A DNA stretch of 64,000 nucleotides, taken from the NCBI GenBank assembly GCA_017614155.1, contig JAGACK010000036.1:1-64000 (forward strand), given 5' to 3'. This stretch comes from Lachnospiraceae bacterium. Its GTDB lineage: Bacteria > Bacillota > Clostridia > Lachnospirales > Lachnospiraceae. The notes under the pieces were generated by a model. The model was not told where the DNA came from and made no database searches. It saw only the letters and a list, made by a program, of their open reading frames with translations. Both the position numbers and the translations under genes were made by a program. This document shows positions 1-64,000 of the stretch, piece by piece. Within the stretch, counting starts at the first letter, position 1. Every line of letters starts with the position of its first letter.

Positions 1-2
1 GT

Positions 3-272
3 ATAGAGAATGGGATCCTTGTGGATGTATTGGAGGAAGAGAGGTCGGCGGTTATGTTAGAGATGCTAACTGAATTTGATGAAAAGACATACGAGGAAGG
101 TCTCCGTGAAGAAGGCCGTGAAGAAGGTCGTAAAGAAGGCCGTAAAGAAGGTCGTAAAGAGGAACGTATCAATACCGAAAGAGAGCGCAGGAGGGCAGAT
201 GATGAAAAGGAGAAAAGACTAAGTGCAGAAGCTGAACTTGCCAAATACAGGTCAAAATACGGAAAACTCTGA
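3..272 (+). CDS. C-terminal fragment of an Rpn-family (PD-(D/E)XK) nuclease/putative transposase
   Basis: The reading frame is open from the left edge (position 3) to a TGA at 270-272, so the gene starts outside the window. The visible 89 codons end in a highly charged tail containing five EEGR/KEGR/KEER units encoded by a 12-bp tandem repeat. This kind of tail is typical of the Rpn family of recombination-promoting nucleases (formerly called PD-(D/E)XK transposases), whose catalytic domain lies N-terminally and is not visible here. A GTG at 21 exists but has no convincing ribosome site, so a start there is unlikely. A single palindromic repeat arm followed by TTTT lies 11 bases after the stop and may act as its terminator. 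Family assignment rests only on the tail, so it is moderate. Confidence 0.6.
   Translation: MENGILVDVLEEERSAVMLEMLTEFDEKTYEEGLREEGREEGRKEGRKEGRKEERINTERERRRADDEKEKRLSAEAELAKYRSKYGKL
108..167 (+). repeat. 12-bp tandem repeat inside the Rpn-family gene
   Basis: Five consecutive 12-base units close to RAAGAAGGYCGT start at 108, 120, 132, 144 and 156. They encode EEGR, EEGR, KEGR, KEGR and KEER. The period is a multiple of three, so gain or loss of units lengthens or shortens the coiled-coil-like tail without a frameshift. Confidence 0.85.
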
Positions 273-283
273 AGCGAACCGAA

Positions 284-316
284 GGAGACAAGGGGACGGT
301 CCTGTTGTCTCCTTTT
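284..316 (+). terminator. Single palindromic repeat arm with T-run; probable terminator
   Basis: A 29-bp arm (284-312) begins GGAGACAA and ends TTGTCTCC, with a GGAC/GTCC inner pairing. It is followed by TTTT at 313-316, giving a hairpin plus short U-run 11 bases after the stop of the nuclease fragment. The same arm recurs at 7903-7931 and, as inverted pairs, inside three genes of this window. Termination is inferred from shape and position. The T-run is short, so it may be weak or bidirectional. Confidence 0.55.
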
Positions 317-357
317 GAGTAACAGGCAATTATTCTGTTTCATTTTTGGGTTAACTG

Positions 358-366
358 TGTTAGAAT
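358..366 (+). promoter_or_regulatory. Possible extended -10 promoter upstream of the polymerase gene
   Basis: TGTTAGAAT (358-366) fits an extended -10 element (TGn followed by a 5/6 match to TATAAT). No good -35 is seen 16-18 bases upstream. A transcript from here would have a leader of roughly 195 bases containing a GCAGGAT/ATCCTGC inverted repeat (464-470 with 502-508). Nothing else supportable was seen between 317 and 550. Confidence 0.3.
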
Positions 367-567
367 AAAAGTCTAAAAAGAATATGTTTCTCTGCGCGTC
401 AAGCGTGTCTAAAGCTCATCTTTTTGAAATCTATGCTTTTCCAATAATTTCCAACTTAAAAAAGCAGGATTTCGGAAGAGAGGGCGGGTTGTCCTTTCGA
501 TATCCTGCGGATATTTCATGAAAGGAGACGGGTGGTTGGCGGGGAAAACAGAAGGAGAGGATAGAAA

Positions 568-2271
568 TTGAATGAGAAAAAAGCAGCGCATATCCTCATA
601 GCCTTTGTATTGGGATATATCCCCTTGATCGTAAGGCTGCATGTGTTTTCGCCGCATCTTGAGAGCTTCGACTGGTTTTATTCAGAACCCATACAGAGTG
701 CGGATTTCTTTCTGTATCACAAATCCGTCCTGATCGCAGCATCAGGAGTTATCATGCTTGTGTGGCTTATCGTCCGCACGGTTTTTTTAAAGGACAGGGA
801 TCTGTTAAAGGAAAAGCTTCTGATCCCGGTGATGGTATATGCGGCATTTGTTCTCATATCCGGCATAGCATCCCCGTACAGAAGCTTTGCCTTTTCGGGT
901 GTCTGCGAGGATTTCGAGACGGTGATCGTTGTCCTCTCCTATGTTGTTATCTTCATTTTTTCATATTGTTTCATAAAAGATGAAAGCGATCTTTCACGGG
1001 TGCTGAAGGTTTCTTTTCCCGGGGTCGCGATCATGCATCTTCTGGCGCTGTCGCAGCTTGCAGGAGCAGACTTTTTCCAAAGCGGGGCGGGAAAATATCT
1101 GCTGCTTCCCGCAGGATATCTCCAAAATGCAGATAAACTGTCCTTTCCGTTTAAGGAGCATGTGATCTATGCATCTCTTTACAATTCAAATTATGTTCCT
1201 CAGTATTTCTGTTTCTTTTTCTTTACTGCCCTGATGTATGCGTTTGCGTCAAAAGGCGGAAAAAGGATCGCTTTTTTCGTAATGTCATGCATATCTTTCA
1301 TCTGCATGTCAGGTTCCCGGTCAAAATCAGGAATGGTTGCATTTTTCATTGCGGGATTGTTTTTATTATGCGCAAAGCTGTCGGAGAGATACGGGAAAAA
1401 GAAGGCGGCAGTCATCGCCATTGCCGGAATGATTGCGGCGGTAGGCACAGTTTCCGTATATGAAACAATGAGAAGTGATACAGACAATGAAGAACATGCC
1501 CTGACAGCTATAGAAACGGATGATGACGAACTTGTATTTTTCAAGGGAGATGACGAACTTCATATCAGATTTGCCATAAGTGATACAGGCATTGATTATA
1601 ACATTACGGACAAAGAGGGAGAGAAACCGGATGTTTATGTTTCAGAGTCCAGAACTATGGTAAATGAAGGTGTGTTTGAAGATACTGTCTTTGATTATGC
1701 CGGTGAATATGACGGAAAGAGGTTTGTCAATATCAGGATCGAGGATCATGATTTCAGATTTGAAAATGACACGGACGGCACCTACAGATACCTGAACAGT
1801 GCGGGCAATACCGTAAAGATGAGGGACGTTGATGCGGTACGCCTTTTCAGTGACAGCTTCTTTAGCGGAAGAGGAAATATATGGAACCATGCTCTCCCCA
1901 TAATAAGATCGTGCCTTTTCAAAGGCTTGGGGGCAGGTACCTTCGGACTGGTCTATCCGCAGGATGATTATATCAGCAAGGAATTCAATAATATAAGCAG
2001 TGTGTATGATTTTCATGCGCACAGCCTGTATCTGCAGAACATTCTGGGAAACGGTCTGCCTGCGCTTGCTGCCTTTCTTTTCCTGCCGGTATACTGTTTC
2101 CTGCGGTTTCTCAGGGAGGGAAAGGGAAATGCCCTGATACTTGCGGGGATACTTGCATATCTGATCATTGGACTGACAGCTGATTCCAATGTCTGCACTG
2201 CTCCGGTTTACTGGATATTCCTCGCTATCTGTATTAATATAGATAAAAATAACATATCAACCTCGAAATGA
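568..2271 (+). CDS. O-antigen ligase/polymerase-like membrane protein (Wzy_C family)
   Basis: A 567-residue multi-pass membrane protein. The C-terminal third carries the pattern of Wzy/WaaL proteins: GRGNIWNHAL, then KGLGAGTFG, then HAHSLYLQNILGNGLP, followed by hydrophobic helices. Such proteins polymerise lipid-linked repeat units or ligate glycans on the outer face of the membrane. The start is TTG at 568, preceded by AGGAGAGG at 553-560 with 7-base spacing; the ATG at 572 is in another frame. Residues about 300-431, between hydrophobic segments, form an unusually long acidic, beta-rich external loop. This is the only clear Wzy-type candidate in the window, though it lies upstream of the main operon promoter. 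Its stop overlaps an ATG (ATGA), but the next gene probably starts further downstream. Polymerase versus ligase cannot be decided. Confidence 0.75.
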   Translation: MNEKKAAHILIAFVLGYIPLIVRLHVFSPHLESFDWFYSEPIQSADFFLYHKSVLIAASGVIMLVWLIVRTVFLKDRDLLKEKLLIPVMVYAAFVLISGIASPYRSFAFSGVCEDFETVIVVLSYVVIFIFSYCFIKDESDLSRVLKVSFPGVAIMHLLALSQLAGADFFQSGAGKYLLLPAGYLQNADKLSFPFKEHVIYASLYNSNYVPQYFCFFFFTALMYAFASKGGKRIAFFVMSCISFICMSGSRSKSGMVAFFIAGLFLLCAKLSERYGKKKAAVIAIAGMIAAVGTVSVYETMRSDTDNEEHALTAIETDDDELVFFKGDDELHIRFAISDTGIDYNITDKEGEKPDVYVSESRTMVNEGVFEDTVFDYAGEYDGKRFVNIRIEDHDFRFENDTDGTYRYLNSAGNTVKMRDVDAVRLFSDSFFSGRGNIWNHALPIIRSCLFKGLGAGTFGLVYPQDDYISKEFNNISSVYDFHAHSLYLQNILGNGLPALAAFLFLPVYCFLRFLREGKGNALILAGILAYLIIGLTADSNVCTAPVYWIFLAICINIDKNNISTSK

Positions 2272-2372
2272 AGACACTATCGGACGAATCATTTATTATC
2301 GGACTGATGACATGCAGAGCTGAACGGAAACATGCTCGAGATGACAGTATTGTTTTGAAAGGACTTAAGCAG

Positions 2373-5300
2373 ATGAGAAAAAGACAGTGGAAAAAAATCC
2401 TATCGGTGGTTCTGGCGCTTTCCATGATATTTTCAATGAATTTCAGCGTCTTTGCAGAGCCTGTATCGGGAAATGAAGCGACAGGGGAGCCTGTAACAGA
2501 AGAGCCTGCAGAGGAAGAGACCGTTACAGAAGAACCGGTTTCAGCTGAAGAAGGCGCGCCCGCGGATGAAGTTCTGGAAACAACGGAAGAGAAAGCGGGA
2601 GAACCAGACGCAGCTACAGCAGGATTTCTCGGAGACTGGGAAGTTGGCGGAACGGGAGAGATCACATATGATGACCAAAGCAATCCCAAAACACTGACTA
2701 TGCCTGAGACTGTTACTTCCCTGACGCTTAAGTCCGGAGGAGAGCTATCGGCAAACGGTTTTTGGGTTACACCCCGAAGCAGAGTAAAGCTGATCAGCGG
2801 CAGGGCCAACTGTGCCGTCATCGCATCAAATGATTACTGGCCAAAAAAGGTGTCCATGAACGGAGCCGGAGATGCGGGGATAATGCTTGAAGCCGGATCC
2901 ACGTATTATGTATACATAGGAGTTTACGGAGGAAAGCTGTCGGTTTCGGAAGCGTATACGATCAACTACAATGATGCCACAGCTGTATTAACCGATCCCC
3001 TCTCCGGTGCTTTACATTATCTTTACGGAAAGATCCTTGGGGATGGTACGACGCAGGATATAAGAGAAAAAAACGGGGTATATTATCTTGACGATGTGGC
3101 AGGAGATCAGGGAGATACATATGTTGTAGGGAAAAGGACCGGATCTGAGCTGTTTATATACTACAAGATACCCAACAAGGGCAGCACCCCCTCTTCCCCG
3201 GCAAAAATGGATGATACAACATCAACACCGGACAAAATCGTAGTAGCTGTTGATAATGATAACGAGTACCAGCTGACAGACGAGTATGGATACGGGATCG
3301 GTTATAGTATAAGCCAGGGAAAAGCCGAAGGAAATACGGCAACCATCATTCCACCGTATAGGCTTTCCACGGGGTCAAAATACTATGTCAGGCAGAGGAA
3401 ACCGGCAACAGATTCAACGTTTCCTTCGGACTGGTCAAAGGCTCTTGTGATAACCTTTGCCGAAGAGGATATAAAGGAACTTTCGCGGCTTGAAAGCAGG
3501 CAGATCTATGGGACCGGAGCTACGGTTTATGCAGAGACCGGTTATAAACCGGCTGAAGGCACAGAGTACAGGGTCACAGCAGTATCTTCAGGCAATCCAA
3601 GCTTACCTCCGCTTGAAGATAAAGGATCCTGGAAGACCATTACAAAAGGTCAGAGTGTAAGCTTTTCAGATCTTTATCCGGGAACCGGCTACTATGTATA
3701 TGGCGTAAAGATCGGAAAAAACGGAACTGCAGGAGAAGAGGCCGCAGGCGCGGAAGGGATCATAGGATCTTATTCACAGCCCGTACAGGTCGGATATTTT
3801 GCAACAGTAGGGACATATGAAGCATATATTGAACCGAAGAAAGCAGCGGTCGGCATCATGGACAGCAGACCGTTCGGTGAGCTGTTTGACATTTCAGTAT
3901 ATGCTGATGGTGAAAAGATAAACATCACGGATCCATCGGAAGCGGATGAGTATAAAGGAGCCCGGATCGAGGAACCTTACCTTTTTGTAAGCCGGAACGG
4001 GGTCTGGGATACAGACAGGATATCGTTTAATTCGGTCATCAGAAGCGAATATGAAAAAGGACATCTGGTGTTCGGTGAAAACACGATCGTTCTGAGCGGG
4101 AATTCCGTTAAAAACGGACTGTCAGCGCTGCATCCCGCAAACAGCATAACAGATTCGCAGACAGGGATCACCATAGAAAGATCAAAGGTTGCCGTAAGCG
4201 TTGACAGCGTTAAATTATCCGATGACGAAAACAAAACAGGATCCATCGACAGCCTGAAATTCAGTCTCTGGTCTCTTGATGAGGGAAAGGTTCTGAATTC
4301 CGGATATCAGGTGTTAAGTACTGACAAGGCTTTTTCAAGCTTCAGGCTTGACGGAGCCGGTCTTGTAAAGGGAAAGGCACTGTCACCCGGAAAGCATGTC
4401 GTGAAGGCAGCCGTATCCGCAGGCATCATTGATATCACAGGTCCTTTGCCTGACATGTATGTCCTTTGCGATCCTACTACCACCGATAAAGGACATGAAT
4501 TTTATGTGAGTGCCGGAAAAGACGACAGGATGGACCTGAAGCTTTCGATAATTAATTCTGCCACAAGCGGAGGCATAAGGTTTGGCGAAAACATACAGAC
4601 CGGCATAAAGGCAGGGGATGCGGAAATTAAAGATCTGGACAGGATACTGGATACTTCCTTCTTCATAAACGGAGGGAAACAGGAAACAAAGGGATTAAAA
4701 GAGCTTACCTATAAATTTACGCTGTCTGCCGGTGATGCTGCAAAGATCTCTGACAACTCAGCTGCTACGGATGAGGCATTTTCGGGTATCACTTCCTGGA
4801 AGAATCTCTTTGATCCGGCGGTAAAGGTCGGAGAGAAAGTCTATGTCGTAGCAAGGGCAACCTACGGAACCGGTTCAAACAAAAAAGTGCTGTTCGGAAA
4901 AACGGAAACAGTCGTGGAGCCGAGATGTATCGAATTGCTGGTTGATAATAAAGACCGGAACGCAGCAAAAGCGAATAAGGTATTCTTCTTCAGGAGAAAT
5001 TCCAAACCCGACGCGGCATCACTTTCATCGTCTTCCCTGACGGGTGCAGGATACAGCGTATCTGCAAAACCGGTCGGAAACTACAGAAATGATGTGCTTG
5101 ACCTGAATACCGTTACTAACCTGCTTACCGTTTCAAACGGCACGGCCTACAGAGTCAATGCTGCAAGGGTAGATTTTTCGGTTCCGGGAGAATATACGGT
5201 TCCGATCACAGGTTACACTTTCACTGAAAAGGCAAAAGGCAATTTCGAAGTTCTGAGCTCTGCTCTTGAATATCTGTATGTGGATAATAACTACTATGCC

Positions 5301-7877
5301 ACTTTCATCGTAAATGACAATGGCAGACAAAAGACCGTATCGGTGGCAGAGATCGCCCAGGATGAAGGAAGCAAGGGATCTGTTGTCAAGGCCTGGCCCG
5401 ATGCAGACTCCTACACGGTTTCCGCAGGATTTGTTGAGGAGCCGAAGAAGATAGCTTACTGGAAGGCAGTAAAGACCGATAACAGCAAAAGCTTCGATAT
5501 CACGGGATCGATAGCGGCAAAGGTGTTCCCTATAGGTTCTGATTATACGGTATACGGCATCATACAGGCGCCCGTGACATCTAACGGGGATATCACTGTC
5601 GAGTCCATCGCCCCTGTATTTTATGACGGCAGGGAGCATGTTGCAAAGGGATCGATAGCGCCATCCGACGTATCAAAGAAGAGCTATGAAAAGAGGAAGT
5701 CAAAGAACGACGATCTTGACATAGTTGTAAAGGATCATACCAAGGGCAAAACTCTTTCTTATGGCACAGACTATACCGTAACCTGCAAAAACAACAGGAA
5801 CGCATCCGTCTTCTATGCTGAAGACGGGCAGACAAAGCCGGCTTACAGATCGAATGCAAAGAGACCTTATGTACAGATCCAGGGTAAAGGAAATTACAGA
5901 GGGCTGAACATCAAAGTATATTTTGATATCCTTCCCAATGACCTGTGCTGCGAGGAGAAAGACAGCTACTGGACAATGGGGCGGCCGGAATTATCGGGTC
6001 TCAAAGATGTGTATGTTCTCGGGAGAAACAAGAGAACGACCAAACTGAAATACAAGATCACAACCACGCTGAGAAGCAAGTCATACAGCCTGACAAAAAA
6101 GATAGCCCTCAAGGCTGCAAAAAGGGCAGACAATTCTGCTACCGGATATACCGGAGATTATAAGGAGCTTATCTACAAATACATGGAGACAAACGGGGGC
6201 TGGACTCTTCTTGACAAGGTTGACGGAGCCGGTGATTATCTTCTCGTTCTTGAGGGTGTGAACAATTATTCCGGACTGTATGCAGCAGGCGGATCCAGGG
6301 TGGAGACTGACCGGACAAAGCTGACATCGAAGAGCTATTATGAGAATTCATGGCAGTTCAAGGTGGTAGACAACAGCGAAAGATTTGCGGGGGATGCAAC
6401 CCTCAAGGTAAAGAAGAAGAGTCTGCCATGGGACGAGAAGGGGAGAAAGGCTGATGATTTCGGGCCGAAGCTTGTCTATAAGGGAAAGGAAGTCAGCTCG
6501 GATTTCATAATAACAGGCTACAGGAAAATAACAAGCGCGGGAACCTATACTCTGCGCGCATTCCCGAAACAGAAAGGATGGTATGGATATAAGGACCTGA
6601 AAGTTTCCGTCAAGGGAGCAAAGCTTGCAAGAAATAAGTTTAAGATGCTGTATTCAGAGAATGAAGGAAAATCCTGGAAAGAGTACAGGAAAGAAGTGCC
6701 CTACAGAAAAGAAGGATATGTATTCACTGTTTCCTCAGATGACCTGAAAGCAGATAAGGAATACTCTTTCTATAAAGTGTGGGGTACAGATCCGGGATCC
6801 TATACCGGGGAGATCAGGGGCAGAAATAAGTACTACGGATCAAATCTTAAAGTTACATTTAAGATTGGAAGGGTAAAAATATCTGATGTAATCGACAAAA
6901 CCCTGTCGATATCCGCTTCATCCGTATCCTTAAACCTTGGAGGAAGCTATCCTGATATAAAACTCAGCGCCAATGGGATTTCAACGACGCTAAAATATGA
7001 CGGAAAGAAGAATTCATACAAAGATCCGGGCGATTTTGGAGATTGTACATTTGATGCGAAAAAATCCACTCTGACATATAAGGTATGGGACAGCAGCTAT
7101 ACCAGGCACACATATGTCATTAAGTTTTCAGACAACAGGAGTGCCGGCAGTGGAAAGATGACCATTACCGGAAGTGAGTTTTCAGACAGCGCGAAGAAGT
7201 ATTTTGAGATAACACCGGTCAAAGCAAAGGAGATCAAGGATATAAAGAAGAGTTGTTCCTATGGAGACCTGGTATCTGAGGTTTCGGATGTAAAGAAGAA
7301 TGATACAGGCAGGTATTCGCCGGCATTCAGGATCTACCAGGTGACCGGCGGAGGTAAACTGAAGGCTCTGACCAAAGGAAAGGATTATGTTCCGGTATTT
7401 AATCTTACAGACACAAGCGGCCCCAATACCGTATCGGTAAACAGCGGCTCGGGCAAAAACTTCAAATTTGAAAATGTTTCTTCCGGATCCAGATGGTATA
7501 TCTATAATGATCAGATAAAGAGCATAACCATAAAGGTTTCGGAAAATGCCTATGACAGGAACGGAACTGTGCTTAAGTACAAGAGCCAGACCGGAAAGGA
7601 AACGCCGGTTAAGGTCATTCAGAATAGAACGAAGATCAGTACAACCTACTGCGGCGGGAAGGCGATCTGCCCGAAGGTCATGGAGATCAATGTAAACGGA
7701 AAGACCTACAGCAACAAAAAGGGATATGAGGTTTCATATTCGGAAAATACGAATGTCGGAACGGGAAAGATCACAATAAGATTTGTTCATAAGACAGATT
7801 ATGAGATCGGAGGAACAAAGACCTTCAAATTCAAGATCAATCCGGCAACAGGTGACAGCGTTATAATGTCTGAATGA
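2373..7877 (+). CDS. Very large secreted surface protein with repeated beta domains
   Basis: 1834 residues from the ATG at 2373. The upstream in-frame ATG at 2268 would add 35 residues without signal-peptide character, whereas 2373 has AAAGGA at 2358-2363 and opens a classic signal peptide: basic n-region RKRQWKK, hydrophobic core, then SVFA before Glu29. After the signal comes a Glu/Thr/Pro-rich segment (about 29-75), then a long region predicted to be beta-sandwich-like. A fibronectin-III-like stretch lies near residues 270-370. Near residue 1125 and at the C-terminus (about 1781) are modules of the type GTDYTV...KNN...GKGNYRG, common in Lachnospiraceae surface proteins. No LPXTG motif or C-terminal membrane anchor is seen, so cell-wall attachment is unexplained and may be through glycans or release. 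An adhesin or matrix role is inference. A palindromic repeat arm follows the stop. Confidence 0.7.
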   Translation: MRKRQWKKILSVVLALSMIFSMNFSVFAEPVSGNEATGEPVTEEPAEEETVTEEPVSAEEGAPADEVLETTEEKAGEPDAATAGFLGDWEVGGTGEITYDDQSNPKTLTMPETVTSLTLKSGGELSANGFWVTPRSRVKLISGRANCAVIASNDYWPKKVSMNGAGDAGIMLEAGSTYYVYIGVYGGKLSVSEAYTINYNDATAVLTDPLSGALHYLYGKILGDGTTQDIREKNGVYYLDDVAGDQGDTYVVGKRTGSELFIYYKIPNKGSTPSSPAKMDDTTSTPDKIVVAVDNDNEYQLTDEYGYGIGYSISQGKAEGNTATIIPPYRLSTGSKYYVRQRKPATDSTFPSDWSKALVITFAEEDIKELSRLESRQIYGTGATVYAETGYKPAEGTEYRVTAVSSGNPSLPPLEDKGSWKTITKGQSVSFSDLYPGTGYYVYGVKIGKNGTAGEEAAGAEGIIGSYSQPVQVGYFATVGTYEAYIEPKKAAVGIMDSRPFGELFDISVYADGEKINITDPSEADEYKGARIEEPYLFVSRNGVWDTDRISFNSVIRSEYEKGHLVFGENTIVLSGNSVKNGLSALHPANSITDSQTGITIERSKVAVSVDSVKLSDDENKTGSIDSLKFSLWSLDEGKVLNSGYQVLSTDKAFSSFRLDGAGLVKGKALSPGKHVVKAAVSAGIIDITGPLPDMYVLCDPTTTDKGHEFYVSAGKDDRMDLKLSIINSATSGGIRFGENIQTGIKAGDAEIKDLDRILDTSFFINGGKQETKGLKELTYKFTLSAGDAAKISDNSAATDEAFSGITSWKNLFDPAVKVGEKVYVVARATYGTGSNKKVLFGKTETVVEPRCIELLVDNKDRNAAKANKVFFFRRNSKPDAASLSSSSLTGAGYSVSAKPVGNYRNDVLDLNTVTNLLTVSNGTAYRVNAARVDFSVPGEYTVPITGYTFTEKAKGNFEVLSSALEYLYVDNNYYATFIVNDNGRQKTVSVAEIAQDEGSKGSVVKAWPDADSYTVSAGFVEEPKKIAYWKAVKTDNSKSFDITGSIAAKVFPIGSDYTVYGIIQAPVTSNGDITVESIAPVFYDGREHVAKGSIAPSDVSKKSYEKRKSKNDDLDIVVKDHTKGKTLSYGTDYTVTCKNNRNASVFYAEDGQTKPAYRSNAKRPYVQIQGKGNYRGLNIKVYFDILPNDLCCEEKDSYWTMGRPELSGLKDVYVLGRNKRTTKLKYKITTTLRSKSYSLTKKIALKAAKRADNSATGYTGDYKELIYKYMETNGGWTLLDKVDGAGDYLLVLEGVNNYSGLYAAGGSRVETDRTKLTSKSYYENSWQFKVVDNSERFAGDATLKVKKKSLPWDEKGRKADDFGPKLVYKGKEVSSDFIITGYRKITSAGTYTLRAFPKQKGWYGYKDLKVSVKGAKLARNKFKMLYSENEGKSWKEYRKEVPYRKEGYVFTVSSDDLKADKEYSFYKVWGTDPGSYTGEIRGRNKYYGSNLKVTFKIGRVKISDVIDKTLSISASSVSLNLGGSYPDIKLSANGISTTLKYDGKKNSYKDPGDFGDCTFDAKKSTLTYKVWDSSYTRHTYVIKFSDNRSAGSGKMTITGSEFSDSAKKYFEITPVKAKEIKDIKKSCSYGDLVSEVSDVKKNDTGRYSPAFRIYQVTGGGKLKALTKGKDYVPVFNLTDTSGPNTVSVNSGSGKNFKFENVSSGSRWYIYNDQIKSITIKVSENAYDRNGTVLKYKSQTGKETPVKVIQNRTKISTTYCGGKAICPKVMEINVNGKTYSNKKGYEVSYSENTNVGTGKITIRFVHKTDYEIGGTKTFKFKINPATGDSVIMSE

Positions 7878-7902
7878 TACAATAAGACAAGGGTAAGACA
7901 AG

Positions 7903-7935
7903 GGAGACAAGGGGACGGTCCTGTTGTCTCCTTTT
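7903..7935 (+). terminator. Single palindromic repeat arm with T-run; probable terminator
   Basis: A copy of the 29-bp arm (7903-7931) matches the one at 284-312 by eye and is followed by TTTT (7932-7935). It lies 25 bases after the stop of the large surface protein. Degenerate partial copies of its first half (AAGACAAGGG-type) precede it at 7884-7902, suggesting slippage or partial duplication. Terminator function is inferred. Confidence 0.55.
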
Positions 7936-7963
7936 GTCTAAGAAAACCGGTCATATTTTGGTG

Positions 7964-7979
7964 TTGAAATCGATTTCAG
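7964..7979. promoter_or_regulatory. cre-like / LacI-family operator palindrome
   Basis: TGAAATCGATTTCA (7965-7978) is a perfect 14-bp palindrome with a central CG. With the preceding T it fits the catabolite-responsive-element consensus WTGNAANCGNWNNCW used by CcpA and related LacI-family repressors. It lies 38 bases upstream of the metallopeptidase start. Binding is not demonstrated and the true regulator may be another LacI-family protein. Confidence 0.45.
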
Positions 7980-8016
7980 AAAGAAGGATACATGAAATAT
8001 AGAAGGAGGCAGAAAG

Positions 8017-8709
8017 ATGTTTTATTTAGATCCTACATACATACTGGTTTTAATAGGCGCGCTGATCAGCGGCATTGCGTCGATGAATGTCAACAGCACT
8101 TTCAGGAAGTTCAGCCGGTTTTCAAATGACAGAGGGATGACGGCTGAGGAATGTGCGGCTCTTATCATGAACAATGCCGGGATATACGATGTCAGGATAG
8201 AAAGCATACGCGGAAACCTGACAGACCATTATTCGCCTGCAGAAAAGGTCCTGCGCCTGTCAGAGAGCGTATACGGATCGACCTCCGTAGCGGCTATCGG
8301 TGTGGCGGCGCATGAATGCGGGCATGCGATCCAGCACAGGGATGGATATTTCCCGTTAAAGCTTCGATCCCTTTCGGTTCCGGTCGCAAATATCGGATCC
8401 TGGCTGTCCTGGCCGGTGATCATCATAGGCCTGCTCCTCGGATATGCCGACCTTGCCCGTTTAGGCGTGATCCTTTTCACATTTGTAGTGCTTTTCCAGC
8501 TGATCACACTGCCCGTTGAATTTAACGCTTCATCCAGAGCCCTGAAGATCCTGCAGCAAAGGAATATCCTTGCTCCGGACGAGATGAAGGGGGCCTCAAA
8601 GGTGCTGAGGGCAGCGGCTCTGACATATGTGGCAGCCCTCTTTTCGACGATACTTCAGCTGCTTCGTCTGGTCCTGCTTGTCAGGGGAGGAAGCCGCAGA
8701 AGAGGATGA
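8017..8709 (+). CDS. Membrane zinc metallopeptidase, YugP-like
   Basis: 230 residues. An N-terminal hydrophobic segment (about 5-22) is followed by the zinc motif HECGH at residues 99-103 within AAHECGHAIQH. Two further hydrophobic segments (about 128-170) follow, then the conserved LPVEFNASSRAL stretch and a last helix. This arrangement is that of the neutral zinc metallopeptidase_2 family (YugP), which has about this length. The start is secure: AGGAGG at 8004-8009 with 7-base spacing to ATG 8017. It is a monocistronic-looking gene, with a palindromic arm upstream and the promoter of the next operon downstream, so a direct role in polysaccharide synthesis is not implied. The substrate is unknown. 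A cre-like palindrome upstream suggests carbon-source control (inference). Confidence 0.88.
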   Translation: MFYLDPTYILVLIGALISGIASMNVNSTFRKFSRFSNDRGMTAEECAALIMNNAGIYDVRIESIRGNLTDHYSPAEKVLRLSESVYGSTSVAAIGVAAHECGHAIQHRDGYFPLKLRSLSVPVANIGSWLSWPVIIIGLLLGYADLARLGVILFTFVVLFQLITLPVEFNASSRALKILQQRNILAPDEMKGASKVLRAAALTYVAALFSTILQLLRLVLLVRGGSRRRG

Positions 8710-8740
8710 GAACAGCCGGAGCGGTCTTATTATCAATATC

Positions 8741-8769
8741 TTGTGTATATACTGCAGAAATGGTATAAT
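8741..8769 (+). promoter_or_regulatory. Sigma-A promoter of the polysaccharide operon
   Basis: TTGTGT (8741-8746), 17 bases, then TATAAT (8764-8769), with TGG directly before the -10 as a partial extended element. Transcription would begin near 8776, about 76 bases ahead of the first operon gene, and the leader contains a strong bulged hairpin. This is the best promoter seen in the first half of the window. Confidence 0.75.
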
Positions 8770-8793
8770 ATCTTGTTGATTTGTGCAAAGGAA

Positions 8794-8831
8794 AAAGACA
8801 GGACCGCAAAGGTTTGAGCGGATGTGTCTTT
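8794..8831 (+). promoter_or_regulatory. Bulged leader hairpin, candidate processive-antitermination element
   Basis: AAAGACA (8794-8800) pairs with TGTCTTT (8825-8831). A 3x3 internal loop (GGA opposite ATG) follows, then CCGC (8804-8807) pairs with GCGG (8818-8821) around the 10-base loop AAAGGTTTGA. There is no T-run, so it is not a terminator. A structured hairpin just after the start site of a very long polysaccharide operon is what LoaP-type NusG-paralogue antiterminators recognise in Firmicutes. That link is inference, since no loaP gene lies in the window. Confidence 0.5.
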
Positions 8832-8851
8832 GAGAAGAATACAGGATCACC

Positions 8852-10780
8852 ATGAAGCGGATCATTAATAACAGACAGCTTTTTGTAAGGCGTCTCGGCC
8901 TTATCACATATGATATCCTTGCGGTGCTTGCGTCAAGTGCACTGGGTCTTTTGATGCGCTTTGACATGAGCTATTATGAGCTCATCCATACGGTGGGAAG
9001 CCGCGAGTGGATCGAACATATCTGGACATACCTTCCGATAGGGATAGTGACCACTATCCTTATTTTCTATTTTTTCCACCTTTATACAAGCCTCTGGAGC
9101 TACGCCGGCATCCCCGAGATGTCGTCCCTGGTTCTGGCCTGTATCATCAGTTCGCTCCTGCAGGCAGTCGGCATGCTGCTTTTCGGGTACGGCGTACCGA
9201 GGAGCTACTATTTCATGTATACCATGTGGCTTGTCATCCTGGTGGGCCTGTCACGCTTTGCCTACAGGCTTTTCAGGACCTTTGTCCAGAAGCGCACGGA
9301 AAAGGCAAAAAGCATCAATGTGATGGTCATCGGCGCGGGAGAGGCAGGAAATTCCATAATAAGAGAGATGAACACTTCCCGCTATATCCAAAAGAGCGTG
9401 ATGTGCGTTATAGATGACGACAATTCAAAAGTCGGGAACTATATTCACGGCGTGAAGGTCGTAGGCGGCAGGGACAGCATCATCGAATCGGCTGCCGAGT
9501 ATGACATCGATGAGATAATAATAGCGATGCCCTCTGCTCCGAGGAAACAGCTGAAGGAGATCCTCGATATATGCAAAAAGACGACCTGTGACTTAAAAAC
9601 CCTGCCGGGCATGTACCAGCTCGTAAACGGAGAGGTCAATATCTCCCAGCTTCGAAAGGTAGATGTGACCGACCTGCTTGGCCGCGAGCCCATACAGGTC
9701 GACTTGGAATCCATCATGGGCTATGTGAAGAACAAGGTCATCCTGGTCACCGGCGGAGGCGGCTCCATCGGATCTGAGCTTTGCAGACAGCTTGCCGGAC
9801 ATATGCCGAAGCTCCTCATCATCGTAGATATCTATGAAAACAGCGCCTATGACATACAGCAGGAACTTTCCAGGAATTATCCGGAGCTCAACCTGAAGGT
9901 GCTTATAGCATCCGTCAGGAATACTGCGAGGATGGAAGATATCTTCAGGACTTACAAGCCGGACATAATCTATCATGCCGCAGCCCACAAGCATGTTCCG
10001 CTCATGGAGGACAGCCCCAACGAAGCGATCAAGAATAATGTCATGGGAACCTGGAAGGTCTGTGAGGCGGCTCTCAGAAATCACGCTGAAAAATTCGTCC
10101 TCATATCAACGGACAAGGCTGTCAATCCCACAAACATCATGGGAGCCACAAAGAGGATCTGTGAGATGATAGTCCAGTCCTATGACAAAAAGGGCGACAC
10201 GGATTTTGTCGCTGTCAGGTTCGGAAATGTCCTGGGCTCAAACGGTTCCGTCATCCCGCTCTTCAAAAAACAGATTGAGGCGGGCGGCCCCGTGACAGTC
10301 ACTCATCCTCGTATAATAAGATATTTCATGACTATCCCCGAGGCAGTATCCCTGGTCCTTCAGGCCGGAGCCTATGCAAAGGGAGGAGAGATCTTCGTGC
10401 TTGACATGGGTGAGCCGGTGAGGATCCTCGATCTGGCAGAAAACCTCATACGCCTTTCGGGATATGTGCCCGGCGAGGATATCAATATAGAATTTACAGG
10501 ACTCCGCCCCGGCGAAAAACTATATGAGGAAATGCTCATGAAGGAAGAGGGAATGCAGGAGACCGCAAACAAGCTCATCCACATAGGGCAGCCCATCGAA
10601 TTTGATGAAAAGAAGTTCTACGAAAAGCTTGAGGAGCTGAAAGCAGAATCAAAAGAAGAGAAGGCCGATGTGAGACAGTGGGTAAAGGAACTTGTGCCCA
10701 CCTATCAGATCAAAAACAATGAAAAGGAAGAATACGATCATGAAGGAAAGGATATTTCTGTCATCGCCGACAATGCATGA
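8852..10780 (+). CDS. Membrane UDP-GlcNAc 4,6-dehydratase (PglF/CapD/WbpM type)
   Basis: 642 residues. Roughly residues 10-135 hold four membrane helices. A first Rossmann-like domain follows (GAGEAGNSI near 167). The catalytic SDR domain starts with VTGGGGSIG near residue 300 and carries STDKAVNPTNIMGATK near 420, where Met replaces the usual Tyr of the YxxxK pair, as in PglF and WbpM. This family converts UDP-GlcNAc to UDP-2-acetamido-2,6-dideoxy-4-ketohexose at the inner membrane. The length is normal for the long membrane form. AGGA at 8843-8846 is a modest ribosome site. It is the first gene after the promoter and leader hairpin and overlaps the aminotransferase gene by 41 bases. Together with the next two genes it forms a PglF-PglE-PglC-like initiation block. 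Confidence 0.9.
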   Translation: MKRIINNRQLFVRRLGLITYDILAVLASSALGLLMRFDMSYYELIHTVGSREWIEHIWTYLPIGIVTTILIFYFFHLYTSLWSYAGIPEMSSLVLACIISSLLQAVGMLLFGYGVPRSYYFMYTMWLVILVGLSRFAYRLFRTFVQKRTEKAKSINVMVIGAGEAGNSIIREMNTSRYIQKSVMCVIDDDNSKVGNYIHGVKVVGGRDSIIESAAEYDIDEIIIAMPSAPRKQLKEILDICKKTTCDLKTLPGMYQLVNGEVNISQLRKVDVTDLLGREPIQVDLESIMGYVKNKVILVTGGGGSIGSELCRQLAGHMPKLLIIVDIYENSAYDIQQELSRNYPELNLKVLIASVRNTARMEDIFRTYKPDIIYHAAAHKHVPLMEDSPNEAIKNNVMGTWKVCEAALRNHAEKFVLISTDKAVNPTNIMGATKRICEMIVQSYDKKGDTDFVAVRFGNVLGSNGSVIPLFKKQIEAGGPVTVTHPRIIRYFMTIPEAVSLVLQAGAYAKGGEIFVLDMGEPVRILDLAENLIRLSGYVPGEDINIEFTGLRPGEKLYEEMLMKEEGMQETANKLIHIGQPIEFDEKKFYEKLEELKAESKEEKADVRQWVKELVPTYQIKNNEKEEYDHEGKDISVIADNA

Positions 10781-11870
10781 CAAAGAGATGATGTATATAA
10801 AAGAAGCTTTTGACACCAACTGGGTCGCGCCTCTTGGGAAAAATGTCGACGGCTTTGAAGAGGATATGCAGCGTTATCTGGGAGAAGGAATGTACGCAGC
10901 GGCGCTTTCGGCGGGGACTGCGGCTATCCACCTTGCTCTTATTATTGAAGGCATAGGAAGGGATGATATCGTGTTCGGGTCCGACCTGACCTTTGCGGCT
11001 ACCGTGAATCCGATAACCTATATCGGCGCAAGGCCGGTTTTCATAGACAGTGAAAGGAATACATGGAACATGGATCCCGAAGCTCTTGAAAAAGCCTTTG
11101 AGAAATACCCTCAGGCAAAAGCAGTCATATCCGCAAATCTCTACGGAACGCCGGCAAGGCTGGATGAACTGAAAAGCATATGCGACCGGCACGGCGTACC
11201 TTTCATAGAGGATGCGGCGGAATCTCTGGGATCAAAATTCAAGGGAGAACAGACGGGACGCTTCGGGGATATCGGAATCCTTTCCTTTAACGGGAACAAG
11301 ATAATAACATCCTCAGGCGGAGGAATGCTCGTATCAAAGGATGAGGAAAAGGTAAAAAAAGCCCGCTTCCTTTCGACACAGGCCCGCGAAAAGGCCCGCC
11401 ACTACGAGCACAAAGAGATAGGCTTCAACTACAGGATGTCAAATATCGTAGCCGGCATCGGAAGGGGACAGATGGAGTATCTCGACGAGCATGTCAGGCT
11501 CAAGAGGGAGATCAGAAAACGCTACGAGGAAGGACTTGCAGACATCAAAGAGATAAGCTTCAATCCCTTCACGGCAGATTCCGAGCCGAATTGCTGGCTG
11601 ACCTGCATCACGATCGACAGGGCATCAAAGGTAAAGCCGCTTGATATCATGGAAGCGCTTGAAAAGGAAAACATAGAGACGAGGCCCATCTGGAAGCCCA
11701 TGCATCTGCAGCCGGTCTACAAAGAGGCAGACTTTATCAAGGTATGCGATATCGAATCGGTGAGCGGGGATATATTTGATACAGGCCTCTGCCTGCCAAG
11801 CGACATAAAGAATACTCCCGAGGACATGGACAGGATAACAGGTCTGATAAGGAGCTTGTTTGGCAGATGA
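10740..11870 (+). CDS. PLP sugar aminotransferase (DegT/PglE-like)
   Basis: 376 residues from ATG 10740, preceded by AGGAAG (10725-10730). An upstream in-frame ATG at 10692 lies inside the previous gene and adds residues without family character. The protein shows [24 protein letters not shown], the [10 protein letters not shown] stretch, and the PLP lysine at about residue 187 in SFNGNKIIT, followed by SGGGML. DegT/DnrJ/EryC1/StrS enzymes of this kind aminate the C4 keto sugar made by the PglF-type dehydratase to give a UDP-4-amino-4,6-dideoxy sugar. Length matches PglE. It overlaps the next gene by ATGA. No PglD-type acetyltransferase follows, so the fate of the 4-amino group is open. Confidence 0.9.
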
Positions 11871-12490
11871 TGTATCAAAAGGTTGTAAAAAGGATCTTTG
11901 ACATACTTCTGTCCGGTACGGCGATCATAATAGCATCTCCGGTGCTGGGCGTTCTGTATATCCTCGTCGCAAAAAAACTGGGACGGCCTGTGATATTCAG
12001 ACAGGAAAGGCCGGGCTACAAGGGAAAGATCTTCAAACTGTACAAGTTTAGGACCATGACGGATGAAAGGGATGAGAACGGCGAGCTGCTGCCGGATGAA
12101 AAAAGGCTTACTTCCTTCGGGAAAAAGCTTCGTTCGACATCGCTTGACGAGCTGCCGGAGTTTTTCAACATACTCAAAGGCGACATGTCCTTTGTGGGTC
12201 CGAGGCCTCTGCTGGTGCAGTACCTGCCTCTGTATGATAAGGAACAGGCCCGTCGTCATGATGTACTCCCCGGGCTGACCGGCTGGGCGCAGGTAAACGG
12301 GAGAAATGCCATCAGCTGGGAAGAAAAGTTTAAGTATGATGTGGAATATGTTGACAGGATATCATTTTTGTTCGACCTGAAGATCATACTGATGACGGTA
12401 AAGAGCGTATTGAAGAGAGAGGGCATTTCCCAGCAGGGAGAAGCTACCATGGAATACTTTAAGGGCACCCCGAAAAAAGAAACGTCCTGA
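11867..12490 (+). CDS. pglC: Small phosphoglycosyl transferase (PglC-like initiating enzyme)
   Basis: 207 residues, the compact monotopic type with a single N-terminal re-entrant helix (about 10-33), not the long polytopic WbaP type. It contains [16 protein letters not shown], the catalytic Asp-Glu pair in SLDELPEF (about residues 92-93), [13 protein letters not shown], and [17 protein letters not shown]. These closely follow the pattern of Campylobacter PglC. Such enzymes move a sugar phosphate from a UDP-diamino or 4-amino sugar to undecaprenyl phosphate on the inner face of the membrane. Two overlapping ATG codons (11867 and 11870) are possible starts; the first overlaps the previous stop as ATGA. 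A second, different initiating transferase lies at 29133-30470. Confidence 0.88.
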
Positions 12491-12523
12491 TTATAGTTGT
12501 CTTTTGTGTACAGGAGGGTTTTG

Positions 12524-13531
12524 ATGAAAGAAAAGAAAGAGATAAATGTCCTGGTATTATCGGCAGGAAGACGGGTGGAACTGGTTCGTTGCTTTGATGC
12601 GGCAAGAAACCGTCTTGAGATCGACGGCGGGATCTATGCGATGGATGCGTCCGAGCTGGCCCCTGCTCTGTATTTTGCCGATGAAAAGATCAAGGCTCCC
12701 CTAATAAGCGACAATGATGCCTATATAAAATGCATCATAGATACCTGCAACAAATATGAGATCAGTCTCATAGTCCCGACCATTGATACAGAGCTGATCC
12801 TTCTGTCTGAAAGAAAGGAAGAGATAGAAAGCAGGACGAAGGCAAAGGTTCTGATATCATCCGAAAAGGTGATAAAGATCTGCCGTGACAAGAAAAACAC
12901 CCAGGCGTTCCTTGAAGAAAACGGTTTCAGCGTTCCCAGGATGATCACGGATCAGGATATCGAAAAGGGAAATGTATCTTGGCCTGTTTTTATTAAGCCC
13001 TTAGACGGCAGCTCTTCGGTAAACGCCTTCAAGGCTGATGATAAAGAAGAACTTGACACTTTCAAAAGGATAATAGGTGAAGGAAAGTATATCATCCAGG
13101 ATTTCATGGAGGGCACGGAATATACCGTAGATGCCTTTGTGGATTTTGAGGGCAATCCCATAACGGTGGTTCCGAGGATCAGGATAGCGGTCAGGAGCGG
13201 CGAGATACTGAAGGGAAGGATTGAAAAAAATGAGGCGATAATAAAAGATGTCCTTCGCCTCCTGAAGGTACTGAAACCCATAGGTCATATCACGCTGCAG
13301 TGCATGGAAACGGAAAACGGGATCAGATATATAGAGATTAATCCCAGGTTCGGAGGAGGAGCGCCTATGTCAATAAAGGCGGGAGCTGATTCCTGCGAGA
13401 ACCTGTACAGGCTTCTTTTGGGAGAGAAGCTTTCATACAATGAGGATTACAGGAACAATCTGACTTTCCTGAGGTTTGATGCATGCATAATGCTCAATGA
13501 GGAGTATGAAGTTGAAGGCAGTGATATTTGA
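12524..13531 (+). CDS. ATP-grasp ligase (CarB-like)
   Basis: 335 residues starting at ATG 12524, 6 bases after AGGAGG (12512-12517); an in-frame ATG at 12497 upstream lacks a ribosome site. The N-terminal pre-ATP-grasp domain begins NVLVLSAGRRVELV, the ATP-binding core includes PVFIKPLDGSSSVNAF, and the metal-binding end is YIEINPRFGGGAP. The family ligates a carboxylate to an amine or similar nucleophile through an acyl phosphate. It sits immediately after the PglF/PglE/PglC-like genes and overlaps a HAD phosphatase gene, so it may modify the amino sugar made by them (inference). The substrate cannot be read from sequence. Confidence 0.8.
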   Translation: MKEKKEINVLVLSAGRRVELVRCFDAARNRLEIDGGIYAMDASELAPALYFADEKIKAPLISDNDAYIKCIIDTCNKYEISLIVPTIDTELILLSERKEEIESRTKAKVLISSEKVIKICRDKKNTQAFLEENGFSVPRMITDQDIEKGNVSWPVFIKPLDGSSSVNAFKADDKEELDTFKRIIGEGKYIIQDFMEGTEYTVDAFVDFEGNPITVVPRIRIAVRSGEILKGRIEKNEAIIKDVLRLLKVLKPIGHITLQCMETENGIRYIEINPRFGGGAPMSIKAGADSCENLYRLLLGEKLSYNEDYRNNLTFLRFDACIMLNEEYEVEGSDI

Positions 13532-14195
13532 TATAGACGATACGATGATATCGGAATATGATTATGTCATGGGTGGATACAGGGCAGTATCGGCGCGGCT
13601 TTCCGAGGATGAGGATGTTGCCATGTCCGCTGATGAGATCTTTGAAAAGCTGAAGGAACTTTCAAGGACAAGCTACAAGGAAGTTTACAACAGGTTCCTT
13701 GATTTCAAAGGCATCCCCCGTGACGAGAAAAGGGTTCAGGAACTGGTCAGCATCTACAGACATCACAAGCCGGACCTGAAGCTCTATGATGATGTTCGTG
13801 AAACTCTTGATGCACTGAAAGAAAAAGGGATAAAGCTTGGCATCATCTCAGACGGCGATGTGGCCCGTCAAAAGAACAAGCTGAAGATAACCGGGATCGA
13901 AAATGATTTTGACTGTGTGATAATAACGGATGAGCTTGGAAACGGGGACATATCATACAGAAAGCCGGATGAGAGAAGCTACATCAAAATGTCGGAAACC
14001 CTCGGCGTTGATTTTTCCGACATGCTCTATGTAGGAGATAATCCGACAAAGGATTTTTTCATCAGTACAAAGTATCCGATAAAGACAGCCCGGATCATCC
14101 GCGAGCATGGGATCTATGCGAATGCGGAGTACAGAGATGGCATCACCGAGGACTACCGTATAGAGTCATTGAGGGATGTGCTGAACATTATATGA
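13512..14195 (+). CDS. HAD-family hydrolase
   Basis: About 227 residues. Motif I is FDIDDT right at the N-terminus, motif II is ISDGD in mid-protein, and the later motif is VGDNPTKDF, as in Cof/HAD subfamily I phosphatases. The start is debatable: ATG 13506 lies only one base from the AGGAG (13500-13504), while TTG 13512 has ideal 7-base spacing and gives MKAVIFDIDDT, the usual N-terminus of the family. I chose TTG. The gene overlaps the ATP-grasp gene by 20 bases, implying translational coupling and a joint role. It probably dephosphorylates a small metabolite or sugar phosphate. The operon is then interrupted by a foldback repeat. Confidence 0.82.
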   Translation: MKAVIFDIDDTMISEYDYVMGGYRAVSARLSEDEDVAMSADEIFEKLKELSRTSYKEVYNRFLDFKGIPRDEKRVQELVSIYRHHKPDLKLYDDVRETLDALKEKGIKLGIISDGDVARQKNKLKITGIENDFDCVIITDELGNGDISYRKPDERSYIKMSETLGVDFSDMLYVGDNPTKDFFISTKYPIKTARIIREHGIYANAEYRDGITEDYRIESLRDVLNII

Positions 14196-14200
14196 CAAAG

Positions 14201-14346
14201 GGTATGGAAGACCCTTGGCTCGTACATGAGTTCTCTCAGGGACGCTGTCTCCGCTCCGCTCCGGTCGGTCCAGAGCAGAGGTCCACTGGACCTCTTGGAC
14301 CGCTCGCTCCGAACGCCCTTCGAGAATCTCATGTCTCGCCGCGGGC
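14201..14346 (+). repeat. Foldback repeat, family 2, copy A
   Basis: The 160 bases between the HAD gene and the next glycosyltransferase are filled by a foldback element. Its outer arms (around ACATGAGTTCTCTCAGGGAC near 14224 and its imperfect complement around 14316-14338) pair, and its centre holds the perfect stem GAGGTCCA/TGGACCTC (14278-14294). Both outer arms reappear in inverted orientation at 26125-26271, including GACCCTTGGC, a GAGTTCT-type stretch, CGAACGCCC and GTCTCGCC. The centres differ between the copies. No coding sequence was recognised inside. Confidence 0.75.
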
Positions 14347-14361
14347 TTATAGATTTTGATT

Positions 14362-15618
14362 ATGAGAGTACTGTTTCTGTTTCAGACATTTAGCTTTGAG
14401 AGATCGACGATATATCTGGACCTAATTGAAGAGATGAGGGATCGCGGACATGCCGTGACGGTTATTGCCGGAACGACAGACAGGGAGCTTCCGGACGGAC
14501 TTCACAAAGAGGACGGAGTGGATGTCGTATACCTGAAGCTTGCAGACCAGTTCGGGGCAGGGAAGATCAAAAAGGGCCTCATCCAGCTGTATATGGCTCC
14601 ATTAATGATCGCGCTGATCAGGAAGTATCTGTGGAAAAAGAAATTTGATGTGATCGCATACCCGACTCCGCCGGTGACGCTGGCTCCGGTGGTGAAAAAA
14701 TGCAGGGAGCATTTTAATTGCATCACCTATCTGATGCTGAAGGATATCTTTCCGCAGAATGCCGTGGACATAGGACTGATGTCAAAAGACGGGCTTGCAT
14801 ATAAATACTTCAAAAAGCTGGAGCGGGTGCTATATGAAAACTCAAAAAAGATAGGCTGCATGTCCGAAGGAAACATAGCCTATTTAAAAGAGCATGAGCC
14901 GTGGATACCGGACGGAGTCATAGAATATTTTCCGAATACCGTGAAAGTAAAGGAAGACAGAGGAGACAGGGGGACGGTCCTGTTGTCTCCTTCCGGCCAG
15001 AACAGATCCGATGTTTCCGATGATCAGAAGGAGACAAAAGGACCGTCCCCCTGTCTCCCCTGTCTCCGGTTCATGTTTGGCGGAAATATGGGAAAGCCCC
15101 AGGGTATCGGGTTTCTGCTTGAAGGAATAAAAAAAGCTGCCGATGTCCCTGAATTAAAGGATATATGCTTTGATTTCATAGGAGACGGAACCGAAAGCAG
15201 AAAGATAGAAGAATTCATCGAAAAGAACGGCCTGAAGAACCTGACATACAGACGCGGCGTGGACAGAGATACCTATGAGGAGATCCTGAAAGGATCCGAC
15301 ATCGGGATCATCTCCCTTTCAGAAGAATTCACGATACCGAACTACCCTTCAAGGATCCTCTCCTACATGCAGCTTGCAAAACCGGTTCTTGCCATCACAG
15401 ACAGAGTCACAGACATGAAGGACCTCATCCTTGAAAAAGCATCCTGCGGCTGGTGGACCCCATCCGGCGACGCAGAAAGCTTCATAGAAACACTTAAAGC
15501 AATATTAAACGAAAAGGCTTCTCTTCAACAGAAAGGCCTGAACGGCAGAAAATACCTTGAAGAAAACTTCAATGTAAAACTAAGCGCTAACATACTGGAA
15601 AAAAGTTATTGGGGATAG
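14362..15618 (+). CDS. GT4-family glycosyltransferase (WbuB-like) carrying a palindromic insert
   Basis: 418 residues. The N-terminal half has the GT-B opening MRVLFLFQTFSFE and DVIAYPTPPVTLAPVV. The C-terminal half has FMFGGNMGKPQG, DFIGDGTE and SDIGIISLSEEF...PSRILSYMQLAKPVLA. This resembles WbuB-type GT4 enzymes, and it sits directly before the UDP-FucNAc genes, so it may transfer FucNAc (inference). ATG 14362 follows a repeat element and has no visible Shine-Dalgarno; TTG 14356 is no better. Residues about 197-235 are encoded by an inverted-repeat element (14952-15067) that reads GDRGTVLLSP on its left arm and ETKGPSPCLP on its right. The insert lies in the linker between the two Rossmann domains, and both flanking domains look intact. 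The product may therefore still be active. Confidence 0.85.
   Translation: MRVLFLFQTFSFERSTIYLDLIEEMRDRGHAVTVIAGTTDRELPDGLHKEDGVDVVYLKLADQFGAGKIKKGLIQLYMAPLMIALIRKYLWKKKFDVIAYPTPPVTLAPVVKKCREHFNCITYLMLKDIFPQNAVDIGLMSKDGLAYKYFKKLERVLYENSKKIGCMSEGNIAYLKEHEPWIPDGVIEYFPNTVKVKEDRGDRGTVLLSPSGQNRSDVSDDQKETKGPSPCLPCLRFMFGGNMGKPQGIGFLLEGIKKAADVPELKDICFDFIGDGTESRKIEEFIEKNGLKNLTYRRGVDRDTYEEILKGSDIGIISLSEEFTIPNYPSRILSYMQLAKPVLAITDRVTDMKDLILEKASCGWWTPSGDAESFIETLKAILNEKASLQQKGLNGRKYLEENFNVKLSANILEKSYWG
14952..15067. repeat. Intragenic palindromic element, family 1 (in the WbuB-like gene)
   Basis: The left arm core is 14962-14990 and the right arm core is 15030-15058. They are 29 bp each and complementary except at one position, separated by 39 bases. 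A partial extra copy of the outer GGAGACAG-type sequence flanks each side. The reading frame runs through the whole element. The left arm is read in the phase giving GDRGTVLLSP, as in the other three intragenic copies. Confidence 0.9.
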
Positions 15619-15634
15619 CCCCCTGGAGGTTACT

Positions 15635-16672
15635 ATGAACGAACACATTTTTGACGGCAAAACACTGCTGATCACCGGCGGCACCGGATCTTTCGGAAAC
15701 GCCGTATTAAGGAGATTTCTGAAAACAGGGATCAAAGAGATCCGTATCTTTTCACGAGACGAAAAGAAACAGGACGACATGCGCCACTTCTATAACGATG
15801 ACAAGATCAAATACTACATCGGCGATGTCAGATCCTATCAGTCGATAGATGAGGCTCTCTACGGCGTTGATTACGTATTTGCTGCCGCAGCCTTAAAACA
15901 GGTTCCCAGCTGTGAATTCTTCCCGATGGAAGCAGTGAAGACAAATGTCATCGGAACCGATAATGTCCTGACAGCAGCGATCCATCAGGGAGTAAAAAAA
16001 GTCATCTGCCTTTCAACCGACAAAGCAGCTTATCCCATCAATGCCATGGGAACATCAAAGGCGATGATGGAAAAAGTATTTGTCGCAAAAAGCCGCACCA
16101 TAGACGAGGACAAAACTTTGATCTGCGGCACAAGGTACGGAAATGTCATGTGCTCGAGAGGATCGGTCATACCGCTGTTCATAGATCAGATCAGGGACAA
16201 AAAACCGATCACGGTGACGGAGCCGACCATGACCAGGTTCATCATGTCACTTGAAGAGGCAGTCGAGCTTGTATTATACGCCTTTGAAAATGCACACACA
16301 GGCGATATCTTCGTACAGAAAGCGCCGGCATGCACCATAGAGACTCTGGCTCAGGCGGTAAAAGAACTGTTCCACGCTGACAACGAGGTAAAGGTCATCG
16401 GAATCAGACACGGAGAGAAGATGGCAGAAACCCTTCTGACAAGCGAAGAGTGCGCAAGAGCCTATGATCTTGGTGACTTCTTCAGGGTGCCTGCCGACAA
16501 CAGGGATCTGAATTACGATTCATATTTTACAAAGGGCATGGAGAAAAGGGCAGATATAGAGACCTTCAATTCGGATAATACGACCATACTGAATGTGGAG
16601 CAGGTAAAGGAAAAACTGCTGAAGCTTGATTATATCCACGAAAGATTAAAAGAAATGGAGCTTGAAGCTTGA
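15635..16672 (+). CDS. capE: UDP-GlcNAc 4,6-dehydratase/5-epimerase (CapE/FnlA/WbjB)
   Basis: 345 residues, cytosolic, with no membrane domain. It has the NAD-binding TGGTGSFG near residue 14, AAALKQVPSCEFFP, STDKAAYPINAMGTSK (Met in place of the usual catalytic Tyr) and GTRYGNVMCSRGSVIPLF. These are features of the soluble inverting dehydratases that start UDP-N-acetyl-L-fucosamine synthesis. Length agrees with CapE. GGAGG (about 15625-15629) gives a good start at ATG 15635. It overlaps the next gene by TTGA. CapE, CapF and CapG follow each other without gaps, which makes the pathway call strong. Confidence 0.93.
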   Translation: MNEHIFDGKTLLITGGTGSFGNAVLRRFLKTGIKEIRIFSRDEKKQDDMRHFYNDDKIKYYIGDVRSYQSIDEALYGVDYVFAAAALKQVPSCEFFPMEAVKTNVIGTDNVLTAAIHQGVKKVICLSTDKAAYPINAMGTSKAMMEKVFVAKSRTIDEDKTLICGTRYGNVMCSRGSVIPLFIDQIRDKKPITVTEPTMTRFIMSLEEAVELVLYAFENAHTGDIFVQKAPACTIETLAQAVKELFHADNEVKVIGIRHGEKMAETLLTSEECARAYDLGDFFRVPADNRDLNYDSYFTKGMEKRADIETFNSDNTTILNVEQVKEKLLKLDYIHERLKEMELEA

Positions 16673-17799
16673 AGATACTCGTAACCGGAGCGCGCGGCTT
16701 CATGGGATCAAACCTGATAACGGCATTAAGATACAGGTCTGTGGCGGAAGTTCTGTCCTATACGCACGACCTTGATGATGATGCTCTGCTTTCGATGTGC
16801 AGACAGTGTGACGGAGTCGTGCACCTTGCGGGAGTGAACAGGCCGGAAAAGGAAGAAGACTTTGAAAAAGGAAATGCCGGACTGACCGAAAAACTCCTGA
16901 CTTTCCTTGAAAAAGCAGAGAACCCGGTCCCTGTTATCTGCAGTTCGTCAACGAGGGCAGCAGGAAACGATGCCTACGGGATATCAAAGAAAAAAGCGGA
17001 AGACCTGATAAACGCCTATGGCCGCAGAAACGATACAAGAGTGTTTGTATACCGTCTGCCGAATGTATTCGGCAAATGGAGCAGACCGGAGTACAATTCC
17101 GCCGTCGCTACCTTTTGCTATCATACTGCCAGGAAAGAGCCAATCCGCATAGACGACAGGTCACATGCGATGAAGCTTTTGTACATAGACGATATCGTAC
17201 AGGAATTCATAGAAGACATAGAAAGCTTTGAGACAGAAAAAACCTACAGGGAAAACGAAGGAGGCATTGAACCATTAAGGTGCGTTGTACATGAAACGAC
17301 CCTCGGGTTTGTGGCAGATACGATCCTTTCCTTCGGAAAAATGAGAGAAAGCCTGTCAGTGCCTGATCTGTCAGACCCGCTTACATCAAAGCTCTACAGC
17401 ACCTATCTGAGCTTCCTGCCTCCAAACGAACTGTCCTATGACCTGAAGATGAACTGTGATGAGAGAGGATCCTTCACGGAATTTTTGAGGACAAGGGGAG
17501 CAGGCCAGGTGTCGGTGAATATCAGCCGTCCCGGCATAGTCAAGGGACAGCACTGGCACGATTCAAAGAATGAGAAATTTCTTGTGGTAAAAGGAAAAGG
17601 GCTGATCCGCTTCAGGAAAGTGGGAGAAGAGGACATCTTTGATTATCATGTAACAGGAGAAAAACTTCAGGTAGTCGAGATTCCCACAGGCTACACTCAC
17701 TGCATCATAAATGAGGGCGCCGAAGACATGGTAACCGTGATGTGGGCCAACGAACCGTTCAACCCTGACTATCCCGATACATTTCACGAAGAGGTGTAA
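16669..17799 (+). CDS. capF: Bifunctional reductase/epimerase of UDP-FucNAc synthesis (CapF/FnlB/WbjC)
   Basis: 376 residues. The N-terminal SDR domain opens KILVTGARGFMGSNL and has the Tyr-x3-Lys in YGISKKKAE. The C-terminal third is a cupin domain with the metal-binding pattern GQHWHDSKNEKF and ending in MWANEPFNPDYPDT. This two-domain layout is specific to CapF, which epimerises at C3 and reduces C4 of the CapE product. The start is TTG 16669, with GGAG at 16657-16660 spaced 8 bases, overlapping the capE stop as TTGA. Key residues of both domains appear present. Confidence 0.93.
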   Translation: MKILVTGARGFMGSNLITALRYRSVAEVLSYTHDLDDDALLSMCRQCDGVVHLAGVNRPEKEEDFEKGNAGLTEKLLTFLEKAENPVPVICSSSTRAAGNDAYGISKKKAEDLINAYGRRNDTRVFVYRLPNVFGKWSRPEYNSAVATFCYHTARKEPIRIDDRSHAMKLLYIDDIVQEFIEDIESFETEKTYRENEGGIEPLRCVVHETTLGFVADTILSFGKMRESLSVPDLSDPLTSKLYSTYLSFLPPNELSYDLKMNCDERGSFTEFLRTRGAGQVSVNISRPGIVKGQHWHDSKNEKFLVVKGKGLIRFRKVGEEDIFDYHVTGEKLQVVEIPTGYTHCIINEGAEDMVTVMWANEPFNPDYPDTFHEEV

Positions 17800-17801
17800 A
17801 C

Positions 17802-18929
17802 ATGAACAAATTAAAACTGATGACGATTCTCGGCACACGCCCCGAGATCATCCGCCTCAGCGAGGTCATTAAATGCGCCGACAGATACTTTGATCACACG
17901 CTGGTACACACCGGACAGAACTATGACAGGACATTGAACCAGGTCTTCTTTGAAGATCTGAAGCTTCGAGAGCCCGACATGTACCTTGACTGCGTCGGAG
18001 AAAACCTCGGACAAACCATGGGCAATATCATAGCAAGATCCTACGAACTCCTTGCAAAAGAAAAACCCGACGCCCTTCTGATCCTGGGAGATACAAACTC
18101 GGCGCTCTGCGCCATATCCGCAAAAAGGCTCAAGATACCGATCTTTCATATGGAAGCAGGAAACAGATGCTGGGACTGGAATGTATCCGAGATGATAAAC
18201 AGAAAGATCGTCGATCATATCAGCGATATCAATCTCCCGTATACCGAGCATTCCAGGAGATACCTGCTTTCGGAAGGTATAGACGGCAAGACGATATTTG
18301 TGACCGGTTCGCCCATGAAGGAAGTGATAAAGAAACATATAGATGAGATAGAAGCCTCCGATGTCATGAAAAAACTCGGGCTGGAAAAGAACAGGTATAT
18401 CCTTGTTTCCGCACACAGGGAGGAAAACATCGATATCGAAGAGAACTTCATGGAACTGATGAATTCCATAAACGAGATGGCAAAAACCTATGATGTGCCT
18501 GTTATCTATTCGACTCATCCCAGGACAAAAAAATTCATCGAAAAAAGAAACTTTAAGTTTGATGACAGGGTGAAAAACCTCGAGCCCTTTGGATACTTTG
18601 ATTATAATAAACTCCAGAAGAACGCCTATGTTGTCCTCTCTGATTCGGGAACACTTTCGGAAGAGTCGGCCATGCTCGATTTTCCTGCAGTGCTGATAAG
18701 GACTTCAACCGAACGCCCTGAGGTTCTCGATAAGGGCACGGTAGTGATCGGAGGAATAAAAAGCGAAGATGTTCTCCGTGCGGCGGAGCTTTCAAGAGCC
18801 ATGTATGATAATAAAGAAAAGACGGTGGAAGCAGAAGATTATGCCGATGAAAATGTTTCAGTGAAAGTCGTCAAGCTCATCGAAAGCTATACAAAGATAG
18901 TAAACGAAACGGTGTGGTTAAAGCATTGA
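17802..18929 (+). CDS. capG: UDP-N-acetylglucosamine 2-epimerase family enzyme (CapG/FnlC/WbjD)
   Basis: 375 residues with the non-hydrolysing 2-epimerase signature: GTRPEIIRLSEVI at the N-terminus, HTGQNYD, LILGDTNSAL, HMEAGNRCWD and DSGTLSEESAMLDFPAVLIR. Directly after CapE and CapF it is expected to make UDP-N-acetyl-L-fucosamine from the talosamine-configured intermediate. GAGG at 17791-17794 precedes ATG 17802. The 2-base gap to capF and TTGA overlap with the next gene place it firmly in the operon. Confidence 0.93.
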   Translation: MNKLKLMTILGTRPEIIRLSEVIKCADRYFDHTLVHTGQNYDRTLNQVFFEDLKLREPDMYLDCVGENLGQTMGNIIARSYELLAKEKPDALLILGDTNSALCAISAKRLKIPIFHMEAGNRCWDWNVSEMINRKIVDHISDINLPYTEHSRRYLLSEGIDGKTIFVTGSPMKEVIKKHIDEIEASDVMKKLGLEKNRYILVSAHREENIDIEENFMELMNSINEMAKTYDVPVIYSTHPRTKKFIEKRNFKFDDRVKNLEPFGYFDYNKLQKNAYVVLSDSGTLSEESAMLDFPAVLIRTSTERPEVLDKGTVVIGGIKSEDVLRAAELSRAMYDNKEKTVEAEDYADENVSVKVVKLIESYTKIVNETVWLKH

Positions 18930-19948
18930 AGATAGCAGTCCTTGACATAGCAGCAAGCAAGACCGGCGCGCTGTCCATACTGCGGGATTTCTACGGATAT
19001 GTAAAGGATCACAAAAACCCGGAAAATGAGTGGGTGTTCATAACCGGAGTCAGAGATATCCTCGAAGCTGTTCCGGAAAAAAAGATCAGCGTGATCTGTC
19101 GCGAGGATGTAAAGGCATCATCAAAAAACAGGCTGATGTTTGATCTGTTTTCGGGAAAAAAATTCCTGGAAAGCCTTTCGCCGGATGTGGTCTTTTCATT
19201 GCAGAACACTCTTCCCAAAGGCATTGAATGCAGAAAAAAGATCCTTTATGTCCATCAGCCTCTGGGATATCAGACAGCAAAAAAATTCTCCTTCCTGAAA
19301 AAGGAGGAACGACATCTGGCCATGTATCAGTATATGTATGCGCCTTTGGTAAATGCTTCGGTGAAGGCGGCAGATGTCACGGTAGTCCAGACAGAATGGA
19401 TGAAGGATGCCGTAAGAAAAAAGACAGGCATAAGCAAAGAAAGGATACGGGAGATCGCGCCGGACATACCGGATATCTCAGAATATGCGAAGGATGCCTG
19501 CTTTGACAGAAAGAGTTTTTTTTACCCGGCAGGAGACATCCTGTACAAGAATCATTCCCTTATAAATGCGGCAGTCAGACAGTTAAAGGACGAAGGGATA
19601 GACGACCTGAAGATCACTTTTACAAAGGACAAGCCGCTTGGCCGCAGCGAGGTATGCAGGAAATATTTTGAGAGCACGCTGCTTTTTCCTTCTTATATAG
19701 AGACCTACGGACTTCCGCTTGCAGAAGGGATGCAGACGGGAAATCCCATACTGGCGGCGGACACTCCGTTTGCAAGACAGATCCTTGAAGGGTATGAGAA
19801 AGCATATTTTTATGATCCGTTTGATCCTGTCAGACTCAAAAGTCTGATGAAGGAAGTATATGAAGAAAAGATAACTCCCGGAAGCAGGAAAACAAAGAGC
19901 GGGAGTTCGAATTCATACGCAGAGATAGTAAAGCTCATAGAAGAATGA
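18926..19948 (+). CDS. GT4-family glycosyltransferase
   Basis: 340 residues from TTG 18926, which overlaps the capG stop as TTGA and gives MKIAVLDIAASKTGALSIL; a GTG at 18914 is an alternative. The C-terminal GT-B domain shows YPAGDILYKNHSLI and FPSYIETYGLPLAEGMQTGNPILAAD, where the Glu of the E-x7-E-type motif of retaining GT4 enzymes is visible. The N-terminal domain is more divergent. It is predicted to be a cytosolic or membrane-peripheral enzyme adding one sugar of the repeat unit. Donor and linkage are unknown. The ribosome site is weak, so translation probably depends on coupling to capG. Confidence 0.8.
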   Translation: MKIAVLDIAASKTGALSILRDFYGYVKDHKNPENEWVFITGVRDILEAVPEKKISVICREDVKASSKNRLMFDLFSGKKFLESLSPDVVFSLQNTLPKGIECRKKILYVHQPLGYQTAKKFSFLKKEERHLAMYQYMYAPLVNASVKAADVTVVQTEWMKDAVRKKTGISKERIREIAPDIPDISEYAKDACFDRKSFFYPAGDILYKNHSLINAAVRQLKDEGIDDLKITFTKDKPLGRSEVCRKYFESTLLFPSYIETYGLPLAEGMQTGNPILAADTPFARQILEGYEKAYFYDPFDPVRLKSLMKEVYEEKITPGSRKTKSGSSNSYAEIVKLIEE

Positions 19949-21030
19949 AACCGTTAGCATTGTATCTTCCCCAATTTCATAGATTCCCCGAAAATGATGA
20001 GTGGTGGGGAGAAGGCTATACCGAATGGACAGCCGTGAGGAGAGCAAAGCCGCTCATGAAAGGCCACATTCAGCCGCGCGTTCCGCTGGGTCTTGATTAT
20101 TATGATCTTTCGGATGAGGGAGCGACTGCCCTTAAAAGACAGGCAAAGCACGCAAAGGAATTCGGGATATACGGCTTCTGTTTTTATCATTATTATTTCA
20201 CGGGCACCATCCTGATGAAGCGACCGATGGAGATCTTTCTGCAGCATCCCGAGATAGATATGAAATATTGCATCTGCTGGGCAAACGAAAGCTGGACCAG
20301 GACCTGGTACGGGCTGGATGAGGAAGTGCTCATGCAGCAGCGGTACGGACATGACAGGGAGTGGAGCAGGCATTTCAATTATCTGCTGCATTTTTTCAAA
20401 GATGACAGATATATCAAGATAGATAATAAACCCGTCCTCAATATCTACAGGGCGCAGGACATCAAAAGACTTGCGGACATGCTTGAGCTTTTCAATAATA
20501 AAGCCAGAAAAGAGGGCTTTGACGGCATCTATACCATATGCGCAAAGACTGCCGCAGGCATGGAAGACAGGGGAGATATCATAAACGGTCATTATTATTT
20601 TGAACCCGGTTATACTTTGAAACAGGATATGGGCTTTATCAATTCGACTCTGTACAAAGCGGGGACCGGCATGAGATATCTTGCAAACAGGACATTCAAA
20701 AAAAAGATCCTTGAAAGACGGATACCCATAGAGCTTATCTATGACAGGATAGCAAAGAGGGAATATGCCGAAAACGAATATCCGGGTATCTTTGCCAGAT
20801 GGGACAATACTCCGAGACGGGATTACAAAGGCCTGGTATATACCGGCGCAACGCCCGGATCCTTTGAGGAGATACTTGGAGTGCTGAACGAAAAACTGCA
20901 GGGCAGGGAAAATGATTTCGTCTATATCAACTCCTGGAATGAATGGGGAGAAGGCGCGATGCTCGAGCCTGATGAGAAAGAAAAGTTTGAATATCTTGAG
21001 GCCGTAAAAAGGGTGGTAAAGAGTGAGTAA
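19945..21030 (+). CDS. WbsX-like protein (glycoside hydrolase family 99-like domain)
   Basis: 361 residues opening MKPLALYLPQFHRFPENDEWWGEGYTEW and containing FGIYGFCFYHYYF, CICWANESWTRTW and the C-terminal FVYINSWNEWGEGAMLEPD (quoted in parts; the last two are signature motifs). These identify the WbsX family, which carries a GH99-like TIM-barrel and is found almost only in polysaccharide clusters. The carboxylates in WGEG and NEWGEG are the conserved candidates for catalysis. No signal peptide is seen, so it acts in the cytoplasm, which is odd for a hydrolase; transfer or editing on lipid-linked sugar is possible. It overlaps the previous gene by ATGA. Confidence 0.85.
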   Translation: MKPLALYLPQFHRFPENDEWWGEGYTEWTAVRRAKPLMKGHIQPRVPLGLDYYDLSDEGATALKRQAKHAKEFGIYGFCFYHYYFTGTILMKRPMEIFLQHPEIDMKYCICWANESWTRTWYGLDEEVLMQQRYGHDREWSRHFNYLLHFFKDDRYIKIDNKPVLNIYRAQDIKRLADMLELFNNKARKEGFDGIYTICAKTAAGMEDRGDIINGHYYFEPGYTLKQDMGFINSTLYKAGTGMRYLANRTFKKKILERRIPIELIYDRIAKREYAENEYPGIFARWDNTPRRDYKGLVYTGATPGSFEEILGVLNEKLQGRENDFVYINSWNEWGEGAMLEPDEKEKFEYLEAVKRVVKSE

Positions 21031-22039
21031 AGGAAAGATCAGCATCATATCCATAATCTACCGCGTTGAGGATTTCCTTCCTCAGGCGATAGAGAGCATG
21101 CTGCGTCAGACCTACAGTGATCTGGAGATCATCCTCTGTGTCGGAGTCGGAGGGGATGAGGATGCAAGCCTTTCGATCTGCGAGGATTTTGCGGCAAGGG
21201 ACAGCAGGATAAAGATCATCAAAAGAGATGCTGACAAAGGTCAGGGCTATGCGAGAAATCTGGGGCTTGAAGCAGCCACAGGCAGGTACATAGGCTTCGT
21301 GGACGGGGACGATTTCATCGAAGAGGACATGTATGAAAGACTCCTGGATAACCTGATAAAATACGACGCGGACATATCGGTCTGCGGAAAATACAGCGAC
21401 TATGAGGACGCAAGCATTCCTGACAGACAGGCGCCGGTCCGGGTCATGACAAACAGGGATTCCTATGAGATGCTTCTTCGGGGCAATGGTTTTTTCTTTC
21501 ACTGCTGGGACAAGCTGTATAAAAAGGAGATATTTGACGGTCTCACCTTTCCCGGAGGATATCTTGAAGACAGGTATGTCATAGGCACAGCTCTATACCG
21601 TTCAAAGAGGACAGTTTATGATACGACGCCGCTCTATCACTATCGGATCAGAAGCGACAGCGGATCAAGGATAATAAAGATGTCCGAATACAATACCGAT
21701 GCGAACACTGTTTTCTGTGCGCAGGCAAAGGAGCAGTTTCCCGAGCTTTCCGAACTGGCTGATGCCACGCTGCTGTATGACCATATCACGAACATCCAGA
21801 ATTATCTCATCTACTTCAAAGGAACGGATGAAGATAATGATGAGATGAGGGAAAGGTACAGATCGCATCTTCAGTATGTGCGGGATAATAAAAACAAAAA
21901 GAATCCCGAGGTCTCAAAAAAGCTGAAGCTGAAGGTATTCATGACACTGTATATGAAGCCTCTTTTGAGACTGGTAACAAAGAAAAGAGTGGAGAAGCAG
22001 AAAAGCAGAAATGAAGTATTCAAAAGAAAGATATCCTGA
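21023..22039 (+). CDS. GT2-family glycosyltransferase
   Basis: 338 residues. A GT-A fold opens ISIISIIYRVEDFLPQAIES, with GYARNLGLEAATGRYIGFVDGDDF, where the DGDD is the metal-binding DxD. The acceptor-side stretch CWDKLYKKEIFDGL follows. The start is GTG 21023, overlapping the WbsX gene by 8 bases, with only a weak purine-rich site upstream. The C-terminus is basic and amphipathic, suggesting peripheral membrane binding. Donor and acceptor are not recognisable from sequence. Confidence 0.85.
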   Translation: MSKGKISIISIIYRVEDFLPQAIESMLRQTYSDLEIILCVGVGGDEDASLSICEDFAARDSRIKIIKRDADKGQGYARNLGLEAATGRYIGFVDGDDFIEEDMYERLLDNLIKYDADISVCGKYSDYEDASIPDRQAPVRVMTNRDSYEMLLRGNGFFFHCWDKLYKKEIFDGLTFPGGYLEDRYVIGTALYRSKRTVYDTTPLYHYRIRSDSGSRIIKMSEYNTDANTVFCAQAKEQFPELSELADATLLYDHITNIQNYLIYFKGTDEDNDEMRERYRSHLQYVRDNKNKKNPEVSKKLKLKVFMTLYMKPLLRLVTKKRVEKQKSRNEVFKRKIS

Positions 22040-23633
22040 TTTTCATGGAAAAAGGATCCTGTTTGTATGCAGGGAGACTTATTCAAAGCCGCTTTGGTTC
22101 CTCGCAAGAGATCTCTGCGAGGACAATACAGTGGCAGCTTTTTATATCATGTCCACAGAGAGCACTTTTAACAAGTGCTATTATAACGAGCATACCATTT
22201 TTGAATTCCGCGAGAACCTGCCGCAGGTAAAGCTTTATGATGTTTCGGACATCTGCGACGAATTTGTGGAGGGCTTTAAAAGATCAAAGACTCCTTCGGA
22301 TTCCGAATATCTGAAGATGATAGAAAAGGATTATTCCCACTTCAAGACACCGCAGCTGCAGCTCATGTCTTCACAGGAAAATACAAGGCATTATCATTTC
22401 AGAAAATACTGGCCTATTACATCTGACGAAGAGAATAAATACTGGCTGGAGCTTAATTACAAAAAGATCATTTCCCTTCTCTCGGAGTTTAAGCCAGACA
22501 TCATCCTTGATCTTGACAATGCCGAGCTTCAAAGAACCATACTTTCCGAAGTCGCATACAAAATGGACATCCCTTACGAGACCATAGAGTACAGCAAGTT
22601 CGGATATTACAAATATCCCAGTTTCCAGAATGCTTTCGGAATAGATCCGTATTTTAAGGATCTGTATGAAAAGTCTCTCCTGCTCGCGCCGGAGGAGATG
22701 AGGGAAGAGTACGACTATATAAATGATTTCAGGAAGAAGAATTCCATCATGAACAGTGAGTTTGCGGGCACTGTCACGTCCCAGTATGAAAGGGATTCCA
22801 TCAGGAAGTCTCTGGGGATAATGCTCGGAAAATGGAATTATTTCTGGGATCAGGATATCACGGCAAAAAACGCAAAAAGAAAAAAACAGTCAGGCATGCT
22901 CTATGCTTCCACGAAGCCATATCTGAAGTATTATCTTGATGTTGAGAGGATCAAGCGAAAGCTGCTTGTGAAAAATGATATCTTTGAAGAACCTGTCGAG
23001 GGAGAGGACTATGTGTATATGCCTTTGCATCTGATACCGGAGTCCTCTGTTTTTGTAAAGGCATCCTTTTATGTTGATGAACTGAACCTGATAGAGCAGG
23101 TGTCAAAATCGCTGCCTCTGGGCTGGAAGCTCTATGTCAAGGAGCATCAGGCTATGCTCGGGGAAAGGGATCTTGATTTTTACAGAAAGGCATCCGAGAT
23201 AGCAAATGTCAGAGTGGTCCAGATAAATCATTACAAAGATCCGAAGCCGTGGCTGCTCAAATGCAAAGGGGTTGTCACCATAACGGGAACTGCCGCGTAT
23301 GAGGCTGCTCTTCTTGGAAAAAAGGCCATAGTTTTCGGCGATGTGCCTTTTTCGCTGATAGAGGGTATAATAAGGATCAGATCGTTTGAGGATCTTCCGG
23401 ATGCGATCAGATCATTTGGAAGCGTCGACAATATCCACTCGGCTGCAGCCTACCTTCATGCAGTGAAGGAAGCCGGTGAAGAGGTAAAGATCTTTTATCT
23501 CATGGATGAGGCCGAGGAGATATTTGCAAAAAGACATACGGAATCCGAAAGATTTGAAAAGGAACTGGGAGTATTGATGGATTTTTATCAGAAAGGATTG
23601 GATAATCTAAGAAAATGGAAAGCGACATTATAA
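22011..23633 (+). CDS. Capsule-synthesis-type protein (KpsC/Capsule_synth-like GT-B), possible glycosyltransferase
   Basis: 540 residues, no signal peptide or membrane helix. The C-terminal region has the pattern WKLYVKEHQAMLGERDLDFYRKA, then NVRVVQINHYKDPKPWLLKCKGVVTITGTAAYEAALLGKKAIVFGD (described in parts). It resembles the capsule synthesis/export family that includes Kdo-transferase-like GT-B enzymes. It overlaps the previous gene by 29 bases and NeuB by 19. Its place next to the nonulosonic-acid genes makes transfer of a CMP-activated acid sugar a reasonable guess (inference). The N-terminal half is not recognised. Confidence 0.6.
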   Translation: MKYSKERYPDFHGKRILFVCRETYSKPLWFLARDLCEDNTVAAFYIMSTESTFNKCYYNEHTIFEFRENLPQVKLYDVSDICDEFVEGFKRSKTPSDSEYLKMIEKDYSHFKTPQLQLMSSQENTRHYHFRKYWPITSDEENKYWLELNYKKIISLLSEFKPDIILDLDNAELQRTILSEVAYKMDIPYETIEYSKFGYYKYPSFQNAFGIDPYFKDLYEKSLLLAPEEMREEYDYINDFRKKNSIMNSEFAGTVTSQYERDSIRKSLGIMLGKWNYFWDQDITAKNAKRKKQSGMLYASTKPYLKYYLDVERIKRKLLVKNDIFEEPVEGEDYVYMPLHLIPESSVFVKASFYVDELNLIEQVSKSLPLGWKLYVKEHQAMLGERDLDFYRKASEIANVRVVQINHYKDPKPWLLKCKGVVTITGTAAYEAALLGKKAIVFGDVPFSLIEGIIRIRSFEDLPDAIRSFGSVDNIHSAAAYLHAVKEAGEEVKIFYLMDEAEEIFAKRHTESERFEKELGVLMDFYQKGLDNLRKWKATL

Positions 23634-24727
23634 AACGGCTGCATGAAGGAAAGTTTGTTCTCATAGCCGAGATAGGTGTAAACTACTACGACATCGCAAA
23701 AAAGATGGGCATATCGGACATGGAAGCCGCAAAGCTCATGGTCAGTAAGGCGAAGGATGCCGGCATCACGGCCGTCAAGTTTCAGACCTACAAAGCTGAA
23801 ACCCTTGCCGCAAAAGAATCCCCGTCCTATTGGGACCTTTCGGAAGAGCCTACGACATCGCAGTATGAGCTTTTCAAAAAATTCGATTCTTTCGGAGAAA
23901 AAGAATACAGGGAGCTAAAAGATTACTGCGATGAGATCGGGATAGAGTTCCTTTCAACAGCCTTTGATACGCAGAGCGCTGATTATCTTGATGATCTCAT
24001 GAATGTATACAAGATCTCATCATCGGATCTTTCAAATATACCCTTCATAGAATATCAGGCAAAAAAAGACAAGCCCATTCTTCTCTCCGTCGGGGCATCA
24101 AACCTTGATGAGATAGAAAGGGCAGTGGATACGATCAGAAGCGTAAATGAAAAAGAACTGGTTCTGCTTCATTGCGTCCTTGAATATCCGACGCCGCCAG
24201 AGCATGCAAACCTGCTGAAGATCAGAACACTGTGCGAACAGTTCCCTGACTGCTTCATAGGATACTCCGATCACACAAAGCCCACTGAGGATGCTGATAT
24301 AATAAAAACAGCCTACAATCTGGGAGCAGTGATCGTTGAAAAACATTTTACGCTGGACAAGACCCTGACCGGAAATGATCATTATCATGCCATGGATCCC
24401 GATGATGCAAAGGCGATCATAAGCGCGATCGAAAGGATGGACATGATCAGGGGAAAGGCTGACCTGGTAGCTCTTGAAACAGAGGATGCAGCCAGAAGCA
24501 ATGCCAGGAGATCTCTCGTCAGTGCCGCTGATATAAAAAAAGGCGATCTGATCACGGCAGAAATGCTGACTTTCAAAAGGCCTGCATCGGGAATATCTCC
24601 GGCAGATATAGAGACGGTCATAGGTCATGAGGCAGCGTGCGATATCCCGGAGGATACCGTGCTGCAGCCGGAAATGATAGAAGCGATCGAACTTCCCGGG
24701 TCTGATGAGGAAGAAAATGCAGAATAA
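23615..24727 (+). CDS. neuB: Nonulosonic (sialic-type) acid synthase, NeuB family
   Basis: 370 residues. The N-terminal TIM-barrel has LIAEIGVNYYD, AVKFQTYKAE, YKISSSDLSN and GYSDHTKPTEDA; VEKHFTLDKTLTGNDH completes the NeuB core. The C-terminal ~70 residues form the SAF antifreeze-like domain (RRSLVSAADIKKGDLIT). The enzyme condenses a 6-deoxy or N-acetyl hexosamine with phosphoenolpyruvate to make a nine-carbon keto acid. The SPSYWDLS...TSQYELFKKFDSF region is closer in feel to the Leg/Pse synthases than to NeuB proper, so the product may be a legionaminic- or pseudaminic-type acid. It is followed by a flippase and then the CMP-activating gene. Confidence 0.88.
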   Translation: MESDIIKRLHEGKFVLIAEIGVNYYDIAKKMGISDMEAAKLMVSKAKDAGITAVKFQTYKAETLAAKESPSYWDLSEEPTTSQYELFKKFDSFGEKEYRELKDYCDEIGIEFLSTAFDTQSADYLDDLMNVYKISSSDLSNIPFIEYQAKKDKPILLSVGASNLDEIERAVDTIRSVNEKELVLLHCVLEYPTPPEHANLLKIRTLCEQFPDCFIGYSDHTKPTEDADIIKTAYNLGAVIVEKHFTLDKTLTGNDHYHAMDPDDAKAIISAIERMDMIRGKADLVALETEDAARSNARRSLVSAADIKKGDLITAEMLTFKRPASGISPADIETVIGHEAACDIPEDTVLQPEMIEAIELPGSDEEENAE

Positions 24728-26153
24728 TTCCGACAAGGCTGTAAGATCCGGTCTCTGGTATGTTGTCTCAAATGTGATGATCCGTGCAGTGGGGATCATC
24801 ACTGCGCCCATATACACCAGACTTCTTACCACCTCGGAATCCGGCTTTGCTAATAATTTCAATAATTATGTCTCGCTTTTTACAGTCGTGACCTGTCTTT
24901 GCCTCATCTACAGCGTCGGAAGGGCAAAGATAGATTTCCCTGACGATTTTGACGGTTACATGTCATCCATCCAGGCCCTGTCAAGTATATTCGGCCTGTT
25001 TGTTCTTATTATGGTGATGGTCCTGTCACCGCCATCCGGCCTTCTCGGATATGATAAGCTCATAATCTTTATCATGTTCTTTTATCTGGTCATTTTTCCC
25101 TCGATAGATTACAGACAGTACAAATACAGATTTGAATACAAATATCGCGAGAACATAGCCATCTCTGTCATCATTACCGTCACGACAGTGGCTCTCTCGA
25201 TAGGTCTCATCTATCTGATGCCGTATGATAAAGGCTTTGCGAAGATCCTTGGTACGGTCATACCTTCGGGACTGGTGGCGATCTGGTGCTATGTCAGTCT
25301 GGTTAAAGAGGGAAAGAAGTTCATCAACAGGAAATACTGGGCGTATGCGCTTCGTATCGGTCTGCCGATGATCCCTCACGGTCTGGCGATGATCATGCTT
25401 GCCAGGATCGATACCTCGATGATATCGGCCATGTGCACATATGCCGAGGTGGGTCTTTATACCTGGGGATATACGATAGGGACTCTTTTGATGTTTGTAT
25501 CGAATGCGATCGGGCAGGCATGGCTTCCATGGTTCAATGAAAGGCTTGCGGACGGGGACTATGCTCTCATAAAGGAAAAGAACAGGCTGCTCATGGCAGC
25601 GGGATGTTTTCTCTCGCTCATATTCATAGGCCTTTCCCCCGAAGCGGTAAAGATCCTCATGGCAAAGCCTTATCATGAGTGTATGTGGGTGGTCCCGCCT
25701 GTGGCTCTGGGTACCCTGTGCCAGTATTTCTATACGAACTATGTGAATCAGGAACTCTTTCACAAAAAGACAGTCATGATCGCGGTCAACTCGATCATCG
25801 CAGCCCTGATAAATACAGGCCTGAACTATGTATTCATTCAGCGTTACGGGTACATAGCGGCAGCCTATACAACCCTTGCGGGCTATTTCATCCTCATGGT
25901 CCTTCATTATATATCCACAAGGCTTGTATTGAAGGAGGATCTCTATCACAACGGACAGTATTTCGCGATGCTTATCGTTACCGCATCCTTTGGACTGTCC
26001 ATGATGTATGTTTATGAAAAGCCGGTTTTGCGCTATATCATCGTCGCCGCGCTGACTGCCGTTTTTGCCTTTATATACAGATATGATATAATTAGACTTT
26101 ATAAACAGTTTACAAAAAACAAACGGACCCGTGGCGAGACACGAGGGTCTTGA
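24717..26153 (+). CDS. Wzx-type polysaccharide flippase 1
   Basis: 478 residues from ATG 24717, 6 bases after GAGG (24707-24710) and overlapping neuB by 11 bases; the ATG at 24705 is less well spaced. About 12-14 hydrophobic helices give the MATE/MVF-fold layout of Wzx flippases, which move undecaprenyl-linked repeat units across the membrane. The opening AVRSGLWYVVSNVMIRAVGIITAPIY (given in part) and APIYTRLLTTSE are typical. The last residues (TRGETRGS) and the stop codon are encoded by a foldback repeat that begins at 26125, so the native C-terminus has been replaced or extended. The change affects only the tail after the last helix. Confidence 0.88.
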   Translation: MQNNSDKAVRSGLWYVVSNVMIRAVGIITAPIYTRLLTTSESGFANNFNNYVSLFTVVTCLCLIYSVGRAKIDFPDDFDGYMSSIQALSSIFGLFVLIMVMVLSPPSGLLGYDKLIIFIMFFYLVIFPSIDYRQYKYRFEYKYRENIAISVIITVTTVALSIGLIYLMPYDKGFAKILGTVIPSGLVAIWCYVSLVKEGKKFINRKYWAYALRIGLPMIPHGLAMIMLARIDTSMISAMCTYAEVGLYTWGYTIGTLLMFVSNAIGQAWLPWFNERLADGDYALIKEKNRLLMAAGCFLSLIFIGLSPEAVKILMAKPYHECMWVVPPVALGTLCQYFYTNYVNQELFHKKTVMIAVNSIIAALINTGLNYVFIQRYGYIAAAYTTLAGYFILMVLHYISTRLVLKEDLYHNGQYFAMLIVTASFGLSMMYVYEKPVLRYIIVAALTAVFAFIYRYDIIRLYKQFTKNKRTRGETRGS

Positions 26154-26271
26154 GGGGCGTTCGAAGAGCGCCGGTACTGCCGAGCGTATTGTGCGAGGTT
26201 AGTACCGCTGCGTGATGAGCGAGCGGAAGCGTCCCCGAAAGAACTCGTAGTGCTCGCCAAGGGTCCATACG
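26125..26271 (-). repeat. Foldback repeat, family 2, copy B
   Basis: The ends GGACCC (26125-26130) and GGGTCC (26261-26266) are inverted, continued by GTGGCGAG against CTCGCCAA. Read on the minus strand the outer arms match the element at 14201-14346. The centre is a different stem, GGTACT (26173-26178) with AGTACC (26201-26206). The element overlaps the 3' end of the upstream flippase gene and fills most of the 139-base gap to the next gene. Confidence 0.75.
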
Positions 26272-26292
26272 AGAGAATTTGGAGTAAAATGA

Positions 26293-27933
26293 ATGTTGAA
26301 TATTCTGATAATCATCCCCGCCAGAGGTGGTTCAAAGAGGATACCGAGAAAAAATGTCAGGATCATGAACGGAAAGCCGCTCATACTCTATTCCATTGAA
26401 AACGCGGAAGCACTCAGGCAGTCTTTGGGTGCGGATATAGTCGTATCCACTGATGACGAAGAACTCATGGGCATAGTGAGAAATCACGGCGTAGAGATCA
26501 TAGAAAGAGAAGGCGCTCTTGCAAAGGACAATATCACTCTCGATCCGGTGATCCATGACGCTCTTTTGAGAAAAGAAAAAGAGACGGGAAAGAAATATGA
26601 CATAGTGATAACGATGCAGGCCACTTCGCCCACTCTCAAAAAAGAGACCCTTATAAATGCCGTAGAGGATTTCATAAAAGGGAACTATGACACGATGATC
26701 AGCTGTGTCAACAAGCCTCATCTGTCGTGGACGGAAAATGACGGAAAGATAATAAAGAATTACGAGAAAAGACTGAATTCGCAGGAACTGCCCTGCAATT
26801 ATCTGGAGACAGGCGCCTTCCTCATCACGAAAAGAGAGTGCGTGAAGGAGAATACCAGGATAGGAGAGAATATAACCGTATATGAGACCTCCGCAAAGGA
26901 GGCTGTTGACATAGACACAGAGGAAGACTGGATCGCTGCCGAGAGCATATTAAAAAGAAAAAAGATACTGCTCTTCTGTGTCGGACAGCAGCGTCTGGGC
27001 ATGGGACATATCTACAGATGTCTGACCATAGCTTACAAGCTGATTGGACATGACATTCTTTTTGTGACTGATTCCGAAAGCCATATGGGAATAGAAAAAC
27101 TGAAGGAATCACACTTTGATCTGAAGGTAGTATCAGACAGAAAGGAATATGAAAAGGTTCTGGAGGAATATGCTCCCGATGTCGTGATAAATGATGTCCT
27201 TGATACCGACGAAGAGCTGATCAAACTGGAAAGGGATCACACTTCGAGGATAGTGAATTTTGAAGATATGGGTCCCGGAGCCTGGCTTGCGGATGCCGTT
27301 ATAAATGCTCTTTACGAAAACAGAAAGAACAAGCCGCAGAACACCTACGAAGGATCTGATTATTTCTTTATCAGGGACGAATTCCTGGAGGAAAAGCCCA
27401 AGGAGTTCTCCGAAGAATGCAAGAACATCATGATCATGTTCGGAGGCGCCGATCCTTCGGATCTGACAGGCAAGCTTTACGGGATATGCAAAAATCTCCA
27501 TCCTCAGATGGAAGGTGTGGAATTTCATTTCCTGACGGGCTTTGCTTATGGGAACAAGGAAAATATCAAAACGGATCCTGAAAACAATATCTTCGTACAC
27601 CATGATGCGAAAAGGGTCAGTACCTATATGAAGCAGGCAGACCTGTGTGTCACATCGCAGGGAAGGACGGTCTTTGAACTTGCCTCCATGGGAGTCCCGG
27701 CTGTGGTCCTGGCCCAGAACGAGCGCGAGGCAGAGCATGTATTTGCCGGTATGGGCAACGGTTTCATAAATCTTGGGATAGGAAGCGAGACGGATGACAT
27801 CACCATAATAAAGACGATCATGTATCTGGCCGATATGCCCAGAGTCCGCAAAGAGATGAGAAACCTGCAGCTTTCGAGAAAGTTTGAAAAAGGACAGGAA
27901 AGAGTCATAAAGATCATACTCAATGAGGAATAA
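26293..27933 (+). CDS. Fusion of CMP-nonulosonate synthetase and PseG-like domain
   Basis: 546 residues from ATG 26293, with GGAG at 26281-26284. Residues 1 to about 225 are a NeuA/PseF/LegF cytidylyltransferase: IIIPARGGSKRIPRKN, VVSTDDEE, TMQATSPT and VDIDTEEDW. Residues about 230-546 form a PseG-like GT-B domain with GMGHIYRCLTIA, IMFGGADPSDLTGK and VTSQGRTVFELASMGVPAVVLAQNEREAEH (given in part). PseG removes UDP from a precursor before the NeuB-type step, so one protein covers the steps before and after the synthase. This makes a pseudaminic-like or related acid likely. Such fusions are known in some clusters. The preceding gap is a foldback repeat. Confidence 0.85.
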   Translation: MLNILIIIPARGGSKRIPRKNVRIMNGKPLILYSIENAEALRQSLGADIVVSTDDEELMGIVRNHGVEIIEREGALAKDNITLDPVIHDALLRKEKETGKKYDIVITMQATSPTLKKETLINAVEDFIKGNYDTMISCVNKPHLSWTENDGKIIKNYEKRLNSQELPCNYLETGAFLITKRECVKENTRIGENITVYETSAKEAVDIDTEEDWIAAESILKRKKILLFCVGQQRLGMGHIYRCLTIAYKLIGHDILFVTDSESHMGIEKLKESHFDLKVVSDRKEYEKVLEEYAPDVVINDVLDTDEELIKLERDHTSRIVNFEDMGPGAWLADAVINALYENRKNKPQNTYEGSDYFFIRDEFLEEKPKEFSEECKNIMIMFGGADPSDLTGKLYGICKNLHPQMEGVEFHFLTGFAYGNKENIKTDPENNIFVHHDAKRVSTYMKQADLCVTSQGRTVFELASMGVPAVVLAQNEREAEHVFAGMGNGFINLGIGSETDDITIIKTIMYLADMPRVRKEMRNLQLSRKFEKGQERVIKIILNEE

Positions 27934-29155
27934 AAGGATTCTTTTCATAAATTCCATAGTCGGTACCGGAAGCACGGGCAGACTGATCTCGGGACTGTGC
28001 AGGATGCTTTCGGAAAAAAACACCGACAGCCTGGTATGTTACGGCAGAGGGAAGGCTGATGAAAGCGTCGCGACATTCAGGATAGGAAAAGATCTTGATG
28101 TGTACGCCCACGGTGCGATAAGCCGTATCACGGACAGACACGGCCTTTATTCAAAGGGTGCCACAAAGATCCTCTTAAAAGTCATAGATGCGTTTGAACC
28201 GGATCTGATACATCTGCACAATCTTCACGGGTATTATCTGGATTACAGTATACTTGCACGGTATCTGAAGAGCAGGGGCACGCCCATAGTCTGGACGCTG
28301 CATGATTGCTGGACTTTCACGGGGCACTGCACTCATTTTGAATATGCGCGCTGTGATAAATGGAAGAATGAAGGATGTCACGACTGCGGTGAACTGAAGG
28401 AATATCCGAGGAGCATCTGCGCTGACAGGTCAAAAGAAAACTATCTTTTGAAGAAAGAGCTGTTTACCGGATTTAATGATCTGCAGATAGTGACGCCGTC
28501 GGAATGGCTGAAGGACAGGGTGGAGGAATCATTCCTTTCCGGATACAGGATAAATGTCATTCCTACGGGGATAGATCTGGAGACCTTTAAGCCTTCCGAA
28601 AGCGAAATCAAAAAAAGATACGGTATCGAAGGAAAAAAAGCAATCCTTGGTGTCGCCAATCCGTGGAGAGACAGAAAGGGACTGGATGAGTTCATAAAGC
28701 TTTCATCACTGCTTCCCGATGAATACAGGATAGTCATGATAGGCCTGAAAAAAAGCCAGCTTTCACTCATCCCGAAAAACATCACTGCTATCGAAAAGAC
28801 TGAGAGCGTGGAAGAGATGGTGCAGTGGTACAGCGCGGCAGATGTGTTTTTGAACCTGACAAGAGAAGATACCTTTCCGACCACAAACATAGAAGCTCTT
28901 GCCTGCGGCTGTCCGGTCATAACATACAGGGCGGGAGGAAGCCCTGAATCGCTTGATGAAACCTGCGGAAGAGTGATACGGGTCGATGACCTGGGAGAGG
29001 CTGTCAGACTCATAAAGGAAAACTCGTGGAGAGAAAACATAAAAGAAGACTGCAGGAAAAGAGCGCTTTTGTATGACAGGGACAAAAGATACATGCAGTA
29101 TTACGACGAGTGCTATGGCAGGATACTGATGGATGAAGAATATCAGAAGATTTAA
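27923..29155 (+). CDS. GT4-family glycosyltransferase (WcaC-like)
   Basis: 410 residues, overlapping the previous gene by 11 bases. Opening FINSIVGTGSTGRLISGL, then LIHLHNLHGYYLDY, WTLHDCWTFTGHCTHF and a Cys-rich loop, identify a WcaC-like branch of GT4. The donor-binding domain has GVANPWRDRKGLDEF and REDTFPTTNIEALACGCPVITY with the E-x7-E motif. It is predicted to act at the cytoplasmic membrane face on the lipid-linked repeat unit. No strong ribosome site is visible, so coupling to the upstream gene is likely. Confidence 0.85.
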   Translation: MRNKRILFINSIVGTGSTGRLISGLCRMLSEKNTDSLVCYGRGKADESVATFRIGKDLDVYAHGAISRITDRHGLYSKGATKILLKVIDAFEPDLIHLHNLHGYYLDYSILARYLKSRGTPIVWTLHDCWTFTGHCTHFEYARCDKWKNEGCHDCGELKEYPRSICADRSKENYLLKKELFTGFNDLQIVTPSEWLKDRVEESFLSGYRINVIPTGIDLETFKPSESEIKKRYGIEGKKAILGVANPWRDRKGLDEFIKLSSLLPDEYRIVMIGLKKSQLSLIPKNITAIEKTESVEEMVQWYSAADVFLNLTREDTFPTTNIEALACGCPVITYRAGGSPESLDETCGRVIRVDDLGEAVRLIKENSWRENIKEDCRKRALLYDRDKRYMQYYDECYGRILMDEEYQKI

Positions 29156-30470
29156 AAACAGCATAATAGCTCTTATTGCTTTTATTATGTACTCCGGCTG
29201 TATGGCGGTGCTGTTCTTTATGCTGGGGATCGACAATTTTGCCGTGATCTCGCTATCAAGGACATCGGTGGTCATGGCTTTTACTTTTATCATCTTCGGG
29301 TTCCTGCTTGTGCGTACCTACGGAAGTTTTGATGTCGGTGTCAGAAAAAGCCGTCCGATAGTTATCTCACTGTCGCTTGCCCTGATCATAGATGACTTTG
29401 TTACCTATATAGTGATGGTCATCATGAATACAAATGACATGAACGGAAGGACGGTCAGGTTTTCTTCGTTCGGTTATCTGATCCTTGCCCTGATTGCACA
29501 GATTCTGATCATAAACCTGTTTGCCCGTCTCGGGAACAGTTTCTTTTTTGCCGTGACTCCGCCGGAAAAGACCCTGATAGTTGCCGGAGCGGAAGATGAT
29601 CTTGAAAAGGTGAAAAGAGCGGTGAGTCTCTTTGACAGGAGATATGACATCAGTCATATGGCGCTTTTCGGAAAAGAAGATATAGAGAGCCTGATACCGG
29701 AATATACGAGTGTTTTCATCTATGATATCCCTGAGAATAAAAGAGCAGACATAGTCAAAAAATGTTATCTCGAAAGAGTGAGCCTGTACTGTTTTCCGTA
29801 TATTGAGGATGTGCTCATGCACAATTCTCCGCAGCTGATGTTTTCCGATCTGCCTTTTTATCTGTCGGATTTTAACAGGATGACCTTTGAACAGAGAGTG
29901 ATAAAAAGACTGGCGGATATTTTTGTCTCCGCATTTATGCTCATCATCACAAGTCCGATCCTGCTTGTCAGTGCCATCGCCATAAAAAAAGAGGACGGCG
30001 GCAGTGTTTTCTTCAGACAGGAGAGAGCTACGATAAGAGGCAGGGTCTTCAGGATATACAAGTTCAGGACCATGAAGGAGAATATCGAAAACTTTTCCTC
30101 GACCAAGGGAGATGACCGTATCACAAAGACCGGAAGGTTCCTGCGCAAATACAGGATAGACGAACTTCCGCAGTTCATCAATATAATAAAGGGCGAGATG
30201 TCTTTAGTCGGACCGCGTCCCGAGATGCTGAAAAATGTTGAGGAGTATACAAAAGAGCTTCCGGAGTTTTCCTACAGGCTGAAGATGAAAGCGGGCCTGA
30301 CCGGCTTTGCGCAGATAATGGGAAAATACAATACTTCATCAAAGGACAAGCTGATACTTGATCTGATGTATATAGAAGAATTCAACATTATAACGGATAT
30401 CAGGATCCTGCTTCAGACCCTGACGGTCCTGTTTTCGGCTGAGGAATCAACGGAAGGCTTTGATGAGTGA
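29133..30470 (+). CDS. Polyprenyl-phosphate sugar phosphotransferase, long WbaP/polytopic type
   Basis: 445 residues. Four N-terminal membrane helices (about 8-130) are followed by a Rossmann-like CoA-binding_3-type region (TLIVAGAEDD near 150). The C-terminal PGT domain from about 250 shows KRLADIFVSAFMLIITSPI, YKFRTMKEN, the Asp-Glu pair in RIDELPQFINIIKGEMSLVGPRPEM (given in part) and KAGLTGFAQIMGKY. It initiates glycan assembly by moving a hexose-1-phosphate to the lipid carrier. Its architecture differs from the PglC-like enzyme upstream, so this operon carries two separate initiating enzymes. ATG 29133 has AGGA upstream at 29120-29123 and overlaps the previous gene by 23 bases. Confidence 0.9.
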   Translation: MKNIRRFKNSIIALIAFIMYSGCMAVLFFMLGIDNFAVISLSRTSVVMAFTFIIFGFLLVRTYGSFDVGVRKSRPIVISLSLALIIDDFVTYIVMVIMNTNDMNGRTVRFSSFGYLILALIAQILIINLFARLGNSFFFAVTPPEKTLIVAGAEDDLEKVKRAVSLFDRRYDISHMALFGKEDIESLIPEYTSVFIYDIPENKRADIVKKCYLERVSLYCFPYIEDVLMHNSPQLMFSDLPFYLSDFNRMTFEQRVIKRLADIFVSAFMLIITSPILLVSAIAIKKEDGGSVFFRQERATIRGRVFRIYKFRTMKENIENFSSTKGDDRITKTGRFLRKYRIDELPQFINIIKGEMSLVGPRPEMLKNVEEYTKELPEFSYRLKMKAGLTGFAQIMGKYNTSSKDKLILDLMYIEEFNIITDIRILLQTLTVLFSAEESTEGFDE

Positions 30471-31212
30471 TATAAAGGTAAGCATAGTAACGGTCTGCAA
30501 AAACAGCGAAAAGACGATAGAGAGGACCATCAGATCGGTACTGGGACAGACATACAAAAATATAGAATACATCATAAAGGACGGGGGATCAGATGATGAC
30601 ACCCTGAAGATATGCCGTCAGTTTGAAAAGGAATTTGAAAAAGAAGGCATGACGATGAAGATAATCTCGTCCCCTGACGGCGGTATCTATGATGCAATGA
30701 ACAAAGGCATCGATGAGGCTGCGGGAGATATCGTCGGCATACTCAACAGTGATGATATCTATGAAAAGGATACTGTCAGGATTATGGCAAAGGAGTATGC
30801 TAAGCAGGATTTTGATCTTGCCTTCGGGGATATCAGGATGGTGCTCCCTTCGGGAAAGACTTTTGTTAAAAAGGCAAGGCTTCGCTCCTACACAACAAGC
30901 CGTGACTGGAATCATCCCACGCAGTTTGTGAAAAGGAGCATCTATGATACCTACAGATACAGATGCGAGAATATCAGTGACGACATGGATCTGTATTTCA
31001 GGATCAAAAGAGACGGAAAAAAGATCGTAGTGATAAACGAGGTTCTGGCTGAGTTTATGATGGGCGGTGTCAGCAGCAATATACCGTTTCATGAGGTCGG
31101 AGAAAGGATCGCAAGAAGATACCGGATATACAGACGCAACGGATACAGCCGGTTCTACATATTTGAGTGCGTCGCCTTTGAGATAATAAAATACATAGGT
31201 TCAAAACTGTAA
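30463..31212 (+). CDS. GT2-family glycosyltransferase (WcaE-like)
   Basis: 249 residues from ATG 30463, 5 bases after GGAAGG (30452-30457), overlapping the previous gene by 8 bases. It has VSIVTVCKNSEKTIERTIRS, YIIKDGGSDDDTL, GGIYDAMNKGIDEA and the metal-binding GILNSDDIY, then DWNHPTQF. This is the compact WcaE-like GT2 type without membrane helices. It is predicted to transfer one sugar in repeat-unit assembly. The gene at 55022-55825 is of the same subfamily. Confidence 0.85.
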   Translation: MSDIKVSIVTVCKNSEKTIERTIRSVLGQTYKNIEYIIKDGGSDDDTLKICRQFEKEFEKEGMTMKIISSPDGGIYDAMNKGIDEAAGDIVGILNSDDIYEKDTVRIMAKEYAKQDFDLAFGDIRMVLPSGKTFVKKARLRSYTTSRDWNHPTQFVKRSIYDTYRYRCENISDDMDLYFRIKRDGKKIVVINEVLAEFMMGGVSSNIPFHEVGERIARRYRIYRRNGYSRFYIFECVAFEIIKYIGSKL

Positions 31213-32384
31213 TGAAGCTGACTTTTTTTTCGAATTATTTTAATCATCATCAGAAAGCGCTCTGTGACTGCCTGAATGAAAGTACGGGAGTCGAGTTTAC
31301 CTTTGTCGAAACCGAACCGATGGAAGAGTTCAGGTCACGGATGGGCTGGGGCAGGGAGAAGATCCCGGAGTATGTCCTGAAAAGCCATCTGGGTGAGGAA
31401 GAAAAAAAGAAGGCCTTTGACCTGGCCTTTGAAAGTGATGTCGTGATCATAGGAACGGCACCCGAAGAGTTTATAGAAAAGCGGATGGAGGAGGATAAAC
31501 TCACCTTCAGATATTCCGAAAGGCCTTTAAAGGAGGGCAGATGGAAGGTTCTGGTGCCCTACCTGGCAAAGAAGTTTTATATCAATCATTACAGCAAGAG
31601 GAAAAAGAATATCTATATCCTGGCTGCCGGTGCTTTTGTTTCATCCGACTATGCCTTCCTTCATTCATACAAAAACAAATGCTACAAGTTCGGATATTTT
31701 CCGGCTCCGGAAGAGCTCTCATTCAGGGAGATTGAGAATCTTCGGAAAAAGAACAAGACAATGAAGGTACTCTGGGCTGGCAGGTTTCTGAAGCTGAAGC
31801 AGCCTGAGCTTCTGGTCTACGCAGCAAAACGCTGCAGGGATGTGGGGCTGGATCTTCGTCTGGAATTCGTAGGTGACGGAAAAGAAGAAAAAAAGATAAA
31901 GAAGCTCGTAAAGCAGATGAAGCTTGACAAAGTCACAACATTCTCAGGATTTTTAAGTCCCGAGGATACGAGAAGACAGATGGAAAAGGCAGATATCTTT
32001 GTATGTACGAGCAACAAGCTTGAGGGATGGGGCTCGGTCATTTACGAGGCGCTCTCTGCAGGATGCGCAGTCATAGCGCCTTCAAAAGCAGGAGCAACAC
32101 CGTTTCTTGTTAAGCAGGGAAAGACAGGATATATATTTGAAAGCGGGAATGTGGAAAGTCTTTCAGACAAGCTTCGTATCCTGCTTTCCAGTCCGGGTGC
32201 GGCGCATGAGCTGGGAAGAAATGCTTATGAGAATATGGCGCGGTACTGGAACCCGAAAGAAGCTGCCACAAGACTTCTTGAGGTTTGTGAAAAGAGGCTT
32301 GAGGGAAAGGATTATTATTTTGACAAAGGTCCTATGAGCCGGGCTGAAAAAATAAAGGAAAACTGGTATAAAGAAAAGCTTTGA
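31212..32384 (+). CDS. GT4-family glycosyltransferase
   Basis: 390 residues. The N-terminal domain opens KLTFFSNYFNHHQKALCDCL. The C-terminal domain has VLWAGRFLKLKQPELLV, EFVGDGKEEKKI and SNKLEGWGSVIYEALSAGCAVIA, with the retaining GT4 E-x7-E motif. The start ATG shares one base with the previous stop (TAATG) and the end overlaps the next start as TTGA. Donor sugar is unknown. All sequence features are normal for the family. Confidence 0.87.
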   Translation: MKLTFFSNYFNHHQKALCDCLNESTGVEFTFVETEPMEEFRSRMGWGREKIPEYVLKSHLGEEEKKKAFDLAFESDVVIIGTAPEEFIEKRMEEDKLTFRYSERPLKEGRWKVLVPYLAKKFYINHYSKRKKNIYILAAGAFVSSDYAFLHSYKNKCYKFGYFPAPEELSFREIENLRKKNKTMKVLWAGRFLKLKQPELLVYAAKRCRDVGLDLRLEFVGDGKEEKKIKKLVKQMKLDKVTTFSGFLSPEDTRRQMEKADIFVCTSNKLEGWGSVIYEALSAGCAVIAPSKAGATPFLVKQGKTGYIFESGNVESLSDKLRILLSSPGAAHELGRNAYENMARYWNPKEAATRLLEVCEKRLEGKDYYFDKGPMSRAEKIKENWYKEKL

Positions 32385-33499
32385 AAAAGATAGTTTATCT
32401 GATGGAATATCCCATAGACCTTCCCGGGGGAGCGCAGATGTCGACCCTGAGTATCTGTGAAGGCCTTTCGGATCATAAAGAATACGGATATGAGCCTGTT
32501 GTCATCTGTCCGGATCTCCTCGAAAAAAAGGAGTCGGACTATCCGTTCAGGATACTGACATATCCCATGACGGAAAGCCGTATCAGGAATCTTTTTTTGC
32601 GCATCAGGGCTTTCAGGGAGTATATAGGGCAGGAAAAACCGGATCTTGTACATATCGAGATGTCGGAATCTCTTATTACCTACGGGTTCATACAAAGGAA
32701 GTTTAAAGATATCAGATTCATATATACTGACAGGGGACTTCTTTTCGGATACAGAAAAAGATCCAGGCTTTTCATGTTCCCGGTCCTGAAAAAAAGTCAC
32801 ATGCTGGTGACCACCACAAGATTCAATGAGGAACTGTGGAGAAAGGAAACGGACATCAGGCCTCTGATGGTCATTCCGAATACCATAAGCACCAGATATT
32901 TCGGTGATTATGATGAGTTAAAAAGAAAGGAAATCGGACCGGATCATAAATTTACCGTTGGTCTTGCAGGCAGGATCTGTGTTGAAAAGGACTGGGATTT
33001 TGCGGTTGAACTTATAAAAAAGCTGAGCGCCGTTCTGTCGGACCTTCGTATTAATATTGTTTTGTCGACCTTTGAAAAAGGAGATGATGAAAAGACGGAG
33101 GAGATCTTCCGGGAGATCGCGGCAGCGGTCGGAGAAGATCATCTGTCACGGCATTTGAATCTTTCACAGCAAGAGATGGCGGATTTTTATTATGATGTGG
33201 ATGTGTTCCTCATGACAAGCTGTTTTGAATCCTTTGGAAAGGCTGCGGTTGAAGCAATGAGCAGAAAATGCGCAGTGGTTTCAACAACAGTCGGAGGACT
33301 GCCTGAGGTCATCGGAGATGACAGGTATCTTTATACAAAGGAAGATCCGGAAAAAGGCATCCGGTGTATATGCGAGCTGGCATCTGACCCGCAGAGACTT
33401 AAAGGCGCGGGAGAATATTTTTACCAAAGATACAGGACTCTGTACAGCGAGGATATTTATATAGAAAATCACAGGAGGATCTATGATGAGATTATATGA
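32381..33499 (+). CDS. GT4-family glycosyltransferase
   Basis: 372 residues from TTG 32381 (TTGA overlap with the previous stop). It has the LPGGAQMSTLSICEGL loop typical of GT4 acceptor domains, PDLVHIEMSE, GLAGRICVEKDWDFAVELI and SCFESFGKAAVEAMSRKCAVVSTTVGG (in part), again with the E-x7-E pattern. No Shine-Dalgarno close to the TTG is seen, so re-initiation after the upstream gene is likely. Substrate is unknown. Confidence 0.86.
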   Translation: MKKIVYLMEYPIDLPGGAQMSTLSICEGLSDHKEYGYEPVVICPDLLEKKESDYPFRILTYPMTESRIRNLFLRIRAFREYIGQEKPDLVHIEMSESLITYGFIQRKFKDIRFIYTDRGLLFGYRKRSRLFMFPVLKKSHMLVTTTRFNEELWRKETDIRPLMVIPNTISTRYFGDYDELKRKEIGPDHKFTVGLAGRICVEKDWDFAVELIKKLSAVLSDLRINIVLSTFEKGDDEKTEEIFREIAAAVGEDHLSRHLNLSQQEMADFYYDVDVFLMTSCFESFGKAAVEAMSRKCAVVSTTVGGLPEVIGDDRYLYTKEDPEKGIRCICELASDPQRLKGAGEYFYQRYRTLYSEDIYIENHRRIYDEII

Positions 33500-34808
33500 C
33501 GGACTGAAGGAGAAAAAAGAAAAACTGGCGCTTGTGGGGCTGGGCTATGTCGGAATGCCCATAGCGGTTGCTTTTGCAAGGCATTTTAATGTGATAGGCT
33601 TTGACCTGAGCAGTGAGAAGATAGCAAAATACAGATCCGGGATAGACCCTACCGAGGAGGTGGGAGATGAAGAGATAAAAAAGACAACGGTTGATTTCAC
33701 GGATGATGAAAAACGTCTTTCGGAAGCGGGCTTTATCATAGTTGCCGTGCCCACTCCGGTCAATCAGGACAAGACACCGGACCTGAAGCCCGTTGAGGGT
33801 GCAAGCCATACCGTCGGCAGAAATCTCAAAAAGGGATCGATCGTGGTCTATGAATCGACTGTATATCCCGGCGTAACGGAGGATGTCTGTATTCCGATAC
33901 TTGAAGCAGAATCCGGACTGAAATGCGGGACCGATTTCAAAGTGGGTTATTCTCCGGAGCGCATCAATCCCGGTGACAAGGTCCATCGTCTTGAGAATAT
34001 CAAAAAGATCGTATCCGGCATGGATGAAGAATCTCTTGAGATAATCGCAGCCGTTTATGAGACGGTAATAAAGGCAGGCGTTCACAGGGCTGGTTCCATC
34101 AAGGTCGCAGAGGCTGCAAAGGTTGTCGAGAATTCCCAGAGGGATATCAATATCGCATTCATAAATGAGCTTGCCATGGCCTTTGACAGGATGGGGATAG
34201 ATACGACCGAGGTCATAGATGCCATGAACACAAAATGGAATGCCCTCGGGTTCAGACCGGGTCTTGTCGGGGGACACTGTATAGGCGTCGATCCGTATTA
34301 TTTTGTTTATGAAGCTGAAAAGCTTGGTTATCATTCACAGATAATCTCTTCGGGCAGGAGGATCAATGATGATATGCCCTCCTTCATTGCCGAAAAGATC
34401 ATCAAACAGCTTGTAGTTTCCGGAAAGAGAGTGAGGACATCCAGGGTGGTATTCCTTGGAGCCACCTTTAAAGAGAACTGTCCTGATGTCAGGAATTCCA
34501 AGATAATGGAAGTTGTCGATGCTCTTTCAGAATACGGGATACGCCCCAGGATCACGGATCCCATGGCTGATTCAGAGGATGTAAAGAGAAGCTACGGATA
34601 TGACCTGACGGATATAAAGGACATAAATGATGCAGACTGCCTGATACTTGGGGTTTCCCATGATGCATATAAACAGATGGGACTGTCCGGAATGGATGCC
34701 CTGTTTGACAGTAAACTGAAAAATGAAGAGAAGGTCATCATAGATATAAAGAGCATCCTTGATAAAAAAGAGGTTGAAAAGAATGGCTACTTCTACTGGA
34801 GGCTCTGA
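33486..34808 (+). CDS. tviB: UDP-N-acetylhexosamine 6-dehydrogenase (TviB/WbpO-like)
   Basis: 440 residues from ATG 33486, which has ideal 7-base spacing from AGGAGG (33473-33478); ATG 33483 is one codon earlier. It has the NAD-binding ALVGLGYVGMPIA, VPTPVNQDKTPDL, YESTVYPGVTED, ENSQRDINIAFINELA and the catalytic Cys in GGHCIGVDPYY. The CIGVDPYY form separates the UDP-HexNAc dehydrogenase (TviB/WbpO/Cap5O) group from UDP-glucose dehydrogenases, so the product is probably UDP-GalNAcA or UDP-GlcNAcA. A separate Ugd occurs at 40723. Confidence 0.88.
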   Translation: MRLYDGLKEKKEKLALVGLGYVGMPIAVAFARHFNVIGFDLSSEKIAKYRSGIDPTEEVGDEEIKKTTVDFTDDEKRLSEAGFIIVAVPTPVNQDKTPDLKPVEGASHTVGRNLKKGSIVVYESTVYPGVTEDVCIPILEAESGLKCGTDFKVGYSPERINPGDKVHRLENIKKIVSGMDEESLEIIAAVYETVIKAGVHRAGSIKVAEAAKVVENSQRDINIAFINELAMAFDRMGIDTTEVIDAMNTKWNALGFRPGLVGGHCIGVDPYYFVYEAEKLGYHSQIISSGRRINDDMPSFIAEKIIKQLVVSGKRVRTSRVVFLGATFKENCPDVRNSKIMEVVDALSEYGIRPRITDPMADSEDVKRSYGYDLTDIKDINDADCLILGVSHDAYKQMGLSGMDALFDSKLKNEEKVIIDIKSILDKKEVEKNGYFYWRL

Positions 34809-36321
34809 TAATAAAAAAGAAGGCAGCCCGTTTTCGGGCTTTCTGACATATTTTTACGGCAATTTCGTAGTCCTCCTCCTTGGATTTGTCCAGACACCCA
34901 TAGTCACGCGGCTCATGTCTACCGATGAGTACGGAAGGACAGGGATGTACGAGACGGCCGTGATGATAATCTATATCTTTGCCGTCATGGGCCTTGATCA
35001 GGCTTATATCAGGTATTATTATGCGGAGGGCGTAGACAGGAAACAGCTCCTTTTCAGATGTCTGATGCCGTCTGTTCTGATAGTATCGGTCATCTCACTG
35101 ATCTATTGTTTCAATGCGGATATCGCAAATGAGTTTCTTTTTGGAAAAAGCGGAAAAGACATAACCGCCCTTGTGGTGGTCTATGCTCTCATTTCGGTCT
35201 TTGAACGATTCTTCTTTCTCGATATCAGGATGCAGCAGAACGGAAAGCTGTATTCGAATATCAATATCGCGCAGAAGGTTCTGGCGCTTCTGACCATCGT
35301 TGTCGCATGGTATTTTCTCGGAAATGATTTCAGGGTGGCGCTCTATGCGCTCGCGGTGCCGTGGGGCATCACGACAGCGTTCATCATGATCAGATACTAT
35401 GTATTAGGCAAGGGAGACAGGGGAGACAGGGGTACGGTCCTTTTGTCTCCTTCAGAATTATCGAAAACAGCCGATAAATCTGACCGGAAGGAGACAAAAG
35501 GACCGTACCCCTGTCTCCCTTATAAGGAGCTCCTCCGCTACGGTGTTCCGTTTATCATGGTGCTGCTCATGGAGTGGCTCCTGTCATCCTGCGACAGACT
35601 GGCGCTCCGCACCTTTTCCGATTTTGACGAACTGGGTATATATACCAGCGCCATGAAGATAATCGTGCTGCTGCTCACCTTCAAGAATACCTTCATAGCA
35701 TACTGGTCTCCCGTTGCGATGCAGCGTTTTGAAAAATACGATATGGAGGACAACAGGGGATTTTTCAGATCGGCGTATGATCTGACTCAGTTTCTGTGCG
35801 TGATCGCTGCAACGGGTCTGATACTTTTCAGGCGGGTTATAGTCCTGCTTCTGGGTCCTGACTACAGGGGAGCGGAGAGGATGATACCCTTCCTTACTCT
35901 CATGCCTGTCTTTGCTATGCTTTTTGAGATCAGGGTGCAGAGCATCAAGTATTCCAAAAAAAATCTGTATCTTAATATCGCATCACTTCTTGCTATCATT
36001 ATCAATATCGCAGGCAATACGATCCTGGTCCCATTATGGGGAGGCGTGGGCGCCTCGGTAACTACGGGTATATCATACCTTGTTTATTTTGCGGGCGGGT
36101 CGTTTTTGGGTGAAAGATGTATTAAAATAGGTTATGGCATAAAAAAGACGGCAGTCTATACGATAATGCTTTTATTATACTGTACCGTCACAACAATGGA
36201 TGTGAGCATATGGGGTGAAGCGGCAGCGGGATTACTGATACTCGGAGCGGCTGCTTTTATCGACAGAAAGGAGCTGGGAGTCTGCATAGGATATGTCAAA
36301 GGTTTCTTCAAACATAAATAA
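34783..36321 (+). CDS. Wzx-type flippase 2, carrying a palindromic insert
   Basis: 512 residues from ATG 34783 (GAGG at 34770-34773, 9-base spacing), overlapping the dehydrogenase gene by 26 bases. It is an MVF/MATE-fold flippase of 12-14 helices beginning FLTYFYGNFVVLLLGF with RLMSTDEYG. Between the two six-helix halves, about residues 210-247, the frame runs through an inverted-repeat element (35410-35521), giving GDRGTVLLSP on the left arm and ETKGPYPCLP on the right. The insertion is in the central cytoplasmic loop, where length variation is best tolerated, and the helices on both sides look complete. I infer it remains functional. Confidence 0.87.
   Translation: MATSTGGSDNKKEGSPFSGFLTYFYGNFVVLLLGFVQTPIVTRLMSTDEYGRTGMYETAVMIIYIFAVMGLDQAYIRYYYAEGVDRKQLLFRCLMPSVLIVSVISLIYCFNADIANEFLFGKSGKDITALVVVYALISVFERFFFLDIRMQQNGKLYSNINIAQKVLALLTIVVAWYFLGNDFRVALYALAVPWGITTAFIMIRYYVLGKGDRGDRGTVLLSPSELSKTADKSDRKETKGPYPCLPYKELLRYGVPFIMVLLMEWLLSSCDRLALRTFSDFDELGIYTSAMKIIVLLLTFKNTFIAYWSPVAMQRFEKYDMEDNRGFFRSAYDLTQFLCVIAATGLILFRRVIVLLLGPDYRGAERMIPFLTLMPVFAMLFEIRVQSIKYSKKNLYLNIASLLAIIINIAGNTILVPLWGGVGASVTTGISYLVYFAGGSFLGERCIKIGYGIKKTAVYTIMLLLYCTVTTMDVSIWGEAAAGLLILGAAAFIDRKELGVCIGYVKGFFKHK
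35410..35521. repeat. Intragenic palindromic element, family 1 (in flippase 2)
   Basis: Arm cores 35422-35450 and 35490-35518, separated by 39 bases, with a tandem extra GGAGACAG on the left. At the position where other copies have GGGGACGG, this copy has GGGTACGG in the left arm and the matching CCGTACC in the right, so pairing is kept by a double change. The 39-base centre resembles the centre of the copy at 14952-15067 when one is inverted. Confidence 0.9.
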
Positions 36322-37000
36322 GATAATAGTGATCGTTATCCTGGCAGGCGCGTTTCTGTTAAATGCAAAAAGCCTGTGTGGAGAATTTCAGGACAGGATA
36401 ACTCTCTACAGATCAGGATTTTCGGATCAGACCATGTACATGCCGGACTTTGAAAAGGACGGCAGATATCCTGATGCTCTGCTGAGGGCGCTTGTCAGGG
36501 ACAAGACGGTATCGGTCTGGGCGGATTTTTCACCTTACACAAACTATCCTTCGCACGGACATGATCATTCGGATGATCCGGCAATAGATACCTTTTTTTC
36601 AAATGCCTATTATTATGATAATAACTACGGAAACTTTTTCAGGAAGTATTCGAAGGAAGGTATCACGGACAATAATCTGCCTTCTCCGGAAGAGGTGAGA
36701 AAGGCCAGGATCGGAAAGCTGATGAAAGACAGTTTTGTATTCTGCGGCAATACACCTGACATGGAAAGATATACTTTTCTTGTGAACGAGGACAGGGAAT
36801 ATGTGAATACATATTTTCATTATTCATATTTTTATTATTCCTGTGTTGAGGAAGAGGTCCTTGACAGATATTTCAGGCTCTTCATTGCAGATGAAGATAT
36901 CGAAAATGCGGATGAGCTTGTAGCCATCTGGGATGACAGAGAGAATCTTTATGTGATGAGCAGAGAGTTTTACGATAACAATATTAGACAATATTTCTAG
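36293..37000 (+). CDS. Unrecognised membrane-anchored extracytoplasmic protein
   Basis: 235 residues. One N-terminal hydrophobic segment (IIVIVILAGAFLLNA, about residues 10-25) acts as an anchor or uncleaved signal. The rest is hydrophilic, rich in Asp, Tyr and Phe, with clusters such as HGHDHSDDP and NAYYYDNNYGNFF. I do not recognise a family. It resembles in style the external domains found at the C-termini of GT-C membrane glycosyltransferases. It overlaps flippase 2 by 29 bases and precedes a GT-C-like membrane protein by 18 bases, so it may be a separate external domain or partner of that enzyme (inference). Confidence 0.6.
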   Translation: MSKVSSNINKIIVIVILAGAFLLNAKSLCGEFQDRITLYRSGFSDQTMYMPDFEKDGRYPDALLRALVRDKTVSVWADFSPYTNYPSHGHDHSDDPAIDTFFSNAYYYDNNYGNFFRKYSKEGITDNNLPSPEEVRKARIGKLMKDSFVFCGNTPDMERYTFLVNEDREYVNTYFHYSYFYYSCVEEEVLDRYFRLFIADEDIENADELVAIWDDRENLYVMSREFYDNNIRQYF

Positions 37001-37018
37001 GATGTCTGAAGGCGAGAC

Positions 37019-38533
37019 ATGGATATAGAAAAACTTCTTACTACAGTTTCATCAGGATATTTTGCAGCGCAGGTGATCACCATAGTCGGTCTGTGCATCA
37101 TCGGTTATGTGATCATCTGGACTTTTTGCGCAAAAACAGACAGGATCGTGAAGGCTCTGCTTTCATTTCCTGCAGGCCTTTCATGGTACTGCGCTGTGAT
37201 CTATGCAATGCTTGTTCTGGGGATCAAAGTATCGATGCAGGGATATATCATCATGACACTGGCCTCTTTCTTGATCTTCCTTTTGCTGTCGGGTTTATAC
37301 AGAAAGAAAAGATATGGAAGCTTCATGCCGGATCTTAAAAGATTTTCTCCGGAAGTTTTTCTCATCCTTGTTGCTGCCGGAGCGATCCTTGCATGCATTG
37401 CAACCTCGGGACTTCTTTCGGTGAGTCTTGATAATGATTCATTTTATTATTATTCTTCCTATCCGCAGCTCATCATAAGGGAAGGCGGACTGAAGTATGA
37501 ATTTGATGTTTTCCTGACTGATGTGGGACCGGTTGCAGCGGTAATAAACACTCTTCCGTTTTTATTCGGTTTTTCAAACACATTCGGTATCCAGCATTTT
37601 CTGAACTTTGTTTTTATTATCATATTTGCATATGCCGTATGCAGCGAGCTGACAGACAGGGGAGTTTCAAAGAAAACCGCAGTCACGGTGTCGTTTATTA
37701 GCTCTGCTTTTATGGCATCATGTCCTGCGTATCTGACCACGGCAAAATGGATCATGGCCGGAGACTGGTTCATGGTCTTCTTTTTCCTGCTGGCTTATTT
37801 CGGATACAGGGATGCAAAAAATGAAGGAGAAGACATGGCGCCTGTACTCATGCTGTTTTCTTTCATGGTGACCGGGACACGCCAGGAGGGACCGCTGATG
37901 CTGTGTTTTCTGGCTGTCTGTTTTTGTATGCTTCCTGCGAAGGGGAAGAGGATCGATGTCCTGTATCTTCTGCCGGCTGTGCTGTCGGCTGGCATGTATT
38001 ATTTCCGTATCTTTGTCGTACTTGGGGTACAGCCTCTGTATGCTTTTCTAACCAGGACCAAGGCTGTGCTCATCCTGTGCATGCTTCTTGCCTGTAGCTG
38101 CATCGTCCTCATAATAAAAACGAAGCCCTTTGAAATATTTCAAAAACGGCTTCATCTGCTGATACCCGCAGCGGTACTGCTTCTGAATGCGGCAATGCTT
38201 ATTGTCAATCACGAAAGATATCTGACAAACTTCTATATGTTTTTTATGAATGTAAGACTCAGGAACGGCTGGGGATATTTTGGATATGTGTTCTTTGTTT
38301 TTATTATACTGGCAGTTGTATATGCAGTGATCAGCAAGGACATTGAGATATCATTTTTTGATGTTCTGATGATCGGATATATCCTGGCAGTAGTCTGTGT
38401 GTCATGGGGACGAGGGGATCATCTGAGGATCGGAACGGGAGATTCCGGAAACAGAGTGATGCTGACCGCCGTGCCCATCATCATCTTTTCAATGACGATC
38501 CGCATCTCAAATCTCATCGCTGCACGTAAATAG
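37019..38533 (+). CDS. Multi-pass membrane protein, GT-C-like glycosyltransferase candidate
   Basis: 504 residues with about 12 hydrophobic helices. After the first helices there is an external loop with acidic residues (SLDNDSFYYYSSYPQLI), the position where GT-C enzymes hold their catalytic carboxylates. Further on come TTAKWIMAGDWFM and MVTGTRQEGPLML. These suggest a polyprenyl-phosphate-sugar-dependent transferase acting outside the membrane, but no family motif is certain. It is the last plus-strand gene before an inverted gene, and its 3' end overlaps that gene's 3' end by 20 bases. A Wzy-like role cannot be excluded. Confidence 0.6.
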   Translation: MDIEKLLTTVSSGYFAAQVITIVGLCIIGYVIIWTFCAKTDRIVKALLSFPAGLSWYCAVIYAMLVLGIKVSMQGYIIMTLASFLIFLLLSGLYRKKRYGSFMPDLKRFSPEVFLILVAAGAILACIATSGLLSVSLDNDSFYYYSSYPQLIIREGGLKYEFDVFLTDVGPVAAVINTLPFLFGFSNTFGIQHFLNFVFIIIFAYAVCSELTDRGVSKKTAVTVSFISSAFMASCPAYLTTAKWIMAGDWFMVFFFLLAYFGYRDAKNEGEDMAPVLMLFSFMVTGTRQEGPLMLCFLAVCFCMLPAKGKRIDVLYLLPAVLSAGMYYFRIFVVLGVQPLYAFLTRTKAVLILCMLLACSCIVLIIKTKPFEIFQKRLHLLIPAAVLLLNAAMLIVNHERYLTNFYMFFMNVRLRNGWGYFGYVFFVFIILAVVYAVISKDIEISFFDVLMIGYILAVVCVSWGRGDHLRIGTGDSGNRVMLTAVPIIIFSMTIRISNLIAARK

Positions 38534-40175
38534 TGCAGCTGTCACTTTCGATCATCTCATAGGATCCGTTATCGAGCATTTCGGCGACGGGGCCTTCAAA
38601 CTCATTTTCATTTGGTGACGGATCGGCTTCGATGTCACCGCAGGAATCATAGGAACCGACATAGGTGTTCAGAACAAAGACGAGATCGGGTGTTTTTTCC
38701 GGATACAATCCATAGTACTCTGCAAGTCTTTCGCTGCTTATCATATTTCTCCAGGTAGAGGGGGCGGCAGCCTTTGCGTCACAGGCCAGATATCCCCAGG
38801 GCAGGAGCTTTGAAAAGAGCACATAGCTGCTCTTATTTTTGTATCTGTTTATGTCTGAAAGGACGGACATGTAGGTGTCATGGTGTTCCTTTGTAGTCAT
38901 GAGTCCAGCTGCAGGTCCCGCCGAGATCTTCGTATCCAGCCTGTTTAAGGGAGCATCCCTGTACACATTTATGAACCTGAGGACGGATGTCTGAAGCAGG
39001 AATAAACAGAGTACGGCAATGACGGTGTACTGAAGGATCTTATTATGCTCCTTCATAAATCCGAAGATGAAGAGGATGCCCGCCACGCAGGCTATGCCGT
39101 GACCGATCGACAGTACATACAGTTCTCCGTTTGAAGAATAGCTGTAAGTCATTGATACTATAAGACCTCCGAGGAAAAGCGTAACAAAAACACGGATATC
39201 TTTTTTTTCGCACATGAAAAAGAGCGGCGCGGCAAAGAGAGCCAGAGCCGTATTCATATAGCCTGTATGCCCGAGGGAAAGTACTGCATAATAAATGAAG
39301 AACATGCAGTCCGCAGCGAATATAAACGGTATGAGGTTTTTGAATCTGTTTGCTGCAAGCCCAAGAGCTGCCAGTGCAAAGGAAGCGTACCAGAACCTGC
39401 CGTATACATCGGTTATCGAGGTGAAGAATTTTTTGAAAGGCGCAACAACGCTTGTCTGATGTTCGTCATCTGAGAGGACATAGGGAAGATATTTTATGAG
39501 ATTTCCGATACTGTTTCCCGTTGCATAGATGTAGATCACAAATAATAAAAGCGCGGCAGCCATCCCGACAGCTGAAAAGAAAACGACAGACCGCAGTTCT
39601 TTGTATCTGATCGAAAAAGCAAGACCTGTAAGCCACAAAAGGATGACACCGATCACGAGTGAAGGAAGCGCCAATACTGACAGCGCCAGCATAAAGCCTC
39701 CGGTGATCAGAGAGCCTTTATTATTTACAGTTAAAAGCAGCATCGCAAAGACAAAGAATTCAAATGACATCGTGTAATATGAAAGAGCCGCTATGTTCAG
39801 GTGAGCATAAAAAAGCATGAAGAGCGCAATGCAAAAGGCAGCAGCCGTACCCGTGCGGGTTTTTATTATGCGGAATGAAATGATGGAAATGATCAGCGTG
39901 ACGAATATGTACAGGATCCTGAAAAAGAGAATGATGCCGGTTGTCCCTCCCGTTATCGTCACAAAGAGTGCATAGAATGGGAGCAGGATGATGGAGGACA
40001 GCTGGGTCGGGAACCATTCGTGGACAAAGATCAGATCGCCTTCAAACAGTCTTTTTGTGGTCGAAAGATAAAAGGGTTCGTCTGAGGAGCAGAACCCGAA
40101 AAAAGCCCTTATCACAAGGGCTGCTGCGCACAGAACGAGTATGATCATTGGTATGCTTTTCCGCAGTTTTTCCAT
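38514..40175 (-). CDS. GT-C-like membrane glycosyltransferase on the opposite strand
   Basis: 553 residues with about 11 helices and a hydrophilic C-terminal domain (about 420-553). The first external loop has FGFCSSDEPFYLSTTKRLFEGD followed by EWFPTQLSSI (given in part); the Asp-Glu pair there matches ArnT/PMT-type GT-C enzymes. These use polyprenyl-linked sugars on the outer face. It is the only minus-strand gene between 1 and 57920 and converges on the previous gene with a 20-base overlap. ATG 40175 has no Shine-Dalgarno. A GATAAT (complement at 40184-40189) lies only 8 bases before the ATG, which would allow a nearly leaderless transcript, but the -35 spacing is poor. Confidence 0.7.
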   Translation of the reverse strand: MEKLRKSIPMIILVLCAAALVIRAFFGFCSSDEPFYLSTTKRLFEGDLIFVHEWFPTQLSSIILLPFYALFVTITGGTTGIILFFRILYIFVTLIISIISFRIIKTRTGTAAAFCIALFMLFYAHLNIAALSYYTMSFEFFVFAMLLLTVNNKGSLITGGFMLALSVLALPSLVIGVILLWLTGLAFSIRYKELRSVVFFSAVGMAAALLLFVIYIYATGNSIGNLIKYLPYVLSDDEHQTSVVAPFKKFFTSITDVYGRFWYASFALAALGLAANRFKNLIPFIFAADCMFFIYYAVLSLGHTGYMNTALALFAAPLFFMCEKKDIRVFVTLFLGGLIVSMTYSYSSNGELYVLSIGHGIACVAGILFIFGFMKEHNKILQYTVIAVLCLFLLQTSVLRFINVYRDAPLNRLDTKISAGPAAGLMTTKEHHDTYMSVLSDINRYKNKSSYVLFSKLLPWGYLACDAKAAAPSTWRNMISSERLAEYYGLYPEKTPDLVFVLNTYVGSYDSCGDIEADPSPNENEFEGPVAEMLDNGSYEMIESDSCTIYVQR

Positions 40176-40251
40176 AGATACAGATTATCAAATGAAATGT
40201 GGCAAAGCAACGGGGGATTTTGTTTTTCGATGGGATTTGTTCTCATTTTTA

Positions 40252-40260
40252 TGATATAAT
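40252..40260 (+). promoter_or_regulatory. Extended -10 promoter before the hicA remnant, hicB and ugd
   Basis: TGATATAAT (40252-40260) is a full extended -10 element (TGn plus TATAAT). No good -35 is seen, which extended -10 promoters tolerate. It would start transcription near 40267 and restart the plus-strand operon after the inverted gene. Confidence 0.5.
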
Positions 40261-40310
40261 GATCTTGAAATAAACATAGAGTAGAATGGAAGAGTTACAG
40301 GATCAGTTCT

Positions 40311-40472
40311 ATGGGAAAGTATAATAGAATCCTGATCGAAGTACTATCCGGTCAGAAAGACAATAATATAAATATCCAGCCGAAAGGAAGTAAGGCGAAG
40401 GCATATCAGGTTAAGCAGATAAGACAGTTTTTGACATACAATAAGATAGGATTGGGGGATGAAGATGTATAA
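40311..40472 (+). pseudogene. hicA: HicA toxin remnant lacking its catalytic core
   Basis: A 53-codon frame starting at ATG 40311, 8 bases after AGGA (40299-40302). The first ~20 residues (MGKYNRILIEVLSGQKDNNI) match the N-terminal helix of the HicA variants common in Clostridia and cyanobacteria. The last ~33 (NIQPKGSKAKAYQVKQIRQ and onward) match their C-terminal part. The middle of about 30 residues, including the conserved GSHH catalytic histidine segment, is absent, and the two ends are joined in frame. The frame overlaps hicB, the usual toxin-antitoxin arrangement. The comparison is from memory of the family. The product should be inactive as an mRNA interferase. Confidence 0.65.
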
Positions 40473-40674
40473 ATATGAGAGAATAGTATATTGGTCAAAA
40501 GATGATGAGGCGTATATAGTTGAGGTTCCGGAGCTGCCCGGCTGTATGGCGGACGGTGAAACGATAGATGAAGCCATGAAGAATACAGATGTGATCATTT
40601 CTGAATGGATAGAGGTTGCGCGTGAAAGGGGACAGGTTATCCCTGAACCCAAGGGCCGGTTGTTATATGCATGA
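40459..40674 (+). CDS. hicB: HicB-family antitoxin
   Basis: 71 residues (69 if ATG 40465 is used). IVYWSKDDEAYIVEVPELPGCMADGET is the HicB partial RNase H-like fold signature (given in part), ending GQVIPEPKGRLLYA as in short HicB proteins that lack a separate DNA-binding domain. The MK start at 40459 aligns with family N-termini; GGGGG just upstream would serve ATG 40465 better. It overlaps the damaged hicA. With the toxin's catalytic region gone it may be a relic or a protector against related toxins elsewhere in the genome (inference). Confidence 0.85.
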   Translation: MKMYKYERIVYWSKDDEAYIVEVPELPGCMADGETIDEAMKNTDVIISEWIEVARERGQVIPEPKGRLLYA

Positions 40675-40722
40675 TTTTCTGAAGAGGGATAAAAAGAAAT
40701 AATAAGAGAGGATCATCAGGTT

Positions 40723-42033
40723 ATGAAGGTTGCGGTAGCGGGAACCGGATATGTCGGATTGGTAACGGGAGTCTGTCTTGCTGAGAACGGACATGAGGTT
40801 ACCTGCGTTGATGTGGATGAAAACAAGATAAAGATGATGCAGGAAGGAAAGGCGCCGATCTATGAGCCCGGCCTGCAGGAGTTGATGACAAAGAACTCCG
40901 AAAGACTGAAGTTTACGACCGATCATGTATCGGCATACAGGGATGCCGAAGTCATATTCATAGGTGTCGGAACTCCTGAGAAAAAGGATGGTTCCGCAAA
41001 CTTAAGCTATGTTTTTGCAGTGGCTGACCAGATAGCTGACAGTGTTCAGAATGAATGCGTGGTCGTAGTGAAATCCACGGTTCCCATAGGGACAAATGAC
41101 AGGGTTGAGGCGGCTGTTAATGAAAGATGCGCGGGACGGGTAAAGATCCATGTGGCGTCAAATCCGGAGTTTCTGGCACAGGGAACGGCGGTCAGGGATA
41201 CTCTGCATTCTTCAAGGATAGTGATCGGGGTGGAAGATGATTTCGCAAAGGACAGGCTGCTGCAGCTGTACAGCTGGTCGGATGCTCCGATGGTTGTGAC
41301 GAACAGGCGCTCCGCAGAGATGATCAAATATGCCTCCAATGACTTTCTGGCGCTGAAGATTTCCTATATCAACGAGATAGCGAATCTGTGCGAGGCGATC
41401 GGGGCGGATATAAAGGATGTGGCAAAGGGGATGAGCTATGACAGCCGTATAGGCGATAAATTCCTCAATGCCGGCATAGGCTATGGCGGATCGTGTTTCC
41501 CGAAGGATACAAAGGCGCTCAGCTGGCTTGCGACCTTTAATGATCATGAGATCAAAACCGTCAAGGCGGCGATAGAAGTAAATGAGAATCAGAAGCTTCT
41601 TCCGATCAAGAAGGCAAGAAGATACTTTAACGATCTGAGAGGCATCAATGTTGCGGTGCTTGGTCTGACTTTCAAGCCGGGGACGGATGATCTGCGCGAA
41701 GCGCCCTCGCTTGTCACCGTGCCTGTGCTGATCGATGACGGCGCAAAGATAAGGGCATGGGATCCGGTGGGAGTATCAAATTTCAAAAAGCAGGTTCCGG
41801 AGGGAGTGACCTACTGTGACAGCATAGAGGAGACTCTCAAAGGCGCGGACATATGTTTCATTTTTACCGAATGGAAGGATGTTCTCGAGCTTGATCCGGG
41901 TATGTTTGTAAAGCTTATGAATAATCCCATCGTTGTCGATGGAAGGAACTGTTTTGATGTAGAGAAGATCGCTTCCGTGAAGGGCCTGGTTTATGACAGC
42001 ATCGGAAGAGCGGTCATTGATACGAGATCATGA
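40723..42033 (+). CDS. ugd: UDP-glucose 6-dehydrogenase
   Basis: 436 residues. KVAVAGTGYVGLVTGVCLAE binds NAD, VGTPEKKDGSANL and VVVVKSTVPIGTND follow, SNPEFLAQGTAVRD marks the substrate loop, and the catalytic Cys is in GYGGSCFPKDTKAL. GLTFKPGTDDLREAPS lies in the C-terminal domain. It oxidises UDP-glucose to UDP-glucuronate with two NAD. The length is normal. AGAGAGGA about 10 bases upstream supports ATG 40723. It overlaps the next gene by ATGA. The product may be incorporated directly or be a precursor of other acid sugars. Confidence 0.95.
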   Translation: MKVAVAGTGYVGLVTGVCLAENGHEVTCVDVDENKIKMMQEGKAPIYEPGLQELMTKNSERLKFTTDHVSAYRDAEVIFIGVGTPEKKDGSANLSYVFAVADQIADSVQNECVVVVKSTVPIGTNDRVEAAVNERCAGRVKIHVASNPEFLAQGTAVRDTLHSSRIVIGVEDDFAKDRLLQLYSWSDAPMVVTNRRSAEMIKYASNDFLALKISYINEIANLCEAIGADIKDVAKGMSYDSRIGDKFLNAGIGYGGSCFPKDTKALSWLATFNDHEIKTVKAAIEVNENQKLLPIKKARRYFNDLRGINVAVLGLTFKPGTDDLREAPSLVTVPVLIDDGAKIRAWDPVGVSNFKKQVPEGVTYCDSIEETLKGADICFIFTEWKDVLELDPGMFVKLMNNPIVVDGRNCFDVEKIASVKGLVYDSIGRAVIDTRS

Positions 42034-44810
42034 ATAATAAACGCCCGTCAGGAATCTCATGTTTCATCTCCGGTCTGATTGTGGCAGTGATATTTCTTGC
42101 TGTTCTTGCAGTCAAGGGGATATGGCCGTTCGGGGCAAATACCATAGATTATTATGACATGGGCCAGACCAATGCCCCTCTGTATTATCATATCTGGGAT
42201 TTCCTGCATGGCAGGGGATCGCTTTTTTATACCCCGTTTCTTGACGGAGGTCAGAATCTGTCGATGGCGGGAGCCATCCAGTGGAATATCTCGATCTTCA
42301 ACCTGTTCTATTACCTGATACCCAGGAGCCTGTGTTTCAAGTCTCTGTCCCTGTTTACTGGCCTGAGGCTTGTTTTTATGGCCGTGAATATGTGTATTTT
42401 TCTGGGAGACAGGGGGACGGTCCTTTTGTCTCCTTTTTCAGGGAGACAAAAGGACCGTCCCCCTGTCTCCTTCATAATAGCAATGAGTGTTGCCTACGGA
42501 CTTTGCGGTTATGTTCTGACTCACTATACCATCACGACATATCTGGATATGGCGGCACTGTTTCCTTTGCTGATGTTATCGCTTTTTGGCGTGCTTCAGA
42601 ACAGGGATGATATCTGCATAGGTAAAAGACCGGTCATCAAAAGGACAGCGATCTACGCGCTGTGTCTTGGTTATACAACGGCTCTCAGTTATTATCTGGG
42701 ATTTATGAACCTCATTTTCATACTGCTGGTCTCAGGGACATATATTTTTCTCATAGTTCCGAAAGAAGAAAGAAAAGCTGTATCTTCAAAGCTTGTCATA
42801 GGAACGGTGACAGGTCTGATGATCTCTGCGTTCATGCTTTTGCCAGCAGCACTTCAGATGACCACTTCGTCAAGGTTCAATTCAAACCTGCAGGGGTCTC
42901 CTCTCGGCACGATCAAAGATATCCTCTGGTCAATAGGCGCCGATATGTATTATATCAAGGGCTTTGCTGTTTTCGGATGTTTTCTGGCGATGGCATTCAT
43001 TATTACGGGACTTGTGAGATTCAGAAAGGAAAGAAGGATAAACCTGTTTCTTTGCCTTTTCTGTTTTTATCCGTGCGCGCTTATTATATTTGAATCCATC
43101 AATCTTTTGTGGCATATGGGTACTTATTATCACTATCCGATCAGATGCGGATATCTCATACCCTTTACGCTGCTGACTGCAGGAGCGTATTTTGCAGCAA
43201 GATATGAGGGAGACAAGGGAGACAGGGGGACGGTCCTTTTGTCTCCTGTTTCAACGAGCGAGCCGGGCGACATGGATGTAGCTATACCGACTGAAGCAGA
43301 GAAAAGGAGACAAAAGGACCGTCCCCCTGTCTCCCGTTCCCTGCTTCGTCTTATGACCGGATACATTATTTTCACGACACTGGCTGTGATCCTGGGTGTT
43401 GCGGTCCTTCGGATATATCTGGGACACGGAGTCTGGGAGATACATGATCTTTTCAGGGCTTATCTTGTTTTTGCTGCCGTAATGCTTCTCATATATCTTG
43501 CTTTTATTTTTTTCAAAAGACCGGATGGGGTGTTCATCTTTCTGGCTGTTGAGCTGTGTGTCGGAGCATATATCGGTTTTGGCATGCCGAACTTCACTGA
43601 TGTTTTTTCCTCCGATCCGGAGCAGTCGGGAGCATATGTGCAGACTTCATCTGCACTGCAGCAGGATATGAAGATCAGGGAAAGCGTGACGGACAGGATA
43701 AAAAATCCGGATACGATGCTGAATGCCAATTACGGGATGGTGATCAGGAGAGCTACTGTCGGAGGCTGGGCAAATACGGCAAGGAGGGATCAGCTTGAGG
43801 CGGCCATGGCCTTTGGCTACAACGCGCATTTCATGAGGATCCTGGACAGTGGCGGAACGCTCTTTTCGGATGCCCTGCTCCATGTGACACAGACGCTGAC
43901 CTGCAGGGATGACCTGTATACGGATGAGGCCTGGGAAAAAACGGCACAGGCTGACGGCTATACGCTTTTTGATAATAAATACATACTTCCGTTTATCATG
44001 CTCACGGATCCTTCCTTTAGCGGGGCATATGACGGTGATACGGATGCTCGGGAGATGACAGAAGAATACTACAGGGCTGTATATAAGGGCGCTGTGGGAA
44101 AAGAGGCCGGTTCTGATGAGTTTGCAGAGTGGCTCGATCTGAAAGACCTTCATATCGACGGGTCAAAGGCTTTATACCTTCATGGCGGAAAAGGCGAGGA
44201 GATAAAAGTCAACGGAAAGACCATACCGGTCCCCACCATAGGATATCCGGATAATAAGACATTTCCTGCAGGATTCAATTCAAACCTGCTGTATTTAGGG
44301 CTGTATGAAGATGAGGATGTAAAGATCGAAGGAATCAGCAAAGATGCAAAGGTGCTTTCGATCGATCTTAAGGCGCTCGAAGAATTATGTGCGCTTTGCA
44401 AAAAAGAGATACCGTCAGAGTATTCAGGATCGGCGTATAAGTTCACCTTCAGCGCAGACAGATCCGGACAGGCACTCATTCCCCTGACCTATGACAGAGG
44501 ATTCATGGCATATGTCAACGGAAGGAAAGTCCCGGTAAAGAACATAGACGATCTGTTTATGGGAATACCCGTTGAAAAGGGAGAAAACGCCATCCTGCTG
44601 CAGTTTGTTCCGAAAGGCTATAATATCGGCATCATCATCACCATCCTCGGTCTTATAGCTGCATTTATCGTTCTCCCGTTCTTTGATGAAAATCTCATCG
44701 GCACAGTCAGCAAATATCTGACTGCTGTCTGCTATGCACTTGCCCTGACGATCCTGTATATCATCCCCATCGCCGCCTTCGTCCTTCACCAGATCCTGAA
44801 ACGGATCTGA
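42030..44810 (+). CDS. YfhO-like large membrane protein with two palindromic inserts
   Basis: 926 residues, about 12 helices plus a large extracytoplasmic region (about 540-890) and a final pair of helices. It resembles the YfhO family: WPFGANTIDYYDMGQTNAPLYYH near the start and a C-terminal PLTYDRGFMAYVNGRKVPV segment (given in part), typical of YfhO's beta-rich domain. YfhO proteins are thought to be GT-C-type enzymes that glycosylate wall polymers or lipids. Two family-1 palindromes lie in inter-helix loops: residues 126-147 (exactly 22 codons, 42405-42470) and about 394-435 (43209-43334). The frame is unbroken through both. ATG 42030 overlaps the ugd stop. Confidence 0.82.
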   Translation: MNNKRPSGISCFISGLIVAVIFLAVLAVKGIWPFGANTIDYYDMGQTNAPLYYHIWDFLHGRGSLFYTPFLDGGQNLSMAGAIQWNISIFNLFYYLIPRSLCFKSLSLFTGLRLVFMAVNMCIFLGDRGTVLLSPFSGRQKDRPPVSFIIAMSVAYGLCGYVLTHYTITTYLDMAALFPLLMLSLFGVLQNRDDICIGKRPVIKRTAIYALCLGYTTALSYYLGFMNLIFILLVSGTYIFLIVPKEERKAVSSKLVIGTVTGLMISAFMLLPAALQMTTSSRFNSNLQGSPLGTIKDILWSIGADMYYIKGFAVFGCFLAMAFIITGLVRFRKERRINLFLCLFCFYPCALIIFESINLLWHMGTYYHYPIRCGYLIPFTLLTAGAYFAARYEGDKGDRGTVLLSPVSTSEPGDMDVAIPTEAEKRRQKDRPPVSRSLLRLMTGYIIFTTLAVILGVAVLRIYLGHGVWEIHDLFRAYLVFAAVMLLIYLAFIFFKRPDGVFIFLAVELCVGAYIGFGMPNFTDVFSSDPEQSGAYVQTSSALQQDMKIRESVTDRIKNPDTMLNANYGMVIRRATVGGWANTARRDQLEAAMAFGYNAHFMRILDSGGTLFSDALLHVTQTLTCRDDLYTDEAWEKTAQADGYTLFDNKYILPFIMLTDPSFSGAYDGDTDAREMTEEYYRAVYKGAVGKEAGSDEFAEWLDLKDLHIDGSKALYLHGGKGEEIKVNGKTIPVPTIGYPDNKTFPAGFNSNLLYLGLYEDEDVKIEGISKDAKVLSIDLKALEELCALCKKEIPSEYSGSAYKFTFSADRSGQALIPLTYDRGFMAYVNGRKVPVKNIDDLFMGIPVEKGENAILLQFVPKGYNIGIIITILGLIAAFIVLPFFDENLIGTVSKYLTAVCYALALTILYIIPIAAFVLHQILKRI
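42405..42470. repeat. Intragenic palindromic element, family 1 (minimal copy, 66 bp)
   Basis: A perfect 29-bp inverted repeat (42405-42433 and 42442-42470) around the 8-base centre TTTTTCAG. It is exactly 22 codons and begins on a codon boundary. It encodes GDRGTVLLSP on the left and RQKDRPPVS on the right. It lies between two predicted membrane helices of the YfhO-like protein. Confidence 0.95.
43209..43334. repeat. Intragenic palindromic element, family 1 (long-centre copy)
   Basis: Perfectly complementary 29-bp arms at 43218-43246 and 43306-43334 enclose 59 bases unrelated by eye to the other centres. A partial tandem arm (GGAGACAAG, 43209-43217) precedes the left arm. The codon phase of both arms is the same as in the copy at 42405-42470 of the same gene. 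Confidence 0.93.
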
Positions 44811-44820
44811 AGGGCGTGAC

Positions 44821-44849
44821 TTTAAATAAATCAGAATATATGGTATAAT
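44821..44849 (+). promoter_or_regulatory. Candidate promoter of the CDP-sugar module
   Basis: TATAAT (44844-44849) preceded by TGG, as in the operon promoter at 8764. The hexamer 17 bases upstream, TTTAAA (44821-44826), is a poor -35. A short ATATCT/AGATAT hairpin (44853-44858 with 44868-44873) follows. It lies in the 82-base gap between the YfhO-like gene and rfbG. Confidence 0.5.
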
Positions 44850-44892
44850 CTGATATCTATGTATACAAGATATTCGGAGACAGAATAAGCAT

Positions 44893-45960
44893 ATGGGATT
44901 AGAATTTTACAAAGGAAAAAAGGTCCTTATCACGGGACATACAGGCTTCAAGGGCACCTGGCTTGCAAAGATACTTCTGGATGCCGGAGCAAAGGTCAGC
45001 GGCCTGTCACTTGAAAGCGATACAGTACCATCTCTTTATGACCTGACAGGCATAGGTAAGAATATAGATGAGAGCATATTTGATATCAGGGATTACGGCG
45101 CGACCCTGAGTATAGTCAGATCCAGAAAGCCGGATATAGTCTTTCATCTGGCAGCACAGCCCATAGTACGGATTTCCTATGATGAACCGGTCAGGACATT
45201 TCAGACAAATGTCATGGGAACGGTGAATATCCTTGATGCCGTCAGAAGGACAGACAGTGTCAGGTCCGTTGTGAATGTGACAACAGACAAGGTATATCTG
45301 AACGAGGATAAAGATATCGCATTTACCGAGGATATGCCGCTTGACGGATATGATCCCTATTCCAACAGCAAATCATGCTCCGAGCTGGTCACACATTCCT
45401 ACAGCAAGTCTTTCTTTGGCGGCAGGCAGGTTTCAATATCGACTGCAAGGGCCGGAAATGTCATAGGCGGCGGAGATTTTTCAAAGGACAGGATCATACC
45501 CGACTGCGTGAGAGCCGCTCTGAACAGGGAGGAGATAATCGTAAGAAATCCTTCATCCATCAGGCCCTTTCAGCATGTTCTCGAGCCGCTGTTCGCATAT
45601 CTTCTCATAGCTGAAAAGCAGTTCGGGCACAAGGAACTCGAAGGAGCATACAATGTCGGGCCGGAGATATCGGACTGTATCAGCGCCGGAGAGATCACAA
45701 AACTGTTTGTGCAGAGCTGGGGGCAGGGACTTACCCGGATCGACAGATCCGACGGAGGTCCGCACGAAGCAAGCTTCCTTCGTCTTGACTGTACAAAGAT
45801 AAAGGAAACCCTCGGATGGAAGTGTGTATGGGATATTAAAAAGGCCGTTGAAGAAACCGTGAACTGGACAAAGGTCTATGCTGCCGGAGGAGATGTTGTC
45901 GCGGAAATGGAAAGAGAGATACAGGAATTCATAAGGGATCGCGGTGAAGAGGATGTTTGA
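44893..45960 (+). CDS. rfbG: CDP-glucose 4,6-dehydratase
   Basis: 355 residues. VLITGHTGFKGTWLA, with the HTGFKG form of the NAD-binding loop, is the hallmark of RfbG/DdhB rather than dTDP- or UDP-sugar dehydratases. HLAAQPIVRISYDEP, NVTTDKVY and DPYSNSKSCSELV (catalytic Tyr-x3-Lys) follow, then RAGNVIGGGDFSKDRIIPD. It makes CDP-4-keto-6-deoxy-D-glucose in the cytosol. It opens a module following its own promoter candidate. No glucose-1-phosphate cytidylyltransferase (RfbF) is in the window, so CDP-glucose supply must be encoded elsewhere. It overlaps rfbH by 17 bases. Confidence 0.94.
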   Translation: MGLEFYKGKKVLITGHTGFKGTWLAKILLDAGAKVSGLSLESDTVPSLYDLTGIGKNIDESIFDIRDYGATLSIVRSRKPDIVFHLAAQPIVRISYDEPVRTFQTNVMGTVNILDAVRRTDSVRSVVNVTTDKVYLNEDKDIAFTEDMPLDGYDPYSNSKSCSELVTHSYSKSFFGGRQVSISTARAGNVIGGGDFSKDRIIPDCVRAALNREEIIVRNPSSIRPFQHVLEPLFAYLLIAEKQFGHKELEGAYNVGPEISDCISAGEITKLFVQSWGQGLTRIDRSDGGPHEASFLRLDCTKIKETLGWKCVWDIKKAVEETVNWTKVYAAGGDVVAEMEREIQEFIRDRGEEDV

Positions 45961-47287
45961 AGGTAAGAATGAAAAAGAGGCAAGACAGGAAATACTGGAT
46001 CTGGTAGCCGAATACGCAAAAAAATATAAATGCGTGTCAAAGCCCTATAAAGAGGGCGACAGGATCCCCTACGCTGCAAGGGTATATGATGAGAAGGAAA
46101 TGGTAAACCTCGTAGACAGTTCTCTGGAATTCTGGCTGACTGCGGGAAGATATACCGATGAATTTGAAAAGAGATTTGCGGATTATCTGGGAGTGAGATT
46201 TGTATCGGTAGTAAACTCCGGATCATCGGCAAATCTTTGTGCGTTTATGGCGTTGACATCTCCGCTTCTGAAGGAACGCAGGATAAAAAGAGGAGATGAG
46301 GTCATTACCGTTGCTGCCGGATTTCCCACTACGGTGGCACCTATACTTCAGTACGGCGCAGTGCCGGTTTTTCTCGATGTTACTATCCCCGGCTACAACA
46401 TAGATACAGCCTTTCTTGAAGAAGCCTTAAGCGAAAAGACAAAGGCTGTTATGATCGCACATACGCTTGGAAATCCTTTTGACCTGAAAACGGTGAAAGA
46501 GTTCTGTGACCGTCACGGACTCTGGCTTGTGGAGGATAATTGCGATGCTTTGGGTTCTGAGATAACCATAGACGGAAAAACATATCTGACAGGAACCGTG
46601 GGCGATATCGGCACAAGCAGTTTTTATCCGCCGCATCATATGACGATGGGCGAAGGAGGAGCCGTTTATACAAACGATCCTTTGCTGCACAGGATAATCA
46701 GATCGATGAGAGACTGGGGAAGGGACTGCATGTGTCCTCCGGGCACGGATAATTTCTGCGGACATAGGTATGACGGGCAGTACGGAACTCTTCCAAAAGG
46801 ATATGACCACAAATATGTATACTCACATTTAGGCTACAACCTCAAGGCAACCGATATGCAGGCAGCTGTAGGCTGCGCCCAGCTTGAGAAATTTCCTTCC
46901 TTCGTAAAAAGAAGAAGAGAGAATTTCAAAATGCTCTATGAAGGATTAAAGGATGTTGAAGACAGGCTTATATTACCTGAAGCCACGAAGGATTCGGATC
47001 CGTCATGGTTCGGTTTCCTGATGACGGTAAGGGAAGGAATATCCAGGGAAAAGCTGGTGAGATCCATCGAGGACAGAGGAGTACAGACAAGGATGCTGTT
47101 TTCCGGCAATCTCATCTGTCATCCATGCTTTGATGAATACAGGGATAATAAAAACGCTTACAGAGTAGTGGGTGAACTGAAGAATACGGACATCATCATG
47201 AACAGATCATTCTGGATAGGTACCTATCCGGGAATGGATGAAGACAGGATCAGCTACATGATCAAAGCTATCAAAGAGGCATTATGA
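45944..47287 (+). CDS. rfbH: CDP-4-keto-6-deoxyglucose 3-dehydrase (RfbH/DdhC, E1)
   Basis: 447 residues from GTG 45944 (AGGG at 45934-45937); ATG 45953 is possible but directly abuts its purines. The PLP fold carries His-His (about residues 231-232) in SFYPPHHMTMGEGGAV where aminotransferases have Lys, the hallmark of this dehydrase. Cysteines in DWGRDCMCPPGTDNFCGHR match the [2Fe-2S] site. The enzyme removes the C3 hydroxyl with an electron-supplying reductase (RfbI/DdhD), which is not seen here. The product, a CDP-4-keto-3,6-dideoxyhexose, is the precursor of dideoxyhexoses and yersiniose-type branched sugars. Confidence 0.94.
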   Translation: MKRMFEGKNEKEARQEILDLVAEYAKKYKCVSKPYKEGDRIPYAARVYDEKEMVNLVDSSLEFWLTAGRYTDEFEKRFADYLGVRFVSVVNSGSSANLCAFMALTSPLLKERRIKRGDEVITVAAGFPTTVAPILQYGAVPVFLDVTIPGYNIDTAFLEEALSEKTKAVMIAHTLGNPFDLKTVKEFCDRHGLWLVEDNCDALGSEITIDGKTYLTGTVGDIGTSSFYPPHHMTMGEGGAVYTNDPLLHRIIRSMRDWGRDCMCPPGTDNFCGHRYDGQYGTLPKGYDHKYVYSHLGYNLKATDMQAAVGCAQLEKFPSFVKRRRENFKMLYEGLKDVEDRLILPEATKDSDPSWFGFLMTVREGISREKLVRSIEDRGVQTRMLFSGNLICHPCFDEYRDNKNAYRVVGELKNTDIIMNRSFWIGTYPGMDEDRISYMIKAIKEAL

Positions 47288-48894
47288 AGGATGTAAGTCT
47301 GCTCGACTGTACGCTGCGTGACGGCGGATTTGTAAATGACTGGAAATTCGGTCATGGCAATATCATAAATCTCCTTGAGAGATCGGTCTCAGCCGGTATT
47401 GATTACATAGAGATCGGCTTTATCGATTCATCGGTGGAGTTTAATAAAGACAGATCCATCACTCCCGATACGGACGGCATGGAAAAGATCTTTGGCGGAG
47501 TAGATAAAGGAGGATCAAAGCTCATAGCCATGATAGACTATGGCACGGTCCCTTTAGAAAGGATCTGTGATGCAAAGGATTCTCTTCTGGACGGCATCAG
47601 GGTGATGATCAAGAAAAAGACCAGAAAAGAAGCAGTTGAGTTCTGTCGCGCTTTGAAAGAAAAGGGCTATCTTGTTTTTGCACAGCCTGTATCCATCACG
47701 GGTTACAGCGATGACGAGATGAGAGAGCTTACAAAGGATATAAACGACTCGCATCTTTTTGCCATGTCCATAGTTGATACCTACGGACTGCTGGATCGTT
47801 CCGCTCTCCTTCATTATTTCAACATCATGAACGAAGGTCTTGATAAGGATATAAAGATCGGATATCATGCCCACAATAATTTCCAGCTTGCCTATTCAAA
47901 TTCAATATCCCTTATCGAAGAGACAGGAGATGACAGGCCTTTGCTGATAGACGGGTCTGCCTTCGGAATGGGAAAGAGCGCGGGCAACTGTCCTCTGGAG
48001 CTTCTTACGATGTATGCGAACGAGCATCTGGGAAAAAAGTATGACACGAACCAGATACTTGAGATGATAGATACCTGTATCAGGAACATCTATGCCGTCA
48101 GCCCGTGGGGGTATCAGATGCAGTATTATCTGTGCGCATCAAATGACTGCCATCCGAAATACAGCCAGTATCTGATGAAGAAAAAGACGCTTTCTGTAAG
48201 ATCCATAAACGAGATACTGGGCCAGATAGAGCCGAAAGAAAGACTTGCTTTCAATGAGGAGTATATAGAAGGACTGTATCTTGATTATCAGAAGAATGAT
48301 ATAAATGACAGCGCGGCAAGGCATGATCTGAGTGAAGAACTGTCAGGAAAAATGATACTGATCATCGGTCCCGGAAAGTCGGTCGTTTCAAAAAGAGAGA
48401 TAATAGATTCGTATATCAAGGATAAAGATCCTGTCATCATGACGATCAATACGAATTTTGACGGGATCAGATCCGATTACATCTTCATATCAAATTCAAA
48501 GAGATATATGCAGCTTTCTTCGTCGCTTGAAAGGCTTCGCAAAAACGGACTGAAGGTGATAGCCACATCAAATGTCACAAGCGCAAAGGGAAGCTTTGAC
48601 AGAGTGATAGATTACAGTTCGCTGATAGATGAGGAGTGTTCCATACCGGACAATTCCCTTCCGATGCTCCTCGGTCTTCTGTCGGATATCGGCGTGAAGA
48701 TGATAGCGCTCGCCGGCTTTGACGGATACTCAAGTGAGGCCAGAGTGAATTATTACAATGAAGACATGGAATATGATTTTGCGCATAACTATGCTCTGGA
48801 ACTGAATGAATACACGGCAAAGGTCATTCACTCCCTGGTAAAAAAGGGTACAGAGATAACCTTTGTTACGGAGTCAAAATATGAACAATATTAA
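47284..48894 (+). CDS. HMGL/DRE-TIM-type aldolase fused to an MptE-like C-terminal domain
   Basis: 536 residues. The first ~270 form a DRE-TIM metallolyase barrel: LLDCTLRDGGFVNDW, with the Arg-Asp pair, IEIGFIDSS, and the metal histidines in GYHAHNNFQLAYSNS. This matches the 4-hydroxy-2-oxovalerate aldolase/HMG-CoA lyase family. From about residue 350 a second domain begins MILIIGPGKSVVSKR, then VIMTINTNFDGIRSDYIFISNSKRY (in part), resembling MptE-like or DUF115-type domains. It overlaps rfbH by ATGA and the HAD gene by 14 bases. A role in making or adding a carbon branch to the CDP-sugar is inference; the reaction cannot be read directly. Confidence 0.75.
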   Translation: MKDVSLLDCTLRDGGFVNDWKFGHGNIINLLERSVSAGIDYIEIGFIDSSVEFNKDRSITPDTDGMEKIFGGVDKGGSKLIAMIDYGTVPLERICDAKDSLLDGIRVMIKKKTRKEAVEFCRALKEKGYLVFAQPVSITGYSDDEMRELTKDINDSHLFAMSIVDTYGLLDRSALLHYFNIMNEGLDKDIKIGYHAHNNFQLAYSNSISLIEETGDDRPLLIDGSAFGMGKSAGNCPLELLTMYANEHLGKKYDTNQILEMIDTCIRNIYAVSPWGYQMQYYLCASNDCHPKYSQYLMKKKTLSVRSINEILGQIEPKERLAFNEEYIEGLYLDYQKNDINDSAARHDLSEELSGKMILIIGPGKSVVSKREIIDSYIKDKDPVIMTINTNFDGIRSDYIFISNSKRYMQLSSSLERLRKNGLKVIATSNVTSAKGSFDRVIDYSSLIDEECSIPDNSLPMLLGLLSDIGVKMIALAGFDGYSSEARVNYYNEDMEYDFAHNYALELNEYTAKVIHSLVKKGTEITFVTESKYEQY

Positions 48895-49528
48895 GCTGAT
48901 CATTTTTGACCTGGATGGCACTCTGTTCAATACAAAACCCGGGATCATGAAAGCTATAATGAAAACGATGGATGAAAAGGGCCTTCAAAGACCATCTGAG
49001 GAGATCTGCGATACTTTTATAGGACCTCCGATAGAAGACAGCTTCGTCAGGGTATACGGGGTAAGCAGGGAGGAATCAAAGAATCTTTCGAACTGTTTTC
49101 GCGGCTACTACGGTGAAGATGATTATCTGTATCGGACGGAAGAGTATGAGGGCATGAGAGAAACTCTGGCCGAACTGAAGAAACGCGGCATGAAGCTTGC
49201 TCTTGCAACATACAAAAAAGAATGGATGGCCGTGAAGCTGTGCAGACACTTTGGATATGATGAGTTTCTTGACTGCATGCACGGGAGCGATCCGGAGGGA
49301 AAACGCACCAAGGCAGGGATCATAAACATGTGCATGGAGGAATGCGGCTGTACAAATGAGGAGACGGTTATGGTGGGTGACACGGATTTTGATGCCGTAG
49401 GCGCGTCGAAAGCCGGTACATCCTTTATCGGTGTGACCTATGGCTGCGGCTTTACGGCAAAAGAAGATGTAGAGGCTTATGAGGGCGCTGTGGCGATAGA
49501 CTTTCCAAAGGAGCTGCTTGAGCTATGA
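48881..49528 (+). CDS. HAD-family phosphatase (Gph-like)
   Basis: 215 residues from ATG 48881, 7 bases after GGAG (48870-48873); an upstream in-frame ATG at 48863 lies inside the preceding gene. Motif I is FDLDGTLF, motif II region is LALATYKK, motif III Lys is near KRTKAG, and motif IV is MVGDTDFDAVGA. This is the phosphoglycolate-phosphatase/beta-phosphoglucomutase-like subfamily. It overlaps its neighbours at both ends, so it probably acts on an intermediate of the same CDP-sugar module. Confidence 0.85.
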   Translation: MNNIKLIIFDLDGTLFNTKPGIMKAIMKTMDEKGLQRPSEEICDTFIGPPIEDSFVRVYGVSREESKNLSNCFRGYYGEDDYLYRTEEYEGMRETLAELKKRGMKLALATYKKEWMAVKLCRHFGYDEFLDCMHGSDPEGKRTKAGIINMCMEECGCTNEETVMVGDTDFDAVGASKAGTSFIGVTYGCGFTAKEDVEAYEGAVAIDFPKELLEL

Positions 49529-51333
49529 AGAAAAAAGTTTCCGATCTTGTAGCGGATTTTTTTGTTTCAAAAGGAATAGAGACTGTGTTTACGGTCACAG
49601 GCGGCGGCGCCATGCATCTCAATGATTCCCTGGGACATCATGAAAAGCTGCACTGCATCTATGATCATCATGAACAGGCTTCAGCCATTGCCGCGGAAGC
49701 CTATGCAAGGTACAGCGGAAGGATCGCAGCAGTCTGTGTTACTTCAGGACCCGGGGGAACAAACGCGATCACGGGCGTGCTGGGAGGATATCTTGACTCG
49801 GTTCCGATGTTCATTGTTTCGGGACAGGTCAAGACTGCGACCACGGTCGGAGCATATGATCTGCCGCTGAGGCAGCTGGGAGATCAGGAATATGACATAG
49901 TAAAAAGCGTGAAGGACATGACCAAATATGCCGTCATGGTAAGGGATCCGGAAGAGATCATCTATCATCTGGAAAAGGCATTTTTTCTTGCGGTAAACGG
50001 GAGAAAAGGACCGGTGTGGATCGACATTCCTCTTGATGTCCAGGGGGCATATGTGGAAACAGATGATCTTTACGGCTATGACGGCAGGGATGATGATATC
50101 ACTGAAAATCCCGTATATGATATGTCCTGCACAGAAAAGATCTTAGAAAAGATAAATGCAGCAAAAAGGCCTTTGATCCTTGCTGGCGAGGGGATCTATT
50201 TTGGAGATGCGCACCGCGAATTCCTCAAATGCATAGATGCGCTGAAGATACCGGTTGTGACAGCATGGAATGCAAATGATCTCATACCGGATGACTGTCC
50301 TTATTTTGCGGGGCGTCCGGGAAGCGTCGGTACAAGAGGCGGAAATTTTGCAGTTCAGAGCGCTGATCTGCTGCTGGTCCTGGGATGCCGGATGAACATC
50401 AGGATCATCAGTTACAACGAGCATAATTTTGCAAAGAACGCATATAAGATAATGGTCGATATAGACTCATCAGAGCTTCAGAAACCGACCGTAAAGATAG
50501 ACATGCCTATACATGCCAATGTAAAGGATGTGCTTGAAGATCTGATCCGTCACTCATCAAAAAAGGTTACAGATCACGGAAAATGGACTGCATGGTGCAG
50601 GGATATCAACCGGAGATATCCTGCATGCAAAAAAGAATATTTTGATAATGACAGGCCGTTAAACCCGTATGTTTTTATTAAACGCCTGTCAGAATATCTG
50701 TCAGAAGGCGATGCCGTAATAGTCGGAAACGGCGCGGCCTGCGTCCAGACCTTCCAGGCTTTTGAGGTAAAGAGGGATCAGAGGCTGTTTACCAATTCCG
50801 GATGCGCAGCCATGGGATACGGTTTCCCGGCAGCGGTCGGTGTCTCGGTCTATAGAGGAAACAGGCGGACTGTCTGCATAGACGGTGACGGCAGCTTCAT
50901 GATGAACCTGCAGGAGCTTCAGACGGCAAAATACAATGATCTGGACCTGAAGATATTCATACTGAACAATAACGGATACCATTCCATCAGACAGACACAG
51001 ACAAATCTTTTCAAGCCTCCGCTTGTGGGAGTCTGTGACGGAAACGGAGTGAGTTTCCCTGACTTTGAAAGGCTGGCGTACGGATTTGATATTCCCTATG
51101 CAAGGATAGATTCGATCGAGGGTACAGATAAGGAAAACTTTGACAGGATCTTCGATATGAAGGGACCGGTACTCATAGAAGCAGTCGTGGATGAGAAGCA
51201 GAATTTTGAGCCGAAGCTTTCAAGCAGGATGTCCGAAGACGGAAAGATGGTATCTCCCGATATAGACGACATGTTCCCCTTCCTTCCCAGAGAGGAATAC
51301 GAGGCGGTGCACGCCGAAGCGCTTGATCTGTAG
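49525..51333 (+). CDS. Thiamine diphosphate-dependent enzyme (acetolactate synthase-like, YerE candidate)
   Basis: 602 residues with the three-domain ThDP layout. The catalytic Glu is residue 50 in YDHHEQASAIAAEAYAR, followed by VTSGPGGTNAITGVLGGY, a central domain, and the ThDP-Mg motif GDGSFMMN...NNNGYHS near residue 453. It resembles the large subunit of acetolactate synthase, but its place after RfbG and RfbH points to a sugar-modifying carboligase such as YerE, which adds an acetyl unit from pyruvate to a CDP-4-keto-3,6-dideoxy sugar. No YerF-like reductase is seen. The function is inferred from context. Confidence 0.82.
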   Translation: MKKKVSDLVADFFVSKGIETVFTVTGGGAMHLNDSLGHHEKLHCIYDHHEQASAIAAEAYARYSGRIAAVCVTSGPGGTNAITGVLGGYLDSVPMFIVSGQVKTATTVGAYDLPLRQLGDQEYDIVKSVKDMTKYAVMVRDPEEIIYHLEKAFFLAVNGRKGPVWIDIPLDVQGAYVETDDLYGYDGRDDDITENPVYDMSCTEKILEKINAAKRPLILAGEGIYFGDAHREFLKCIDALKIPVVTAWNANDLIPDDCPYFAGRPGSVGTRGGNFAVQSADLLLVLGCRMNIRIISYNEHNFAKNAYKIMVDIDSSELQKPTVKIDMPIHANVKDVLEDLIRHSSKKVTDHGKWTAWCRDINRRYPACKKEYFDNDRPLNPYVFIKRLSEYLSEGDAVIVGNGAACVQTFQAFEVKRDQRLFTNSGCAAMGYGFPAAVGVSVYRGNRRTVCIDGDGSFMMNLQELQTAKYNDLDLKIFILNNNGYHSIRQTQTNLFKPPLVGVCDGNGVSFPDFERLAYGFDIPYARIDSIEGTDKENFDRIFDMKGPVLIEAVVDEKQNFEPKLSSRMSEDGKMVSPDIDDMFPFLPREEYEAVHAEALDL

Positions 51334-52353
51334 ATGAAAAAAATAGATATACTTTATCAGTTCAATGAAAAATATGCGCCCTTTGCAGGCACATCGATCG
51401 CATCGGTATTTGAAAATAATAAACACCTCGATGAGATAAGGATCTTTGTGCTGGGAGAGGATCTGTCGCAGGGTACAAAGGACAGGCTTTCGGGATTTGC
51501 AGCCGGACATGAAAGAACTATCATATTTGTTGATGCCTCAGAGCTTGTGAACATGATGAAGGATCTGGGCATGCCTGCCTACAGAGGATCCTATGCGGCA
51601 AACATGAGACTGTTCATCGGATCTGTTTCGCAGATCGATTCGGACAGGCTTCTGTATCTTGATTCCGATACGATAGTTGACGGAAAGCTCGACGAACTCA
51701 TTGACTGCGATATGAAGGGTTATCCGGTTGCGATGGTGCTGGATTCTCTTGTAAGAAAGCACAAGCTGCGTCTGGGATTTGCATCAGATGAACCATACTT
51801 CAATTCAGGCATGATGCTCTTTGACATGAATGAATGGAGAAGCAAAAAATGCTCCGAAAGGATAGCGGAGCATGTGAAAAATGTCCGTGCCTGGTACCCC
51901 TCTCCGGATCAGGATCTGATCAATGTGGTGCTGAAGGGAGAAATACTGAAACTCCCGCCCAGATACAACATGCAGCCCGTTCTCCTTGCGTTTGATACGG
52001 CAGACTACATGAAGACTTTCGGGCCGGAAGGGTATTATACTTTTGGCGAGATCAGGAATGATCTGAATGAACCGGTCATATACCATTTTTTCAGGTTTGT
52101 CGGGGAATTCCCGTGGCATGAGGGAAACGTGCATCCCGATAATGATATCTTTGACAGGTATCTGGCACTTTCACCCTGGAAGGGATATGAAAAAAAGAGA
52201 TCGGAAGCAGGTTTTATACTAAGATTTGAAAAAGTGCTGTACAGGCTGCTGCCGCGGAAGGTTTTTATCAGGCTGTTCCGCCTTGCCTATGAGATGTTCA
52301 TCAAAAAGGCAAATGAAGATTCACTGAAGGAAAAAACAAACAGGGTGATGTAA
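51334..52353 (+). CDS. GT8-family glycosyltransferase
   Basis: 339 residues. DILYQFNEKYAPFAGTSIAS at the start, the metal-binding DxD in YLDSDTIVDG, and FNSGMMLFDMNEWR followed by PDQDLINVV are the family marks of retaining GT8 (LgtC/GspA-like) enzymes. The C-terminal tail is basic and may bind the membrane. It starts directly after the previous stop (TAGATG) without a good ribosome site and shares one base with the next start. Donor is unknown; GT8 members mostly use UDP-galactose or UDP-glucose. Confidence 0.9.
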   Translation: MKKIDILYQFNEKYAPFAGTSIASVFENNKHLDEIRIFVLGEDLSQGTKDRLSGFAAGHERTIIFVDASELVNMMKDLGMPAYRGSYAANMRLFIGSVSQIDSDRLLYLDSDTIVDGKLDELIDCDMKGYPVAMVLDSLVRKHKLRLGFASDEPYFNSGMMLFDMNEWRSKKCSERIAEHVKNVRAWYPSPDQDLINVVLKGEILKLPPRYNMQPVLLAFDTADYMKTFGPEGYYTFGEIRNDLNEPVIYHFFRFVGEFPWHEGNVHPDNDIFDRYLALSPWKGYEKKRSEAGFILRFEKVLYRLLPRKVFIRLFRLAYEMFIKKANEDSLKEKTNRVM

Positions 52354-53339
52354 TGAAAAAGATAAGTATACTGATACCGTGTTATAACGAAGTTGAAAAT
52401 GTGAAGCCGATCTCCGAGGCTGTGGTAAAGATCATGGAAGAGGAGCTTTCGCGCTATGATTATGAGCTTGTTTTCATAGACAACTGCTCCGAGGATGGGA
52501 CCAGGGAAAAACTCGAAGAGATCTGCGCGTCAAACAAAAAGATAAAGGCCATACTCAATGTGACAAATTTCGGACAGTTCAATTCTCCTTTCTACGGAAT
52601 GTGTCAGACCACGGGTGACTGTACGATCTCCATGTGCTGTGATTTTCAGGATCCTCCCGAACTCATACCTCAGTTCGTGGCGGAATGGGAGAAGGGCTAC
52701 AAAATAGTAAGCGCCATCAAGACGGGAAGCAAAGAGAACGGGATCATATATTTCCTGCGAAGCTGCTACTACAAGGTGATCAGGAACATGTCATCGGTAA
52801 AGATGATAGAGCATTTCACCGGGACCGGACTGTATGACAGGTCCTTCATCAACCTGATCAGCCAGCTTGACGATCCCATACCTTTTCTTCGGGGCATAGT
52901 TGCGGAGTACAATTTCAAGAGAAAGGATATCCCCTATACTCAGAATGAAAGGAGAGCCGGAAAGACGCATAATAACTTCTACTCCCTCTATGACGCTGCG
53001 ATGCTTTCGATCACTTCTTATACAAAGGTCGGACTGAGGCTTGCAACATGGGCAGGCTTTGTCATCGGAGCGATAAGCTTCATCGTGGCGATCATATTCC
53101 TTATCCTGAAACTGACTCACTGGGACAGCTTCCAGGCAGGCTATGCGCCCATGATCATAGGAGTATTCCTGCTCGGCGCCATACAGCTTTTCTTCATAGG
53201 TTTTCTGGGAGAATATGTCCTGAACATAAATACCCGTATCATGCACCGGCCTCTTGTTGTCGAGGAGAGGAGACTGAATTTTGACGGGACTGATGACAAA
53301 AAGGACGATGAGATAAAGGCGGAAAAGGATCAGATATGA
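52353..53339 (+). CDS. GtrB/DPM1-like polyprenyl-phosphate glycosyltransferase
   Basis: 328 residues. The N-terminal GT2 domain has ISILIPCYNEVENVKPI, VFIDNCSEDGT and the DxD-like CCDFQDPPEL, and RRAGKTHNNFYSL, a GtrB signature region. Two C-terminal membrane helices (about 230-255 and 265-290) follow. Such proteins load a sugar on undecaprenyl phosphate for use outside by GT-C transferases. The next gene, overlapping by ATGA, is a multi-pass GT-C-like protein, so the two may form a modification pair. The last ~30 residues are charged. Confidence 0.88.
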   Translation: MKKISILIPCYNEVENVKPISEAVVKIMEEELSRYDYELVFIDNCSEDGTREKLEEICASNKKIKAILNVTNFGQFNSPFYGMCQTTGDCTISMCCDFQDPPELIPQFVAEWEKGYKIVSAIKTGSKENGIIYFLRSCYYKVIRNMSSVKMIEHFTGTGLYDRSFINLISQLDDPIPFLRGIVAEYNFKRKDIPYTQNERRAGKTHNNFYSLYDAAMLSITSYTKVGLRLATWAGFVIGAISFIVAIIFLILKLTHWDSFQAGYAPMIIGVFLLGAIQLFFIGFLGEYVLNINTRIMHRPLVVEERRLNFDGTDDKKDDEIKAEKDQI

Positions 53340-55018
53340 TAGTAACCCTTCTTAACTGGATATGGGCATTTATCACATTTGTTCTTACAGGATTTCTGGT
53401 CAGAAAAACAGTGGGAGCAGTTACGGGATGGTATATGAAAAAAGCTGATGAGATCATAGTCAGCGGTATCGTCTTTTGTACGGTTTTTGCCCAGGCAGTA
53501 AGCCTTTTTTACAAGGTGGGAGTTCTGTGTACCTGCATGCTGGCAGTTATAGACATAGTGAGCATGGCTGTATGCAGAAAGGATATAATAAACACTCTCC
53601 GGGCTGTTTCAGGTTCGAAGATCAAAAATTGGAAGGTGTTTTTGAGCATGGTCTTCGGATTTGTCTTTCTGATGGCGGCAACTCTGAAGGTCGAGCATGT
53701 GGATTCATATCTTTATCACGCTCAGGCGATAGAGTGGAATGAACTGTACGGAGCAGTAAAGGGACTGGGAAACCTTCATGCCAGACTTGCTTACAACAGT
53801 TCATTTTTCTGTTTGCAGGCATTGTTTTCCCTAAGAGGACTGACAGGCAGATCACTTCATGTACTGAACGGGCTTTTCTGTTTCCTTGCCACGGTTTTTT
53901 CATTCGGATCGATGAGATTCTTTGATACAAAAAAGATTAGTGCTTCCGATACAGTCAGGATGATCACATTCTTTTATGTGATCTATTCATTCAATTATAT
54001 CTCCTCACCATGCTCTGATATACTGACCCTGCTCATGCTCATATATGTGATGATCAAATGGACGGAGATCGCAGAGGAAAGAAATGACCGGATACTCCAG
54101 GATACTGCATTTTTAGGGGTGCTCAGCGTGTATCTGGTAACACTGAAGCTTTCGGCCATGCCTTTGATACTGCTCTGTCTGTATCCTTTGTACGGGTTTG
54201 CAAAAACCAGAAAATGGAAGAGCATGATCTTTATGCTGGTAACAGGAACACTTGTGATATCTCCGTTTTTTGCAAGGAATATAATACAGTCAGGATATTT
54301 ATTGTATCCGTTCCCGGCCCTTGATCTTTTTAAGGTGGATTGGAAGATACCTGCAGAAAAGGCTGCCTATGAGAGCAAGGAGATAATGGCATGGGGAAGA
54401 GGTATGACAGAAGCAGAGCAATACGACTTTGGATTCAGTATATGGATACACAGGTGGTGGCAGGTGCTTGAAAGCGAATACAAGCTTTTTGTCCTGATAG
54501 ATCTGTCAGCTATTATTTTTGATATTTTTGTATTTGTGGGCAAGATCAGAGAAAAGAAGGCAGATGTGAGGATGTTTCTGATCACCGTGATCGTCATTGC
54601 ATGGACATACTGGTTCTTTACGGCGCCCATAGTAAGATACGGCATGCCTTTCATGATACTTGTTCCTGCCGTCAGCATGATGTTTGCAGACAAAGGAGTT
54701 CGTGCCTGCTTTGCCGGACTTACCGGGCTTTTTGTGGCAGCATTTCTTTTTCAGCTGATCCCGTCTTTTGATACATATAACTGCAAAATAATGTATCCGG
54801 AAGATTATCCGCTCAATGAGGGGGTTGAAAATGAGATAACTTCTGCTTCAGGAGAAACATTTATCATATATACGCCGGTGAAAGGAGCAGATCTTCCGGA
54901 TTATCCCATATATCATCAGTTCCCGGCTGTTCCGTTAAAGAGAAATATAAAGGAAGCGGAGATGAGGGGAAATGATTTTTCTGACGGTTTCAGGTTCAGG
55001 ACAAAAGCAGGAGAGTAG
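53336..55018 (+). CDS. Multi-pass membrane protein (LIC_10190-like, GT-C candidate)
   Basis: 560 residues with about 12 helices and a short external C-terminal domain. The loop VEHVDSYLYHAQAIEWNELYG followed by GLGNLHARLAYNSSFF (given in part) is the most conserved feature of a family of EPS-associated membrane proteins that I know as LIC_10190-like. The acidic and His residues in this loop could be catalytic, as in GT-C enzymes. Overlap with the GtrB-like gene suggests it uses that lipid-linked sugar. Whether it is a transferase or a polymerase cannot be decided from sequence. Confidence 0.68.
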   Translation: MIVTLLNWIWAFITFVLTGFLVRKTVGAVTGWYMKKADEIIVSGIVFCTVFAQAVSLFYKVGVLCTCMLAVIDIVSMAVCRKDIINTLRAVSGSKIKNWKVFLSMVFGFVFLMAATLKVEHVDSYLYHAQAIEWNELYGAVKGLGNLHARLAYNSSFFCLQALFSLRGLTGRSLHVLNGLFCFLATVFSFGSMRFFDTKKISASDTVRMITFFYVIYSFNYISSPCSDILTLLMLIYVMIKWTEIAEERNDRILQDTAFLGVLSVYLVTLKLSAMPLILLCLYPLYGFAKTRKWKSMIFMLVTGTLVISPFFARNIIQSGYLLYPFPALDLFKVDWKIPAEKAAYESKEIMAWGRGMTEAEQYDFGFSIWIHRWWQVLESEYKLFVLIDLSAIIFDIFVFVGKIREKKADVRMFLITVIVIAWTYWFFTAPIVRYGMPFMILVPAVSMMFADKGVRACFAGLTGLFVAAFLFQLIPSFDTYNCKIMYPEDYPLNEGVENEITSASGETFIIYTPVKGADLPDYPIYHQFPAVPLKRNIKEAEMRGNDFSDGFRFRTKAGE

Positions 55019-55021
55019 GAT

Positions 55022-55825
55022 TTGAAAAGACCAAAGATCACCATCGTGACGGTGGTAAAAAATGATGCCGAAGGCATCAGAAAGACCATCGACTCGGTTA
55101 TAGCACAGGATTATGACAATATCGAATATGTGATAAAGGACGGTATTTCGACTGACGGTACTGTTGAGATAATAAAAGATGCCGCATCGGCTTATCCGTT
55201 TATCAGGTTTGTATCCTCCAAAGATTCCGGGATCTATGATGCCATGAATCAGGCAATGAGGCTGGTGAGCGGGGACTACACACAGTTTCTGAATGCCGGA
55301 GATGTTCTTGCCAGCAGCTTCGTGATATCAAGAGTTGCTCTGGCAGCAGCAGATTCAAGGGCAGCGGCGCTTTATGGGGATATCATCTATATCAATGAGG
55401 ACGGGTCGGAGGAACTTCGAAAATACGGAAAGCTCTGCGCGAACAGACTTTATTATCTTACCGGCGACTGCATCAATCACCAGGCGCTCTTTGTGGCAAC
55501 AAAGCTTCTTCGAAGGGAGCATTTTGATACCTCATATGCGATCTGCGCAGACAGGGAGTGGATGCTGCGCATAGGAATGCATGACAGAAAAATGAAGATG
55601 AGGTGCCTTGACTTCCCTATCGTTTATTATCCCCTTGACGGCGCGTCCGTTATAAACAAGGCGCAGTACAGGGCGGAAGCAGACCGCTGCATAAAAAAAC
55701 ATATGCCCGCGGGATATCCGGTCTTTGCCTTCTTTGAGTTTCTGAGGGATAATAAAAAACTGGCGGAGATACTGCACCGTGCATACAGGGTGATCTTTAT
55801 AGACAGGGACTTTAAGCGGATATAA
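55022..55825 (+). CDS. GT2-family glycosyltransferase (WcaE-like)
   Basis: 267 residues from TTG 55022, 8 bases after AGGAG (55009-55013). It has ITIVTVVKNDAEGIRKTIDS, YVIKDGISTDGT, SGIYDAMNQAMR and, at the metal site, FLNAGDVL, which keeps only one acidic residue of the usual DxD. CINHQALF then follows. WcaE-like enzymes commonly have this NAGD form, so it is probably active. It is the last gene of the block before the AT-rich repeats. Confidence 0.85.
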   Translation: MKRPKITIVTVVKNDAEGIRKTIDSVIAQDYDNIEYVIKDGISTDGTVEIIKDAASAYPFIRFVSSKDSGIYDAMNQAMRLVSGDYTQFLNAGDVLASSFVISRVALAAADSRAAALYGDIIYINEDGSEELRKYGKLCANRLYYLTGDCINHQALFVATKLLRREHFDTSYAICADREWMLRIGMHDRKMKMRCLDFPIVYYPLDGASVINKAQYRAEADRCIKKHMPAGYPVFAFFEFLRDNKKLAEILHRAYRVIFIDRDFKRI

Positions 55826-55848
55826 AAGATATGGATATGAGGTTTACA

Positions 55849-55928
55849 AAAACAGTAAACGACAGTAAAATTATATCAAAACAGTAAACGACTATAAAAC
55901 AAATATAAAACTATAAACGACTATAAAT
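55849..55928. repeat. Three 22-bp direct repeats with exact 29-bp period before an ATPase gene
   Basis: The units start at 55849, 55878 and 55907. Each is close to AAAACAGTAAACGACTATAA plus two further A/T bases, separated by 7-base spacers TTATATC and CAAATAT. The third unit has ACTATAAACG in place of ACAGTAAACG. They end 15 bases before the ATG of the AAA+ gene, so they overlap where its promoter or leader must lie. Iteron-like or operator function is inferred from spacing. Confidence 0.8.
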
Positions 55929-55943
55929 AGTCTGGGATCAGGT

Positions 55944-56981
55944 ATGAAAGATAATCCATATTCATTAATGTTTGGAAAAGCTCCGGGACAGATGATATCG
56001 CGAATGGCATTGTCAGAGGAGATATATGACGCATTTTTAAGTGAAACGCCATCTGTGATGATATATATGTTAATGGGAGTCAGGGGATCCGGAAAAACAG
56101 TCATGATGACTGAATTGTCCGAGAAACTTGGCAGTTATAAGGACTGGATCACTGTTGAATTGAATCCTTCGCGTGATCTCCTTGTTGGTCTGGCATCAAA
56201 ACTGTATAACGAAAAGGGTTTGTCAAGAATCTTTGACAAAGCAAAGATAAATCTATCCTTCTTTGGCATAGGTGTAGAAATGGAAGGAACTCAGAAGATA
56301 TATGACATAGAGGTTGCCATTGACCATATGTTGAGAGCTTTGAAAAAAAACGGAAAAAAAGTATTGGTTACTATCGATGAAGTAGTAAACAGCAGTGAGA
56401 TGCGGATTTTTGCAAGCGCGTACCAGATCTTCATCAGAGATGATCTTCCGCTGTTCCTGATCATGACAGGATTGTACGAAAATATTTATGCTCTGCAGGA
56501 TGAAAAAAATCTCACATTTCTCTACAGAGCACCAAAGATCAAGCTGGGATCTCTTGATATGGGAAGCATAGCAGCTCATTACAGAAAGGTGTTTGATATA
56601 GATGAGGATACATCGAGAGAAATGGCCAAACTGACGAAGGGATATCCTTTTGCGTTTCAGGTGCTAGGTTACTATACCTATGAACATGGGGGCGACTACA
56701 AAAAGGCAATCTTCGATTTCAGACAGCGCTTAAATGAATATGTCTATGATAAGATCTGGTCAGAGTTGTCAGCAAACGATAAAAAAGTTGCAAATGCCAT
56801 AGCAATGTCAAAAACCGGAAGGATAGCGGAAATACGGGAAATATTAGGAATGGATTCCAATGGATTTGCACCATACAGAGAAAGACTGATAAAAAAGGGA
56901 ATTGTAAACGGCACGGACAGAGGATACATTCGATTTGAACTTCCATTATTTGATGAATATGTGAAGGATAATTACATTTGA
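55944..56981 (+). CDS. Orphan AAA+ (ORC/STAND-like) ATPase with C-terminal winged helix
   Basis: 345 residues. Walker A is GVRGSGKT (about residues 44-51), Walker B is KVLVTIDEV (about 143-151), and the sensor region is LIMTGLYENI. A lid domain with LTKGYPFAFQVLGYY follows, then a C-terminal winged-helix-like region (ANAIAMSKTGRIAEIREILG through RGYIRFELPLFDEYV, in part). This is the layout of the archaeal-type/Cdc6-like ATPases that are scattered singly in Firmicutes genomes. No polysaccharide role is evident. Three iteron-like repeats lie immediately upstream and no good Shine-Dalgarno is seen. It may be part of a mobile or selfish unit (inference). Confidence 0.78.
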   Translation: MKDNPYSLMFGKAPGQMISRMALSEEIYDAFLSETPSVMIYMLMGVRGSGKTVMMTELSEKLGSYKDWITVELNPSRDLLVGLASKLYNEKGLSRIFDKAKINLSFFGIGVEMEGTQKIYDIEVAIDHMLRALKKNGKKVLVTIDEVVNSSEMRIFASAYQIFIRDDLPLFLIMTGLYENIYALQDEKNLTFLYRAPKIKLGSLDMGSIAAHYRKVFDIDEDTSREMAKLTKGYPFAFQVLGYYTYEHGGDYKKAIFDFRQRLNEYVYDKIWSELSANDKKVANAIAMSKTGRIAEIREILGMDSNGFAPYRERLIKKGIVNGTDRGYIRFELPLFDEYVKDNYI

Positions 56982-57057
56982 CATGGCTAATATTAAACGC
57001 AAAATGATAAATATAACAGGATCCTTTTTAATGGGAGTGTAAATATTTTAAAAGACA

Positions 57058-57912
57058 ATGAATGAAAATCCTCTTGTAAGCATAATAATCACCACCTGCA
57101 AAAGGGAAATGGATATCCTTGAGCGGGCTGTAAAAAGTGCAATTGGACAGACATATGAGAACAGGGAAATATTGATAATAAATGACTGTCCCGAATACTT
57201 TGAAAAGATAGAAGTATTATTGAAAAAATATCCGGGTGTTAATCTTATCGGCAATGAAGGAAAACACGGAGTCAGCCATGTGAGAAATCTTGGATTGGAA
57301 TCAGCAAAAGGCGAATTTATTGCTTTTTTGGATGATGATGATGAATGGCTTCCCGAAAAAACCGAAAAGCAGACAGCGGTTATAGATGATAATACAGGAC
57401 TTGTGTATTGTGAGATCAAAGCGATAAAGGACGGGATAGAACTGAAGACAGACAGCAACAAGGAATACCCGGAAGGTGAAGTCTTTGGAAAACTGCTGGG
57501 CGATAATTTTGTTGGCGGATGCTCATCTGTTCTTTTCCGTAAAAAAGCAGCTGTGGATGCAGGCGGCTTTGATCCGGAACTATCGTTTGGAGAAGATCAC
57601 GATCTCTGGCTCAGAATAGCAAAAAACAATGATGTCAGAGCGGTAAAGGAAAAACTGGTCAAATACTATATAGGACACGAATCCCTGACAGGATCTTTTG
57701 AAAGAAGGATTGCAGGATGGGAGTATCTGCTTGAAAAGTATGCTGAGGATTATAGTCATTATCCGAAGTCGTACGGTCAGTTTACATCCACCATGGTCAG
57801 AGAAGCAGCGAAAAGAGGATCTCTTGGATATTCTCTCGGCATCTGGAAAAAGTATGGAAAAACTGCAGCTCTGATCAAAGGGATAGTTATGAAGATAATG
57901 ATGATATATTGA
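57058..57912 (+). CDS. GT2-family glycosyltransferase
   Basis: 284 residues. VSIIITTCKREMDILERAVKS, ILIINDCPEY, GVSHVRNLGLESAKGEFIAF and the metal-binding LDDDDEW define a GT-A fold GT2; FGEDHDLWLRIA supplies the catalytic-base region. No membrane helices are present. ATG 57058 lies 19 or more bases from the nearest GGGAG, so the start is uncertain. It stands apart from the other glycosyltransferase runs and converges on a minus-strand gene 8 bases away. No terminator hairpin is visible between them. Confidence 0.83.
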   Translation: MNENPLVSIIITTCKREMDILERAVKSAIGQTYENREILIINDCPEYFEKIEVLLKKYPGVNLIGNEGKHGVSHVRNLGLESAKGEFIAFLDDDDEWLPEKTEKQTAVIDDNTGLVYCEIKAIKDGIELKTDSNKEYPEGEVFGKLLGDNFVGGCSSVLFRKKAAVDAGGFDPELSFGEDHDLWLRIAKNNDVRAVKEKLVKYYIGHESLTGSFERRIAGWEYLLEKYAEDYSHYPKSYGQFTSTMVREAAKRGSLGYSLGIWKKYGKTAALIKGIVMKIMMIY

Positions 57913-57920
57913 TAAACACT

Positions 57921-58880
57921 TTACAACACTTCAATGACAGGATGTCTTCTTTCGCTTCTGGTAGTTGTTACAGATCCTCGGGGATAATTTCCAACACCAA
58001 TAAATAAAATAAGAATTTCTGCATCGTTCATACCTATCGTTTGTCGAACAGCTTTCTCCTGATCAGGTGTAAGAGATGCACTTAACGGAACGCTCCCTAT
58101 TCCATAAAAAAATAATGAGTTCAATATGTTTTGAGCATACATTCCACCATCGATAAATGCTTGAAAGAATTCACGGCTTTTCTGTTGCATTCTAAGGTCT
58201 GCTGTAATCACAAGGAGTTTGTCAATCTCATCACCAAATCCTCTGTTACCATTCTGGTTTTGAAGGATCTCTTTCACTTTTGTATTGTTTGCAACTATTC
58301 TGGTCTTCCAACACTGCCTGTTACAAGCAGATGGGGTATATTGAGCCAATTCGATTGCTGAGATCAGCTCTGTTAGATCAACAGGATCTTCCATAGAAAA
58401 ATGGCGTATACTGTGCCGGGAAAGCATAAGCTTGTCAAAATACATATCCTTATTTTTTCCAGGGCTCTCAATGGTCAGAGTTCCTCCGCAGTTACCTCTT
58501 TCCCCGGGTATCTTTCTTATTCTGGTTTCCAATTGCTCGTCATAATGCCCATATTCGTTATTCTTTTCAACATATTTGTATAAACAATCTAACGCAGTCT
58601 GATAACAAAAATGTGATGTTCCGTATCGGTCGGAAAAATCAGACAGTGTTGAAATAAGCATAGAGACATTTTTTTCTCCAAACGCGGGTCTATAATTCAT
58701 ATAAGACAGTCCTTTTTCTATCGTATGATAAAGCTTTGTTATCAACGCTTCATATTGTTCAAAATCATGACAGTTTTCGGTTGTAAAAGAATACTTTAGA
58801 AATCTTTTTCTATAGGCATTTATTGGTTCATTTTTCAAGTTTTCATTTATTATTTTTTGTATAACTTTTTTAATAAACAT
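57921..58880 (-). CDS. Nitroreductase-family flavoprotein with N-terminal extension
   Basis: 319 residues. The core from about residue 150 has SRHSIRHFSMEDPVDLTELI, AQYTPSACNRQCWKTRI, and GGMYAQNILNSLFFYGIGSVPL, the FMN-binding and dimer elements of the nitroreductase fold (given in part). The first ~150 residues are an added helical region seen in nitroreductase-like proteins of capsule clusters. On the minus strand GGAG lies 9 bases before the start. It is noticeably AT-rich compared with the operon genes. Together with flippase 3 upstream on the same strand it forms a two-gene unit. The substrate is unknown; oxidation or reduction of a sugar or polymer precursor is possible. Confidence 0.85.
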   Translation of the reverse strand: MFIKKVIQKIINENLKNEPINAYRKRFLKYSFTTENCHDFEQYEALITKLYHTIEKGLSYMNYRPAFGEKNVSMLISTLSDFSDRYGTSHFCYQTALDCLYKYVEKNNEYGHYDEQLETRIRKIPGERGNCGGTLTIESPGKNKDMYFDKLMLSRHSIRHFSMEDPVDLTELISAIELAQYTPSACNRQCWKTRIVANNTKVKEILQNQNGNRGFGDEIDKLLVITADLRMQQKSREFFQAFIDGGMYAQNILNSLFFYGIGSVPLSASLTPDQEKAVRQTIGMNDAEILILFIGVGNYPRGSVTTTRSERRHPVIEVL

Positions 58881-58929
58881 TGCATTTTTCTCCGAAAAAT
58901 ATTAGTAGAATAGATTCCGAACCACAATT

Positions 58930-60459
58930 CTATGGTTTATGATGGATGAACCTGAATAACAACTGCAACATATATTTCTGTTCTTTTGTCCGCATAAATA
59001 CAGTCAGAAAAATACCCGTTGAAACGACAGTAGCAATTAACAATTCTGTCACAAGGTTGATCTTGTTATCTGAGAAAACGATCTTCTGACAGCAGAAGTA
59101 TGAAATGGATACACTTATTGCTGTGATCAGAACATAGAACAACAAGCGCCTTACAAAAAGTCCTATCCCTATCTCAAATAATCTGTTATTGATATTTACG
59201 ATAACCCATGGGAGTGAAACAAATATAAGTGCAACAATAGTTGAGATGATTATACCATAAAGCCCAAAATGGGGAGTGAGTATCAGATTCAGGGTCAGAT
59301 TTATACAAGCCGAGGTCAAAGGCCTGAATCTGTCATGTTTCCATATCCCGCCGGCATCCTTGAAAACTATCAGGGTTCTGGGTGCTTCCTCTGCAAAGAG
59401 GTAGCATGCAAAGAGGATCACAAAAGAAAAAGGCAGTTCATATTTTTCACCTACCCACAATTGCATAAAAGTCTGGCACATGCTGACAAAACAGGTACAG
59501 CAGAAACAGGTCACAAAGAACACAATATGATTTATATTATACAGCAGCTCCCTGTTCTGTTCTTTGCTGTCAACAATCAGGCTGTTTCCGATCCCGGCGG
59601 TGCAAGCAGAAAAGAAAATTGAAAAGAATGCCATGATGGATGAGATTATATAGTAATAATTCTGGTAGACTGCCAGCAGCTCCAGTCCGATGAAAGCTGA
59701 TATTACGATAGAGTCTGCAGAATGATTAATCACTGCTCCTATCTTGGCAGTAAAAAGATCCCTGACTTTATGATTGATCTTTTCCACCTCTTCCGTCGGC
59801 AGCTTCCCGCGTGGTTCAAGTTCAGGATAATATCGTTTGGACATCACCGCGATGATAAGGTTTGTTACAATCTGTGCGGCAATGTTCAGTGACAGATAAA
59901 TATAATAATTGTGAAAACGGATCAAAAGCACGGCCTGTGCAACGTACAAGCATATATTGACTACAATGTTTATTATGCTGATAACATCATTTCTCTGATG
60001 CGCGGTAAAAAGAGAATTCCTGTATGCAAACATCCAATATGATAAAACCGTAGCTGAAAGATGCATGGCATAAAGGATATATATATTGATATCTGCAGGC
60101 ACATCTCCTTTGATCAGATGCGGAAGAAACGGCATCAGGGCAACACCCAATGCAAGAACAACAAATCCGATGATCCTGTAATAATATCTGTACAGACTCA
60201 TCAGCTGACATATTTTTTCTTTGTCGTCATACGCTATAGGAGCATACATGGAAAAGACAAGTGCAGATGAAACTCCGAGCTCTGCCAGGTTTAACACCTG
60301 AAGAATAGATGTAAACAGGGAATTTAAGCCCAGATATTCAACTCCAAGCGTATAGATAAAAATAGTACGGATTACAAACGGAAAAAAGATCTGTATGATT
60401 TTTTGAACACCGCCAAAAAAAGTACCCTTAATGGCGTTTTTTCTTCTTTCAATAATCAT
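58930..60459 (-). CDS. Wzx-type polysaccharide flippase 3
   Basis: 509 residues, about 12-14 helices. NAIKGTFFGGVQKIIQIFFPFVIRTIFIYTLG (in part) followed by GVEYLGLNSLFTSILQVLNLAELGVSSA (in part) is the characteristic opening of a large Firmicutes Wzx branch. HKVRDLFTAKIGAVINHSADSIVIS lies between the two halves. It is distinct in sequence from flippases 1 and 2 and carries no palindromic insert. It lies 49 bases upstream of the nitroreductase gene on the minus strand. Its upstream region holds a TTTATAGTGT/ACACTATAAA inverted repeat. It probably exports the product of the plus-strand glycosyltransferases that follow (inference). Confidence 0.87.
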   Translation of the reverse strand: MIIERRKNAIKGTFFGGVQKIIQIFFPFVIRTIFIYTLGVEYLGLNSLFTSILQVLNLAELGVSSALVFSMYAPIAYDDKEKICQLMSLYRYYYRIIGFVVLALGVALMPFLPHLIKGDVPADINIYILYAMHLSATVLSYWMFAYRNSLFTAHQRNDVISIINIVVNICLYVAQAVLLIRFHNYYIYLSLNIAAQIVTNLIIAVMSKRYYPELEPRGKLPTEEVEKINHKVRDLFTAKIGAVINHSADSIVISAFIGLELLAVYQNYYYIISSIMAFFSIFFSACTAGIGNSLIVDSKEQNRELLYNINHIVFFVTCFCCTCFVSMCQTFMQLWVGEKYELPFSFVILFACYLFAEEAPRTLIVFKDAGGIWKHDRFRPLTSACINLTLNLILTPHFGLYGIIISTIVALIFVSLPWVIVNINNRLFEIGIGLFVRRLLFYVLITAISVSISYFCCQKIVFSDNKINLVTELLIATVVSTGIFLTVFMRTKEQKYMLQLLFRFIHHKP

Positions 60460-60474
60460 GACGGGAAATATATA

Positions 60475-60520
60475 TTTATAGTGTAATCAATGTTTTTATA
60501 GTTCATTTATACACTATAAA
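60475..60520. promoter_or_regulatory. Inverted repeat upstream of flippase 3
   Basis: TTTATAGTGT (60475-60484) and ACACTATAAA (60511-60520) form a perfect 10-bp inverted repeat separated by 26 bases, 15 bases from the flippase start codon. A further TTTTTATAG lies between. The ACTATAAA half-site also occurs in the repeats at 55849-55928. It may be an operator or hairpin; the AT-rich context makes chance a real possibility. Confidence 0.4.
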
Positions 60521-60615
60521 GAACATAGATACAAGTCGGTCACAGGCTGACGGACAGGCATGGTAAAATCTGGAATGACAGGCATCATTAACAGAACACA
60601 GGTTCGGGCTGATTA

Positions 60616-60644
60616 TTGCGAAACATGGGATTATGGGGTATAAT
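60616..60644 (+). promoter_or_regulatory. Sigma-A promoter of the tandem glycosyltransferase operon
   Basis: TTGCGA (60616-60621), a 17-base spacer, then TATAAT (60639-60644). Transcription would start near 60651, about 85 bases before the first gene. Along with 8741-8769 it is the best promoter in the window. Confidence 0.72.
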
Positions 60645-60651
60645 CGAGGTG

Positions 60652-60700
60652 TTTACCGATCGGGAATAAAAACAGTTCTTTCTGTAAGCCGACAGGTAAA
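60652..60700 (+). promoter_or_regulatory. Leader hairpin with internal loop
   Basis: TTTACC (60652-60657) pairs with GGTAAA (60695-60700). A 3x3 internal loop (GAT opposite ACA) follows, then CGG with CCG, and an inner ACAG (60672-60675) with CTGT (60682-60685). No T-run follows, so it is not a standard terminator. It has the same general plan as the leader hairpin at 8794-8831 (outer stem, 3x3 loop, inner stem) though not the same sequence. Confidence 0.4.
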
Positions 60701-60735
60701 TTACCCCGGATAGAACATATAAAGGATATGTTAAG

Positions 60736-61692
60736 ATGTCTGAAAAACTGATCTCAATAATAATCCCGCACTACAACATCCCATATATGCTGGAAAAACT
60801 GTTAGAAAGCACTCCTTATGACAGAGAAGATGTGGAAGTTATAGTAGTTGATGACAGAAGTGATAAAGATCTTGACAGGCTGATCGGCGTTCGTGACCGC
60901 TTTGGATCAGCAGGGGTATTATTTTATAGAAACAATAACGGTAAAAAAGGTGCTGGAACCTGCAGAAATATCGGATTAAGACATGCTTCGGGAAAATGGC
61001 TGATCTTTGCCGATGCGGATGACAGGTTCAAGACCGGCATGTATGAAGCTGTAAAAAAGTTTGCAGATACAGAAGCGGATATTGTTTATTATATGTCGGA
61101 AAGCATAAATGAAGACGGGGACAGGGTAGACGGAAGAAGTGACGGATACAACCTGAAGATCAGCAATTTCCTGAATGATCCCGGCAGACGGAATGAATTG
61201 CTGCTGAGATATGATATGCCGACGCCCTGGGGAAAAATGATCCGTGCCCGGAAGGTAAAAGAAAACAGGATTTGGTTTGATGAGATACCGGTTTCCAATG
61301 ATGTGATGTTTTCTGCAAAGTGCGGTTGTCATTCCGATACTGTCATAGCAAGCAGAGACTGCTTATATCAGGTTTTGGAGAGAAGGGGGAGCCTTACTAC
61401 CACGCCGGATCCGGAAGCATTCAATTTCAGGACAGGAGTTTTTATCAGAATGTGCAAATATCTGAAGAACAGACTGACTGATGAAGATTGGAAAATGCTG
61501 GGCTTTAATGGGAATATCAGGATAATTGAGGCGTATCAAAAGGGGTATGGCCTGAAGTGTATAGGTTATATTATATTTGGACTTCTGTTCAATGGCATCA
61601 AGCCTGTCAGTTTTAAAGGGATGAGCATAAAAACGGCAGGAGGAACATTGAAAAATATCTTAGAAGGAAGGGCAGGCGGAAATGCACGATAA
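60736..61692 (+). CDS. GT2-family glycosyltransferase, tandem paralogue 1
   Basis: 318 residues. LISIIIPHYNIPYMLEKLLE, VEVIVVDDRSDKDLDRL, FYRNNNGKKGAGTCRNIGLRHASGKWLIFADADDRF (in part) with the metal-binding DADD. The acceptor half has PTPWGKMIRARKV and PVSNDVMFSAKCG, where the SNDV acidic residue is the probable catalytic base. It shares these motifs at matching positions with the two following genes, so all three arose by tandem duplication. AAGGA about 9 bases upstream supports the start. A hydrophobic C-terminal segment may bind the membrane. It is first in an operon driven by the promoter at 60616. Confidence 0.87.
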   Translation: MSEKLISIIIPHYNIPYMLEKLLESTPYDREDVEVIVVDDRSDKDLDRLIGVRDRFGSAGVLFYRNNNGKKGAGTCRNIGLRHASGKWLIFADADDRFKTGMYEAVKKFADTEADIVYYMSESINEDGDRVDGRSDGYNLKISNFLNDPGRRNELLLRYDMPTPWGKMIRARKVKENRIWFDEIPVSNDVMFSAKCGCHSDTVIASRDCLYQVLERRGSLTTTPDPEAFNFRTGVFIRMCKYLKNRLTDEDWKMLGFNGNIRIIEAYQKGYGLKCIGYIIFGLLFNGIKPVSFKGMSIKTAGGTLKNILEGRAGGNAR

Positions 61693-62656
61693 TGTATTGA
61701 TATCCGTGATAATACCACATTATAACAGCCCGGATAAGCTGGAGAGGTTATTAAAGTCCATAGCCGGGGAAGCAGGATTAGATATTCAGATAATAGTAGT
61801 TGATGACAGATCCGATAAGGAATGTGAAAAACTTGCGGAAGTCAGGAAAAAATATGGCACAAGAGTAGAATTCTACAGAAATAATAAAGGAATAAAAGGA
61901 GCCGGAACGGCGCGGAATATTGGCTTGAGACATGCTGTCGGAAGGTGGCTGGCCTTTGCGGATGCTGATGATTATTTTACAAGGGATGCCTGGAAGATAA
62001 TAGGTGAAGCATGCAATACAAGCAGCGCAGATATCATATATTTTTACCAGACAAGCGTGATCGAAGGCACCGATGTAGAATCGGACAGACATCTTCCTTT
62101 TGTGGAAATGGTAAGGAATTACTGTGAGAACAGAAACAGAAAGACGGAAATGGAGCTGCGGGTGGGGTTTACATCACCGTGTGCAAAAGTCATAAGAAGA
62201 GATGTCGTATCAGACAATAATATAAGATTTGATCAGATACCGATTTCCAACGACATCATGTTTTCATTAAAAACAGCCATTGCAGCCGAATCGATTGAGG
62301 CCAGGGAAGAGGTTGTCTACTGTGTTACAAAGGAACCGGGATCTCTTTCTTATAATACCGGCAGATGGTTTGTGGATCAGAGACTGAAAGCAGCGCTTAA
62401 TAAACTGAAGTATTTAAGGAAGCATGTTGAAAAAAATGATCTGAGGCTGCTAGATCTTTCGGGAAGCAGATACTTCAGAGAGGCTGTGGTCAAAGGCTAC
62501 AGCGTCATGGATATTATCAGATGGATGATGATATTTGTCCTGAACGGGTTTTTACCGTTTGAGCTTAAATATGCGCCCGAGATTATTTCGGGACTCTTAA
62601 AACGAAGATTCGAGTTTATGAGAAGGGATGACTGGAAGATATGGAAAAGACTTTAA
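61682..62656 (+). CDS. GT2-family glycosyltransferase, tandem paralogue 2
   Basis: 324 residues, overlapping paralogue 1 by 11 bases. LISVIIPHYNSPDKLERLLKS, IIVVDDRSDKECEKL, FYRNNKGIKGAGTARNIGLRH, FADADDYF and PISNDIMFSLK align with the neighbouring paralogues. GFTSPCAKVIRRDVV replaces PTPWGKMIRARKV of paralogue 1. The enzyme is expected to use the same fold and catalysis with a different donor or acceptor. A hydrophobic stretch near the C-terminus (IIRWMMIFVLNGFLPF) may attach it to the membrane. Confidence 0.87.
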   Translation: MHDNVLISVIIPHYNSPDKLERLLKSIAGEAGLDIQIIVVDDRSDKECEKLAEVRKKYGTRVEFYRNNKGIKGAGTARNIGLRHAVGRWLAFADADDYFTRDAWKIIGEACNTSSADIIYFYQTSVIEGTDVESDRHLPFVEMVRNYCENRNRKTEMELRVGFTSPCAKVIRRDVVSDNNIRFDQIPISNDIMFSLKTAIAAESIEAREEVVYCVTKEPGSLSYNTGRWFVDQRLKAALNKLKYLRKHVEKNDLRLLDLSGSRYFREAVVKGYSVMDIIRWMMIFVLNGFLPFELKYAPEIISGLLKRRFEFMRRDDWKIWKRL

Positions 62657-63618
62657 CAGGAGAAAACATCGAACCGGTTTTTTCCATTATCATACCTCAT
62701 TATAATTCGCCCCGGCTTCTCCCGAGACTGCTGTCTTCCATCCCTTTGGACAGAGAAGATATCCAGGTAATAGTTGTGGATGACAGAAGTGATAAAGATA
62801 TTGAGCTTTTGATGGATATAAAGAGGAAGTATAAAGACCGTATTGAGTTTTACAGAAACAACAACGGCAGGAAGAGCGCCGGAGCCGCAAGAAATATCGG
62901 ATTGAAGCATGCAAGAGGAAAATGGCTGATCTTTGCGGACTCAGATGATTATTTCAGCGGCAGTTTTTCCAAAATGATAGATGAATACAGGGAATCCGAA
63001 TGCGATATCATCTATTTTTCTGCAGACAGCATAGATAATGTAACAGGGAAAAGATCTGACAGACATGAAAAGATTGAAAAAAAAGTAAAAGAGTATTGCG
63101 CAGAACCCTCCAGGGCAAATGAGAACAGGCTTAGATTTACTGTGATAGAGCCTTTCTGCAAGATGATAAAAAGAAATCTGGTAGAAGAAAACCATATCAG
63201 ATTCAGCGAGTCCATTGCCGCAAATGATAAGTGGTTTTCCACTCTGGCAGGTTTTCACGCAGGGAAGATAGATGCAAGGGATGAAGTTCTGTATGTGATA
63301 ACCAGGACGCCGGGAAGCCTGACTCAAAAAAAAGATGAGAAAGCATATAATGACAGAATGAAGGAAGGCCTGAAACAGATAGTTTTTTTAAAACGGGTCC
63401 TTAGCAGAGAACAGTGGGGAGAACTGGAATTGAATCCGGGGTGGTTGTTTACTTCGGCAGCTTATATAGGATATTCCGGCTTGTTTATCTTTAAATGGAT
63501 GGCAAAGTATTTGATAAAAGGGGTAAGGCCGGTATCTTTTGATCAATTAAAGATAGTCATATCCGTAAAGAGAAACAGTTATAGGGAACGGTTTCAAAAA
63601 AAGATATCTGATACATAG
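62641..63618 (+). CDS. GT2-family glycosyltransferase, tandem paralogue 3
   Basis: 325 residues, overlapping paralogue 2 by 16 bases. FSIIIPHYNSPRLLPRLLSS, VIVVDDRSDKDIELL, FYRNNNGRKSAGAARNIGLKH and FADSDDYF match the other two; the metal site is DSDD instead of DADD and the base region reads AANDKWFSTLAG instead of SNDV/SNDI. The changes near the active site suggest a changed specificity rather than decay. The C-terminal hydrophobic segment SGLFIFKWMAKYLI is kept. The start could also be one of the later codons, but no better ribosome site is seen. Confidence 0.87.
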   Translation: MEKTLTGENIEPVFSIIIPHYNSPRLLPRLLSSIPLDREDIQVIVVDDRSDKDIELLMDIKRKYKDRIEFYRNNNGRKSAGAARNIGLKHARGKWLIFADSDDYFSGSFSKMIDEYRESECDIIYFSADSIDNVTGKRSDRHEKIEKKVKEYCAEPSRANENRLRFTVIEPFCKMIKRNLVEENHIRFSESIAANDKWFSTLAGFHAGKIDARDEVLYVITRTPGSLTQKKDEKAYNDRMKEGLKQIVFLKRVLSREQWGELELNPGWLFTSAAYIGYSGLFIFKWMAKYLIKGVRPVSFDQLKIVISVKRNSYRERFQKKISDT

Positions 63619-63638
63619 ATATCATCCGGAAAAGTGAT

Positions 63639-64000
63639 ATGGGAAAAAGAGTATTTATAACAGGCGCCAATTTTTCAAACAAAGGCGCACAGTCAATGCT
63701 GTTTACGACAATAAGCGAGATCAGGAAAAGAGATCCGAAAAGCAGGATCTATTTTGGCACCTATAAGACGGAAGAGTTTGATCATTCTGTTTATTCTTTT
63801 TTCAAAGCGTCTTATGATGATGGGATCCAGGAGAGGGCTCTGCATGAACATATGAATCCGATCAGATATATCCGCCTCTTTTCCAAGCTGATAGGAAACG
63901 AGGTGCTTGGGATCGGAAAAGAAAAACCGGTTGACGGAGGAAGACTGTTTTCCGGAATCGATCTTGTTATTGACATAAGCGGTTTTGCACTATCCGACAA
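63639..64000 (+). CDS. Polysaccharide pyruvyl transferase-like protein, N-terminal part
   Basis: An open frame from ATG 63639 that runs off the right edge (120 codons visible). It opens GKRVFITGANFSNKGAQSML, the TGANxxNKGAQ pattern of polysaccharide pyruvyl transferases (CsaB/PssM-like), then YFGTYKTEEFDHS and, near the edge, DLVIDISGFALSD. These enzymes add a pyruvate ketal to a sugar of the repeat unit or use the same fold for related transfers. It follows paralogue 3 by 20 bases and belongs to the same operon. The C-terminal half is not visible, so the call is moderate. Confidence 0.75.
   Translation, partial: MGKRVFITGANFSNKGAQSMLFTTISEIRKRDPKSRIYFGTYKTEEFDHSVYSFFKASYDDGIQERALHEHMNPIRYIRLFSKLIGNEVLGIGKEKPVDGGRLFSGIDLVIDISGFALSD

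Follow-up and report, generated by a model that had tools for sequence, protein, structure and literature searches.

Four REPINs, each formed of two inverted REP arms around a spacer, interrupt three polysaccharide genes in frame within the window, which is the whole 64-kb stretch of DNA that was analysed. They belong to a repeat family that lies mostly between genes. The reading we consider highly likely is that the family is moved by a RAYT transposase and that its intragenic copies are frame-keeping passengers in tolerant loops. As judged from sequence comparison, the inserts are mobile DNA and not ancestral protein, because the aligned congeners lack them, apart from one YfhO copy, and the copy in the flippase gene is nearly identical to an intergenic copy.

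Elements and host genes in the window

The first element (REPIN 1, 14963-15057) lies in the interdomain linker of a GT-B glycosyltransferase ORF (14356-15618; Pfam Glyco_transf_4 and Glyco_trans_1_4) and the second (REPIN 2, 35423-35517) in the central loop of a polysaccharide flippase ORF (34759-36321; Polysacc_synt). The other two share the gene of a YfhO-family membrane protein (42030-44810): REPIN 3 (42406-42469) has a spacer of only 8 bp and falls between predicted helices, and REPIN 4 (43219-43333) has a spacer of 59 bp. All four elements and all three genes are on the forward strand. These coordinates are arm-to-arm limits; the wider limits given in an earlier note for three of the four include short repeats of a terminal GAGACAGGG-like unit. 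Two single REP arms on the same strand, both intergenic (285-312 and 7904-7931), had been overlooked there. The note had described four inverted repeats, open and in frame, and the host ORFs (420, 520 and 926 aa for the glycosyltransferase, flippase and YfhO-like protein) confirm this, with no stop or frameshift in any element. The openness of the frames used is nevertheless a partly circular measure, because a broken gene would escape calling as one gene.

The left arm reads as GDRGTVLLSP in four of four elements, exactly as had been claimed. The right arm is read in two phases, giving ETKGPSPCLP or ETKGPYPCLP in the glycosyltransferase and the flippase and RQKDRPPVS in both YfhO copies. In the glycosyltransferase the insert covers residues 201-237, between Pfam domains at 20-197 and 239-385. 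In the flippase it covers residues 218-255 and follows the sixth helix predicted by simple hydropathy (193-211). By the same method the first YfhO insert (site 1, residues 125-148) falls between helices at 101-119 and 146-164, and the second (site 2, residues 394-435) between helices at 339-357 and 446-464. All four sites, moreover, vary in length among congeners. The proposed placement of the inserts in loops or linkers is supported by the Pfam limits, the predicted helices and this variation.

The four copies fold into predicted hairpins of -66.6 to -79.2 kcal/mol (z -9.7 to -12.3), and no Rfam family matched over its curated threshold in the 64-kb window. When the stretch of locus L014 was searched together with the window the sole Rfam match was a TwoAYGGAY RNA motif, located at a contig end (L014:3-164). 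The three host genes, compared with their congeners, show 0.07-0.21 nonsynonymous differences per site versus 0.57-0.76 synonymous ones, values which cover mostly the time before insertion, with synonymous sites near saturation and dS undefined in one of eight comparisons. By our own gene calls, only 1.7% of the stretch 11800-55800 is noncoding, versus 9.8% elsewhere. The REPINs of the window are all intragenic (4/4, versus 5/38 elsewhere; Fisher P 0.001, a post hoc test), which may be explained by the little noncoding DNA in this cluster.

The repeat family and its RAYT transposase

A scan of the 2.64-Mb draft genome, allowing at most three mismatches, gives 164 arm cores and none for the reversed pattern. 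The stretches used for the element census hold 161 of these arms. The arms, whose consensus is GGGGAGACAGGGGGACGGTCCTTTTGTCTCCTT, make up 119 elements, of which 42 are inverted pairs and 77 are arms without a partner. The spacers of the REPINs measure 8-101 bp, and 34-44 bp in 32 of the 42. Gene calls made with our own simple hexamer script instead of a standard gene finder place 102 of the 119 elements between genes, three at gene edges and 14 inside genes, versus about 108 expected inside at 90.6% coding. In an earlier set of 103 elements the intergenic copies were found near gene 3' ends, at 50 bp or less for 72 of the 92 facing 3' ends versus 21 of the 76 facing 5' ends. The exact core is present in eight of 291 genomes of the class, including this one, and the exact 29-base arm had no match in an assembled-contig collection from which the present genome may be absent. 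For contigs C4, C8, C28, C44 and C10 of the draft (G000), a REP arm lies no more than about 250 bases from a contig end, so that the assembly is probably broken by the repeat.

Other genes of this genome also contain the repeat. An in-frame REPIN (L014:1242-1312) lies in an EF-G-like gene that is related to tetracycline ribosomal protection proteins but scores far under the cut-off (357 versus 775). Another (L022:14815-14909) lies in the gene of a protein that combines a YidC-like part with a sulfatase-like one, the sulfatase-like match being under the cut-off, and comes directly after the YidC-like domain. In the gene of a 1917-aa RCC1-repeat/Big_2 protein, some of the C-terminal tail is encoded by two tandem REP arms (L205:5922-5986), which are read in the RQGDGPVVS phase.

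Comparison of copies gives the evidence for mobility. The flippase copy is identical to an intergenic copy (L016) at 101 of 106 bases, with one change matched in both arms; the glycosyltransferase copy agrees with another intergenic copy (L015) at 91 of 99, and the intragenic copy L020 with its intergenic match at 98 of 103. Six REPIN pairs from unrelated sites were compared, and in these the arms and spacer are alike and the similarity stops at or near the arm ends. Among 496 spacer pairs, 105 score above every shuffled pair. Arms are more alike within than between elements, and perfect arm pairs occur in 23 of the 42 REPINs, versus a mean of 9.9 and a maximum of 19 in 5000 shuffles. The idea that intergenic REPINs are hidden frame-breaking insertions was rejected, since in 10 of 10 same-strand flanking pairs tested the two neighbours are different genes by Pfam; these ten belong to a set of 26 in which both neighbours are on one strand and each is no more than 120 bp from the element, and one partner (DUF1574) was identified only below the cut-off.

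The genome, estimated to be 94.67% complete, contains a single match to Y1_Tnp, on a contig other than that of the window. The protein passes the NCBIfam REP_Tyr_transpos cut-off narrowly (80.4 versus 80), and its HxH and Tyr residues are conserved with its relatives. A REPIN lies 10 bp past the stop of its gene and a REP 35 bp past the opposite end of the ORF. The earlier note was right to compare the inserts with REP-type palindromes and to look to a RAYT. The sequence alone gave no PDB match; a profile of 11 named RAYT relatives gave only one, TnpArep 4er8 (E 4e-05). The nearest named relatives, at 48% identity, come from Lachnospiraceae genomes of the goat omasum, and others come from Clostridia and Bacilli. 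The family is very probably moved by this single RAYT-type Y1 (HUH) transposase.

The pairing of RAYT and repeat is patchy in other genomes. Four congener RAYT loci were examined: that of G022 (L142) is flanked at either end by REP cores, all within 80 bp, that of G024 has one core at a distance, and those of G026 and G019 have none. Among named RAYT loci the core was found in four of 13 (reversed control 0/13), and it lies beside or overlaps the gene only in L116 and L117. In the latter the RAYT ORF (L117:129-941) shares its 3' end with the core (900-916), which there encodes part of the C-terminal tail of the RAYT. Congener G012 has 17 arms, mostly of a variant ending GTCTGC, and despite these no Y1 transposase was found in it.

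Insertion, retention and alternative readings

The three host genes have matches in 39, 36 and 40 of 41 genomes, the present one counted, and each was aligned with its 14 best congener loci. At the glycosyltransferase and flippase sites the REPIN is absent from all aligned congener loci, and at YfhO site 1 from all 13 congeners that have sequence there, G026 showing no sequence at this site. A decayed REP at YfhO site 1 in G029 was considered and set aside, as the shared GGGACGGTTC is too weak for such a claim. The insertions proposed in the earlier note are therefore missing from nearly all aligned sequences, the exception being one congener at YfhO site 2. There a segment derived from a REPIN occupies the same loop in G026 and in no other aligned congener. 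It is read in the same two phases; its spacer is shorter, its arms carry matched variants of their own, and the gene is split over two contigs. To judge from these sequences, the segment may reflect shared ancestry or an independent insertion.

Intragenic copies of the core are few in the other genomes searched, each of them in part: one of 17 hits in G012, none of four in G029 and one of three in G026, the hit in G012 lying in what looks like a signal peptide and hence probably being no insert. In other loci four of 44 core hits are intragenic, and all four represent one REPIN of one gene in two overlapping loci. An in-frame REPIN read as GTVLLS lies in a tRNA pseudouridine synthase gene of G323, which belongs to another family. 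The glycosyltransferase orthologue of G064 carries a different, unrelated repeat in frame at its interdomain linker (L162:1655-1762), with 38 matches in G064, its own place counted, and none in G000, G026 or G029.

The reading that best joins these observations is that REPINs would be mobilised by the RAYT of the genome, which would act as the catalyst, and would settle mainly between genes, often shortly after gene 3' ends. A copy entering a gene would be kept only if it preserved the frame and fell in a loop or linker already variable in length, and the retained inserts would then be translated as passenger segments of about 21-42 residues that bring no benefit. It is scarcely credible that the inserts are instead ancestral protein segments. 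Open frames and the segment that G026 shares at YfhO site 2 are what such an origin would have in its favour, but the other aligned congeners lack the segments at all four sites, and the DNA belongs to a repeat spread through the genome, one intergenic copy of which is nearly identical. Ancestry is thereby refuted at three of the four sites, those in the glycosyltransferase and the flippase and the first in YfhO, and at YfhO site 2 only the age of the insert remains at issue.

The earlier note had gone further and suggested that the elements may be selfish DNA adapted to coding regions. In its full form this reading would have selection make them stop-free and favour one phase, with genes as a real niche. 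The arm is indeed free of stops in all six frames, so that read-through is governed mainly by insert length and spacer, and in 31 of the 32 intergenic REPINs one frame or more is open; over all 32, however, open frames number only 90 out of 192. Intact REPINs are more often intragenic than single arms (9/42 versus 5/77, Fisher P 0.033), but the large intergenic majority of the family leaves the suggestion unsupported. The best hint of something beyond survivorship is the phase bias of the left arm. GTVLLS is used in seven of the nine intragenic REPINs of this genome (P 0.025), and in nine of 11 with the G026 YfhO and G323 pseudouridine synthase copies (P ~0.004), both values with a threefold correction and from a count that leaves out intragenic single arms and the gene-edge REPIN L028, which has a stop in the frame of the gene. 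Against this, the test is post hoc and its copies are not all independent, since two lie in one gene and that of G026 may go back to the same insertion. The right arm has no clear phase preference (5, 4 and 2 of 11), and the tandem arms of L205 are in a different phase. Adaptation is accordingly very unlikely in our estimation, and the intragenic copies are best read as survivors.

An action at the level of mRNA, in which the hairpin serves as an RNase III target or ribosome brake and lowers expression of the host or downstream gene, is also unlikely. It would fit the very stable folds predicted for the window copies and the retained identity of the arms, including the matched change in the flippase copy; yet mobility of a hairpin predicts arm matching equally, and the intergenic members cluster near gene 3' ends as do REPs of other families (PMC3733652). 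An mRNA hairpin that is nearly perfect over about 30 bp or more could all the same impair expression, which would count against translation of the inserts. A bolder extension is that certain loops of envelope-polysaccharide proteins serve again and again for both landing and retention, with repeats that are unrelated between species becoming linkers there independently, and that the REP arms of this lineage are in addition selected for harmless translation, mainly in the GTVLLS phase; we regard it as speculative and improbable.

Taken as surviving passengers, these inserts are otherwise the by-product to be expected of a REPIN family in a gene-dense cluster. As a comparative example of how mobile DNA passes into protein sequence they are clear: one glycosyltransferase linker holds two unrelated repeats in two species, and two species also have the same YfhO loop filled. 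They further make it possible to test directly what translation of a REPIN costs.

Relation to known repeat systems

A literature search, with most subscription papers outside its scope, returned no account of REPINs in polysaccharide genes of this group and no description of such a family for the lineage. The claim that protein-embedded elements of this sort are undescribed is nevertheless tenable only for the present lineage and gene set, as in-frame REPs within genes, dimers included, are already known (PMC3733652). What is added is a RAYT-linked repeat family without a GTAG or CGTC tag.

The family belongs to the REPIN/RAYT kind. As described by Bertels and Rainey (2011; PMC3116915), in the part of their account drawn on here, REPINs consist of paired inverted REPs with a less conserved spacer and a predicted hairpin, REPs lie beside the RAYT gene, single arms are likely remnants and the bulk is extragenic. 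The present family likewise has inverted arms in one hairpin, a RAYT flanked by REPs and a mainly extragenic distribution. It differs in its host, which is not Pseudomonas as in the known system but, to judge from the named RAYT relatives, probably a member of the Clostridia, and in that nine of 42 REPINs are read through inside genes.

According to the portion of Di Nocera et al. (2013; PMC3733652) considered here, genes can contain in-frame REPs and REP dimers of the GTAG and CGTC superfamilies. The authors report that over half of these inserts are dimers or groups that code for 20-30 residues, suggest that the tolerant sites are flexible loops and linkers, and also describe two insertions in one ORF. 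In-frame dimers, loop sites and two insertions per ORF are all found again here. However, the terminal GTAG is absent, the present arm ending in GGGGAGACA and TGTCTCCTT, and so is the CGTC tag; the phyla given for these tags in the same portion exclude Firmicutes. The CGTC repeats, including RPE-4 and RPE-6, have no transposase gene association reported there, whereas here a RAYT adjoins the repeats. Many of the host genes described in that portion function in DNA synthesis or repair, and those found here are largely envelope and membrane genes.

The repeats of the TIRYT transposases, named TIR in the same source, may be near relatives. They lack GTAG, lie beside RAYT-like genes, are in some cases self-complementary and in dimers, and their motif GGGGWSAS fits the consensus outer end of the present arm, GGGGAGAC, exactly so in 64 of 161 arms. 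This nearness is judged by the published motif, and intragenic copies are not mentioned for them in the part of the account considered. The Rickettsia palindromic elements, to which the inserts had also been likened, are described in the parts of the two sources used (PMC2229807, PMC3733652) as in-frame palindromes in many genes, with one product, a guanylate kinase, translated and active. Their sequence differs from that of the present family, and both reside in frame inside genes.
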